Assembly (NCBI RefSeq): GCF_963576615.1
Contig: NC_088708.1
Location: 25,489,191 to 25,553,190 of the forward strand
Reading direction: 5' to 3'
Origin: Watersipora subatra
Taxonomy: Eukaryota > Bryozoa > Gymnolaemata > Cheilostomatida > Watersiporidae
DNA: 64,000 bases
Positions within the stretch are counted from its first letter, which is position 1. Each line of letters begins with the position of its first letter. Of this stretch, positions 1 through 64,000 are shown in pieces. Both the position numbers and the translations under genes were made by a program. The notes under the pieces are model-generated. The model searched no databases. It was not told where the DNA came from and worked only from the letters and a program-made list of their open reading frames with translations.

Positions 1-1160
1 TCTCTGATGCCTCGTACCATGCTCTACCATATGTAAGCAATAATAACTTTTTTAACCAATCTTTATCATTTTTTCACTCGTTGTTTCAAATCTAAGCAGC
101 AAACACATCTGTCATACACCAGGAAACATGTTTACGGTTTGTCTAAACTAAATAGCTAGAATTGACATGTGATTTCCAATCCACAATGATTCTGAGAATT
201 GTGCATCTGTACATCTGCCATAACGGTCTGTGTGCAGACACAATACCAAATCACATTATTAAGAAAATGAGCAGTTGACATTTTCAGATGATAAATTTAT
301 CACCTGACAGGGTAAAGTTGTTCGTGTAGCAGATATACAAAAGCGTACACAAATATGTTTTGGTTTTACTTCTGTGGCGGTTGGCTATTGTGATACAACA
401 TTTATGTCGCGATAATATTTACCACCTCATATGAGCTAGCTGACTACAGCAGTTATTGGAATATAACAGTTGTCTTAACATAACAACTATCTGAATATAA
501 CATTATCTGAATATAACGGCTATCTGAATATAACAGCTATCGAAATCTAACAGCTATCCAAATATAACATCATCTGAATATAACAGCTATCTCACTATAG
601 AGCCACTCGGCTGTATTACTTTAAATGGTAATGGTATCATTATTCAATTATCCAAACGTTGTAGACTCGCTCAACATGTGCCAGTATTTGAACTGTGGGA
701 TAATTATAGTAGAACTTACCCAGCCATTCTGACCTGCAGATGAGGCTTTGTGGATGCAACATCTGAAATTGAATAGTAAATTATTTTTACCCAACTCAGT
801 ATTACCTAAGATGTATTATTGAGCTTACAGCTATGGCTTTATAATATAATGTACGATATGCTCTAACTTAGATATCAACTATGTTACACTCAACTGGTAA
901 GATTTTACAAAATATGTTTGTGCCGGGCCCATTCCTTTTAGACACTCATGTACCGGCGATAGGCCTACATAGTTATATAACTGGCTGTAATTAATTTACA
1001 TGTGTATCTGTAAAATACCTTTCATAGTTATGCACTATTTTGTTATATAATAACAACTAAAATTATTTTAGTTGTTAATTTGATTCTATTTAATTTTTGA
1101 TGATACTGTTAACGTTTTCTTAACAGACAGAAGTCAAAAACGCAGTAGCACACTCAACCC
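1..1160. other. Flank without a recognised gene
   Basis: AT-rich sequence downstream of the SLC38A9 3' end. I see no coding exon here on either strand. The only structure is the short AT-rich repeat at 458-592. Confidence 0.5.
458..592. repeat. Short imperfect AT-rich tandem repeat
   Basis: About eight degenerate copies of a 14-17 bp unit around TATCTGAATATAACAGC. Copies differ in spacing and sequence, so this is an old or drifting array. Confidence 0.6.
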
Positions 1161-1606
1161 TAAACTTGATGCTCAAGCTCAATGAAAACGAAGAGGTACA
1201 CGACTCATTAATTCGGGAGAATTACACGAGCATGTGGCATAATTATATCACTCTAGGATAATTCTTTTGTCTTAAAACTCATATCCCAAAAAGGAAACCA
1301 TTTTTCATAGTCGAGTTTGGCAAAATTTCCTAGCTTCTGATGAGATTATATATAACTATCACAAAGTAAACAGGAGAATATATTAAACTTGATGCTCAAG
1401 CTCAATGAAAACGAAAAGGGACACGACTCATCGGTTTGGGAGAATTACACAAGCATGACATAATTATATCACTATAGGATATTTCTTTTGTATTAAAACT
1501 CCTATCCCAAAAAAGGAAACCATTTTTCATAGTCAAATTTGGCAAAACTTCTTAGCTCCTGATGAGATTATATATAACTATCACAAAGCAAACTGGAGAA
1601 TATATA
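1161..1606. repeat. Two-copy 223-bp tandem duplication
   Basis: Copy 1 (1161-1383) and copy 2 (1384-1606) both begin TAAACTTGATGCTCAAGCTC and run in parallel to an end near GGAGAATATAT. They differ by scattered substitutions and small indels. No reading frame or transposon end is seen in either copy. Confidence 0.85.
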
Positions 1607-1739
1607 AATCTAAAATGTGGAATGGGATTTTTTTCTGAGATCATCTTCAGCACTCAGTGATTAAGTATAGCGTCACATCTCTAACTTTCTCTTCGAACAG
1701 TTTACTTTTTGCTTATACTAGCTTGCCTGCATATTGTGG

Positions 1740-1906
1740 GGTCGCTTCTGCCAACTGTATCTTGTAGTAGTACTGGTAAGACAGTTGGAGTACAGGAGCA
1801 ATACAGATTGGATGCCCTTCCAAACACCATCAATAGTCCTTGTGTGATTCAAACCACCGACCTACTGGTCAAGAGCCGGCATACTAGCCACTGAACCATG
1901 GCTACC
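1740..1906 (-). mobile_element. tRNA-derived SINE copy
   Basis: Read on the minus strand, the right end begins GGTAGCCATGGTTCAGTGGC, an A-box-like promoter. It is followed by an anticodon-arm-like segment and then GGTTTGAATCA, which resembles the pol III B box. Downstream is GGAAGGGCATCC, a block I recall from the body of several invertebrate tRNA-SINEs. Imperfect stems and the non-tRNA tail argue against a functional tRNA gene. The left boundary is uncertain. Confidence 0.55.
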
Positions 1907-2105
1907 ATACAGAGACAATTACACCTTACTATGCCGCAACTTTAGCGAGTGAAAATGCGCTAAACATATCAAGAATATACACTAATGTGACGGTAGTCAT
2001 ATTCAATGCGTTATATTAACTTCTATCAGCAGTGACAGCATTAAAGACTCTCTGGGATTAACTACAAGTTATTTAAAGTAATATAACATCAAAATATGCT
2101 CATCA

Positions 2106-2111
2106 TTTATT
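2106..2111 (-). terminator. Possible SLC38A9 poly(A) signal
   Basis: AATAAA on the minus strand, about 490 bp past the SLC38A9 stop codon, is the first canonical hexamer I find downstream. In AT-rich DNA this is weak evidence without transcript ends. Confidence 0.3.
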
Positions 2112-2597
2112 GATGATAGGACCTCATGACATTTAGAAAAAGTTCTAGAATTGATGCACCACATTTGAAAGAGTGTTGATAATTAAATAATAATATCTCT
2201 GATTCTAAAGAAAAATAGACTATTATATATAATGCATATAATTGGACTAGGATAATCATTGGAGCATTCATGAGTAATCTATAAAAATGCTGCCAAAATA
2301 TTTAGATATTTCGCCAAGATTTAAATCTTCCTAGAAGGCATGTAGGCTTGTGGATAAATAAAAATTGTATCAAGACACAACGTCATACGAATATCATAAT
2401 AGAAACATTGAGCAACCAGATAAATGTATATAGAGATCAAGATATACGAGCATCTGAATAATTCCCTGCTGCATAACCATTAATGGCATTCACAGGCTTC
2501 TATGCGCAATAAAAATAATAGAGGTCATGACAAGTTCACAGGCGATTAGAGGTCTTGAGCTGTAGTCCAAAATCTGACGACCATTGAGGGATGGAGA

Positions 2598-5500
2598 CTA
2601 CTCACTAGTTAAGAATTGGGCTATGAAGTTTGCCAGTGCAGCAATTATCAGCACCGAGTGTAAAACTATTTTAGTGCGAGTCAGCTGACCTTTGTTTTTC
2701 TCTGATAACATGTAAGTTGTGGCGGGCAGAAAGAAGGCGTAAGCTAGTCCACAGAAAGCACCAGTGTATCTGTAAAACACAAAATGGCAGCCAACTGACG
2801 ACAATTCCAACACATTCAGTAGGGTTAAAACTATGTAAAAACAGTAAACATCAAATGAGCGTGTCTGAAGGTGAGAGATATTTTAAAACAAATGATAATA
2901 TCTAAAATAACAAAGATCTTATATTGATGTGCATACTACACTAACAGATAATGGATATTGGCAGCATGCTAGGGTGACGGATAGTCTATATTGACAACAT
3001 TATAGAGTGACAGATAGCCTATAGTGATAGTACAGTAACAAATAGCTTATACTGGTAACATGTTAGGATGACAGATAGTCTACGTATATAAAAATAAGTG
3101 ATATGATAAAGAGCCACTTGAGATGGCACGTTATAGTAAGCGAAAGTCTACCAAAACTACTTGCTATTGTGAAAACAAGCTGTGATGATAGATGGAACAT
3201 GAAAAGATATACTCTAGAAATATATTAGGCCTATACTGTATTAGCCCTTTTCTAAATGACTTTTCCAATGACAACATAAAAATAAAAAACAAACCACATT
3301 GATTAAAGTACTCAGTCTATGAGTTAAAGTACTCAGTCTATGAGTTGAAGTACTTAGTCTACGAGTTAAAGTACTCAAACTATGAGTTAAAGTACTCAGT
3401 CTATGAGATAAAGTACTCAGTCTATGAGTTAAAGTACTCAGTCTATGAGTTAAAAAAATTAGTCTATGAGTTAAAGTACTCAGTCTATGAGATAAAGTAC
3501 TCAGTCTAAGAGTTAAAGTACTCAGTCTATGAGATAAAGTACTCAGTCTATGAGTTAAAGTACTCAGTCTATGAGTTAAAGTACTCAGTCTATGAGATAA
3601 AGTACTCAGTCTAAGAGTTAAAGTACTCAGTCTATGAGATAAAGTACTCAGTCAATGAGTTAAAGTACTCAGTCTATGAGTTAAAGTACTCAGTCTATGA
3701 GTTAAAGTACTCAGTCTATGAGTTAAAGTACTCAGTCTATGAGTTAAAGTACTCAGTCTATGAGTTAAAGTACTCAGTCTATGAGTTAAAGTACTCAGTC
3801 TATGAGTTAAAGTACTCAGTCTATGAGTTAAAGTACTCAGTCTATGAGTTAAAGTACTCAGTCTATGAGTTAAAGCACACAGTCTATAAGTTAAAGTACT
3901 CAGTCTATGAGTTAAAGTACTCAGTCTATGAGTTAAAGTACTTAGTCTATGAGTTAAAGTACTCAGTCTATGAGATAAAGTACTCAGTCTAAGAGTTAAA
4001 GTACTCAGTCTATGAGATAAAGTACTCAGTCTATGAGTTAAAGTACTCAGTCTATGAGTTAAAGTACTCAGTCTATGAGATAAAGTACTCAGTCTAAGAG
4101 TTAAAGTACTCAGTCTATGAGATAAAGTACTCAGTCTATGAGTTAAAGTACTCAGTCTATGAGTTAAAGTACTCAGTCTATGAGTTAAAGTACTCAGTCT
4201 ATGAGTTAACGTACTCAATCTATGAGTTAAAGTACTCAGTCTATGAGTTAAAAGTACTCAATCTAACACTACAATATTCAAACTCAACCTCTACTTTAAA
4301 TATCCTATGGCACTTGGTGTAATTTCACACGCTGCCTGAGTCGCCCTTCGCGATGCCAGACAAAAATGAATAAGGGACTCACCTTATGATGGATCCTATT
4401 TTAGGGAGAAACCTAGCAAAGATGAGGCAGATACCAACAATACCAATATTCAATGCCGCAACATGCTTCCAGCTACAAAATATATGATGCGTACTTTAAC
4501 CATTCTTTGGTATTACAAGATGAACAAACACCGTATCTTTCCTGATTTCATAAATACAATAACACATTATATCAGCTTTTGAAGTACATTTGATTATTTC
4601 CTATGACAACAGTAGTTATCCAAGACTAGCAGATGTTATTAGTATGATAGAAAAACAGGTTGTGATATATGCGATATATACAAACACCTAGCAGAACACA
4701 TGACACAAACGTCTAGTGAAAAATAACAAACTACGTACAGAAATACAGAGTAACACATGTCTACTGTCATACATGATACATGTGTATACTGCCATACATG
4801 ATACATATGTATACTGCCATACATGATACATATGTATACTGCCATACATGATACACGTGTATACTGCCATACATGATACCTGTTCATACTGCCATACATG
4901 ATACATGTGTATACTGCCATACACGATGCATGTGTATACTGAAATACATGATACATGTGTATACTGCCATACATGATGCATGTGTATACTGCCATACACG
5001 ATACATATGTATATTACCATACATGATGCATGTGTATACTGCCATACATGATACATGTGTATACTGCCACACATGATACATGTGCATACTGCCATACATG
5101 ATACATGTGCATACTGCCATACATGATACACGTGTATACTGCCATACATGAAACATGTGCATACTGTCATACACGATACATGTGTATACTGCCACACATG
5201 ATACATGTGTATACTGCCATACACGATACATGTGTATACTGCCACACATGATACATGTGTATACTGTCATACATGATACATGTGTATACTGCCATACATG
5301 AAACATGTGCATACTGCCATACATGATACATTAATGCAACTAAAATGTTGCCCTATATTGTAGAGATAAGAAAATATTAAAGAAACGATATAGGCAGACT
5401 CTAGCCTTTATTGTACTGTATACACTATACATACCATATACTACATGTATATATAAACACTGTATGATGTACACCACTATGACCAAATATAAACTGTATG

Positions 5501-8500
5501 ATGTACACCAACCATGACTAGATATACACTGTATGTTCGGTACCAACCATGATTAGATATACATGTAAACTGTATGATGTACACCAACCATTACGATATA
5601 TACACTGTATGATCTATACCAACCATGACTAAATCAACACTGTACGATGTGTACCAACCATGACTAAATACAAACTCAATGCATCGAGCAACTTGTGTAA
5701 TCTTTAGGATGAGTGTGGCAGCTATTATAGTGCTCATATCCTTTCCATTTATCACTCACAATATTTCACTCGCTTCATTTATAATAACTGCTGCTTTCGA
5801 TGTTAACCTCTCTCAACATTTGTTATGCTTATCACTTGAGAAATTTAACATTTTTTGGCTGAGCACATATAAGTAAATTACCATAATCATGTTATAATCG
5901 TGTTAATTGAACATTTGGCGTGAATGGTACCAAGATGTTTGCATTTTTTACAAAATAAAAAATTTGCAGTTTGGTGAAACAGTCGTTGATATTTTTATAA
6001 TAGATCACCCTCAGTGTAGTTTGGCCTTGTCTAATACCTCTATTAATATATCCCACTTTGTCATTGTACGTCTGTTAGTCTGCGTATACACTTCCACATT
6101 TCTGGCTGGCGTCATCCAAACTTCCCATGAATTTGCTCGGTGCCTTCCATCAGGTCACCAAAAATATTTGGTTTAAGGCTGGTTGCTGAGAACCAGCCTC
6201 TTGAACACCCATCTGACTAGAAACTCAAGAATGTACCTTCACATGTGTTAAAAACAGTTGTCGTCAACTGAAGTATCCATGGATTGTTTTAGTGAAAGCA
6301 TTACAGCATTTTGTGCCGCAATGTGAAAGCTATCTGTTTGAAAATAAAAGAAATCCTGGGAAACTCGTATACAACATTTCATATCTAAGTGTACTCAGTC
6401 AAATTTTTATATTCATGTGTATTTAGTCAAATTTTCATATTCAGGTGTACTTGGTCAAATTTTCATATTCATGTGTATTTAGTCAAATTTTCATATTTAT
6501 GTTTACTTCGCCAAATTTTCATATTTATGTGTACTTGGTCAAATTTTCATATTTATGTGTACTTCGCCAAATTTTCATATTTATGTGTACTTAGTCAAAT
6601 TTTCATATTTATGTGTACTCAGTCAATTTTTCATATTTATGTGTAATTAGTCAAATTTTCATATCTATGTGTACTTAGTCAAATTTTCATATTCATGTGT
6701 ACGTGGACAAATTTTCATATTTATGTGTAATTAGTCACATTTTCATATCTAAGTAGACTTAGTGAAATTTTCATAGCAATAAGTATGATCTAGCTCAGAG
6801 GTAGGCAACCTGCGGCTCCGGAGCCACATGCGGCTCTTTCATCCCCTCACTGCAGCCTCCTTTGACTTTGGATTTTTTTCCTTTTTACCATATTCCAAGT
6901 AATCCATAAAAACGTAGATGTTTTATCACTAGATTTTGTAACATAATTTAAAAAATGGTAATTATGGTGATAAATCAAACATTGTCGCTTGTTATGCGTC
7001 ATTACTTATGTTATATTATTACTAGAACCTTACCACATGATCGTCACGCAGCTTTAACTTTAAAATAAAAGTACAGAAAAGCGTACTACCGGATTCGCGC
7101 GGAGGGCCAAATCGCTACGACATACTTTCTGATATTATGTCAACGAACAGGGTTAAACAATTAGAAATCTAGTAAGGCTGGCCAGCCACTTAGGTCCGCA
7201 ATACCATCAACAACGCTACTGACAAACAACAATGCTAATACAGGTAGTACACCTTATAACAATTTATGCGCCAATAAAACTGCCAAAATCATTTTATTGT
7301 TTTTTGCAAGTGTAATTTTTTTTCTCAGCAGTTAAATCATTACACATACCAAACTTTTTCGTTTTATGGTGTAAACATAGTATAAAAGCATCAAAAGCTA
7401 AACAAAAAAATTACATGTAGCAGTATATTTTAAATTAAAAATATTAAAAAGGGTTTGTGGCTCCCACTGCGTTTTTTCTTGTGGAAAACGGGTCAAAATG
7501 GCTCTTTGAGTGAAAAAGGTTGCCGAACCCTGATCTAGCTGAAGCTCATATGTTTAAGAAGAATTTCATAGAATATTATTCAGCAAACGAGATATACACA
7601 AAGAGAGAGAGAGAGAAGAGTCTACCTGGGCCAGATGGAACCGAATATAACATGCATGACTTGCACCCTCATGATGTATAGGATAAGAGGATAGACTGTG
7701 GTCATCTGAACGAACAGGAAGATCCTGGCTACAAACGCGAGTGTGTCTCCTGGCAGGAAGTTGTTCAAAAAGTTCTACAATGCATTTCATTTTAAATTGA
7801 ACCAATTTTTAGAGAAGATGTTTAGTTGAGCATAGATCTGGATGTTTGATATTAAAATATGTCATGCATCATCAGACAGGCAGGTAAAAATAAGCAACAG
7901 AAGCTAGATTTGATGCCTAGATTTGATTTGTTGGCCTTTGATGCTATGAAGATTCCTCCAGCCTCGCCAAAGTACGCATTCATACAAAAGTATTTTAATG
8001 GCAAACTGGGGAGAGATAGCTCAAAAAAGACACAAAAATAGTGAAGAGAAGCTACTTTTGGTGAGAGCTGGCAAAGAAAGGAACAGACTGAAAAAGACAA
8101 CAAGCGAATACGCAATGAGTATAAGGAAGCATGACAAAAGATAGTATCAGAAGACAACTGGGTGAAAAAAGCAGCAGCAAAAATATGCAGCTGGGAGAAT
8201 GCAGCAGACGAAGACAGCTAAAATGGTACTAAAAAGGCAGCAAGAAAAATGCTAGTAAAAGAAAGCAACTGAAAAAGGCAGGTAAGAGAAGGCATATGAA
8301 AAAGGCAGGTAAAAGAAGGCAACTGAAGAAGCTAGCGTTCAGGACATTTTCAGTAGACAACAATAAATACGAACAAAATTACAAATGTAGCACTCCAAGA
8401 CTAATTGTAGAAACAAAATGTGTTTTCAGATAAAAATTTAATGACTATTTACGCAAGATTTTGACAACATTTACAAAGATACAGATAAAGCCAAAGATGA

Positions 8501-11500
8501 AAAGACACATGAATATACTCCATACCTGGTCAATGCAACCTTTATTAATCATAGGCCAAGCGGCGTAGAACATGCCGCCAGCAAAACAGTATGTTACTGT
8601 TACACATATGAAGGCAATTGTCAGATCTCGAGCCTAAAATATATGTAAATATACTCAAAAGAAAGTGATTCATAAAATGCTAGCAAAACTTTACAATGAC
8701 CTAGTCTGGTTACAACTGATTACCAATATTACATGATGAGAATTTTGTAAGGTCATAAGCCACATTTGACTAACAGGGGAAGGAGTGGAGGGAGTGAGGG
8801 GATGGAACACAAGTACATGTAGTTACACATGAGAGAACAGGGGATTCTAGGAACATGTATCCCTGAAATGCTAAAAAGGAGAAGACTACTACAAAAGGTT
8901 TAACAACAAATCCGGCCAATCTCATATGATAAATAACTGAAGACACTGTCAAGGCTGACAGCATTCTTTTTGATGAAGAAAAACAATGTTTTACAGTAAT
9001 GTGTCACCAGTAAATGCTGATGTTATTTACCTTTAGACAATGTGTTTAATAGGAGTAGATACTCCTAAGGCTAAGTAACAGAGAAGTGGTTACAATGCAT
9101 ATTTCAAGTTGCGAGTAGAAGACAACTTTAAAAAGCGTTCAAGGTAGACGATATTAAACTTTAGCTGTTATTCTTTCGACCGTTAAAAGATGAGAGCATT
9201 TTGCTGCCCCACCCTAAGTTACACGCCACTAGTTTACCCTTTAAAAAGCATCTATGAAGCACCCAGGCTATTCCTACTATTACAGGTTAATCAAGATTTA
9301 TCCTCACATTCTGTTCTGGCTTTGCCTGGTTCCTCACTATGGAGAGTATGCAGCTGTGTATGAAGAAAGCGAGTGAGGCCACCCCTGTCAAGGCAGGAAA
9401 TGAGAGGCGGGCGTCTGTAATATACCCACAAACTCATGGATTGCATGCATGAATCTACTACAAAATAACTCGCTTGTAGAATCTGTATAAAGTATTATCT
9501 ATATCATCTATCTGCATGATTTCCTGTGCTGTGAACATGGCGTATTTATAATAATGTTTTCATACCCAGCAGAACTGACTTTTATAACAAAACAAATGTT
9601 GCTGAGTTACTGAGCAGGTTTAATACTCACAATATCCTGGCACTTGAGTGAAGTCCATGTGAAATCCCCAGAGGGCAGTTTTGTAAGAGACGAACCCAAG
9701 CAGATACACAACTGATATAGTTCCTAAACAGGAGAAGCGATCAACATAACAAATATAAACAATCCGCAAGGACATTTGATTTTCCTATCACAAAGCAATT
9801 AGATTCATGAAAGAGATCTTGATCACAAAGATTGCCAAAAGGAAGTCATGACAGGATGCTGTTTACCGATGTCATGCAATCGAGGTTAGAATACGGGTGT
9901 ATTACTGACACCACCTCTATCAAACAATCTCATTAGATCTGTGTCCTAGCTAAAATTTATTTGCGCAGAAGGACATATAATAAGTTTTCTTACAGAGATA
10001 GAGTAGCAACACCCCCCCTCCCCCGTATGATGCTGCAATGCCATCATTCAAACAGCTGTGAAGCTCTCATTCTGTCAGAATTCAGTGTCACTGTTTAGAA
10101 GCGAAACACCTGTGCAATGTGCCACCATTGTGCTACGGAAACAACCTCAGAAACCAACGATGTCGCGCTTGTGCGCGCGCGTAGGTCTTGCTTTCGTGTT
10201 GCTTTATACGCAGAAATATTTGTTGTTGAAATGCTCCAATCTATCAGCTTTTACTCGTAACTGAAAATGGCAGAAGACGTCGCACAACCATCACTCCACT
10301 GTAGCACCCTATGGAAACATGATCTGCTTGTCGACCCAGTGTATCCCTTTGGCACTGGCGCACCCAAACGTTCCTACACTATAATAGCTGTATGAAAACT
10401 TACTAATAATGACAGACCTATACAATTGGGTTATTTGTCGAGGGCAAGGCTTGACCAACCTAAAGCATTGAACTTGGTGAGGAAGGTTGGAGACTTGAAG
10501 TTGATAAGGGGCACGAGAATTACAAGAAGAAAGAAGGGAACAGTTTTTTGTAGATCCCAAACATTATGGAAGGTTACGTCGGAAGGATTGGGTGGAGCTA
10601 CGCTCGTCCCATTATGCAAATCCTCCCAGTTCCAAGAATGCAGGCTTGAGATTTCACTAAAGTCATCACCTGATAGGAAGTTTTCGTCAGTGCAATTTAT
10701 ATAAGCTGTAATAAAAAAGAAAGATTTGTCAGCGACATGCTGCCTGAGAACATCTCCAAGCAGTGGGTGAAAAGTTTGTCTGCAGCTAAGAACAATACCT
10801 GTATGTGTGAAATAAAGGGAATCATTTTAGATGACATTTTGGTTAATATCAAATACACCGCGACCTGGTTCACATTGATCTCTGTTCACATGTCAAAACC
10901 GCATGACACAGACAGAACTGTTGAGCTTAATCAGAAATATATGTCCCTATTATATGTCACTAACACGTGTTTAGAGGTCAATGTGAACTAGGCTTAACAT
11001 AATTTAGGTAATAGTGAAGAATCCATTTGTATTCTTTTGATAAGCGGTCTGCAATCTATTACATCTCTAAAAAAGGAGATAGCTCCTTGCTTATTGTTTC
11101 CAGAAATCAACTTTAACTAGCAGATGACAAGGACAAATGCTGGCATTTATTTATAAAGGAGGTTTAAAAAAACTTACCTAAGGTTTACTTGCAACAATAT
11201 TTACATTACAGTTATTTGATATCAAAAGATTCACTATGTCTTACTCTGTTGTGTTGTAGGTACAAAATATGTGGGAATGTGATTATAAGCTCTTAAACAC
11301 TCAAAAACAAACAGTTAATCGCCGCCATCACAAAACCGCCGGAGATTAGAATCTCTTTCCAAAACGGCTCAAATGGGATGTAGATGAACGAGATTGCTTC
11401 TGTTTACACTTTCATGCAACCTCATTTGTCGAAATATTTTCGCAAATATACTTCACGCATTCAATAAAACCATGTCTATTGTTCACACGCGTCTATTTCA

Positions 11501-14500
11501 TCGTCGTTGTAATGCTGTCACTTTCAGCACTGATATTTTATAACTTACCGTAAAAAATCGTTTAATTTTAACCTTAGCTCGAAGGAGTACATATCATTGT
11601 CTGATAAACATGTCGAGCCTGTTGGTCACCTGTGATAACCGAAAAATGCTGCAGAAATTATTCGCGCTGTTTGGCAGGAAGTTTGGGTCACATGATCAGA
11701 TTACGACTAGACGATTAGACCAAGCCGAAACAAAACTGTAAAGTAGCGAGCATCTATATTTGATACGAGGTCTTCGGTAAAACCCGAAGAGTTTGTCATA
11801 AACTAGTGCTACGGAGAAGTTTTATATTTAGCCTTTTATTGGAATTTCAATTCACGTGAGAACATCACATGTCAAAACAATAGTCAAATGGAATGACTAC
11901 GTCAGAGAAATAAACTGATTCCAATCTACGGCGGTTTCGTGATGGCGGCGATTAACTGTTTGTTTTTGAGCTTTTAATCACATTTCCACATATTTTGCAC
12001 CTACAACACAACAGAGTAAGACATGGTGAATCTTTTGATAACAAATAACTGTAATGTGAATTTTGTTGCAAGTAAACCTTTAAAACTCTCTAATTAGGTG
12101 GAGTAAATGGGCACTAACAATAATTGTCAGGTCAAGAGAAGGCTGTTGAAATTAATTTCTACCATAAACCAGAATAGTAAGTTGAGCAAACTTGTGTCCA
12201 GAATTAAATCACTGAACCAGAAGCATCGAAACTGCCAGGCACAGCAACTACTAAGTAATAAGCAGTAGGAGAGTATAAGCAGGACAAATTGAGCCACACA
12301 CGGCAACTTGCTGTAAGTGAAAGATAATTGAAGCACATATGTCTGAAGTACCGGACAATGATGGGTTTCAGCTGAGATGGGGAAACAGAAAAAAATTGCT
12401 GCTATAAAAGAAAGAAATTTAAAATAAGTTCAATGCTTCCTATCCGAAGCCAGGGTGATCATTTTGCCTGGCATTTCACTGGGAGGGTTGAGGATTTCTG
12501 AGAAACACTTGACAAGTACAAACCTAGAGCTAGTTGGATCATTCATGACGGTCAATCATGACACTGGAATAAAATCAGAAATTAAGAAAATGTTCTGATA
12601 AAAAAAACAAGACACTACAGAAAGACTTTCATTACAACATTCAGATCTTAAGGGTGGTTGACTAACAGTGAAGAGACTGGCTACATGCAAGAACGTTGAC
12701 TACACCCAGTACATAATACCTGGGTCACAAGTAGATATGTTGATTACACCTTGTATATATAAGCTACAAGAAGTATTTTGGTTACATGTAGATATGCGAT
12801 TAAAGGAGGAAACAAAAAGTTTTATGAGATAAAAACTAAGATACAGAACAGTGCAGAGCTACATGGATTACAGAGTGGCAGTTGTATCACGATAATCCCA
12901 CAAGTGATGTATTTTAATATTTGAATTCAACTGTAAAATATTTGACAGCATAATTAAAAGGCCAAGGAAATATCAATGAAACGTTTAACTATAGGTAAGA
13001 CAACTCTTAAAGCATATGAACTGATAGTTTTAGGAATGTGAAAAACCAAAACAAAACAGTTTCAGGATGAGAATTGATGATTAAAATAGAAAATCAATGC
13101 ACATAAATATCATGTGAAGCTCTATGCACTTCAATTGCTGTAATTTAAAGTATCCAGGGGTTTGGTGACGTGAATATTAACAAGACTATACAAAGTATTT
13201 ACTCAAGTAGCAACGGAAAATAAAATTAAAATAAAAAGCCATCTATAAGATAATATTGAAAATCACATATTTTACTTACGATCATGATAAGAGTTGCTGC
13301 TGTTATACCGTGAGCTTGGAATACTTTCCTTGGTTTCAGCTACAGCAAAGTATAAAAATATGAACAGTGAGAGCTGCGGATAATATACACGGATATGCTT
13401 AACAATACTTTAGTGTGAAACTGCATGTAAAAGTATCTCAGTAAAAATGCAACGGGGAGAAATGCTATGAGCTTAAATTAAATACACTATTGTACATGCA
13501 AATAAAGTATACTATATTATACAGACCTAAACACTCACTGTATATAAGGTATACTATATTATACAGACATGGATATTCACTGTATATAAAGTATACTATA
13601 TTATACGGACATGAATACTCACTGTATATAAGGTATACTATATTATACAGACATGAATACTCACTGTATATAAAGTATACTATATTATACAGACATGGAT
13701 ACTCACTGTATATAAAGTATACTATATTATACAGACATGAATACTCACTGTATAAAAGTAGACTATATTATACATAGATGAACACTCACCATATATGAAG
13801 TAGACTATATTATACAGAGATGAACACTCACCATATATGAAGTGAATTATATTATACAGAGATGAACACTCACCATATGTGAAGCAGACTATATTATACA
13901 TAGATGAACACTCACCATATATGAAGTAGACTATATTATACATAGATGAACACTCACCATATATGAAGTGAATTATATTATACAGAGATGCACACTCTCC
14001 ATATATGAAGCAGACTATATTATACATAGATGAACACTCACCATATATGAAGTAGACTATATTATACAGAGATGAACACTCACCATAGATGAAGTAGACT
14101 ATATTATAGAGAGATGAACACTCATCATATATGAAGTAGACTATATTATAGAGAGATGAACACTCCCCATATATGAAGCAGACTATATTATAGAGAGATG
14201 AACACTCACCATATATGAAGCAGACTATATTATAGAGGAAGTTAGACATGAGCACCCAGTAAACTGCTGCAGCACCTAGCAATGCCACAAATGAGAACAT
14301 TACTGATGATATTTCACCAATCCGTCCCAGATATTCTTTACAGACATCAGAGAATTCCAACACTTGACCAGCTTTGCTAGCTACAAGTACAATGTGTCTT
14401 ACCAAGTCAACATGCCCACCAAAACTTTGAAATTCTAAATTTGCAAAAGTTGGTCTTTATCTGATATCTATCGATGATTGCCATATTAAATGAAGAAACT

Positions 14501-17239
14501 GACCAATACCATTTCATCGCCAACAACAGAACTAACTGTAACAAGAGTAAAAAGGAAATATGAAAGGTCACATTAGTAGATATATCAAACATGGGCACTA
14601 TAAAAGGCAACTAACATGTTTAAGAAATAACAAAACATTTAATAGCAAAGTTCCATATCTCTGCCTCTCACATAATGACAGCTACAGCAAGTGTTCTAAT
14701 ATGTTCCTTTCAAACCATCCAACTGCTATGCTTTAAGATCAAATTATAGTACCCAACACTGATTCAATAGAAAGACAGAGGCAGCAACGCATAACAGGAA
14801 CCAACTAAAACAATTACAAAATGCCACAAAGCAAACTCTATGTTAATCCTCCATCTACCCTCACTTGGACGCATGTACTCACACACTCATGCATAAGTAG
14901 TTAGTATTACTCTATCAGTACTTCAATAGCACAAACTGTCCAAAACGCACGACCAAAGACAAGTGTGATGGTCAAAGGCCACCAACCTATAGTGTCCACA
15001 GAATTCATCACTCTATAGGAAGTGTAGAGGGTTAGCAAGGCCATCAGAATCAATAGAAAAACTCCGAGGGCAAAACCAGCTTGTTCAATGGCCCAAGGCA
15101 TGCTAAGCAATGAGGTTCCCATCATAGTGTTCCATATGCTGAAACTGTAAGTAACACATACAACACTGTGAGGGGTTGCTTAGTATGAATACAAAAAACA
15201 TGTCAAGGTAAAACGATTAACAATATTATTAATGTAAGAATTCCCATTTGCAAATTATAGTTCTTATTTCTTTTCAAAACGTCTGCTAATGAGATTGTTA
15301 AATGTGACATTAAAATCAATAATGACATAATATTATTACAAAACTTTCTCATAATCAAATGACGAGACTACCTGCTACTAGCTGACAGTGCTTACTGTCA
15401 TCCACCATCTACTAGCTGACAGTGTTTACTGTCATCCACCTGCTACTAGCTGATAGTGCTTACTGCCATCCACCTGCTACGAGCTGACAGTGCTTACTGT
15501 CATCCAACACAACTTATGCCATTCTGTATATTTGTATAGTGTTGAATTCTGAGACTGTCCTATTAAATTCCTATTTGTTTCCGCAAATGTGTTAGAGGTT
15601 TCAAAATCTTGCGTAAACTTTGCCCAGCATATTTGTATTTACCCTTCCACGAATATGACAAACATCATTTTCTATTCCCTGACACCAACACACTACATCT
15701 ACTGTCGTATGTTTCAGTTTATGAACTCTCTGTTACTACAACCTTCAATTCACTATCCCGACTCCTCCTCAATACTATTAGATTACCAACTTTTAAAACA
15801 CTTTTTTTTCAACTCGCTCAAAAATTCCTGATTTCTGTTTTTTCTAGTTTGGCGTGTCATAAAAACACATGATTTTGTTGAACATTGCTAATGTCAATAA
15901 AATGTTATACAAGCATTAGAACAATAAAGGCTCCTACAGTTTTACATTAGTTAAAACTCACAGATAATATATTAACATGCTACTTAAGAAACAGAGGGAT
16001 CATTTTAATCTGATCGATAACAGTGACAATGTTTGCCGCTGATGACATGTTAAACTGTTTGACATGTTGAACTGTTTGCCATGTTGAACTGTTTGCCATG
16101 TTGAACTGTTTGAAATAATAATATAAAAAAGGGTTAAATAGAAGTCAGTGCTAATATTTTTGGTAGTCAACAAAGACGTCATTTGGTCAGTTTTGCAATA
16201 GCCTTTCATACCAATTTTTGTCATAGCCGTTCTATGCTAATTTTTCCAACCAAATAAAAACTAGCACTTCATTGCCACTAATGAATAATAGAAGAGACAT
16301 AAAAATGCTTGAACAACTGAAATGGCAACCATAGAGGTACACATACATAGTGACAAGGCTGCCCTGCTTTCCCTCTGATGTAACTGGCACATGTGTCCAC
16401 AACTCCGCAGGAAGAACGTGATCAGGAATAGCCTAAAACAAGTTATGAGCAGAGATAACGGCTAATGTAACAGCAAAGTAAATATACTAATGTAACAGCA
16501 AAGTAAATATAACGACTAGGGCTAGATAAGTAAATATACCAATCTATTCTTCTCATTAGTAAACTACAAACTCTGGTCAACAGCAAAAACACTGATTGAA
16601 AACAAAATTTAAAAAATAGACACTTGATGACTGTTGACAACTCTGTGTCATATCATTGTACGAGTCATGAAAGGTAACTGACACTTGTTGGCTGTGCACA
16701 TCTCTGTGTCATGTATGAGACATGAAAAGTAACCAAGTGTAGTAGAATTTGGGAAAATCCATCAAGCAGGGATGTACTGAAACTGCAAGAACAAAAATAA
16801 GCTAGCAAACTTGCCATAGGATTGTCCGGATGTGCTGCCAGCCTGCAATAGTACTTGTATCTGCTGACCACAGCAGCATTTCTAATGCTGTCCTCATTGT
16901 ATGAATCATGGTTGATGGATGTGTGCACAAAGGGTCTCCTGTTCAAAGTAATCTGAGGTAGTTGTAAGTTTTCAATGGGAATCAGCACAACATTAACTGA
17001 GTCATTTCACACAATCTACACACCGAGATAAAATTGGATTCATGGTTGCTAGCTTTGTTTTTCAATTATGAAGTTATTCGAATGCTTGATATAGTCATCT
17101 GCAATATACTGCAAAATATCAGACTGTTAAAACTAGTTTGTACTCACCTAGAACCACTCCGATTAAGGTTAGTGGAAGAAGATGATGATGTCAAAGAGGA
17201 TGATAAAAGGGGTGAAGATTCGCTGACTCTCTCAACCAT
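2598..17239 (-). CDS. SLC38A9: SLC38A9-type lysosomal amino-acid transporter (13 exons, complete)
   Basis: Coding exons, in order: 17239-17148, 16938-16815, 16432-16341, 15138-14987, 14380-14210, 13339-13280, 10705-10460, 9723-9631, 9414-9308, 8633-8526, 7774-7626, 4472-4383, 2769-2598. They join in phase to 551 residues; human SLC38A9 has 561. The family is an 11-TM transporter on the lysosome that reports luminal arginine to mTORC1 through Rag-Ragulator. The cytosolic N-terminus holds a dileucine-type sorting signal (ESSPLL, residues 7-12). Segments aligning with the human Rag-Ragulator contact region are RRPF (31-34), KYYCRL (59-64) and IPDHVLP (74-80). TM1 carries WNTMMGTS (105-112), the family substrate-site signature. 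The TM3-TM4 luminal loop has N-glycosylation sequons NSS, NCT and NGT. An in-frame TAA nine bases before the ATG supports this start. Introns hold MITEs and five or more minisatellites. Confidence 0.95.
3303..4262. repeat. 21-bp minisatellite in SLC38A9 intron 12
   Basis: About 45 copies of a 21-bp unit (TTAAAGTACTCAGTCTATGAG) fill much of the last intron. Variants with GATAAAG or CTAAGAG recur in the same order several times, so multi-unit blocks have been copied. The minus strand is open for 188 codons of a repeating LSTLTHR heptad because the unit length is a multiple of three; this is not evidence of a protein. Confidence 0.97.
4745..5335. repeat. 25-bp minisatellite in SLC38A9 intron 11
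   Basis: About 23 copies of a 25-bp unit (CATGATACATGTGTATACTG then CCATA) with scattered substitutions. It is almost entirely short palindromes such as ACATGTGT/ATACATG. The overlapping long reading frames here follow from the repeat. Confidence 0.95.
6385..6775. repeat. 28-bp minisatellite in SLC38A9 intron 11
   Basis: About 14 copies of a 28-bp unit around GTCAAATTTTCATATTTATG. It ends just before the hAT-type MITE whose target duplication begins at 6788. Confidence 0.93.
6796..7532. mobile_element. hAT-type MITE (737 bp) with 8-bp target duplication
   Basis: The left end is CAGAGGTAGGCAACCTGCGG; the right end, reversed, is CAGGGTTCGGCAACCTTTTT. These imperfect terminal inverted repeats share GGCAACCT. 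Both sides are flanked by ATCTAGCT (6788-6795 and 7533-7540), an 8-bp duplication as hAT elements make. No transposase frame is present, so it is non-autonomous. It lies in SLC38A9 intron 11. Confidence 0.9.
11181..12080. mobile_element. Long-TIR MITE (about 900 bp) in SLC38A9 intron 6
   Basis: The ends are inverted copies of each other over roughly 150 bp. They start AGGTTTACTTGCAACAA and extend inward through TTACATTACAGTTATTTG to CGCCGCCATCAC. No coding frame is seen between them. The target duplication is not clear, so the superfamily is unassigned. A shorter relative lies at 34681-34894. Confidence 0.85.
13495..14245. repeat. 42-bp minisatellite made of the SLC38A9 exon 5 splice donor
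   Basis: About 17 copies of a 42-bp unit. On the minus strand each unit carries the last coding bases of exon 5 (CTATAATATAGTCTGCTTC, then ATATATG) followed by the donor GTGAGTGTTCAT. The copy at 14210/14209 is taken as the true exon end because it is the first donor and agrees with the SLC38A9 alignment. Several other copies keep an intact GGTGAGT. Others have lost it: TGGGGAGT near 14168, TGATGAGT near 14126, TGGAGAGT near 14000. The unit is 14 codons, and the exon 5 frame stays open through most of the array. Units left of about 13760 form a diverged subfamily. Confidence 0.95.
15370..15507. repeat. 34-bp tandem repeat in SLC38A9 intron 3
   Basis: Four copies of a 34-bp unit around GCTACTAGCTGACAGTGC, with CTGACAGT and ACTGTCAT forming short inverted pairs within each unit. 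Confidence 0.9.
16035..16110. repeat. 18-bp tandem repeat in SLC38A9 intron 3
   Basis: Four copies of TGTTGAACTGTTTGCCAT with minor changes. Confidence 0.85.
16433..16814 (-). other. GC-AG intron (SLC38A9 intron 2)
   Basis: The donor reads ATG|GCAAGT on the minus strand and the acceptor TTTTAG|GCT. GCAAGT is the usual context of a GC donor. It is the only choice that keeps phase 0 and joins HPDNPM to [10 protein letters not shown] as in the family. No GT donor nearby gives an acceptable join. Confidence 0.8.
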
Positions 17240-18303
17240 GATTTTTTATTTCAATTTAGCCTCAAGTCCCTACTAAAAAGGTACACACATGAATTCTACA
17301 AGCATTTCAAAATGCAAAAATTGAAAATGTTGTTTCCAGACTGACTTGAAACAATGAATTAAAACTCATAACAACATAAATCAGTGTTTCAAGATTGACT
17401 TACGAGCTTTATCACATAAGAAAACTTTACTGATAGCTCGCTATAAATAAGTTGATAGCTGTAACATACATGGTACTGAACACTTATTTAGTATATAATG
17501 GTGTCCGGTAAATAATTAAAAGTGGTGATTCAGTAACAGTCTGATAACTGTCAGTAACCACAACAACTGGGCCCAGAATGCTTCTGATTTTTCTAGAGCG
17601 GCTCAGACTTTTTATGTTTGCCGGATTGATATATTCTTTTCTTTATTGATATTTTCTTGTCTTGAAGCAATAAATTTAGCAACTACAGCCAGAACAAAAT
17701 CCAAAAAGGAACTGCTGTCATGCTGAATGCATAATCTAACGATAGTCAACATATTTCCTATTTTGTCTTATCAGCACTTAGCTAAAATCATAATAATTAT
17801 ACAGTTTAATTATTTATCTTCCAATGTGTCATTTACCATGTTACATTTGAACAAATAATTAATAGATATTAAAGGTTAGGCCATTTCATGGTTAATAGTT
17901 GATTGTTTTATGAAATTTCCATGAAATGTATTATGCCTTCCTTGTTACCTCTTTTGGTTCAGTAAAAGGATAAATGGCCCATTTAGTATTGTAACAAATG
18001 TTCTTAGTTAAGTGTATGTAGTATGGGTAAGTTTATAATAATGTCTAAACTGCTATAGGGTAAAATGCACAGAATGAATTTTAGTACATATGGTAAAAGG
18101 TAAATCAGAAAACCAGCGAAAGCTGTTGGCTAGGTTGGTATGATTTGGTCAAGATTGTACATCCTTAAACATGTATTTCCTTACAAACTTTTGAATTGAA
18201 GCATTGAGCTGCTAATTCAGTAGTTTTTATGTTACCTTCAAGAGATTTTGAACAAATAATACTGTGAAAGATGTAAGGACAAATGATTTTCAATTATTGT
18301 TGA
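17240..18303. other. Region upstream of SLC38A9, no gene seen
   Basis: AT-rich sequence that should hold the SLC38A9 promoter and any 5' untranslated exon. I cannot identify a convincing core promoter by eye. Confidence 0.4.
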
Positions 18304-18627
18304 AAAGCATATACTGATTGAATGTAGATATGAACAAAGCATATACTGATTGAATGTAGATATGAACAAAGCATATACTGATTGAATGTAGATATGAACA
18401 AAGCATATACTGATTGAATGTAGATATGAACAAAGCATATACTGATTGAATGTAGATATGAACAAAGCATATACTGATTGAATGTAGATATGAACAAAGC
18501 ATATACTGATTGAATGTAGATATGAACAAAGCATATACTGATTGAATGTAGATATGAACAAAGCATATACTGATTGAATGTAGATATGAACAAAGCATAT
18601 ACTGATTGAATGTAGATATGAACAAAG
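18304..18627. repeat. Near-perfect 32-bp minisatellite, 10 copies
   Basis: Ten copies of a 32-bp unit (GCATATACTGATTGAATGTA then GATATGAACAAA), identical as far as I can read. The homogeneity points to recent expansion or strong gene conversion. The long minus-strand reading frames here are artefacts: one 96-bp triple unit is open in all three frames. Confidence 0.97.
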
Positions 18628-18844
18628 AATTTAATTGTACAAAAACATTTAAAGTGCACCTCAAAAGTAAATCAAAGTTTTCAAAAATTAAAGCCGCCGC
18701 CCTTTTTATCCTTTTTCGCATCAGCTCTGCTTTTAGCTACTAAATGTTGACAGCCACAAACAACCGTACGCTTTGAAGCATTAAGGAACTGACAAGCAGC
18801 AACTCAAGGGAAAAGCAACTCACATTCACTTATAAAGTAATATA

Positions 18845-18960
18845 CAGTAACACCTCGTCTTATGTCCTATGATCACTTCAACATACGAGTTGTTCGACTT
18901 ATCGTGTTTCTCTAGAGATCAAGAATTTTCCAACATATAGCAACAAAATTTTTTTAAAAC
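18845..18960. mobile_element. Mariner-like MITE end (fragment)
   Basis: TACAGTAACACCTCGTCTTA, then CAACATACGAGTTGTTCGAC, resembles the end of the mariner-type MITE at 36148-36856 (TACAGTCATACTTCGACATA). I did not find a matching opposite end nearby, so only one terminus is supported. Confidence 0.4.
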
Positions 18961-20743
18961 AATGCAGTTTTATAAATAGGTACATATGTACGCAGTGTTC
19001 CTTCACATAATTAAGTTATGCAGTTGTCAAATAATGTCAAACAGCAGTTCATACTGATCGTTTTTAGCTATACAATCGTAAATACCAAAAAAATAGTGGT
19101 AGTAGTAATAGCAGTAGATAAAAGGCGAAACCTTTTTTAGAATTAAACCAGCAATAATATAAGTATACGCACAAAATATTCGGATAAATTTTAAAAAAAA
19201 TTATTTAGCCTCTAACTGCAATTCAATTAAACTACATTTAAAAAAAATGTGAGACCATTTTTGAGAGGCCACTTTCGTGAGATCATTTTTGAGAGGCCAT
19301 TTTTGTGACGCTCGAAAAGTGTCAGACTATTTTCAACAGCTTTAAGAAGACCTGATAGAGCTGCAAGAGCAGTTAAAAACATGTAAGTAAGAGGTTAGCA
19401 TAGTTGACCATGATCTGAGCCAAACCACCATTTCATCAAGTGAAAACTGATCTAGCGCCGTGTGTGATATCTCTGACAGCCATCAAAATCCTAAATACTA
19501 AAGATTTGGACTATTCCAGTCAGTAGAGAGCTAAGCATCATGCATTGTTGGAAAAGTTTAAACCAGGTCAAAAAATGTTCTGATTGTGAATTACTAGAAT
19601 TCACAACAAGTTTATTTCGTATAAACTGTACCATATTCAGTGCAAAAATGAAGTACAATATGTGTAATAATCACTGACAATTGTCCACAAACTACTGGCT
19701 TCACAAAAAGATTCGTGACTAGCGGCAGCTAGGTTGGCAGCATAGAGCTAAGATGAAGCTTGAGGAGAACTGCGATTGTTGTAACAGTGCATCTTGATTA
19801 AATAAGAATAGACATGGGCAATCATTTTGGAGGAAGTTATAAAAAAAAACAAACAAAAAAAGCATAGTAAACACAACAAAAATTCGCAAAAGTATCGACA
19901 GCTAGCAGTCGATGAGCAGTGTTAGCGACTTTTGCAGCCGATTAAACTTGAGATTTGTAAAGAAATAAAAATTTTGAGTTACAGTTGAATGGAAGCTTTT
20001 CTAGCAAAGATCAGAGCTGACTCGGATTAAAAGAGGAGGTAGTTCTAGAAGCCTGACTGATCATTCAAAATGTCAAATTTTTTCTTAGAATCTTGATCAA
20101 TGCAAAAACCACCGAGTAGAACATTAGCTGGACTCCAACTTTAAAGTGACTAGCAAAAAGTGACCTGGAGTGTGGAGATGACTGATAAACGCACTGGAGG
20201 TACATATGTGAACAACGGTGACAGACAAAAAAGACTTTTATAGAGGGTAAGCATTGTTAACAGTAGCAATCAATTTTGTGAACATATCTATTTTGTATAA
20301 TAACCTAAGGCAATAGGTAGGCATTGTTTTATACCATCCAATCCATGCACTGGCAGTTGATGTTTTACCACAAGTGTGAGTGACAGTCCTTCCAGTAGCC
20401 TCCATATCAACTAAGAATATCTTGTAAATTTCATTTGCCTGATCAGTTTCTTACCAAGCAGCAAACACAATTTGAGTAAATCTATTTGACCTTAAAGAAA
20501 TAGCGAACACATGAAAAATTAGGAAATTGATTACGGGTTAGGATTGATCAGGATATGATGGTGATTGGTTATTTCCTTTGTGTACGCTAAAGTTAGTATT
20601 TTATGCTACCACTAAAAAGCGTCTAATGCTGGGATGTTCTTGTGAAATATGCAGTAGCTAGACAAGTTGGCTAATCACCAGTTACACCATCAGATGAGGA
20701 ATAAATATTGGCAATACAACAAAACTGCCAGAGATCTGCGAAG
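18961..20743. other. Gene-poor stretch
   Basis: No exon or complete element recognised. A 33-bp two-copy repeat (GAGATCATTTTTGAGAGGCC) lies near 19250-19320. Confidence 0.4.
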
Positions 20744-20751
20744 TGCTAAAG

Positions 20752-23443
20752 CAGTGGTTCCCAACCTGGGGGAATCCCCCCAGAAACAATGTGGCATTTT
20801 AAAGGGGGAATTTTAGTTTTTATAATTTTGCATTTTGTGACCGCGCTTTTAAGCCTTAACAAAATCCTTGATGTGTTTTCTGTTCTCATTCCTCTTCTAT
20901 TACATGTATATTCTGGCTGTGGTAGTAGACCAAGTACCTTTTACTGTACATTCATTGTAATACAGTCTGCATGTTGGTACTGTAAATGTAATAATCTTTG
21001 CCAACAATTTGGAAAAATTCTAATAAGCCAGCTTGACCTTAATTAATGACATTAGTAACTAAGGTCAAACTAAGGCTTAATTTGACACTGTGCTGCTCAC
21101 CGTGCACATGTATTTGACACAAGGACACCCTCACTTATCAACTACGGCATCACATGTAAAAGAAAAAATCTGTAAGATTCTTTGTACAAGTATAATTAGT
21201 AACAAGTACATATATGTTCACATTATTGTTTCCTATTATCACTTATGTTATATCTTACTTGCTTTTCTGCAAATAAGTCACATAATCATACATCTATAGT
21301 AGTAGATCAAATAAAAAATATTAATATATTCACAGATGATTATTATTGTATACAAACAGATACTAGGTCGTTTATAATATTTTTCAGCTGCTGCTTTATT
21401 TTTACAACTATTAATTAGTGCAAGATGTCAAAGGCAAAGAAACAAACCTACACTGAGAGTTACTTGGATTGTGGGTTTTTGTATCTTATGAAAAACGGTC
21501 TTCGACTTCCGCAATGTGTGATATGCCTGAAAACTTTCTCAAATGACTTCAAGAGACCCTTTCAGTTGAAGCAACACTCGCAAAAAAATCACCCCACACT
21601 AGCTGAGAACGACCGGGATTCCTTTTAGTCCAAAGAGCGGCAAGTAAAGAGAAGTAGACTTGATGCAAATGGAGATATCTATGCTCATAGGTAGTAATGC
21701 ACTTATTACAGCTTTATACACTGTTTCCTACCATATTGCTCAGGGTAAAAAGCCACATACAATAGGAGAGACCCTGATCAAGCCATGTACGTTAGACTGC
21801 GCATCAATAGTACTTGAAAAACCAGCTGGGCAAAAATTTAAAGACCTCCCAGCATCCAACAACACTGTGAAGCGACGCATTGATGATATTGCAGCAAATA
21901 TTGAAGAGAAAGTAGTTGCTAAGATTAAACCATAACCATTTTGGGCCGTACAACTTGATGAGTCAACTGATGTTGCCAGTCTTTCCCAGCTATTGGTGTA
22001 CGGTAGGTATGTGCATGACAAATCCATTGAAGAGGAGTTTCTGTTTTGTTAGCCCTTAGAACAACTTCGGCAAGAGATGTGTTGAAAATAGTTGACAATC
22101 TCCTTAAAAAGGCCAAGTTAGGTTGGGATAATAAGTGTAATAAATTAATAAGTGTTGGAGCACTGGTGGAGCACCTGCTATGTTAGGATGTAGATCAAGC
22201 TTTGTAAAACAGATTAAGCACAAGAACCCTGATATAGAAAAAGTGCATTGCTTCATTCACTGCGAAGCATTGGCATCAAAAACTCTTCCACAACCGTTGA
22301 AACCAAACTTGGATGTGAACATAAAAGTTGTGAATTACATCAAAGCAGATCAACACTAAATACCAGAGTGTTCTTAGCACTATGTTCTGAAAGTGATGTC
22401 GTGTTTAAAACTTTGTTATTTCATACTGAAGCAAGGTGGTTGTCCAAGAGAAACATGTTAGGCAGGCTTTTTGAGCTACATCCGAGGTTATGAAATCTCT
22501 TAAAAGTAAAGGCCAGCATGAACTTTTGGCAGCTATGAAAGCATACCTGGTTGATACATTTGCCTCGCTAAACAAGTTGAATTTGAAATTACAAGGGAGC
22601 AATCATTTCCTTGTCTTTCATGACACCATTGATGCTTTTAAAGCAAAGCTGGTACTGTGGCATACACGAACCTGCACTGGGAACACGGTATCCTTTCCCA
22701 CACTCACTGAACTATTGGAAGACCAAACCTGCTCCAGGTAGTCTAGTGGCAACCATTACTGAACACCTGTCTGATCTCATAACAGAATTTGGATGCTACT
22801 TCCCTGAGCTACCTTCAGAAAAAAGAATATGAAATCCATTTCAATGTGCTGTTGAAGAAATTCCAGAAGAGCTACAATAGGAGTTTGTTGAGTTGGTCAA
22901 CATTTCTGCACTGAAAGATGATTTCAGATGAATGTCTATTGACCAGTTTTTGGCTTTCAGCAAGAAACATTTCTCCACTTATTGCTGGAAAGACAATAAA
23001 GATTCTGATGCCATTTAGCTGTACCTACTTACGCAAAGTAGGATTTTCATCAATGCTGCACCTTAAAAATGAGAAAAGAAATCGACTTGACCTTGAGAGT
23101 GACTTGAGATGTGCATTATAAAAAACAAAGCCTGATTTGTGTAAACTTGCACAGAAGCATCAGCAGGAGCGGTCTCATTTAAATTCATAATCTCACCCTA
23201 CACCCGTTGAGTGTACTGGAATAACAATAATGTTGACGTGATTTATTACTACATATGCTGCTCTCAGTTATTGAACAAATAAATACATGTATATATGATG
23301 CTGACCTACATATATGTACCTGTATAGCCCGTTCAGTGAATACAATATAGTATAGGTTCACACTTCACATTTTCCAGAAGGGGAATTTGTATTTGAAAAT
23401 TTTGCAAAGGGGTAAAAGCACAAAAAAAGGTTGGGAACCACTG
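20752..23443 (+). mobile_element. hAT transposon (2,692 bp) with exact ends and target duplication
   Basis: Terminal inverted repeats CAGTGGTTCCCAACCT (20752-20767 and, inverted, 23428-23443) match over 16 bp. They are bounded by the 8-bp duplication TGCTAAAG (20744-20751 and 23444-23451). The ends are typical of animal hAT elements. Inside is a decayed BED-finger transposase on the plus strand, described separately. Confidence 0.95.
21425..23121 (+). pseudogene. Decayed hAT transposase with BED-type zinc finger (ZBED5/FAM200-like)
   Basis: The first frame (21425-21628) starts MSKAKKQTYTESYLDCGF and holds a BED-like finger: CVIC, then HSQKNH. It stops at TAG (21626-21628). Similarity resumes in the next frame from 21660: AHIAQGKKPHTIGETL-type sequence reads HIAQGKKPHTIGETLIKPC. 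A TAA at 21933-21935 interrupts just before QLDESTD, the region of the first catalytic Asp. Later pieces, including ARWLSKRNMLGRLFEL near 22430 and FSSMLHLKNEKRNRL near 23046, lie in different frames. hAT transposases cut and paste their own element; this copy has several stops and frameshifts and should be inactive. Assignment rests on remembered family motifs. Confidence 0.85.
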
Positions 23444-23451
23444 TGCTAAAG

Positions 23452-23841
23452 GCTAAAAAATCCACCAAACACAAGAGAGGTACCTCTGTTCTATCGCTGT
23501 GTACCTTTCATGAAACGATTGCACAAACGAAGAGGAAGAGAGAGTTATATGCAAACTTTGTAGAACTCTACAAGGTGGTGTTAGCTGATTTTGATAAATA
23601 CGCTTCAAACAAAGCTAAGCTTTGTCTTCAAAAAACTAACAAAGCGAGGATGAGAAAAAGAGAATCTAGACATAAGACTAGTGGAAGAAGAGATATGCCC
23701 ATGAATGATTTGTCTTTAGGTTTAGAGCGTTATAGAGTGAAGCAGGGTAACATATCAGAGTCCCAAACTGATCTCTCTCTGCATTGCCACAAAACAGAAA
23801 AGCTTTGTAGGGTAAGTACAGCTGAGAAGCCTAGTTGAGAG
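23452..23841 (+). CDS. Orphan basic reading frame between two hAT elements
   Basis: An open frame of about 120 codons runs from the first hAT target duplication to a TGA inside the target duplication of the next element. The product is rich in Lys and Arg, with a charged segment KRKRELYANFVELYKVVLAD. I recognise no family. GTAAGT at 23812 could be a splice donor ending an exon at 23811. The upstream part of any gene would have been split by the hAT insertion at 20752. It may be an exon of an unknown gene, a fragment of an older element, or chance. Confidence 0.25.
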
Positions 23842-24604
23842 CATGCCTGCATTCCCTGGTTGCAAGTTGGGGCGGCAAATGTTAGGCGACTAGTTATGAA
23901 TACCTGGAGGTTTAGGGGGCAATTTAAACCCCCAACGAGGTTGGGGACAGCACCCCGAAGCTCTGGACCTTTTAAGCATCAACAACCCTCAAAGTATGCA
24001 TAAATGCAATTAATTGTAAGCATCAAAATCTACATAAATACATGTATATTGTTTATGGTTTATGGAAAGCGAAACTTGTTCATTATTCAACGAACACTAA
24101 TAAAATTACGATATAAAACTTATCACACTGCAGACATCTGTATGGGGCATTGACAGAACAAGAGCTATTACTTCTTTATTGCAATAGCTCTTGTTCTGTC
24201 AATGTATCCATGGCAAAATCTTTTACAGCTGATTCTGTATCTATTTCAACATGGTTATATATATGTGTAATATTAGAAGATTATTTAGACGAGCCTGTCC
24301 CATAGTGCTCCTTATCGATGTTTTGACTCGGTTATGTTATAAGGAAAATGCAAGTTTGGGGGTCTTCTTCACACCTCCACTATAAGCAAAAAGTTCAGTT
24401 TCCAAGTCTTAACAAAGTCTCACAAGATCACTAATTTGGCCAGACCACCACGGAGACAATATAAAATGCTAGTTGCTAGTAAATTAGTTGTTGGAAATTC
24501 CAAGTGAATGAGCTTAGACTGCAATTCTTAGTATTGAGCCGCCAAAAATCACTAAAAAGTTGGGACGGCTTAGCCGGCCAGCCGCCCCAGAGAATACAGG
24601 CCTG
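23842..24604. mobile_element. Second hAT-type MITE (763 bp)
   Basis: The left end is CATGCCTGCATTCCCTGG; the right end, reversed, is CAGGCCTGTATTCTCTGG (14 of 18 match). Both sides carry the 8-bp duplication GTTGAGAG (23834-23841 and 24605-24612). No transposase is present. A strong hairpin lies inside at 24148-24204. Confidence 0.88.
24148..24204. repeat. Near-perfect hairpin inside the MITE
   Basis: Arms of 24 bp beginning CATTGACAGAACAAGAGC pair with one mismatch around a short AT-rich loop. Confidence 0.9.
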
Positions 24605-24612
24605 GTTGAGAG

Positions 24613-27600
24613 ATTTTTTTATCCATTACAAAATTATCTAGCAGTCAGAACGACAAATTATTATATTAAAGTGCGGACCCATTTATTTAGAACAGAAACG
24701 TGCACACCCTAGCAATAAGATAGTCAGGCCACGGTGAGCTGAGCCCAAAAGGCAAAGTCAGCATAATGTAACTGCCAAACGGAATGATTAAAAACAATTG
24801 CTTCACCTCCGAAAGACAGTCGGCGTGGCTATGATAGAAATGGATGTTGTTATTTTTAATTAGCCAGACCAATATGCCACTACATAACCCAATAGTAGTT
24901 GTAATTGGTATATCTCAAAAAAATAAAATTTTATCCGTAAACATCTAAAAAGGTAATTAATTACACTCTAATAACACTAGGCTATTGAAGAAATGGGTAG
25001 AGAACTTATACCTAGACGTGAGAGTTAACTCACCCCAATAGCAAGATAAATTGCAGTGTAGAGTTAAGACGAGTAATTGTAATGGATGAAAAATTGTATA
25101 TTACTTAAACAAGTAACTTTAAATTATCAAAATTGTTTTTATTCCAAAGAATTACCAAAATGAGTAGTCTAAGATAGCTAAGACTATCTAGCACTAATGG
25201 CTACTCTAGTGATCATTAATTTTTGTGAATTATAGTTCACTAAGTTATTAAAATGAGCTAAATTTCATTGTTATAACTTTTGAAACAAATATTTAAAAGA
25301 TACTTTCAGATAATACTGCAAAACAGTATAGATGCACAGGAAGAATTTTGTTCTATCCCAACAAATTACTGTGTTGGGATTATGGACAGCCTTCCACTTG
25401 AGAGGATGCCAGCCGCGAGCATTTTAAATAAAAGTTCTTGTAAAAAGTTACTATAGTTAATTATTCAATCTACAATATGGTGTAACTTGTTTAAAACAAT
25501 AATAGATCAGTTTATAATAGAAACTTATCGAATCTCACTAGTTTATAAACAGGAAAATGACATTAGGTTAAAAGGTTGAAGCCTCAGATCCTGAAGTTAA
25601 TGTTTAGACTGACTTAAAAAACTAGCCTAATTCTTGATACCGTCACTTCGACTATCACGAAGTCGATTTTGGATTTCATGAGTGAAGAAAGAAGTATAGC
25701 GGGTACATGCCATCATTTCCTTGCTCTATTGTTTGACCATGCTCTATGGGAAGCCGACAACCGTTTTTTATTGGATGGCTACAACTTCACTCATGGTTTC
25801 CTAATAAACCTGTCGATAACAACATTTTTCGAGTAATTTTTAACGCTTGCACCGAGCAATAATGGGACTATGATAAGTCACTAGCGCACAATTTGTGCTT
25901 CAATTATTTATATTACATATATATAGTGTGTTACGCTGTATAGCTATTAATATGTGTAAAATAAATGAGTTTCTCACACTCGTTATATTTTGCTATTATC
26001 TCGTGACTAATCAATCCGTAGTTGTTGGCTGATAATGTATGGCACTATGGGCTTATCGTTAATTAACTTTTTAACTTTCGTGGTGATCATTTGATTCAAG
26101 TTTATTTGCCGCTGATAAGGATGCTTAAAATTAATCTGCCAAACCTAAGCACTAGTGAATGCCTGAATAACACAATTGAGTAAGCAGAAGATGTACGCAT
26201 CTAGTTTTTCTTATATTATTCCGTATGTATTTACCGTGCTTGTTGTAAACTATCAATAAAGGATTTTAATTGTGTTATTGTTGTGGAAGTCAGCACTGAC
26301 TAACCATTTGCAAGTGGGTTCTGGTTACAAGTTGTCCGATACCGAATGAGTATTAGCTCTATAATTGCACAACTATAATTGTTGCAAGCAAGATGACTGG
26401 TGAATGAGTATGGCTCTTTATTACGCAAGCTAAAGCTGCACAGAGATGTGTTACTGTTCAAATAATTCACAAATGTCCACATATAGTTTCGTCGCTTGTA
26501 GACAGTATCTCGTGCTCTGTGCTATTTCTTCTCACTAGGGTATCTTCCTTCGTTACATATTCTTACCCATCATGTTCTACACTGGCTTACAGTGTAGAAG
26601 ATATACAGTGTTATATACAGTGTTATGTGATAGTCCATTGGCTTTCCATGAAAGCTGGCTTGTATATTACTACGCTAATCTCAGGATAGCTGGATGCATA
26701 TGGCTATAATTAGAAATAGCTGAGTTTAGCAAATTCATAACATTATTTTAGTTTTTTAAAATCATATTGTTAGGGTTACTAATTTATAATTTATGTCAGC
26801 CGAGCAAATTTAGAAGTTATACAAAAGACACGTTGAGTCTAAAAGAGATGTATATAGGCTATATGAGCAATCTTTTGTTGTGGTGATCAATAGTCATATT
26901 TTACAACATGTTTTTCACAAGGTACCACAGATGTATGAAAACATTTTTTACAACTCTGCAGGTAAGAGTTATTTTTCATAAGCTTATGGTGTAGCACAGA
27001 CATTGTTATTGTTTAGTAAAAACTCCAGTAATTATGACATTATATATTGTTCCTCCATGATCTTGATTGGTTAAAACAATATGTACAGTTTTTGCTTGAC
27101 TGATATACCCTGCACTGTTATGTAATGATTCATTTGACTTATCTTCTTATGGTAAAGATGGTTGTTACCTTTGCAAGCAATTACTACGCATCACAAACCC
27201 GATCGATCATCTCAAACAAAAGATACATTGACTCGAAAATTGTTTTCGATTTACTACTAAAAATAGCTAAACACTGCTCAAATTGTTGCATTGCACATTT
27301 GTGATTATTAAATCTGCAATGTTCAAAATATAAAGGTAATATTATAGTGTTTATAGATGGTATATTAGCAGGTAGTATTAGTTCAAGCTTTTCCATATTG
27401 TATTATTGTAGTGTTATGTCGTTTAGTGTTTGATTGTTATTGATAGTTGTGTAAGAGAGTTAACTTGTTAGTCACTATTTATTGAATAAGTAACTCAAGA
27501 TGGTAGAGTGAAGCCCGTTACCATGGCTCTCTACAACATAAGAATTTGGAATGCTAAATAGTTGTGAACAATACAAAAAAATGTATTAGTATGTAAACAT

Positions 27601-29211
27601 GTGAAAACACTACAATACATTGTCTATTGCGTTGTGGGGATGGGTAGGGTGTCAGTCAGTATAAGTTATATCACAATTATCATTTTTGAGCAGGAACTTA
27701 TACAGCCGTTCTGACACCAATAGAAACAGAAACTGTAAGAGTAAGGAATAATTAGCGAGAACATAATACAGACTAGCACAACAAAGGATTCTACGTACAA
27801 ATGTCTTTTGTTATATTAAGATATGTGTTGATGAGAATGTAACAAAAGCAGTCTGCAAAAATCAATTGTTTTAGCTGAGTAACTTGGAATTATCTGCTCA
27901 ACACTAGTATAGTGGTTTTTATATTCACACACTGGTGAAGCTGTGTGCAGAGAAGATATCAGATTATAAGTTTAACTTTAAGCATTGGAACGAATATTAG
28001 TTGCTTTGTGCTTTCCAAAGTAGTGTAGTCTGCAGCAATAATGAATAGCATTGCATCACCTATTCCAGTAATGTCTTGTTTTAAGGATCAACATAAAAAA
28101 TTATTTACTCTCGCACATGGTTTGGTGCTTTTAGCTTATCATGAGGGATTTTATCTGTTACAAATGAAAAATACATCCCTAGTGTTACTTGCACTCTGAT
28201 AAAAAGTACTACAAAAGTCAGAGGGTTGATCTACTAATGCATACTTATAGCTAAGCCACCGTTCATCAAAGAGCTGAGTTGACTATTAACAACTATATTA
28301 GGCTTCAAGTTGCTTGGCTGTAGCGAGATGTCAATATGCAAACAACTGTGCAAACACACAGTTACTTGAAGCATTCATAGCAAAAAAAAGTTTGCTTTGG
28401 TTTTAGCCTTAGCTGATATTGGGACTAGCAGTAAGGAGCTAATTCATTGTGGGCTAGTGATCATCACATGAATAAGACGAAAATATTTTCCAAAGTTATC
28501 ATCGGGTCAATTTTTTCGTGGCATCATTTTTATTTAAGTAATAGGCTATATCATGGCTATTAGGAATATTTTTTGGTTTTAGTTGAAGATAATTTTGTTA
28601 ATATTTAGAATACACAAATTCTAAAGCTCTTAAATGCATGTATGTACATGCGGAAGTTGTGGTTGTATATATATGAGATGTTGTCATAGGATATTTTATT
28701 ACAACATGCAGAGCTCAACAACTTACAAAAAATCTTCAGTCTATGTAATTGACTTGGCAACCTCAAGCTAATAATACATTATATTCTTTAATGCGGTTTT
28801 CTATAACTTTTCAGTATTATGCCGTTTCCTTTAAAATATAAAATAGATAGCCCTGTTGTTATATGGCTATGCCTGGTTCATTATATACTCATCGATATAC
28901 TCTCAAATCTGATATTAATACTTAATTAAAATCTCTGCTACTCAAATTCTGATCACTAATTACCCATTCTAGCTCAATGCATAGTAAATCTTCATTGCCA
29001 TTTTCCTATCTATACGTTACATCTGTTGAAGCTTGACAACACTTTTGTGACTAATCTATGGCTCTCAGTCAGTTTCTACTCTTGTCGCTTTCAGATTTTT
29101 GGCTCCAGTTTAAAATAAAAACATGTTGATGAAAAAAGCTTGACGCTAATTTGTTCAAAGCAATCAGTCGGAGATTTGTAATTGTAGTAGGACATAGGAA
29201 AGAACTGCCTA
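24613..29211. other. 4.6-kb gene-poor region upstream of TTC39
   Basis: I see no exon, tRNA or element with recognisable ends. The right part should hold the TTC39 promoter and 5' untranslated region. Confidence 0.45.
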
Positions 29212-32200
29212 ATGGCTAGCAGTTTGAATACGAAAGCTGATCTTGTGGATGATGCAGAGGATGAGGAGGTAAAGACCATTTATGTTATATCATCTCACAT
29301 TAATTTTGCATGGACTATTCATAATTCAAATTTTACAGAGAATCTGCTTTTTGCATCTACTATGTCTTAGAGCTATCTAGAAAGTTCTTTATATGAAGAA
29401 AATGTCGGTATCAGTTTCAGATCTTTTGTCTTCAACCGAATTACATACAAAAGGTTGTTACTTCTCTTAAAGTCTCTTATTATTTAATACTTATGCTGGT
29501 CATTTGTAGATATTTGAGGATGCAGAGGACACAGTGAGGTTAGTTGTTTATCTACTAGTAGCGGTTGATTTTAATCCGTTGTCTTACACCTTAATGAAGT
29601 CTGCTATTATATAAATATTCAAAGTCAAATGTAGAGTGTTGGAAATCAAATATTTTTAAAACTGTCACTAAATTGTATGTATCTTGGTGCATGTATGGCA
29701 AGTTAGTCCAAGGAGGTATAGCCGTATTATCTAGCATATTTTCACTCATTTACCTACATATACTTAGTCAGCATGTAGTCAGTACCCTACTGACAGTGTT
29801 ATACAGTATCCTTATACTCACTTACCTAATCAACGTGGAGTACTCTACTGACAGTGTTATACAGTATCCTTATACTCACTTACCTAATCAACATGGAGTA
29901 CTCTACTGACAGTGTTGTACAGTATCCTTATACTCACTTACCTAATCAACATGAAGTACTCTACTGATAGTGTGGTACAGGTGTGCTTGGAGAATGGAGC
30001 TCTGACTATGAACTAGTATTGTGTGTGACTTCCATTTGATATGTACCATTCTGGTACCTATTGCTATCTAGAACTTAACAAATGCAATATTTCCCATAAA
30101 ATTTGTGGTCAAACTTTCTCTAAATGACTTTAATTGTTTTATTTATTTCTTTGAGCATTATGAACTATGTCTCCCTTTTTCATCAGAGTGATTGTATATG
30201 TCATAGCAGTTACTTAATCGGCCCTAATACATTATATCATTATCATAATGTGTTCTCTTCCTCCTTCAGTCAGCAGCAAGTAGTGAGCACGCAACTAGTA
30301 GAGTCAGTTTGTCTGATACATAAACTAGTGATATATTCTAACACTTGATGATGAGCAATTGCAAGATAAGTAGAATTGATTTCGCACACTTATTACAATC
30401 CTGCATTCTATGTCTCACACGCGAAAATTAACACAATTGTTTTCTTTCAATATTGATTTAGCTCTTGATTGTTTTATTACATGCATGATCTGATGGAGTC
30501 GTGTCTTGCCATTACGTGTGAATTTATCTCTCAGCTTCATTATAAATGATTCTATTTGAGCTTCTATAGCAGGTCTGAACAGGTTGGATGCTGTTATGTC
30601 CTTTGCTTTTTTCATCTTAATGCTCTTCGTTATAATTGATGCCATTATTACCGTAAAACCTCTAGTTGAACGCCATGACGCTCTATTTTTCAACCCTTCT
30701 ACAATGGCGGTCAAATAGAGGTCGCATTCAAATAAAGGCTGGCGTTGTGTTTTTCAAATAGTTTGTCAGAACTTTGGGAAGATAAATTTAGATCAAACTT
30801 TGGGAAGACTGAAGCGAATGTCGCCTATAGTTTGCACTTTCCTTCAGGCAGAGCAACATTAACCTTTTTGGATGCAATAAATTTCTAACTTACCTCCAAT
30901 TTTCCATAGATCTCTAAATAAATATGAATGAGGAAGCTGATACATGTCTCTACCAGTTGACATTTATTGCTTGCAATTAATCTGTGATGATCTTATAACT
31001 TGTGCCCTGCTGTTCAATCTGTTGGAGCTTTCAATTTTTTTATTGCGTTCTAAATTTGAAGGCATATTTTTATTTTATAACTACATTTAACGATGTTGCA
31101 TAAAAGCTCATTGCATTCATTAGTATGTTTGCTACAGTTTGCAGTCAACACTGGCTTTTTGTGTAATAGAGGAGGAGTTATGAGTGTTGATACATTGTTT
31201 GTAAGCCGAGTTAAGATAACTATAAGGATGCTATCTAATAATATGCTATAAATCTGCAAATTTATAAGTTGTATAATAATAATAATCTATCAAATGCTAC
31301 AAATATACGTTATTCAAGACCAAGTGACACAAACGAACGATACTTATAATGCATTCAGAAATAACATTTAACATTTTTGAAACAAAATTTTTTGCATCAT
31401 TTGCTTGGCCAGTTGCGTTCTGATTGTTGCTTTTGTTTGGAACGAACATTTTCTTCTGGCTGCCCAATACCTTTCACAATGTTTTCTGACCTCAACTTTA
31501 TTTCTGCACTGCTGAACTAGTCGACCTTAGCGTCCAAACAATTTTTTAGCAGAACCAAACTTTTATGCGTTGCATTTTGCACAAACGGGGCGCGTAAGTT
31601 TGGCTCGCTAAGCAGAACATTTACCCATAAAATCGCTGTTCATATACCATCGTAAATGTAAATTGTTTTCCATATACGTCAAAGTATCAAGACCGCCTTA
31701 ATTAAACAAGGAGCTACTATTAGCTTGATACAGTGACTAATTATTTTTATAGTGCTGCATTCAAAGTTTTAACTAAAAAAACCGAAAAGCTTTAAAAAAA
31801 TAAAATTGCTTTTAAAATAGTAATATTAATAAATAATAAAGAGTACATATTTAGCTGGTAATCTGCAATCGGAAGAAAGATACATGTAGATAAGATAATT
31901 AAGAATGATAAGAAGGGCTTGGCTTAGTGGTTAGGGGCGCAAGTTTGTAGTCTCGCGTATTTTTCATTTCTAGGTTTTAATTGTTATAACTGGACACAGG
32001 GATGACAGACCAACAAAAGACACACAAACATTGAGATTTATAGATGTAAGATGTATACTATAGGAATATGTGTTGTTTACTCACTGTTATAGATTTTACA
32101 TTTAATCTAATAATTTCATGCAATGAACATATTGTTGGGAGAGTCACCCTGGTGGCTACAATCAATACCCGATTGTACTAGTAGGCATCGCTGCAGAAAA

Positions 32201-35200
32201 TAACCTTTGCAAGCTTGTGATGTCTTATCGTAGCACATACGTATGCACAATAAATCAAACCATTCAGCCTCATGAAAAGCATACATCTTTTCAAACAGAC
32301 TGGAGCAGAAAACCTCAAGTTACCCGTGAAACTCCTCCAAGAGCCTTTGAAGACTATTCAATAATATGTTAGACAGAATTACTCTTCTACTTGTGCTGCA
32401 GTTTTGGAAAGAATAATTATACAAACTTTTGGCAGTTAGCATTACTAGTATTTTCTCTATAACCGCAGTAATAGTAGCTTTGAAACTGGCTAGATTCAGC
32501 AATATTCCTCAAACTAAAATGTTTTGGAATTGTTTGTTGTCTCTACGTTGACTTATGCAAACCTAGGGATAGGGTTTTTATTAGACATTCCATATTTTAG
32601 AAAAGGGTAAAAAGCATTCATGATCTTCCGAGACATATTTTTCACCGAGTTTCTAAATATGCTGAATGTGGACATCAGTTTTTTAAAAGACTGCCGTGCA
32701 TGCACTTGAGCTGCGTGCAACTTTTATAAAATAATATTAACATTTTTGTGTAATTATACAAACAAATTTTACACATTTAGTAATTTGCTAGTTTGGAAGT
32801 TGATAGAGCATTCATGAACTTCTCAGGCATATGTTCATCTCATAGTCAACAGAATGTTTTCAGCGCTGCATATATGTTGCAGAGGTGGAACAAAATGGTT
32901 TCCTTTTTGACAATGGACATCCCTGTAAATCTGATTGGCTTAAAATTTTGATAATAAACAATGGAGTGTAATAACGGTACACTTTCTGTTGCTGTATTTG
33001 AGAGACTAGTACTCCACAGTAAGTCAGTGCTGTACTTGAGAGACTAGTACTCCATAGTAAGTCAGTGCTCTACTTGAGAGACTAGTACTTTGCAGTAAGT
33101 CAGTGTTGTACTTGAGAGACTAGTACTCCATAGTAAGTCAGTGCTGTACTTGAGAGACTAATACTTTGCAGTAAGTCAGTGTTGTACTTGAGAGACTAGT
33201 ACTCCAAAGTATATCAGAAGTTCGTAAAGTATTTCATGAGTCACAAGTCAATTGCATTTCCTCATTAATCTCTTGTATTTAATATACATTCTGTAGCAAA
33301 TTACTATCTGCTTTCATACAATTTTCGCAAATGCCTTTTTAACGAAGGGAATCCACATGCCAACATGTCACACGCGGAGTATTGATTCTATAACAAGCTC
33401 ACACTGATTCTCAGCATTTGATTCTAGACCTTCACTGCCAAGTTCCAATAATTCCCATCAGTAATCTGTGCAAGTTATATTGTTCTATCAAAATTTAATT
33501 TATTCTGAAGCTATTTATTGCTTTTGTCTATTTTATAGTGTTATATAGCGCTTTTATCTATTCCGTGCTTCTATCTATTGATTTACGTGTTAGCTGCCAT
33601 TATGCTGCTAATACCAATAGGTAGTTCTGCTGCTTGAAAGGGCGTCTGGTTCACAATCCGTAGAGGTATGCGTATACCAGTATATACCTCGTATAGAGAT
33701 ATTTAGGTTTGTCCAAAGACTAACATCATTTGACTTTGGAACAAACTGCTTGGTGGCTTTATATATAGCAGTATTTCTGTGCCAATCTGTGAGTTATAAT
33801 CGAATAAGCCTTGCTTTCATCTACCGTGTGCTGGTACTGGACACCTACTCTAGTATTAGGAAGAAATTGATTGCTTACATGGTATCTAATTTAGTAATGA
33901 TTGTCATGCTCTGCCTTCACACGTAACCCTTTGATTAGGCTACTATTGGTAAGTACACGTGCATTCTCTCTAGGAATACTCTTTTGAGGTGTTTCATTCT
34001 ACTGAGGATTACAGTACTCCCAGTCGGTCTAGCTTCTGTTTTCTAATGCTGACTATGACAGCATTCGTCGGTTTGTAGTCATTAGGTTTATGAGCTGAGA
34101 CTGTAGCCAAGAGCACACTGAGCATTTATGGATGCTGTCAGTACTCCTCTGATGTCCTCGAGTTATGGGTAAGTATGGTGTGGCTGGTTTCCTAAAGGTG
34201 CGCTGTGTAAGCCGCTGTAAGCACATTTAGTGGTGTCTTACAGGACAGAAGGGATGGATCTGTCTATGTCTATCTGTGACGCCCAGACTGCCCTCAACCT
34301 CTTCCTCAATAACAAGTTTGAAGAAGCTATTAGAAGGATGGCACCATGGTAGGTGATACTCTAGCTTGCCTTCTACCCTTTTAGATGAGTTCTATTTCAG
34401 CAGTGCAACCTGTTCTCGCCTTGCATAGTTGAGGTAGAATTGTTACACCGAAGCACTCTAGCCATTTGTTGCAGTTCTTTTAGCAATCATTATTGGTTGT
34501 GTGGAATCTGAAGCGGTACTTGTCATGTAGAAGGGCTTACTGTTTTAGGTCGGAAAGTAGTATGTATCATTCTCTGGCACACACCACACTGCTCTATATG
34601 CAGGCGATGCTCAGCTTTGAGAAGGTATGTTGTTGCAGTACTATAATATGATATGTGACCAATGATGATATCAGCCTTTAAAGGTGGACTTGCAACAAAC
34701 TTCACATTACAGTTATTTGGTATCAAAAGATTCACCATGTCTTACTCTGCTGTGTCGTAGGTGCAAAATATGTAGAAATGTGATTACAAGCTCTAAAAAG
34801 CTAAAAAAAAGAACAGTAAATCTCCGCCATCACGAAAACGCCGTAGATTAGATACCAAATAAATGTAATGTGAATTTTGTTGGAAGTAAACCTTTACGGA
34901 TTTAGAATAACTGTTGGGTCGTACTGCTGTCGCAGGGCATTTGCTGCTGTCGCAGGGCATTTTCAGTGGTAAAATACTGAAGTTCAACCTATGAAAATTA
35001 TCATAATTATTATAAAATTGTTTTTCATTAATCAATCTTGAATTTCATGCAATATTCCAAGGCTTTTCATAGCATCAGTGTTACCCTTTGCACAAATAAT
35101 AACACGCCGCCGTATTTTAGTGCTATTTAGGGAGTTTATTTATAACTGCAGGTTTCTCCCATTTTTGTGGTGCGAGAGGACATACAATTGCAAGCAGATT

Positions 35201-38200
35201 TACTATTAGTGAACAGTGTTTTGGTATTGGCTGCTTTATAAGTACTTTGGTATAAAATATGGAATAATTTACAAATTATTTATTAGTGGTTCCCATGGTG
35301 TCTTTCCTTTGTCTTTATAAGGGACGGTCGTACCCCCCCCCCCCTTCTTCAGCAGCAATAAATAAGGGACTATAAATTATTATATTAAAATTAGTAGTTC
35401 AGATATCAATTATATCATGTTAGTCATACCTCAATCTTTAGTAATATCTAGCGAATCATTATTCATTTATTCAATTATTGTTTTTATTCTTGTTAATAAA
35501 TCATTATCTGTCGAAAAACAGATAAGAAATTATTACATATTATTTGCTATTAAAGTTTGTAGTCTCTGCCTAGCAATAGGTTAAGGTGTGTTAATTACTT
35601 GGCTAATCATTTGAGGTATTAAAAATGAAACAAACATGGATGTATCTACCTGTCATAATTTTTCATCTGACTACATTGTCACAAGTGTGTGCGTGCGTGG
35701 GTTGTGCGTACGTTGTATGCGTGTTGTATACGTGTTGTATACGTGTTGTATACGTGTTGTATACGTGTTGTATGAGTGTGAGTGTCTCATTTTAGCCAGA
35801 TTTTATGTGGAGTTGATATTTTATTTCTGGCAGACTCTAGTAATGTTTCACATTGACATTGCAGCCTGACATCGATGCAGCTATTGTGTCAACAAAAAAG
35901 TCCATCAATCTGGCGAGTTCCCTCCGTAAGAAACACAGCATGATGCAATCACTCAAACAGATCTCTCAAAAGATAGATTACTCACTCTATACTGATGGTA
36001 GGCTTTAGACATTCACTCTATGCATATCTAGAGGGGGCTTTAGAATATCGGTCTATACATGTCTTTTATAGGTTTCAAACTCCCCATCTATATTGATAGG
36101 TTTAGTGCTTTCAGCATAAATATTTACCTCCAACTAAAGTTATAATACAGTCATACTTCGACATATAAGCTTAATGTGTTCTGGGACTATGTCAATTTAC
36201 TAGTTTCTCAAGGCATTATTTCTTATATAAAAAACTAAATACAAATTAATCTGTTAGCATACCATGAAAAAAACACATAAAACAGGATATTACATTGGAA
36301 AAACGTGTTTTTAACTGTTGTAATTTAGTACCTAACAAAGTAACAAATACTTATTTGTTAAAATCTGCAATAAAATGTAACATTACTATGTACATTACGG
36401 TAAGTTTTTACCTTAGGGACAGATGAAGTGGCTAACGGCAATCTGAGAGACTTGACAACAATACATTCGATACACTCAACTTTTTTGACGCTATCTAACG
36501 GAAACTTGGAATTTAACTTAAATGAATTTTACACGCTTAAAGTTAAATTTCAATCTTATACTAAACTTACTTTAATTTTGTCGTCTTAATTTTTTTATTG
36601 TTTCTGGTTTGGCGCTTTTTGCCTCGCTTTCACTATAACTTGTAGCCAACCTTTTAAAAACTTTTTCAAATTGATTCGAAGAGAACGACCGAGCGATGCT
36701 GTCCTCTAAAGCGGCCTCTTGCATACTTGGTCATATATAGTGGCCATCGAGAACCATACTCGTATGTTTGTATCTCAAAGATGAGACTTGCTCAAAATTC
36801 TGTTCGTATCTCGATTTTCTTGCATGTCGAGGCACTCATATGTCGAGGTATGACTGTAAATGAAACAAACCTTTACTTCCAGGTTTGATTGTCTAATAAT
36901 GCTGCTAGTCAGCATAGACATACAGAATTAAATTGTTTTCTGAAAACATATAATCACTTATAACACCCGGTTTTTTAAAATTTTGCTTTCGTTAATTGGT
37001 TTCACTGGTTTAGAATAGTACATCAATAAATAAAATTGGACTTTCATAACAATAACAGATTTATATTCAAGCTCACAGATGCCGCTCCTGATGTTTGCAT
37101 CAATCTGGGTTCATTAAAAAGGCAGCACTGATTGCGGCCATCACACAAGGTAAAACATAGTATTTGGCAAGTCGAATATTTGATTATTTATAGTTGCTAT
37201 AAACCCTTTTCTATGAGTGTCTTTGATGGTTTTTTAGCTGTTAGGAGGCCCTCACTTAGCTAGTGTATAAAGTATGTTTGTGGCTGTAAGAAAAGTGATT
37301 ATTAATAGTAATTATCTCCACGCTTTCAGTTGAAGTGCACGCAGAGCTGGTCTTCGCTGAGTGTCTCCTGCTAAGGGCTATGCTCAGCTTTGTGCAGGAT
37401 GAAAACCTGATGAGTTTCATCAAGGGAGCTCTTAAGATCAAAACTTGTTATCAATCGTACAAGTAAGATTTGCTATCTACTGTTACTCTAGGGTAGATAT
37501 TACCTGTATTATGATATGTGTGTATTACCTATGGATATAACCATGCGGGTTATCTGTGTATGTTACGCATAGGCATTGTGTATATTACTCATAGGCATTA
37601 CTTGCGTATATTACTCATAGGCATTACTTGTGTATATCACTCATAGGCATTACTTGTGTATATTACTCATAGGCATTACTTGTGTATATTACTCATATGC
37701 ATTACTTGTGTATGTTACTCATATGGATTACTTGTGTATATTACTCATATGTATTACTTGTGTATGTTACTCGTATGTATTACTTGTGTATGTTACTCAT
37801 ATGTATTACTTGTGTATGTTACTCGTATGTATTACTTGTGTATGTTACTCATATGTAAGTACTTCTCTATGTTACTCGAATGTAAGTACTTCTGTATGTT
37901 ACTGCATTACTTGTGTATGTTACGCATATGCATTACTTGTGTATATTACGCATATGCATTACCTGTGTATGCTAGCTTTTATGTGTTACGAGTGCTTATT
38001 ACGTTAGTGCCACCAGCATATAACGTAGACGCATTGTCTGTGTGCGTTAAGTATAAGCATTACCTGTGTACTTTACTTGCCTGTACTGTAAACATGTACT
38101 AGCAATATGTAATGTATTTACCTGTAATTTAAACACAATACTTACATGGCCTACTTGCCTGTACGATTACATTTACACATTGCCCGTATGCATGTACAAT

Positions 38201-41200
38201 ATTCTTACTCCTGTTCATAATATATACCCACAGTTCCTTGAGTGGTATCTCCTACATCAGTTGCTCCAAGATGAGTGTTAAGGCTGGATGTTATTAACTG
38301 TAAAACACGGTGTAGTCATTTTATCACTACTACTGTGCTTTCCCATTTCCTGCTAGTAGGGGTATGCTTATCAAGTACAGGAAATGAGTTTGGATTCTAA
38401 TCACTGACCTCTTCAGAATTATAGATTTGTCGTCTTGCAGTGTGTGGAGTGCACGATGATACGCAGATAACTTAACCGTGTAGGCCTGGTTGGCAGTGCG
38501 TAGGTGTACACCTCTTAAGGCATTACAAACCGCTACACGATATCTTCATAAATAATTAATGCTTATAGGCTACAATAATTGGCTGCTGGCTAAATAGTTA
38601 AGTTTTTGATGAATACAAAAAGTGATTCTAGTGAATTTGTACGTCATCTTCTAATCTATAGAGTAATTACTGGGTACATTACATATTATTTAAGGATGTG
38701 TGTAGGCCTGAACGATTGTTCATTATGTACTTCCCTCAACTATAAGTATTTTTCACGTGTACCCCAGAGAAGTACGTTAAAGAATCTGAGGGCACCATGA
38801 AGGTAAATAAGCTGTTTTTATATAGCCAGGGTAGCAGGCTGCTCAGGTCTCATTCTCCTGTAATATTGGTCTTCATCTATGCTCCATACCTGTAGAGAGT
38901 GTCATTTATCTATGCTCCATACCTGTAGAGAGTGTCATTCATCTATGCTCCATACCTGTAGAGAGTGTCATTCATCTATGCTCCATACCTGTAGAGAGTG
39001 TCATTCACCTATGCTCCATACCTGTAGAGAATGTCAGAAGATGGTAGAGTGTAGGAATAAGAGCAATCTGATTGGCTATGAGCATTTTGTCAGTGGAGTC
39101 AGAATGGGAATCGGCACTTTCAATCTCGTAAGTTGAATGCATTATAGAGAATTGATGTCTACAGGTGGGCAACCTGTGTGCATACCTCTGAACAATCACT
39201 TTGGAGATTTAGAACCAGTATTTTGAAGTGTTTATGATATTCAGTTTGAGTCATGTTTTGTAGATGATTTCACAATTGCCTAATAGAGTCCTGAAGCTCT
39301 TGGAATTTGTTGGCTTTTCTGGTAACCGGGTGAGTTTATAAGCTGACAATAAGATTGAATCAGCTGGCAGCAGGTGTGAGTTTTTGAGCTCATAGCTGGT
39401 GTGAGTTTGTGTGCTCGTAGTGGGTGTGAGTTTGTGGGCTTGTAGCTGGTGTGAGTTTGTGTGCTTGTAGCAGGTGTGAGGTTGTGTGCTCATAGCAGGT
39501 GTGAGGTTGTGTGCTCGTAGCCGGTGTGAGGTTGTGTGCTCGTAGTAGGTGTGAGTTTGTGGGCTTGTAGCTGGTGTGAGTTTGTGTGCTTGTAGCAGGT
39601 GTGAGGTTGTGTGCTCATAGCAGGTGTGAGGTTGTGTGCTCGTAGCCGGTGTGAGGTTGTGTTCTCGAAGCAGGTGTGAGGTTGTGTGCTTGTAGCAGGT
39701 GTGAGGTTGCATGCTCGTAGCAAGTGTGAGGTTGTGTGCTCGTAGCAAGTGTGAGGTTGTGCGCTCGTAGCAGGTGTGAGGTTGTGTGCTCTGTTACTTA
39801 CGATGCAGTCTTATAACCGGAAAAGAGGGCGAGAGCTCTGTATGGAGTGATTTTTGTACACCTATATGACAGTCTTTAAGCATGATAACTAGCCTTTACA
39901 TGTGATAACCATTAGTTATGACTAGGGCAATAGTGCAGCTCTGCACTACAATATTTCAGTCATGTTTATCCAGAATATGATAATAAGAGATGTTAATAAT
40001 ATTGTATGCGTTTATCCGTAATGCGCAAACACTATTAGTCAACATGCGCGAATAGTACATTTACAAGGAAATGGAATTCATAGTAAAAAGTTTTCTACTT
40101 GTTCATAGAATTTTACTCGCAACATAACCCTTTGTAACTAATTCATACATTACGTCATGCATAATGTATAATTCTAGTTTGTCCAAAATAGGTATTTAGC
40201 ACAGCTATATGTTATGGTCTGAGACTCTTAGACTTTCCCCCCTACCACCGTAACATCCTGGCTATCATAAATCATTGTATGAGAGTCATCTCCTCATGAA
40301 CTCAATTGTATTCTATTCTTTTTGTAATAGCTGCTTTGCTGAATATTCATTGCGAATTTTATATTTCTGACTATTAATATGCATTGCGACTAAATTATCA
40401 TTAACTGCCATCGGGTGGGTGAAACATGCAATAAGTTTGTGTTCCAACTCTGATGCTTCATTATTCTCCAGAATAGTTAGCTTAATTCAATGCCGAAAGC
40501 AAGCTGTTGCTAACCACAGTAAACCAAATACAAGAACAAAAATTATTTTTATTGCTTTATATTTAGTTTAATGCAAGCAGATATTGCATTGTTTTAGTAT
40601 TATCTTAATACCTGTCATTTAAGGAAGTTCAAGTAAAATATTTTTTGTAGGGAGTAGGGCTAAGGGAACTCAGACTTGGATCGGACAATCTGAAGTCACT
40701 ACGAGGGCCCCTCTGCTCTCTAATACTCCTCACTTATAACACACTCATCACCTATATACTTGGTTAGTTTTGTGGATTGTTTAAAATGCACAGAACATTA
40801 AAAAAAGGCAACTGGAAAAACATAGAATCACGTCTAAGTATCGAGGTCTGGTTATAGCATATAGTGTTTGCTATCCTACATGGCCAGATGTAGCTCAGGG
40901 TCACCTCAACCATGTGCATAAATCATTGTCAGTTCCATGAGAAAACAACTGCGACATTTACACTGAAGAAGTTGTCCAGTGCATCCTAAGCACAAGCTGG
41001 TACAGTGTGCTGACAAGGACATGTGGCCAAAGGGAGGGGATAATTAGCCTCAAGTGTAGCAACACAACCTCCTGGACTGCTACTACTATAAATGCACCAG
41101 GTTGAAATGTTGTATTACAAGATATCTGTTTCTTTCCTCAGGGACAGGAGAGGGAGACATAGACGCTTGCAGTGTGATAATTAAACCCTGCATAGAGGCC

Positions 41201-44200
41201 TATCCAGAGGTTAGTTTCTAACAATAATATATTTTTATTTGTTTAAAATTGGTACCCAATATTGAGGAAGCAGCTGTAGCTTATGGTACTTAGAGAGAGA
41301 GAGAGACCCGATATTGCCATGTCAATTACTTATCACTGTTGGCCGTGTCTGACATCATCAGGTTAAGAAGCCAGGCTATAAGTATCCTCCTTGTTTCACC
41401 CCTTTGACTCCATTCTTGACATGTTGAACATGGAGTATACGAGTAAGACTTCACTTATTACAACTCATCGTCTCAATCTTGTATTGTTGTGGCTGATTAT
41501 TTCATTGTAGAACTGGAAAAGTAATCAATATGTTGAGAAGTGTGTACACTGCCAATAATCATCTGATATTAGATATTAGCTAAATTCTGTGTCAACCGCT
41601 TAAAAATATCCAAGAACAGTTTGTCCGTTGCTGCCAAATGTGTGTTATTTTTTCGTTCATTTTTGTCAGCTTAAAGCGATCATCTCTGCTCAATTCGGAG
41701 TTCAGAGATGTAGAGCTATATTTGAATGTTTTCTGATAACACTATGTTGTTGCAATTGAGTGATCAATCTCTTTTATAATAGTAATTAATGCAACCAATT
41801 TATCAAATTTTTAACTTTCTAGTATTCGTTAAATTTTAAAGCTTAGCTGGTTATATGTTTCATGAATATTAGAAGTTGTCCCTATTACATTTTAGAAAAA
41901 ATGGCATATCTGTATGACAGACATTTACCATAAGCGTAGCTTAAAAATGAAAAAAACTAATTTATATTTGATTTTTTTTACATTTGTTGTACACAACACA
42001 TGAGTGTGTTGTGTACAACAAATGTACACTCATGTGTACATTTGTTGTACACTCATTAGATGTCGCTCATTGGATGTTGTACACTCAGATGTTGCCATTG
42101 TCACCATCTGGCAATGGTGACTTTCAGTCACATTGCCCATTCACTCAGTCGACTGCAAATTTGGAGCAACTTCCTGTAGCGTTAAACGTATTGTCATGAC
42201 TCTACTTCGGGTTGAATTTGGGTGTTAGCATCTTTTGATTGGTTGTAACAAAATATTTGTCTAAAAATTGATCACAAGCAATTTATATTTTAATCAATTG
42301 TTTGGCAAGTTTCTTATCAGCTAGTAATTAAGATTTGTTTTAAATGATCGGTGGCTTCATTTTTTTCAAAATTTGTCCTAAGTATTGGTAAGTTTACCTG
42401 CAAGTATATATAAAATACATAAGCCAGTAGGAAAACGTTATGGTTAATACAGGGTGAGGATCTGGTTGGGATCATCTCTCTACATGACTTATAAATCAGT
42501 ATTTATTTATTTTGGTAATTCCATCTAGTTGCTTTGCAGAGTGCGCTGTTTCTATTCTTCAATGGGAGAATAGAGCAGATCAAGGGGAACATAGACGTGG
42601 GAATCAGCCGCTTTCTTGACTCGGTCGACAGTCAGGCGGAGTGGAAACAATTCCATCATATATGTTACTGGGAGCTCATGTGGTGCTACGCCTATCAGTG
42701 TGACTGGCTTCTGGCTATGAAGTACGCCGAGAGGCTGGCCGAGGAGAACAAATGGAGCAAGGCAACCTACACTTACTTGAAGGCATCTTTTCTTGCTCTG
42801 TGTGACGGCGAAGAAAGCACAAGAAAGACTGTAGATGATTTGTACAGGTATGAGAAATCTGCCTCAGAGTGATCAGGATCTTCGGTGTTGTTTATTATTG
42901 TGCAGTGTGTGATAGTCGACATCTACTCATTTGCCTAAAATGCTTCCGAGTTTTCACACGTTTTCACAGTTTGACACTAGAAACCTTATTGTAAAATCAC
43001 GCACAATTGTTTTTGCATTATTTTCGGTTTCATTTACCAATTTTTCTTAGTTTTCTGCAGTTGACAGCATAGTAATTTTGATAATAATAATGATAATTTT
43101 TAATTATAGCAAGTTAATAAGATTTGATTAAAATTTAAAAAATAGAAATATGAAGATAAAGAATGAATAGTAGTTACCAGACAAGGTCATACCTAGGTGT
43201 TGGCCTTTGTGAGTATGTGTGTTGCAGTATACCAAGAGGAAGCTGTTGGTTTTAATGGGTATGTGCTAGTCCATGGCTTTCTTAAATGTACAAATAAGCC
43301 AAACTATTACACTGGAATAGACATTCTTATAAATTATTAAGGCATTATTCTTATAAATACAAGCTGACAAGATGAATGTTTGGACTTTGACCGTTGCTAA
43401 ATGTTGTTGACAGTTTAGCGCATGGTGGAATTCTGGGTATTATGAACAGCTTTGCACACAGTTCAAGCAGACTAGGTACTAGGATGAGTATTCTTTGCCA
43501 CAAAAGAAAGCTTGTCTTTTATGAACTCGAATGTTCAGTAGGGAGTTGTCTCTCCTACTCAACGTGTTAATTATCGGGTCGTGAGAACATGCTGCGCACT
43601 CAGTGTGATTTACATACAAAGGTTGGCATCTCTCCAGTCTCAAGATTTGATATCAATGTTATGGCATATTCCTTATTTATATTCTATTTTGTATTTTTTT
43701 CTTTTAGTTTTTCTTGCTAGCGTTTACTTTGCAGATATATTTAGTTAGCACTGCTGTAATTTTATAACAGCAATTTCAAAGCATTCCTACACCAGCACTA
43801 GCTCATTTATATAATTGACCCGGTGTTTTGCCTGATGAGCTAAAGGATTTAGCATTTCGATAATTCTTCAAGTTAATTGCTATCAGCAAGTAACTTTAAG
43901 CATTTGCTATTGGCAAATTAAATGCTATCATTAACATTGATTATGCGACAGTAATTACCATTAAGCTAACTCTTGGTTTCTAAATAACGAATTTGATCTT
44001 AATAAATTAACAAAGAGACTCGCCACTATTAGAGCTGTGTATTGATTGGCTTTCACAAAGGATCCTGTTATCCTGATTGGTCGTTACAATGTTCTGGCTG
44101 ATTCTTAGTGATGTTCTGTAGTATTTATGTTAAACTAGCAGTAAGCCCGGCAATGCCCTGGATTTCCTTCATGCCCGATCAGATAACTCGTAGGTGGGTG

Positions 44201-47200
44201 TGTAAGAGGCTGATTCTTAGGAACCGGATGAAGTTTTGAAATTAAATATTTTAGCAACCTGGCAGAAGGCGCAGAAGATATGCGTATGACGTTTGGGTGA
44301 AACCGGGCAAAAGTATAAAAATGAATAGCGTTTACACAAACTAGCAGACACAATGACAAAGTGGCATTTAATATACACGTAGATGGTATAATATACACGT
44401 AGATGGTTTAATATACATGTAGATGGTATAATATACATGTAGATGGTTTAATATACACGTAGATGGTTTTTATAACATTTTGAAATGCTTTCTCAAAGGA
44501 ATGCTCAGAACTGCTATAGTGTAAACGTATGCACTCAAAAATCAAAATATACCGCATTTATCGTTTAGCTTTTTATATACTAATATCTGCCATAACTAGA
44601 AGTTAATTCACACTTAGAAGCTAACTAAATGTGTGCTATAATAGTCTTGTTGCGATTTGCAGTCAGGTGCCAAATCTCATACAGCGGTTCGCTGGCAAAT
44701 CTCTACCGATAGAAAAGTTTGCCTTGAAGAAGGTCAAGCTATACAAGGCTCAAAACAATCAGCTCAATCTGGCAGCTCTGGTAGGAAGTTGTTTTACCTT
44801 AGCAACTTGTACAAGCATTTTGATTGGAGATTTGATCTAGAAATACTTGTATTGTCTCCTTTATAAATCGCTGTAGTATGTATGTTGTCTTGGCCATTAT
44901 GGTACAAGTATGTGGTTATAATTTATAGAAGTATGTGTATTTGGGTGAAAGTAAAAGTACTCAATGAATAAGCATGTTGCTCATGGTTTTCATGGAAATA
45001 CCTAATTACATGTTTCCAGCCTTGGCTTTCAAATTTCTTAGCACAGTACAGTGGCAGCCATATTTATATATAGCACACCTTGGTGAGTGTTAGTTACAAA
45101 TGAAAGAGTGAATGACTGATTACAGAAAGTGTAATATTCACTAACTTCGAGCGTTGACAATGTTACAAACCACTTGCTAATAGTGGTCAACTGCTGGCTA
45201 ATAGCTGGTACTGACTCCCCTCTAGAACATTGATATTAATATGTATAATTATTGTAATGGTCTCCTATGGGATGTATATACCTCCTTATTTTAAAATATT
45301 CATCTAGTATATTTATTCTACACGCCCATTTTTCACAACTACTCACTGATTGCCGTGAAGACTGAATGGTTTCATATTTTTTGATTTATTTGCTAGTCAT
45401 AAATGAAACCCAATCACAAGCAACATAACTCAAGGTTCTCGCACAATCAGTGTTCATGATTTCATTGAACTCATCTCTAAAAATAAGTAAATTGTCATCT
45501 TAACTCTTTTAGTTAAACACTGATTGTTTTTATTTTCACATGTTGTTGTACTGATTTTCAGGAGATGATATATGTTTGGAATGGATTCGCAATCATTGGC
45601 AGAGATACAAAGCTACTCGACCCTATCAGTCAGCTAATAGAAAACACGATAAACGAACTTCTTCAACGTAAAGGTATGTTTGTCTGGATGTGTTGATGGA
45701 GTTGTTTTCTATTTTTAGTAAGAGTTGCCCATCAACAGCTGTTTGTTACAAACAGTGAGTCAATGTGCATGACATTGCGTTCTCAGCAGAACACATTTGC
45801 AAGGATATCACGGTTTGCAGAAAGTCTACAAAACGTAATCTCAGTATTTTAATCACAGAAATGCGTAGACAACTCCAAACAATATTAGCTGACCGTAAGA
45901 GGGAAGCAAACTTGCTTTAAAATTGTTTTATTGCATTTTGATATATGATATAAAGCAAGCCAATTTGCTTCTTCGTTATCACATACAGTTGACCCTAAAC
46001 TTATCACCTAAACATGTTTGAAGAAATACAATTCTTGGAATTTCTAAAAGTATTACAGCTTTGCAGTTCAAGGTTAAGGGGCTGGTGGAAATTAAAAGTA
46101 AAACAAAAACTTGCGAAAAATATGGAAGGTAAGTTCGTTAAAACTGGTCTAAGTTGGATTAAGTTACACTGTGCATTTCTATAGCTACATTCACATATAA
46201 TGCTTCCCCGAGACTACAGGTCCGTTCATGTGTATAAAGTAACAACACAAATCACCTTTGGTAATTGTTTTAATTTCCTTGCTACTTTCTGATTTAGCTT
46301 TTTATTTAGTGTTTTACATAGTCACGTTTAATTGCTTGAAGTATTCATCATTCTTGTAGGTTTTTGAGCTGTGGAACGTATTAAATGAAATGTAGTGTAT
46401 CTTATAGGAAATTTTGGTCTCACGTATGATTTTAGCATGCGAAGTAATTCTTGGAATAAATTAATTCTGCGTGTTTAAGTTTGACTGTAAAAGATTAAAA
46501 TTGGGTATTGGCTACATTTCACCAGATTTACTTTCTATCTGTGTAAAACGATTTTTGTCTAATTTAGTAAAAAAAATTCCTATTGTCAAACATTAACGCT
46601 AGTGCAAGAGTTGTTGTAGGTCCACGGTTTTGACGCCTATTCAAAGGTTCTCATGCAAGCTAGCTAAGAAATGACACTGATAAATAAGCTTTTTGTATAC
46701 GCTAGATAGAATATCTTCATTTGTAAATGCTTGTTTTCATGTATGTAATGATACCTAGCTGTCCCCAACCTTACCGACCAGGTCTATAGCTAACAAGGCT
46801 ATGGAGATTACAGTCTCTTCTAAACCGTCGTCTATCTTGTGGAACGAAATATTAAACAGGGAATTGTCTTCTTTTTCACCTTGTAAAAGCCTGACCAAAA
46901 ACTGTCAATAACTCTCGGGATTGTTCAACTATATTTAACAATGCTTGTCCAAACTGCCTGTCCAAACTAAAATTGTAAAGATTGTTTAGGCGACAAGTTT
47001 CCCTAGTATTTCAGTCTGAGTCTGAACAGTCACTCTTTGGTGATCAACACTTATCATTCGGAAGCAATACTCACTAACAATTCTGTAACAGTAATGGCTG
47101 TGAAAGACACTTTACTTATAATATTCACCAGCTGAATATTTTATTGCAATATTGATGATTCTGTCTTTGTAGACAAACTGCAATACTATTATGACAATTA

Positions 47201-47861
47201 CTCACTAGCATTGCTTCTCAAGGGCGTATGTTTAGGGATACGAGGTCAGCGCTTTCAAGCAGACATGTGCTTTCAAGAGATCATTGCTCAGTAAGTATTG
47301 TATGTCATTGTTGGTCATCTACCAGTAAAGGTAATAATAGCAATGATGTGTTGATAGCCAAATTATTAGTTTTTCGATTGATTGTGAAAAAATTTGTTTT
47401 AGTTTGAGCTACGAAATGAAGATCACTGCTTTGTTTCATCTCCTTTTGCAGCCAAAAAGAACTGAAGTTTGACACTTATCTTGTGCCCTGGGCTGTGGTA
47501 GAACGAGCTCTATTGCATATTGACATGAATGAGCTGAAGGATGCAGAGAACCTGCTCGAGTCTGCCAAGTAGGTATTTCCTACAGCCTCCTAGCAGGGCT
47601 ACGGTTGTTAGTACATATTCCATAACTCAGGGCTACTATTATAACCAGGGTTAAATATTTACTACTCTACTAACATGTTTTTAGCCCTACCATTTTTAAG
47701 TAATACACGACTATATCCGTTACAGGAACAATTTCAAAGGATATGCTTTGGAATCACGGCTACATTTTAAGATACACGCTGCCGACAAGCAGATTCAAGC
47801 AAAGAAAGCGAAGTTAGCTGGTGCAAAAGCTGAAGGTGGATGTAATGGTGGGTCTGCTTAG
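29212..47861 (+). CDS. TTC39: TTC39/Iml2-family tetratricopeptide protein (16 exons, complete)
   Basis: Coding exons: 29212-29268, 29510-29538, 34244-34348, 34549-34624, 35865-35997, 37330-37462, 39028-39127, 39264-39329, 40651-40762, 41142-41209, 42540-42847, 44663-44780, 45562-45673, 47173-47290, 47452-47568, 47726-47861. They join in phase to 595 residues, within the size range of vertebrate TTC39A/B/C. Family landmarks, in order: ALNLFLNNKFEEAI, SFVQDENLMSFIKGALKI, GTFNLMISQLPNRVLKLL with EFVGFSGNR, AEWKQFHHICYWELMW, KWSKATYTYLKA, RFAGKSLPIEKFAL, EMIYVWNGF, and YLVPWAVVERALLH. The last half is alpha-helical TPR sequence with no signal peptide or membrane segment. The N-terminus is short and acidic. 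TAG codons lie in frame just before the ATG. The molecular role of this family is poorly defined; vertebrate TTC39B is linked to lipid metabolism. The A/B/C subtype cannot be assigned. Exons 7 and 8 are flanked by unusual arrays. Confidence 0.94.
29775..29983. repeat. 58-bp tandem repeat in TTC39 intron 2
   Basis: Four copies (the first partial) with a period of 58 bp, anchored on CTACTGACAGTGTTATACAG at 29787, 29845, 29903 and 29961. Confidence 0.93.
30640..30870. mobile_element. Probable transposable-element remnant
   Basis: ACCGTAAAACCTCTAGTTGA, followed by alternating phrases on CAAATAGAGG and AACTTTGGGAAGA, has the look of a dispersed non-coding element. I cannot identify its ends or class. 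A 99-codon minus-strand frame (30415-30714) overlaps it and is not supported as a gene. Confidence 0.3.
31915..31985 (+). mobile_element. tRNA-like SINE remnant
   Basis: GGCTTGGCTTAGTGGTTAGG resembles the 5' end and A box of a tRNA. About 35 bp later, AGGTTTTAATTG resembles a decayed B box. The cloverleaf is not intact, so this is a SINE head or tRNA relic inside TTC39 intron 2. Confidence 0.4.
32990..33215. repeat. 38-bp tandem repeat in TTC39 intron 2
   Basis: Six copies with a 38-bp period, around AGAGACTAGTACTCCATAGT and AAGTCAGTGCTGTACTTG. Confidence 0.93.
34681..34894. mobile_element. Shorter relative of the 11181-12080 MITE
   Basis: GACTTGCAACAAACTTCACA, TTCACCATGTCTTACTCTG and CTCCGCCATCACGAAAAC follow the same order as the left arm of the longer copy. 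The right end AAGTAAACCTT is the inverted terminus. Most of the interior and right arm is missing, so this is a deletion derivative. It sits in TTC39 intron 4. Confidence 0.8.
35690..35775. repeat. 11-bp tandem repeat in TTC39 intron 4
   Basis: Repeats of GTGTTGTATAC, about six good copies, ending 90 bp before exon 5. Confidence 0.85.
36148..36856. mobile_element. Mariner/Tc1-type MITE (about 709 bp)
   Basis: The left end is CAGTCATACTTCGACATAT and the reversed right end CAGTCATACCTCGACATAT, flanked on both sides by TA (36146-36147 and 36857-36858). This fits the TA target of the mariner superfamily. No transposase frame. It lies in TTC39 intron 5. Confidence 0.85.
37520..37985. repeat. 26-bp minisatellite in TTC39 intron 6
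   Basis: About 16 degenerate copies of a 26-bp unit, CATTACTTGTGTATATTACT then CATAGG. It starts roughly 60 bp after the exon 6 donor but shows no clear copy of the donor. Confidence 0.92.
38876..39040. repeat. 33-bp minisatellite made of the TTC39 exon 7 splice acceptor
   Basis: Five units with a strict 33-bp period (GCTCCAT at 38881, 38914, 38947, 38980 and 39013). Each unit contains CCATACCTGTAG|AGAGTGTCA, the acceptor plus the first exonic bases. The last unit is the real junction at 39027/39028 and continues into exon 7. The unit is 11 codons and the array is open in the exon 7 frame (SMLHTCRECHS repeated), so any upstream acceptor would add multiples of 11 residues without a frameshift. 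Confidence 0.95.
39372..39797. repeat. 25-bp minisatellite beside the TTC39 exon 8 donor
   Basis: About 17 copies of a 25-bp unit, GTGTGAGTTTGTGTGCTCGT then AGCAG. It starts about 43 bp inside intron 8. The first unit (GTGTGAGTTTTTGAGCTCA) resembles the true donor context GGGTGAGTTTATAAGCTGA. Every unit keeps a GTGAG or GTGTGAG donor-like core next to TAGCAG. Confidence 0.93.
41980..42025. repeat. Perfect 21-bp-arm palindrome in TTC39 intron 10
   Basis: ACATTTGTTGTACACAACAC(A) and its exact reverse complement are separated only by TGAG. A third partial arm (TGTACATTTGTTGTACACTC) follows at about 42036-42056, so alternative foldbacks are possible. Confidence 0.95.
44365..44470. repeat. 20-bp tandem repeat in TTC39 intron 11
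   Basis: Five copies of a 20-bp unit (AATATACACGTAGATGGTAT and variants). Confidence 0.9.
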
Positions 47862-48112
47862 ACACATCTGTTGCCCCAGCCTTGACATCGGAACAATGTA
47901 TGAGTTTGCCTGAAGACGAGTAGAGGTGATCGCAATCGCCTAGGAAACAATACTTGATTAGGTTATGGGATTCTCTTTGATATCATGTATGCGTGATGCA
48001 GTAGCTCAGAATAGCTAGTTTAGCACGAAGTCCTATAATCCTATTAAAATGCTATAAACCTAAAGTTCTTTCCACAAAAATGTGATGACCTACAAAAAGA
48101 AAAGCAAGTCTC

Positions 48113-48118
48113 AATAAA
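48113..48118 (+). terminator. Likely TTC39 poly(A) signal
   Basis: AATAAA about 250 bp past the TTC39 stop codon, the first canonical hexamer downstream and ahead of the convergent DDX56 end. Confidence 0.55.
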
Positions 48119-48460
48119 ACCTTAATTGCACTGGCCAAGAGGTATAAGTGCGATAGCTGCAAGCTCACACCTGCTTGCTATGCTCTGCATGCAAGCATTT
48201 TGCTCACTTTGCTAGTGCAATGATTATAAGTAGGAAGGTATTCTAGGAAAACTTTTTATTAGGCTGTTATGATTTTGCTCATACTGATACAGAGCGAAGT
48301 GCGTGGCAGACATAAGCGATGCATTTTTATGTCAATCCATGTAATCACTGTTGTTTTTGCTCATTGTCACTTTCTAATTTTATCGTAGAATTTATATTTT
48401 TATCACCATGCAAAAGTGAATTGCAAGAGCTATATTTTTAACGCATCATAGAGATGTGTA

Positions 48461-48466
48461 TTTATT
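48461..48466 (-). terminator. Likely DDX56 poly(A) signal
   Basis: AATAAA on the minus strand, about 57 bp past the DDX56 stop codon. With the TTC39 signal at 48113-48118 it leaves roughly 300 bp between the converging transcript ends. Confidence 0.6.
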
Positions 48467-48522
48467 GTGACATTTGTTATCATTATGACAATACATAAAA
48501 AATTTATATGCAAAAGTAAAGA

Positions 48523-51500
48523 TTATTTCATTTTTCTACGTTTATTACCACCAACGCCGCGTTTTGATGAAGAAAGTTCCAAGCTTTGCAGTGCATCTGT
48601 CTTTCGCTTCTACAACGAAAAATAGAAAGCAAATTTTATACACACAAACACATCCCAAAGTAAATAAAACCAGCAAAAACTTTGCCAAAGTTCTATCACA
48701 ACCCTCGCTGGCTAGAAAAGATATCTGCCTTCAAAAATCTTATGTTTGTTTGTAAGCAAACTGATTTTAACACAGTACTTTCAATTGCCTTAAATATTGC
48801 ATAATAAACAATGATGTTGTTTGAAGTTACCGGGTTGACCAAAAAGCAATAACAATGAAATTTATTTAGTTTTATTAAAAAGCTTGATGCAGTTTTTTAA
48901 ATATTTGCATAAACAAAAACTTGTTTTCACTTAGTGATGCGTGTATCTGACTTACTACCTCAAGTAATTTCCAACATGACATTCATAATTTTTTGAACAT
49001 CAAAGATTCACAAGTGAACATGAAGAAACTGAAGGTGCAAATTAAAAATAGAATATTAAAATATAAAATAATAGAACGGCAAAAGATATAAAGCAAAATA
49101 AAAGATACATGAGCTAGTGTAAGTTAGTTCATAGTCCATGCAGTCCAGTCGTATGTAGAGTTAGAGTACCCTGTATATTCTATCATCCCTACATAGGCAC
49201 TGCTTATCTCATGAATGGCAAAGCCCATGCCTCTACACACTTGTCTTTAAAGTGATCATAAAATTTATTACTTAACACTTTCCTCATATAATACATTTGT
49301 TTTATTGTTATTGTAATCATCTGCAGTATTTATTGTAAGTCATTTTAGGCTTTTGAGCTATGGAACGAATTAAATAAATTACAGTGTTTTCGTTTAGAAA
49401 TACTTAATCCAACATGTCAGTTTTAATAAATGAAGCAGGGCCTGGAATTAATTAAATTTGTATGTAGAGGTGCTATTGTACAGGTAAACAATTTTCATAC
49501 AAAAAATTAGCGCTTTTCACATTATAAAACACTCACGCCGAAAGCGTCTATAGCTAATTTCCCAGCCTTAATTCTATCTTATTCTACTATTGCCATCCCA
49601 CAGGTAACCGTAGACGCGTTCAAACTTGTATCACACCAGTTGGCTTGTCAACTACGATTAAGACTATTCATAGCTGTTTGACACCAGTGCAGCTTGAACC
49701 AGGACTGAAATATGACTCAGCAATGCTTGATGAGTCAGGTATGAAACAGCACAAAACGATTCATATAAACTTACTCGGTAGTTTTTTTGTGTTTTTGTAG
49801 CAGTTTTCTTTCCCTTATACTTGTGGTCAGGTCTCTTTTTCTTTTTACCGGCAGAATTCTTCAGCGTGTCAGGAACTGAAGTGAACATAGATAACAACTA
49901 ATTACAGTTTTACCCGCGCAAGCTGTATACTGAGCCTCACACCTCCACAATTAATATATCGATGTCTATGAGTAAACTCATTGCCACCTGGCAGACATTT
50001 GTCAACATATTTATGTGCTGTACAAAAATCTTGATAATCAGCATGCCAGGAAATGCAACGAATGCTAAATGAAAAAATGCCAAAAGCCTGCTCATTACAG
50101 GTTCACAATACATACTGATATAATCTGGAACATTCTTGAGATGCTGTTGCAGTTTCACCAAGCCTCGTGTTGCGTCATGTCTCAAGACTTGTTTATCTCG
50201 TGGGTTCTCCTCAAAGTACGTCTGTAAGACGAAGAGTGCATGCAAGAGATTGGAAGTTAGTATGATAAGTGGTATAAAATAGGTAAGAGATCAGCACAAT
50301 ATTTAGTGTTGGGGTGTATAGCAGGTCATTGGTCAGAACAGTGTACAGCATGGTGGATTATCACAGGACAGGTACAAAAACAGAATGCATACAAGTTATG
50401 ACAGGTTGTTACCATAACAACGGATAAGGTGTGCTTCACTTACCAAATAAGTTTATTGAAACAAAATTGCTTTTATTTTCAAGGCTTATGTAAAAGTATT
50501 TATGCCAAGACATGTATCCATTACCATTAAAAGCCGGCTGTATTGAATATATATTTGCAGAAAGCATGCGATCTTCACTGAACCATAATATAGCAATGAT
50601 TGATCATAGAATACACCTCAGCTCTAGTATAAAAGCATTCAACTACTCAATAATTCTATTTTCTTTGCACAGGATAACTCTATTGAATAGAGAAGCTACT
50701 AATACATTTAGTATAGTAAAATAACTCAATGTTAATGAGTCACTGTATAAGACAGCAGCTGTAGTGTCGCTATACAGATAGTTGTTTACACATACAGGAT
50801 ATACGCAAGGGTTTTTAGTGCGACCGCCAATTTCCCAAGATAAATGAGAGACTTGATAAACACACTGCCAGTTGTGCAACAGTATGATGTAAACATGTAC
50901 AACACCATAACCAGGCAATGTGCTGACTAGATTGGATGGAATTGAAGTGCAAGATTAAGGACTAGACACTTAATCCTACATAATCCATACTTAATCCTAA
51001 ATTACCTTGAGCTTGTCTGAAGTGAACATCTCATGTTTGATCTCACCGAGTCGAGCTTTCCTTACAGCTAAAGATGTTGTGGCTCTGTATGCATCCTGAA
51101 ATTATACTCCACGATGTAATAAACATATATTAAAACCAGCAAGTCTTTATAGAGTAGCAGTCAAACACCATATAAGAATATTAAATAGATACCCGAGCAC
51201 GATATCGAAAGCCTTCAATTTCTTCCATCCTAAAATTGAATGGCTGGAAGACACTGTTGATATCATCTACAACGTGCACAAATACAAAAACAATTAACAT
51301 CTGCCTCACATTTTGCTTATTAAAACAAACAATTAACGAAGGAAGGCTCTCACAAATTTTCATCATGGATGAGCAAAAAGATTATAAATATTGCACAACT
51401 AATAATAATTTTCAGAGCCCCGCTTGGTATCCCCATCAGTACGATTCCAGTAGGACTCCTTAAGGATCAAAGGTTAGGGTTATATCACCTATTTATATCT

Positions 51501-54500
51501 CCTAGTAAGTTTTCAGAATATTTCATAACATTATACATATTTCATATGTATAACGTAATTCTTATAAGAGTTTATCATAAAAAGATTGATTAATTCTGGC
51601 AAGGTTTCGCCTATCAGAGCTATAAAGATGAATGATCACAAATATCAAACTCAGCCAATAAATATACAACTAAAACCCTTGGTAATGTCATAAACATCAA
51701 TCTAAGTCAATATTTATTAATCGGCCACAAATCGAGTGGCCTAAAGCCATTTCCTAATGTTTAAATCTAAAGGGAGGCAAATATAACAAGACAACCAACA
51801 GATAGCAGAAATTAGTATAATGGTAATTATTAGCCGTAGGTGACCTTACCGTATTCATTGGCTAAAGCCTCTTTTATACCTTCAAATCTTTCCATTTCTG
51901 CTATGCTTACAAAGGATAAGGCAGCACCCTGGTTTTCACCTCTTGCTGTCCTGCAACATCACAATCCATTAATTTGTTGAGTTGTAGCCATCAGAAATCA
52001 TAAACAGCTAAATGGTCTTCTTAATAAAAACACTTAATGTATAATGGCTCATTTAATCCAAGTTCTAAAAAGGGAAGACAACTTCTGACATGGAACCATC
52101 TACATGTAATGCAGCAAAAGCTGAGTGAAGGATTTATTAGTTGTGATTTGTACGAGTAACACTGTAGGAATAACACTAAAGGTGTCACCATATTGTATGT
52201 CCTGTGAATGAGCTAAACATAACATTTACAGATGTAAGTCTACCTACACAAATCGGCAATATCAATGATTTAGACAACATCAGAAATAGAATAGAGCCCA
52301 AGATATATTACCTGCCAACTCGGTGTATATATTCCTCAGGTGTGGAGGGAAAGTCAAAGTTTATTACATTAGAAACAAACTGGAAATCTATTCCACGGGC
52401 GACTCCGTATTCTGTGTCCTTCCTGTGTGACTTGGAGCGTACCTTCTTGCCTTTGTTTACGGGTTTACTAGAAGCACTTGAATCGAGCTTACTCTCATCT
52501 GATGCTATGATGATGTCATACATCCCCGTGTTGAACTGATCGACTATGTGACACCTATGATATCAAGCACTGATCGACTATGTGACACCTATGATATCAA
52601 GCACTGATCGACTATGTGACACCTATGATATCAAGCACTGATCAACTATGTGACACCTATGATATCAAGCACTGATCGACTATGTGACACCTATGATATC
52701 AAGCACTGATCGACTATGTGACACCTATGATATCAAGCACTGATCGACTATGTGACACCTATGATATCAAGCACTGATCGACTATGTGACACCTATGATA
52801 TCAAGCACTGATCGACTATGTGACACCCATGATATCAAGCCATATTTCATGATTATGCTAGGTATCCCTTAGACAGAATCTACATGTATAACAATATTGG
52901 AAACAGCAAAGAGCAGTAAAAACATAATTAAGAATTATTTCTACACACAGAACATGTTTTCTCTATTCAAAAAAACTATAAAATACGCAAGTCTTTCAAC
53001 TAAAAGAAAATAACATATAGATCAACCTTTCAGCCAAATAATTCTGAGGCGTAAATGTATTTTCTTTACAGAAAGACAGTCATATTTGCATTTTTGTCTA
53101 ATTCTTATTTATAACGTGATATTCTAATCATAGCAAAAAATAGTCTTTTGACAATTACAATTATGTCCCAGGATATTGCACTACCTATGTTTCCTTATAT
53201 TCACCTCAAAACAGTCATGACTTGAAGACTGTTGAAAGGTTGTCTAAAAAAGAGGCAAGTGTTTAATATAAAACATCATGTCAGCTTTTAAACCCTCCAG
53301 CAGCGCTTGATTAGCACATAAAATAAAACGAACATAGTTCAAACATTTATCGTTACATCTCAGGTTTAAAAGCGTTCACTATATCAGTTATATTAATATG
53401 GTATCAATTATATTAATATGATATCAGTTATATTAATATGATATCAATTATATTAATATGGTATCAATTATATTAATATGATATCAATTATATTAATATG
53501 ATATCAATTATATTAATATGGTATCATTTATATTAATATGATATCAATTACATTAATATGGTATCAACTATATTAATATGATACCAATTATATTAATATG
53601 ATATCAATTATATTAATATAATATAAATTATATTAATATGATATCAATTGTAATAGAACAACCAAACTAATGTAAATAAACATCCTGCCTACTAGAGATC
53701 GAGTCTATGGAACTGAATGGATGGTCACACAGTCAAAAAAGATGCAAGAGTAACAGAGGCATTGCAGTGAGTAAACAACTCCTAACCTTCTCAGTCATGT
53801 CAGACCAATAGCAGACAAATCTGAACTAGATGCTCAATGTTATACTGATTTTTACAAGCTTAAAAACCCCGAAACCATTATATTGGCTAAATGTTAGATA
53901 ACAATCATCGTACGAACAACACAGCAATTTATACCGCACAGCTGTTGTCCCCTTTTCATCTAATGATAATACGGCTAGGGGCTGTTGACTAGAGAATAAC
54001 TCTTCCCCTGATAATGACTAATCAGTAATGACCATGTGTCATTTATACTAGTAACTAACTAGAAGTATCATACGCTATTGTGCCCATAATAATAATAATA
54101 TTATGAAAATTATTAACTTCATAGCATTAGTCTTCTAGCATGCCTCACAAATTTGCCAGGCTGACAAACACAAATTTCATGGATTTTGACAGTCTAACAA
54201 AACATGAGTCCATAAATAAAATCACGCCTAACAATGTCTACTGATTTATGGTTGTTAAATTAAACATCTCGAAAGAGAAACAACTTTTAAAGACTTTTGT
54301 TCTAGCGCTAAAAAAAAGCTCACACAAGTTTTGTTCATAAAGGTCATATGGGTAGTCTAAACTCTAGCTACCATCATTGCAATACAGTATGATGTCATCC
54401 CGAGTTGATTGTCAGGTACATAATTGGTGCTATATCCTGTGAGTCGTATTGTTATGAACAAATCAACAGACACAGTGCATAGAAAAAGGGTGACACAATT

Positions 54501-57500
54501 ACTAAACAGATATATCACTTAATTTAATTATTAATATCAGCTAAAAACCTATATAGCCCTCATCAGCTGTTCTTCATCTCCTAGATGAGATATGAGCAAT
54601 CGTATCTCTAAGAAAAGGCTGACAACATAATTTATACTTACATATACTTATACCTAAGCCATTGGCAGTCCACCCTATACGCTTACCTGCTGTTTATAGG
54701 CAGCTCTGGATTGAGAACACAAGCCATGATTCCCACATGGCCAAGGAAGAGTTTCAACCTGTTGAATATAGTGTACTATACGCGCAAGACAAGACTCTAG
54801 TTATTGTATGATAATGACAGCTGAGACAAGACTATCAACATGATTATGGACATGGAGGTACTATTGGTTTTATGAAACATTCAGAGCCTGGTGTGAAATG
54901 CTAAGATCACCTCAACTGAATGTCAGTTGAAGTACTAACAATATAACTAGTAGTTACTAACTGTCCTGTGAACACTGGTTATCCTCACGTAATATGATCT
55001 CATTTACTATGTGAAAATTATATGTAATTTAACATAGTGATTCAATTAGAAAATATTGTTGACGAGCATTACAGGATAATTCAAACAGAAAAACTGTCAT
55101 AGAGGAATACACTCCATTTTAAGCATTTAGCTGCCAACGTCGTTTATTCGTACCACCTGTACATCAGCCGCAATTACACTTATACACCCAAAGACTATAT
55201 GTATATTGACAATTAGGTAAAAACTAGTTATAATAATATAAATTATTATAACTAGTAGGAATTATGAATTAAAAAAACCGATTTGCAAAAAGAATAAAAT
55301 TGTTCAAAAATCAATTACTTAATGTATTTTGCAAACTTTATAAAAATATTTTGTTTAGCCTGCCAGCTGTTAAACAAGCTCTTTCATCAAACTACCTTGG
55401 TATATTCTTAAACATCTACTATGACTATAAAGCCAGCATTAATTTAACTTACATTGTCAATAAAAAATACTAAAAAGTGAAATATTGCAGCTATCTGTTG
55501 AATTTTTTCATAATATATTGAAGTAGATATTCCGTATATATTGGTCGCCATCAGAAAGCACTTTTATAGAAGTTTCAGTAGTACATTACTATTGTCTACA
55601 TATTCTTTAATAAACTCATGTCAGTTTAATTTGACTAAATAACTAGTGTACACAAACAGCTCTAGAACAAACCTAAAATATAGTTCGGTGAGGTAAAAGG
55701 TAAGACCTACTTGTAACATCTATCGACAGAGCTGACAAAAACCAGAGATTTGCCGCAGATAAGATTGAGCTTCACCAGTGTGTACAGCAACAGAAATTTA
55801 TCCTCATCTTCACACCTGCAGCAGATCATGAATAAGAATTTCATGTACTGTCTAGTATGCACAGAAGAAAATTGTGCCACTAAAGAACTGAGTATAGTGG
55901 CCTACTTGATATGATACTGTGTAAGCTGAGAAGCGTCAGGTAAACTAGTTTCCTCCAGTTTCACTGTGACCGGGTTGTGCAGCACCATTCGCTTTATTGA
56001 CTTGACGTCAGGGCTCAGAGTGGCAGACATGAGCAGCGCCTGGTAGATTTTTGGTAAATGCCTGCAACAGTGATAAAAGTCACAATAATAAACACACAAA
56101 TGAAGCAATTCACAAATGCCACTTTTAAATTTAAAATTTCCAAACCGAGACTAATAGAGTATTTGGCAATAAAAAAGATTGATACATCAGAAGATGAGCA
56201 GGAGCACAGCCATACATTGTCGTCAAGCCAGCTAGGAAGAATAACAATTGATTGATACAAATGATTACTATAAAATTGGAAGAGCGATGCTGCCAAAAAC
56301 AAGTAGAGCTGACAGAGCGAAGTCGATACTGAAATGTTGATCCAAAAAAGTTGCCACAAATGAGCCGGTTAAGAGAAGCCGTTGATACTGTGCAAGTGCC
56401 ATGAATGAATATTACAATTTGTATAGCATTACAACATCAATATTTTGGAAGACTCCGTTACAACATCAATATTTTGGAAGACTCACCTAACTTTGCTCAT
56501 AAACAATGGCTAATCATGATCGTTCCTAAACGTTAATATTTAGTGAGAGGACATTACCATGTTGCAAATTGTAATATTCGTTTTCTCCTTGAGTGTCCCA
56601 TTAACTAACTTTACAAGAGGCCTTACCAGTTATAAATAACATGGTAGTTTAATATCAAAGATGCGCTAGAGAACTCAGTCTAGTCTGTGGTAAAAAAACA
56701 AATGCTGAAATAAAATTGAAATGTTTTAATATCTTTAAATTTTTAATATATTATAGCAAATGGCAAAGGAACATTCTCTGACACACTGAGTCATTTCTAT
56801 GATGAAGCAAATCGTCACTTACTAATGGGAGTTTTCGAAATATTGTAAATGTAATAAATAAAAATAGTCAGAAATTCAGTGAGGAACCAATCATTCACGT
56901 GGGAGAGCCTCACAAAAAGCAAATAAACTTACAATAAAAGGCGGCAGCAGCCATAAATTGGTAGCAAACTTTAGCTAGTCAGCATAGGCATCAGATATTC
57001 ATATTTAATACTTAGCAACATGCTTGTTAGGAGCAACAAGCTCCATATCTCTATCTCCATGTTTAAAATCTGGGGAACTCACGTAAGTAACTGTTTCATG
57101 TCTGTATCATAGCCAAAGGAGAAGACGAGATCTGCTTCATCTACAACAACCATCTCCAGGGAGTCCTTGAGTTGCATGTTGCCAGCCTTCAGGTGGGCAA
57201 GCACCCTGCTCGGTGTGCCTATGACCACATCAGGCTGGTCCATCAGCAGAGCTCTGTCAATTTAATAACAGACCGGCAATTGACCTCACCTTGTTAAGGC
57301 TCAAACTCTGGCCTCCCACCATGACAGAAGGCGCAGTGAACAAATTAGCAGCTATAAGTTGTAATGTGTCAGTCTTACCTTACAGAGTTGGTGTGTACTG
57401 GCCACAAGGAAAGGTGTGTGTCTTATATATTCTAATAGATGCAGCAACTTTAATCAAATGAAAAATTACTTAATTTGACTTTGACTTCTCCTTTCAACAA

Positions 57501-58675
57501 CACAGAGGGAATCGGATCGCGGGCAAACAGACAAAAAGGCTGCCAATAGAAAACTTATCGAGAAGTAAATCCCGAAGATGACAGACAACCTTAGCCTATG
57601 CACCCTCAATTGCATAGAGTAATGCGAAAAATGAAACTAAATGCTAAAACTCTATAACTAAATTGGTGTCGTGAGATGGTTTAGTGAAATTCCAACAGTA
57701 TGGATAGCCTAACCAAGCTTGACAGATTAAGCTACCCACAATTCATTATAAGATAGGTTTCATACTGTGTTCTATATAAGTGACTATACTAGACTAAATG
57801 ACTGACTGAAATAGTCCAGCATTTGATATAAGCAATGAGTCATGAGCAGACAACTTGTAATGACTTCAAACAAATGTCCTTCAAGTTTCAAAAGCCAGAC
57901 TTGTATCTGATAAACAGCTTCATCACAGTTTCCATAGTTACAGCTTTATCACAGTTTCCATAGTTACAGGACAGTAAATAAAGCTACAGAGTATGTAAAC
58001 CTGCACAGGTACAAATGAGAACCAAACAGCAAAGAAGCAAACAGCTTGCCGACACAAGCTACACAAGAGTTTATGCAGAGATGACATTTAACTGTACATG
58101 AAAATGTACAGAGATGTTAGGGTATGTAAACTTGCTCAGCAAGATAATAACTAGATTAAATAAAAAAAAGTGAAGCCCTAAGCAGAGCTCATCATGTGAG
58201 ATCACGGGCTATATTTATGTGATTTAACTTCTTTGTAAAGCGTTGTTCATGACAACTAACAGCCAAGGTAATTTGTGCACATGATAATTTTATGTATCAC
58301 CCATAACATATAGGTCAACAATTGGATTTTTCACACACCTCTTAAAACCACGAGTTTATACAAGCAACCAATAAAATGGTTAGATGGGAACATGAAACAT
58401 GATCGTTGCGATGTATTCATAAGCCACGTGATGACTCAGTAGATCACATGAATTCCTGCTATCTGCGAAAGGAAAAGCATGGCTACAGACACTACGCTGA
58501 CTGGTCAAATACATGCAAAACTAATCCATAAAGCAAAAACCTACAGATACAGAGTGCTTGGAATAACAGCAAAAAAAGTACGACTTTGATTAAATAGACT
58601 ATCTTACTTCTGAGAAGCAAGGGTCGGAGATATGTCAAGGCCTCGGATCTCCTGGGAACAGTACGCAGACAGCAG
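48523..58675 (-). CDS. DDX56: DDX56 (Dbp9) DEAD-box RNA helicase, 5' end missing
   Basis: Coding exons seen: 58675-58608, 57253-57083, 56061-55906, 55815-55711, 54758-54687, 52554-52312, 51950-51850, 51266-51193, 51095-51006, 50221-50116, 49875-49775, 48609-48523. They join in phase to 457 residues plus stop; human DDX56 has 547. The family is an ATP-dependent RNA helicase of the nucleolus needed for large-subunit ribosome assembly. Visible motifs, in order: GTPSR (Ib), VVDEAD (II), MSAT (III), KSLVFV (IV), GVARGIDF (V), HRVGRTARG (VI, split by an intron). The charged insert between IIIASDE and GVARGIDF is a DDX56 trait, as are [23 protein letters not shown], and a Lys-rich tail ([14 protein letters not shown]) that may serve nuclear import. 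Q motif, Walker A and motif Ia are not in the window. The 52554 acceptor is confirmed by the join [10 protein letters not shown]. Confidence 0.95.
52538..52843. repeat. 34-bp minisatellite made of a DDX56 splice acceptor
   Basis: Nine nearly identical 34-bp units beginning at 52538, 52572, 52606, 52640, 52674, 52708, 52742, 52776 and 52810. On the minus strand each reads AGTGCTTGATATCATAG|GTG then TCACATAGTCGATC: the acceptor plus the first 17 bases of the exon. The copy nearest the exon is the true junction (52555/52554). Because 34 is not a multiple of three, most upstream acceptors would shift the frame. Confidence 0.96.
53385..53650. repeat. 20-bp AT-rich minisatellite in a DDX56 intron
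   Basis: About 13 copies of ATATCAATTATATTAATATG with single-base variants. It lies in the same intron as the 34-bp array. Confidence 0.95.
55223..55256. repeat. Perfect AT-rich hairpin in a DDX56 intron
   Basis: ACTAGTTATAATAAT and its exact reverse complement flank a 4-base ATAA loop. Confidence 0.9.
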
Positions 58676-59575
58676 CTGCAAGTAATAAATAGAACGAGGC
58701 ACATGAGTGCATGAAGATATGACAAATAATTCATTCATCATGTAGCAAAAACACAACTCACCAATTACACCAATAGACCTTTTTCCTCACATAAATTTCC
58801 CCCATTGCTATATTGGAGTTGTCTTCTTTAAAAGGGTAAACTTTGTTAGCATTGAATAGAAGAATATGATATAACAGCTTGTAACCATCAGTCTAGTATT
58901 CAGATGCTCTTAATGCTGCAGCAGACCATACAGCTTTTGGTTGTGGAAAATATGCACAAATAATATTGAACGCTAGATTTTGCATCGTTAGAATATTCAG
59001 CAAAATGTTTGCAAAAATGCCCTGGCCTAGCTGCATATATCAGCTGAAAGAAAAATCAACAACTTAGCCATCAAAGAAAACACATCAGGCTCACAAGTTC
59101 TTCTAGTATAGATAGTTCATCAATGGGCGCGCTGCGCTGGGTAACTAACTAAGAAATAACCACTATGTGGTATCTGGTACTATCGTTCAGACATCCAACA
59201 TTGTTAGCACTTGCTAATTCAGCCTGTAATGTGATTATTGTCTCTCGATGTACCACATGCCAATTGAAAGAAAAGTCGAAAAATTAACTTCTGGCCGAGA
59301 TGCACCAATTCACTATTTCTTTCAGTACTAGTTTACCTTGTTTATATGTGGTTAATGAGGTAAACATTTATTGCATAAGTGCACTAATAAACCTAAACCA
59401 TTTTCTCGTTGAAACTTGGCTATAATATCGATTCAATTTTGTACAGTGCAATCTATGTTTGGCAGCTGCTATAGTATTTTGTTATCTGCCAGTCATCCAA
59501 AATTATTAGCACTTGCTAGTTAGTTTGTTTGTGATCATTGTCACTCCATGTACCATTAGTGCAACAACAAAAATA
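58676..59575. other. Intron or spacer between DDX56 exons and the THAP element
   Basis: No exon recognised. Two diverged copies of a segment (about 59155-59260 and 59455-59560) share TTAGCACTTGCTA and CGATGTACCA/CCATGTACCA. The second ends at the start of the THAP reading frame. They could be a duplicated 5' end of that element. Confidence 0.4.
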
Positions 59576-61134
59576 ATGCCAAAAGAATCTTGTGCTGTGC
59601 ACAAATGTACAAACAACACGACGAAGCTATTGCAACACAAAAAAGAAATCTGTAGAGTTCATCAAACATTGCAAGGTGTGTATGTAGTATTTCCAGCTAT
59701 TTTTTAATATTCTACTTGTAATCAAAATTTCAATATTGTCTAGAAATCGTTTACATAATATGCTATATATTTTTATATTTCTATATTATTAATTGTCAAC
59801 TTTTTAGCTTAATTTTAAATTTAATTTCGATAAATAGATAGTGCCAGAGTTATGAAATATTCCTTATCTTTTGTTGATTAGTTAGTGCATATGAGAGTGT
59901 GACAGTGCCCTGTAAAGGTGCCATTCTAGCATGTTAAGCCTTTTTGTCATTAAGCTGTTCAGCCTTTAGAGTTAATATATGTGTATTTTTTACATTCCAT
60001 CGATGTAGCATTGTCATGACTAGCATGGAATTTCGACACATAGCATATGGTTGACCTTTTTTATTTAGAGTATCAAACGAAACAACTATAATAAAAAATA
60101 ACTACTTCAAACCTTTTGGCAGCGTATGTCATCATTGTTTGACAAGTTGTTATGGCGAAAAGCTCTTTTAAAAGAACTAGAATAGGTAAATGTACTTAAC
60201 CTTGTTAATTCTTATACCTAATGCTGCGGGACCTAGCCAAAGGTTATGCATAACAGATAATTTGTATAGTTTCATCTTCAGTAAAAGTTTAAATCTCGCT
60301 CACTGTCAAGTCTTCGTAATAATTTATCTCTTTAGCATTTGCAGTTATGATATTAACTAACGATGTTATGAAAACGGTCTATATTTTTAGTTAGTTAGAG
60401 TTAGAGTTAGTTTACCTTTTTGGTCACCGAAACAATGAAATAAAATAGGTTGACATATAATTATTTGAAAAAACATTTAAAATTAAACTGATAAGTTTTG
60501 AGTGTTTTGGGATGCTTGTTGTGCAGTAAGTAAAAATTCTTCTCTGATATTAGGTTCGCATATGCTGTATAAGTCAGTACTTATTGCATATTGTGCATAT
60601 TTTGCTTACTCTGTACTTTATGTTTATCATATATTTTTCTTTTTCTTTTATACAGGTTCATGTGGGTGCCCTTTACCATTTACTCATTTTAAATTTCCTG
60701 TCGACTGTAAAAGACGAGCACAATGGAAATCCTTAGTCAATCGAAAGACATCTTCTAAAAAGTCTGGTCTCCTTCAAAATATTCTGTTATCTGCAGTAAA
60801 CATTTCATTGATGGTGCCCCAACAATAATGAATCCATTACCTACGTTACACATGGGCTATTCTCTGTGCAGTATTCCACCGCAAGGCAGAGTCCCAAATG
60901 CATTAGTGGCTACAGATAAACATTTTCCTATAATTGATGATGGCAATAAGTCGGATGCCTCTGGTGAAGACTGGCTAGAAGTAACTGGAAGCGCTTCCCA
61001 TTGTGATAGACAAGACTCGCCGATTGAAATAGCACCAGCTGAACCTGAATTTACGACACCTTTCATCTCAAGATGTTTGAGTAAAAAGTTGAAATCTCTG
61101 CAAGGGCGATACTTTAATCAAACACTTGCTTTAA

Positions 61135-62207
61135 CTCATTCGCACCCGACGAATTTTTAGGCGATTAGCCCCAGATACCGCTAATTTTTCAGAAAATTGT
61201 CGTAATTCAAATTACTACTACAGGAGACAGACTTGAGATAATTTATTCAATCAAATTTCAAAAGAACCAACCAAGTCTCCTTTTTCAAAATATATCACAT
61301 TCATATAGACACCTTTTATCCCTTTTATGTAGATCCGTGCCTCAAAGAACGTAGTTTCAGGACATTTCCAATTTTGAAAAAATTGTCATTTGCTGAAACA
61401 AAGTTAGATTTGCACCATAAAAATTACAAAATATACAAAGTTTGACTGAAATTACTCATTTATTACAGACAATACATTTTTATGATTATTATTTGTACAT
61501 ATGCAGTTAGTCATGAACATGAAAATCATGAACCTCTAACTTCGAACTTTTCCTCTCGAGCATCATCCTTCAAACAAAATCATAGCAAATCTATATGCCA
61601 ATATAACTCAAATAAAATATCATGAAAATGTTTCAAATAATAAAAACATGTTCAATAACTCTGTTCTTGACTTTTCAGACTTTATAGACAGCTCTAAGAA
61701 CCAATATGATCCTATCGAAACTGAAAGATAACGTTAGTCCGACTACGGCTGGCAGCGTGAAGAGTGCATTTTTATTCGAGCATAACGATTCAAATTGGCA
61801 AAAGTAAAAGCTAATAAAAACTTTGAAACACTAAAAATAATGTTTTGATTTGATTTATGCAGTCTTTCAATGTCTTACCACTTCTGAATCTGCATATTTA
61901 CATCTTGAATTGAAAAAAAATTATCACGAACGATAAAATTTCAAGTCGGCATGATGATTTCCGGTTTGGGTAGAAACTGAGATGGGTGTACTAATTTGGT
62001 TATAACTGTCGCCGGAGACGTCATAGAGGCATATTTTAAAGTTTGTCGGATTGGCCAGAAATTTTTCTTTCTAACTAATCAAAAATATTCTTTTATAGTT
62101 GAAAAATAACGATGCGAGTTGGCAAATTTCAGACGCGAGTTAACTCGCGTTGGGTGCATAGCAACGTTATAAATATGCGAGTTAACTCGCGCCTGGGTGC
62201 GAATGAG
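61135..62207. mobile_element. TTAA-flanked non-autonomous element nested in the transposase
   Basis: Perfect 13-bp terminal inverted repeats, CTCATTCGCACCC (61135-61147) and GGGTGCGAATGAG (62195-62207), sit between TTAA (61131-61134) and TTAA (62208-62211). Removing the element with one TTAA rejoins the frame as LALRRKMNQ. TTAA targeting is typical of piggyBac-type elements. No transposase frame lies inside. Near the right end the palindrome GCGAGTTAACTCGC occurs twice, each time followed by GGGTGC. Confidence 0.9.
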
Positions 62208-62710
62208 TTAAGAAGAAAGATGAATCAGCTAAAACTTTACACCCAGCCCAAATATAAACAAATTCTGAAATATGGTAAGGACAGTGTTTTCGATACTGGG
62301 ATTCCAAAATTGGAACTTTTTCATAGCTTATGTGAATGTGCTGCAAAAACGAGAAAAAAAGGTTCAAACACTCCATCTAGAAATGCTGTAGCTGCACTGT
62401 TGAGGGCAAAGTATAAAGGCTTTACTACTTTTACTTCCATGCGCTGTCACCAAACAAAGTTGTGTATTGCTGATGACATTCTGCTCACATTAATGAAACT
62501 ACGACTGGGCCTCCTACATAAGGACCTAGTTGACAGGTAGATATATCTCTGGCAGTTTCCTTTGGTGTACGGGAAGAGAGAGGGTGGGTGTGATTTGCCA
62601 ATGTCAACAATAACCTGTTTCATTATAGCTAAATGGCCACAGTGGAGCTGCCAAAACTACTCTAACCTAACTGTTTCAATATATATTTAGTATATACCTA
62701 GCTCCACCTC

Positions 62711-62800
62711 TTTATACTTTTAGGTTTGAAATCTCACCAAAGGAAGTTACTCCTCTTTATACTTTTAGGTTTGAAATCTCACCAAAGGAAGTTACTCGCA
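62711..62800. repeat. 45-bp tandem duplication across a transposase splice acceptor
   Basis: Units 62711-62755 and 62756-62800 are identical except at the last bases. Each holds TTTATACTTTTAG|GTTTGAA and the first exonic codons. Either acceptor keeps the frame; the second gives the expected DRFEIS join, the first would insert 15 residues. Confidence 0.93.
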
Positions 62801-63155
62801 CATTTGGCAGCATGGTAGGTCTATTGGCAGCAATTCTCAGGCCTCTAATAGTTTTCTACAGTAGGCAAGAGAGTGGCATGACTCTACCTAATGAATACGG
62901 TCATTTCAAACATTTACGTTGTATAGTAGACGGCCCAGAAATGTTTATACAAACTCCATCAGATTTGCGGTGCCAGCTGGCCACATGGAGTAGTTACAAG
63001 CACCGCAATACTATATAACTGCTGATTGCTATTGCTTCACAAGGATCAATCATGTACATTTCAGAACTTTGGGGTGGGGTGAGAGAGCAAGTGACCGGCA
63101 TGTGGTAGCGAGTAGCTCATTTTTACAATACCTTGTGCCAGGAGATCAGGTCATG

Positions 63156-63203
63156 GCTGATAGAGAGTTTACCATTAAGGCTGATAGAGGGTTTACCATT
63201 AAG
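63156..63203. repeat. 24-bp in-frame duplication in the transposase core
   Basis: Two adjacent copies encoding ADREFTIK and ADRGFTIK. This duplicates the segment around a conserved DDE_Tnp_4 Asp. Confidence 0.92.
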
Positions 63204-63580
63204 GAGTTGCTGATGATGCGTGGAGCGGAGTTGGTGATGCCACCTGGTGCACGAGGAAAATCACAGATGTCATCTGATAATGTTGCCAAGACAAAAAAGA
63301 TTGCAAATGTACGCATACATGTAGAGCGAGTGATAAGGAAGGTGAAACAACTTCGAATCCTTGCTCAAACTATACCCATAAATCTTCTTCCAATGTGTAA
63401 TGACATTGTAACTGTGTGTTGTAAAATCACTAACATGACCGGCCCCATTGTTAAGTCTTGGAATGAAGTTGCTGCTGAGAGAAACATCAGTATGGGAAGC
63501 TGTTAACTAGCCATGATTTATCACTGTTTTACTGATCATTTGCTGTCACAAGCAAAATTATATACACATACATACGTACA

Positions 63581-63582
<2 letters not shown>

Positions 63583-63648
<66 letters not shown>
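63583..63648. repeat. (TA)n microsatellite
   Basis: About 33 uninterrupted TA dinucleotides, just after the transposase stop codon. The long YI-repeat reading frames on both strands come from this tract. Confidence 0.97.
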
Positions 63649-63652
<4 letters not shown>

Positions 63653-64000
63653 GTATCTTGGGAAATAGTTTTCTTTCAAGCATTTTGTATTTGAAACATG
63701 TGTCAGACATGTATGGTATACGAAACCATGCAGTACACATTGTATATGCATTAGATGAAAATATACTAATATATACAATTTATACCTAGAATATAAATAG
63801 TTACTGTGTTTAATGTTCCAACTGTCTTCAATAGTCCAATGGCTATTCACATAGCACAAAGTTTCTAATCGGAATGTTTTCGTTTTTTTGCTGAGCTAAT
63901 GATCATCTGAGATGCCATGTAATGTTCAAAAAACAGCTGAATATTCGAAAGCATATCCAAACAAAACTTTTCATCAAAATCTATGGTTTCAAACATACTT
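63649..64000. other. Right edge, nothing recognised
   Basis: AT-rich sequence with no exon or transposon end I can support. The missing DDX56 first exons are not here. Confidence 0.45.

Follow-up and report, generated by a model that had tools for sequence, protein, structure and literature searches.

In the genome of the cheilostome bryozoan Watersipora subatra, the exon's own splice site was found within the repeat unit of eight tandem arrays, four of which lie in the window, i.e., the whole stretch of 64,000 nt that was analysed (G000:C1:25489191-25553190). These junction arrays are real and recur in unrelated genes, and a human gene offers an example of the same kind. Both donors and acceptors are affected, the duplicated segments cross the boundary and carry splice signals, and the units, 10-60 bp long and present in several near-identical copies (copy match 81-100% by TRF), differ from each other in sequence. 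We consider the arrays to be probably ordinary minisatellites that happen to straddle exon-intron junctions in a minisatellite-rich genome, one intact junction being left in place each time.

The genome note for W. subatra reports an assembly of 783.70 Mb in 11 chromosomes, obtained from PacBio HiFi reads and accompanied by poly(A) RNA-seq (PMC12902671). Besides the window, the analysis covered 25 loci of 10 kb each from elsewhere in the genome, chosen around protein-kinase matches, for a total sample of 314 kb. TRF returned 42 rows in the window, which were merged into 32 arrays with a period of at least 10, while the whole sample contained 126 merged arrays accounting for 7.5% of the sequence; the noncoding arrays held 8.4% of the noncoding bases. 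A self-written gene finder (GHMM with codon usage, splice-site matrices and exon chaining) was trained on the kinase matches and on window exons read by hand and was run on all 314 kb. As the seed set contained the exons beside the SLC38A9, TTC39 and DDX56 junctions, the agreement of the gene finder at these sites is not independent. The resulting set, derived from our own gene model, comprised 296 predicted junctions, 79 in the window and 217 in the other loci. Fourteen predicted exons covered by arrays for more than 40% of their length were dropped (seven belonged to the MELK array and two to L025, the window and L031 contributed one each, and the remainder were coding repeats of L017, L024 and L032). 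Two entries were added by hand, the L031 exon with the acceptor at 721 and the transposase acceptor, both of which increase the observed count.

An earlier note on this DNA had proposed that arrays in three unrelated genes are built from units spanning a splice junction, and all three proposals were borne out. In SLC38A9, a 42-bp array of about 17 copies (13505..14234, minus strand; TRF) occupies about 81% of an 870-bp intron, and its unit spans the exon 5 donor. Exon 5 (14210..14380, minus strand), supported by our gene model, by alignment with PDB 6c08 and by annotated proteins, has its last base at 14210 in the context ATATATG/GTGAGT (here and below the slash marks the boundary) and its last 25 bases inside the array. 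These bases encode NIVCFIY-, to be compared with SIVQFIY and SIVCFIY in the paralogues P0122 and P0134, respectively. The next exon (13280..13339, minus strand) occurs in the annotated protein P0121 and is absent from our own gene model; P0121 carries the residues of both sides of the junction, joined via the exon-proximal donor. According to our matrices, seven of the 16 other copies score at least as high as the used donor, and GT is lost in the two copies closest to it. Use of a decoy would add 14-residue units, the frame being open over about 11 copies. A separate 27-bp array in an SLC38A9 intron (8244-8331) repeats on the minus strand a pyrimidine-rich stretch with CAG, an acceptor-like arrangement, about 200 bp from the nearest exon.

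The DDX56 acceptor is spanned by the unit of a 34-bp array of nine copies matching at 98% (52535..52840, minus strand; TRF). The corresponding exon (52312..52554, minus strand) was predicted by the GHMM as a seed exon, aligns with DEAD-box proteins and is contained in P0241; its first base, 52554, lies in the context ATCATAG/GTGTCAC, and its first 20 bases belong to the array. The annotated P0241 reads across the junction as spliced at the exon-proximal copy. Seven of the eight other copies score at least as high as the used acceptor, again with our own matrices, AG is lost in the farthest copy, and stop codons occur in all three frames of the array. A dispersed element or introner was considered as the source of the DDX56 unit and rejected, all nine matches with at most two mismatches in the 783.7 Mb of the assembly falling inside its own array, in a search that may skip very common words.

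The third gene, TTC39, shows a 33-bp array of five copies (38872..39036, plus strand; TRF) whose unit spans the exon 7 acceptor. Exon 7 (39028..39127, plus strand; K/ECQKMVEC...) was supported by the GHMM as a seed exon, by Pfam PF10300 over the spliced protein and by P0001, and starts at 39028 in the context CCTGTAG/AGAATG with nine exon bases inside the array. The annotated P0001 contains TCYQSYKECQKMVEC, corresponding to splicing at the exon-proximal copy. None of the four other copies reaches the score of the used site (1.62 vs 1.69), and decoy use would insert 11-residue units. Downstream of exon 8 (39264..39329, plus strand; GHMM seed exon, P0001), whose donor falls between 39329 and 39330, a 25-bp array of about 17 copies was detected (39369..39791, plus strand; TRF). 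This array had been described as resembling and abutting the exon 8 donor; the likeness stood, but the array starts 39 bp past the donor and neither abuts nor covers it. Its unit agrees with the end of exon 8 plus the donor at 16 of the 20 columns of the alignment (P 0.017 vs shuffled units), and among 338 41-bp pieces of the TTC39 gene outside the array that score was reached only by the donor piece and one other. On this likeness, the array is plausibly a diverged descendant of the exon 8 donor.

The fourth spanned junction of the window belongs to a transposase gene, where a two-copy 45-bp duplication covering the acceptor had also been noted. The duplication is exact (62707..62797, plus strand; TRF, sequence and Pfam HTH_Tnp_4) and does cover the acceptor, with AG at 62722-62723 and 62767-62768 and the exon starting at 62769.

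Four more spanned junctions were found in the 25 other loci, two of one MELK-like exon and two of a PKG-like kinase. The MELK-like kinase (L030, G000:C3:72988941-72998940, arrays in 1217-4749; PDB match with E of about 1e-106) is the most extreme case seen, a 192-bp exon bearing arrays at both ends, with the acceptor at 1744 and the donor at 1553. The acceptor lies in a 38-bp array of 80 copies with 30 exon bases inside, and 55 of the 79 other copies score at least as high as the used site. The donor sits at the outermost end of a 28-bp array with 12 copies, a single exon base being included, and none of the 11 other copies attains the score of the used site. The second kinase (L031), assigned by Pfam to the protein kinases and which we take to be PKG, has its acceptor at 721 in a 58-bp array of nine copies and its donor at 5623 in a two-copy 46-bp duplication. 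One of the eight other acceptor copies and the single other donor copy score at least as high as the used sites, and the acceptor copy nearest to the used one has no AG. In a further kinase locus (L015:5276-5590, 134-bp unit), the start of the array coincides with the first intron base after the donor; as the array contains no exon base, it was left out of the eight spanned junctions.

Since the exonic bases of the units encode residues common to other animals or to paralogues in SLC38A9, TTC39, DDX56 and MELK, the exons came first and the arrays were made from their junctions. Short tandem duplications, a few tens of bases long, would arise anywhere, and some happen to straddle an exon-intron boundary, as shown by units that combine conserved coding sequence with intron sequence. 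A duplication of this kind would be tolerated because one complete junction remains in the surroundings it had before. Viewed from the exon, this is the first copy of a donor or the last copy of an acceptor; it would retain the original exon flank, so that its use would restore the ancestral message, and the copies beyond this exon-proximal one become intron, as shown by the annotated proteins for three genes and presumed for the rest. The array might then grow and homogenise by slippage or unequal exchange, to which the close match among copies points. The remaining copies would act as decoys, sometimes perhaps used by the spliceosome. A pool of spare splice sites, as the earlier note had anticipated, does exist, some copies in DDX56, at the MELK acceptor and in SLC38A9 scoring as well as the used site. 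The loss of GT in the near copies of SLC38A9 and of AG in that of the PKG-like kinase hints at selection against near decoys, in numbers too small for a test. The further suggestion that arrays grow until selection on the exon stops them fits the data, all eight spanning arrays intruding by less than one period, a pattern that the filters against array-filled exons partly build in.

Among the open-licence papers listed in literature searches, judged by title and abstract start, none was a survey of junction-spanning minisatellites. Tandem arrays or repeats have been linked with introns by Zhuo et al., who in 2007 reportedly described human introns derived from tandem arrays. Among the closest systems is the VNTR in intron 18 of human ABCA7, with a 25-bp unit, about 12 to 427 copies and the exon 18 donor as the first two bases of the array; one isoform keeps exactly one unit because splicing takes place at the following donor, and an isoform without a nucleotide-binding domain increases with expanded alleles (PMC5954066). 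In W. subatra the repeat units likewise contain the exon's own splice site, and the L015 array starts at its donor in the same manner. Unlike in ABCA7, acceptors are affected too, and an array may take in as many as 36 exon bases. For the human gene there are measurements of decoy use, of exon skipping and of length polymorphism, whereas the bryozoan arrays are known from sequence and gene models alone.

Other known cases share single features with these arrays. In a potato RdRp gene, a tandem genomic duplication across an intron-exon boundary, carrying splice signals, made a new intron (PMC4974935); the crossing of the boundary is alike, but the W. subatra cases are mostly multi-copy arrays. 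Internal tandem repeats detected by TRF at exon-intron boundaries alter splicing in human paralogues (PMC2812944), which are recent segmental duplications with variable repeats, whereas the genes described here are conserved and were seen in one assembly. Novel intron positions in Drosophila have been attributed to the sliding of introns or to tandem duplication close to splice sites (PMC2891723). There too gene structure was changed by duplication near splice sites, but the duplications are of coding sequence with a proto-splice site, and the abstract mentions no arrays. Finally, the C. elegans minisatellite CeRep25B is associated with alternative splicing regions (PMC4039745); it is a named repeat over-represented at many places, in contrast to the W. 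subatra units, each made locally from its gene's own junction. If about one in 40 junctions were embedded in an array, the genome would offer many natural experiments on how the spliceosome chooses among tens of near-identical sites (80 at the MELK-like exon), and the arrays would also inform how much splicing noise an animal tolerates. They would matter less if, as seems likely, they are only a by-product of very dense minisatellites.

The frequency expected by chance was calculated by placing each of 121 noncoding arrays with uniform probability within the locus it came from, after exclusion of five arrays lying mostly within coding sequence. More than one period of exon overlap was forbidden, and overlap up to one period was allowed because, after a tandem duplication across a junction, one copy of that junction is still intact. 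Pooling all loci, eight of 296 junctions were spanned versus 4.04 expected (P 0.053; ratio 2.0, 95% CI 0.86-3.9), so that the twofold point estimate favours some enrichment. The window alone gave 4/79 versus 1.57 (P 0.075), a post hoc figure as the window was picked for these cases, and the 25 independent loci gave 4/217 versus 2.46 (P 0.24). Restricting the analysis to arrays of at least three copies returned six spanned junctions versus 2.29 expected (P 0.030), and three versus 1.49 outside the window (P 0.19). The enrichment of arrays at junctions put forward in the earlier note is thus at most modest and not significant in the independent loci, and the frequency of junction arrays is explained by minisatellite density within an error of a factor of about four.

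Array edges had also been expected to lie nearer to junctions than random positions, which in the 314-kb sample, with its limited power, was roughly not the case. In a zone reaching 36 bases into the exon and 25 bases into the intron, there were 0.50 edges per kb with 293 junctions and 0.61 with the final 296, as compared with 0.34-0.85 per kb in intron bins from base 26 to 800 and 0.45 overall (73 edges in 163 kb). At seven of the 293 junctions the first intron base was already in an array (in six cases the array took in exon bases, in one it abutted), and two arrays began in intron bases 2-25. Array coverage was 2.4% at first intron bases versus the 8.4% of noncoding bases given above.

These data bear on the possibility that junctions are true hotspots, at which tandem duplications start or persist about two- to fourfold more often than elsewhere owing to AG/GT-like sequence or to processes linked with splicing or with the edges of exons, a possibility that we judge unlikely. 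The pooled ratio and the excess among arrays of at least three copies speak in its favour, as do the L015 array abutting its donor exactly, the TTC39 exon 8 array resembling its donor and the single MELK-like exon hit at both ends; the absence of a clear edge peak at junctions and the result of the independent loci speak against it. Units lying away from junctions gave a similarly divided picture. On both strands a donor score of 4 was reached in 3 of 218 such units versus 0.9 expected (P 0.04), and among 58 sense intronic units four reached a score of 3 as acceptors versus 1.4 expected (P 0.04), but no donor excess was present in the latter set (score 2.5 in 0/58 vs 1.5 expected), and none of the other score cuts for donors or acceptors fell below P 0.05.

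Splice-like words are over-represented in tandem triples throughout the genome, as a hotspot would predict. Counting matches rather than arrays, with repeat counts being lower bounds, AGGTAAGT gave 3,796 triples (40,052 occurrences) versus 295 (28,856) for the reversed word, a 13-fold difference, and TTTACAGG gave 633 versus 63. The word AGTAAGGT, dinucleotide-matched to AGGTAAGT, gave 1,914 (22,306 occurrences) versus 283 (30,640), so that per occurrence it is nearly as frequent in triples (8.6% vs 9.5%), although it is itself partly donor-like. As reversed words are 7-13 times rarer in triples for all three words, including a non-canonical one, composition and large single arrays confound such word searches. 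In the units of 63 arrays, CAGG, AGGT, GGTG and GGTA were among the most enriched words, up to twofold, and A/T runs were depleted. Words similar to these four also abound in the classical core of human minisatellites.

The genomic surroundings of such arrays were read among the matches listed. One flank was read for 20 of about 24 TTTACAGG arrays, and only two likely cases (L037 and L056) and one possible case (L043, in which a family match is absent) were found at acceptors, which argues against a hotspot; one array (L038) lies about 40 bp from an acceptor, and 16 have no clear exon at the array end. In L055, and perhaps in L057, an exon lies more than 100 bp from the end of the array, and L047, the other flank of the L035 array, shows no clear exon. 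Among three AGGTAAGT arrays from the matches listed, L048 is at a likely donor, L050 is not and L049 was uninformative. The L056 array, retrieved by the genome-wide word searches, is at the acceptor of a FAM91 gene (Pfam, 7e-14). L037 and L048 are probable junction arrays: the former, presumably in ZC2HC1, is indicated by an open frame ending at a donor, with the Pfam scan giving no support, and the latter by an open frame and a donor, with no family match. In L038 (G000:C2:4053720-4054140) the short TTTACAGG array precedes the acceptor of a Per1-like exon (Pfam); its unit resembles this acceptor by eye, and it is perhaps a decayed junction array, like that of TTC39 exon 8.

A broader proposal combines seeding at junctions two- to fourfold above background with thousands of junctions (2.7%, extrapolated) carrying arrays of live, fast-changing splice sites and with proteins made variable in length by the in-frame SLC38A9 and TTC39 arrays. 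We regard it as somewhat more doubtful again than a hotspot by itself; if preferential seeding were true, the single ABCA7 case of humans would have a natural counterpart across a whole genome.

A function for the arrays, in which the spare sites would be used alternatively to make protein variants or to regulate the gene, appears to us highly improbable. The multiples of 14 residues that SLC38A9 could gain in an open frame and those of 11 residues in TTC39 are compatible with such a function, and a neighbouring donor copy can indeed be spliced in ABCA7, but there the retained unit leads to an out-of-frame transcript (PMC5954066). The unit lengths of 11 junction arrays (42, 33, 34, 45, 38, 28, 58, 46, 41, 43 and 34 bp) include three multiples of three, as by chance, and selection for in-frame units was rejected on this basis. 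Together with the stops in all frames of the DDX56 array, these lengths leave the role in splice-site choice suggested in the earlier note unsupported, and the missing GT in the two nearest SLC38A9 copies and the missing AG in the nearest PKG-like acceptor copy also argue against functional use.

Exonisation, by which exon ends would derive from pre-existing intronic arrays, would account for the exon bases present in the arrays of the eight counted cases but is hardly credible, as the exon-derived portions can be aligned with proteins of other animals or with paralogues (D..L.TCCGS in MELK, LY.IV.FIY in SLC38A9, YKEC in TTC39), contradicting it for SLC38A9, TTC39 and the MELK-like acceptor, the MELK-like donor with its one exon base being uninformative. 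An artefact of the assembly or of the gene model deserves equally little credence: tandem arrays are hard to assemble, and outside the window the junctions were called by homology and with our own model, but the assembly was made from HiFi reads (PMC12902671), the copies are non-identical in seven of the eight arrays (TRF match below 100%) and annotated proteins cross three of the junctions. Ab initio gene finders may place false exons in junction arrays, as happened with our own finder in L030. The acceptors predicted by this finder (matrix, n=131) prefer TT before a purine and YAG (TTRYAG), and their upstream pyrimidine tract is weak.
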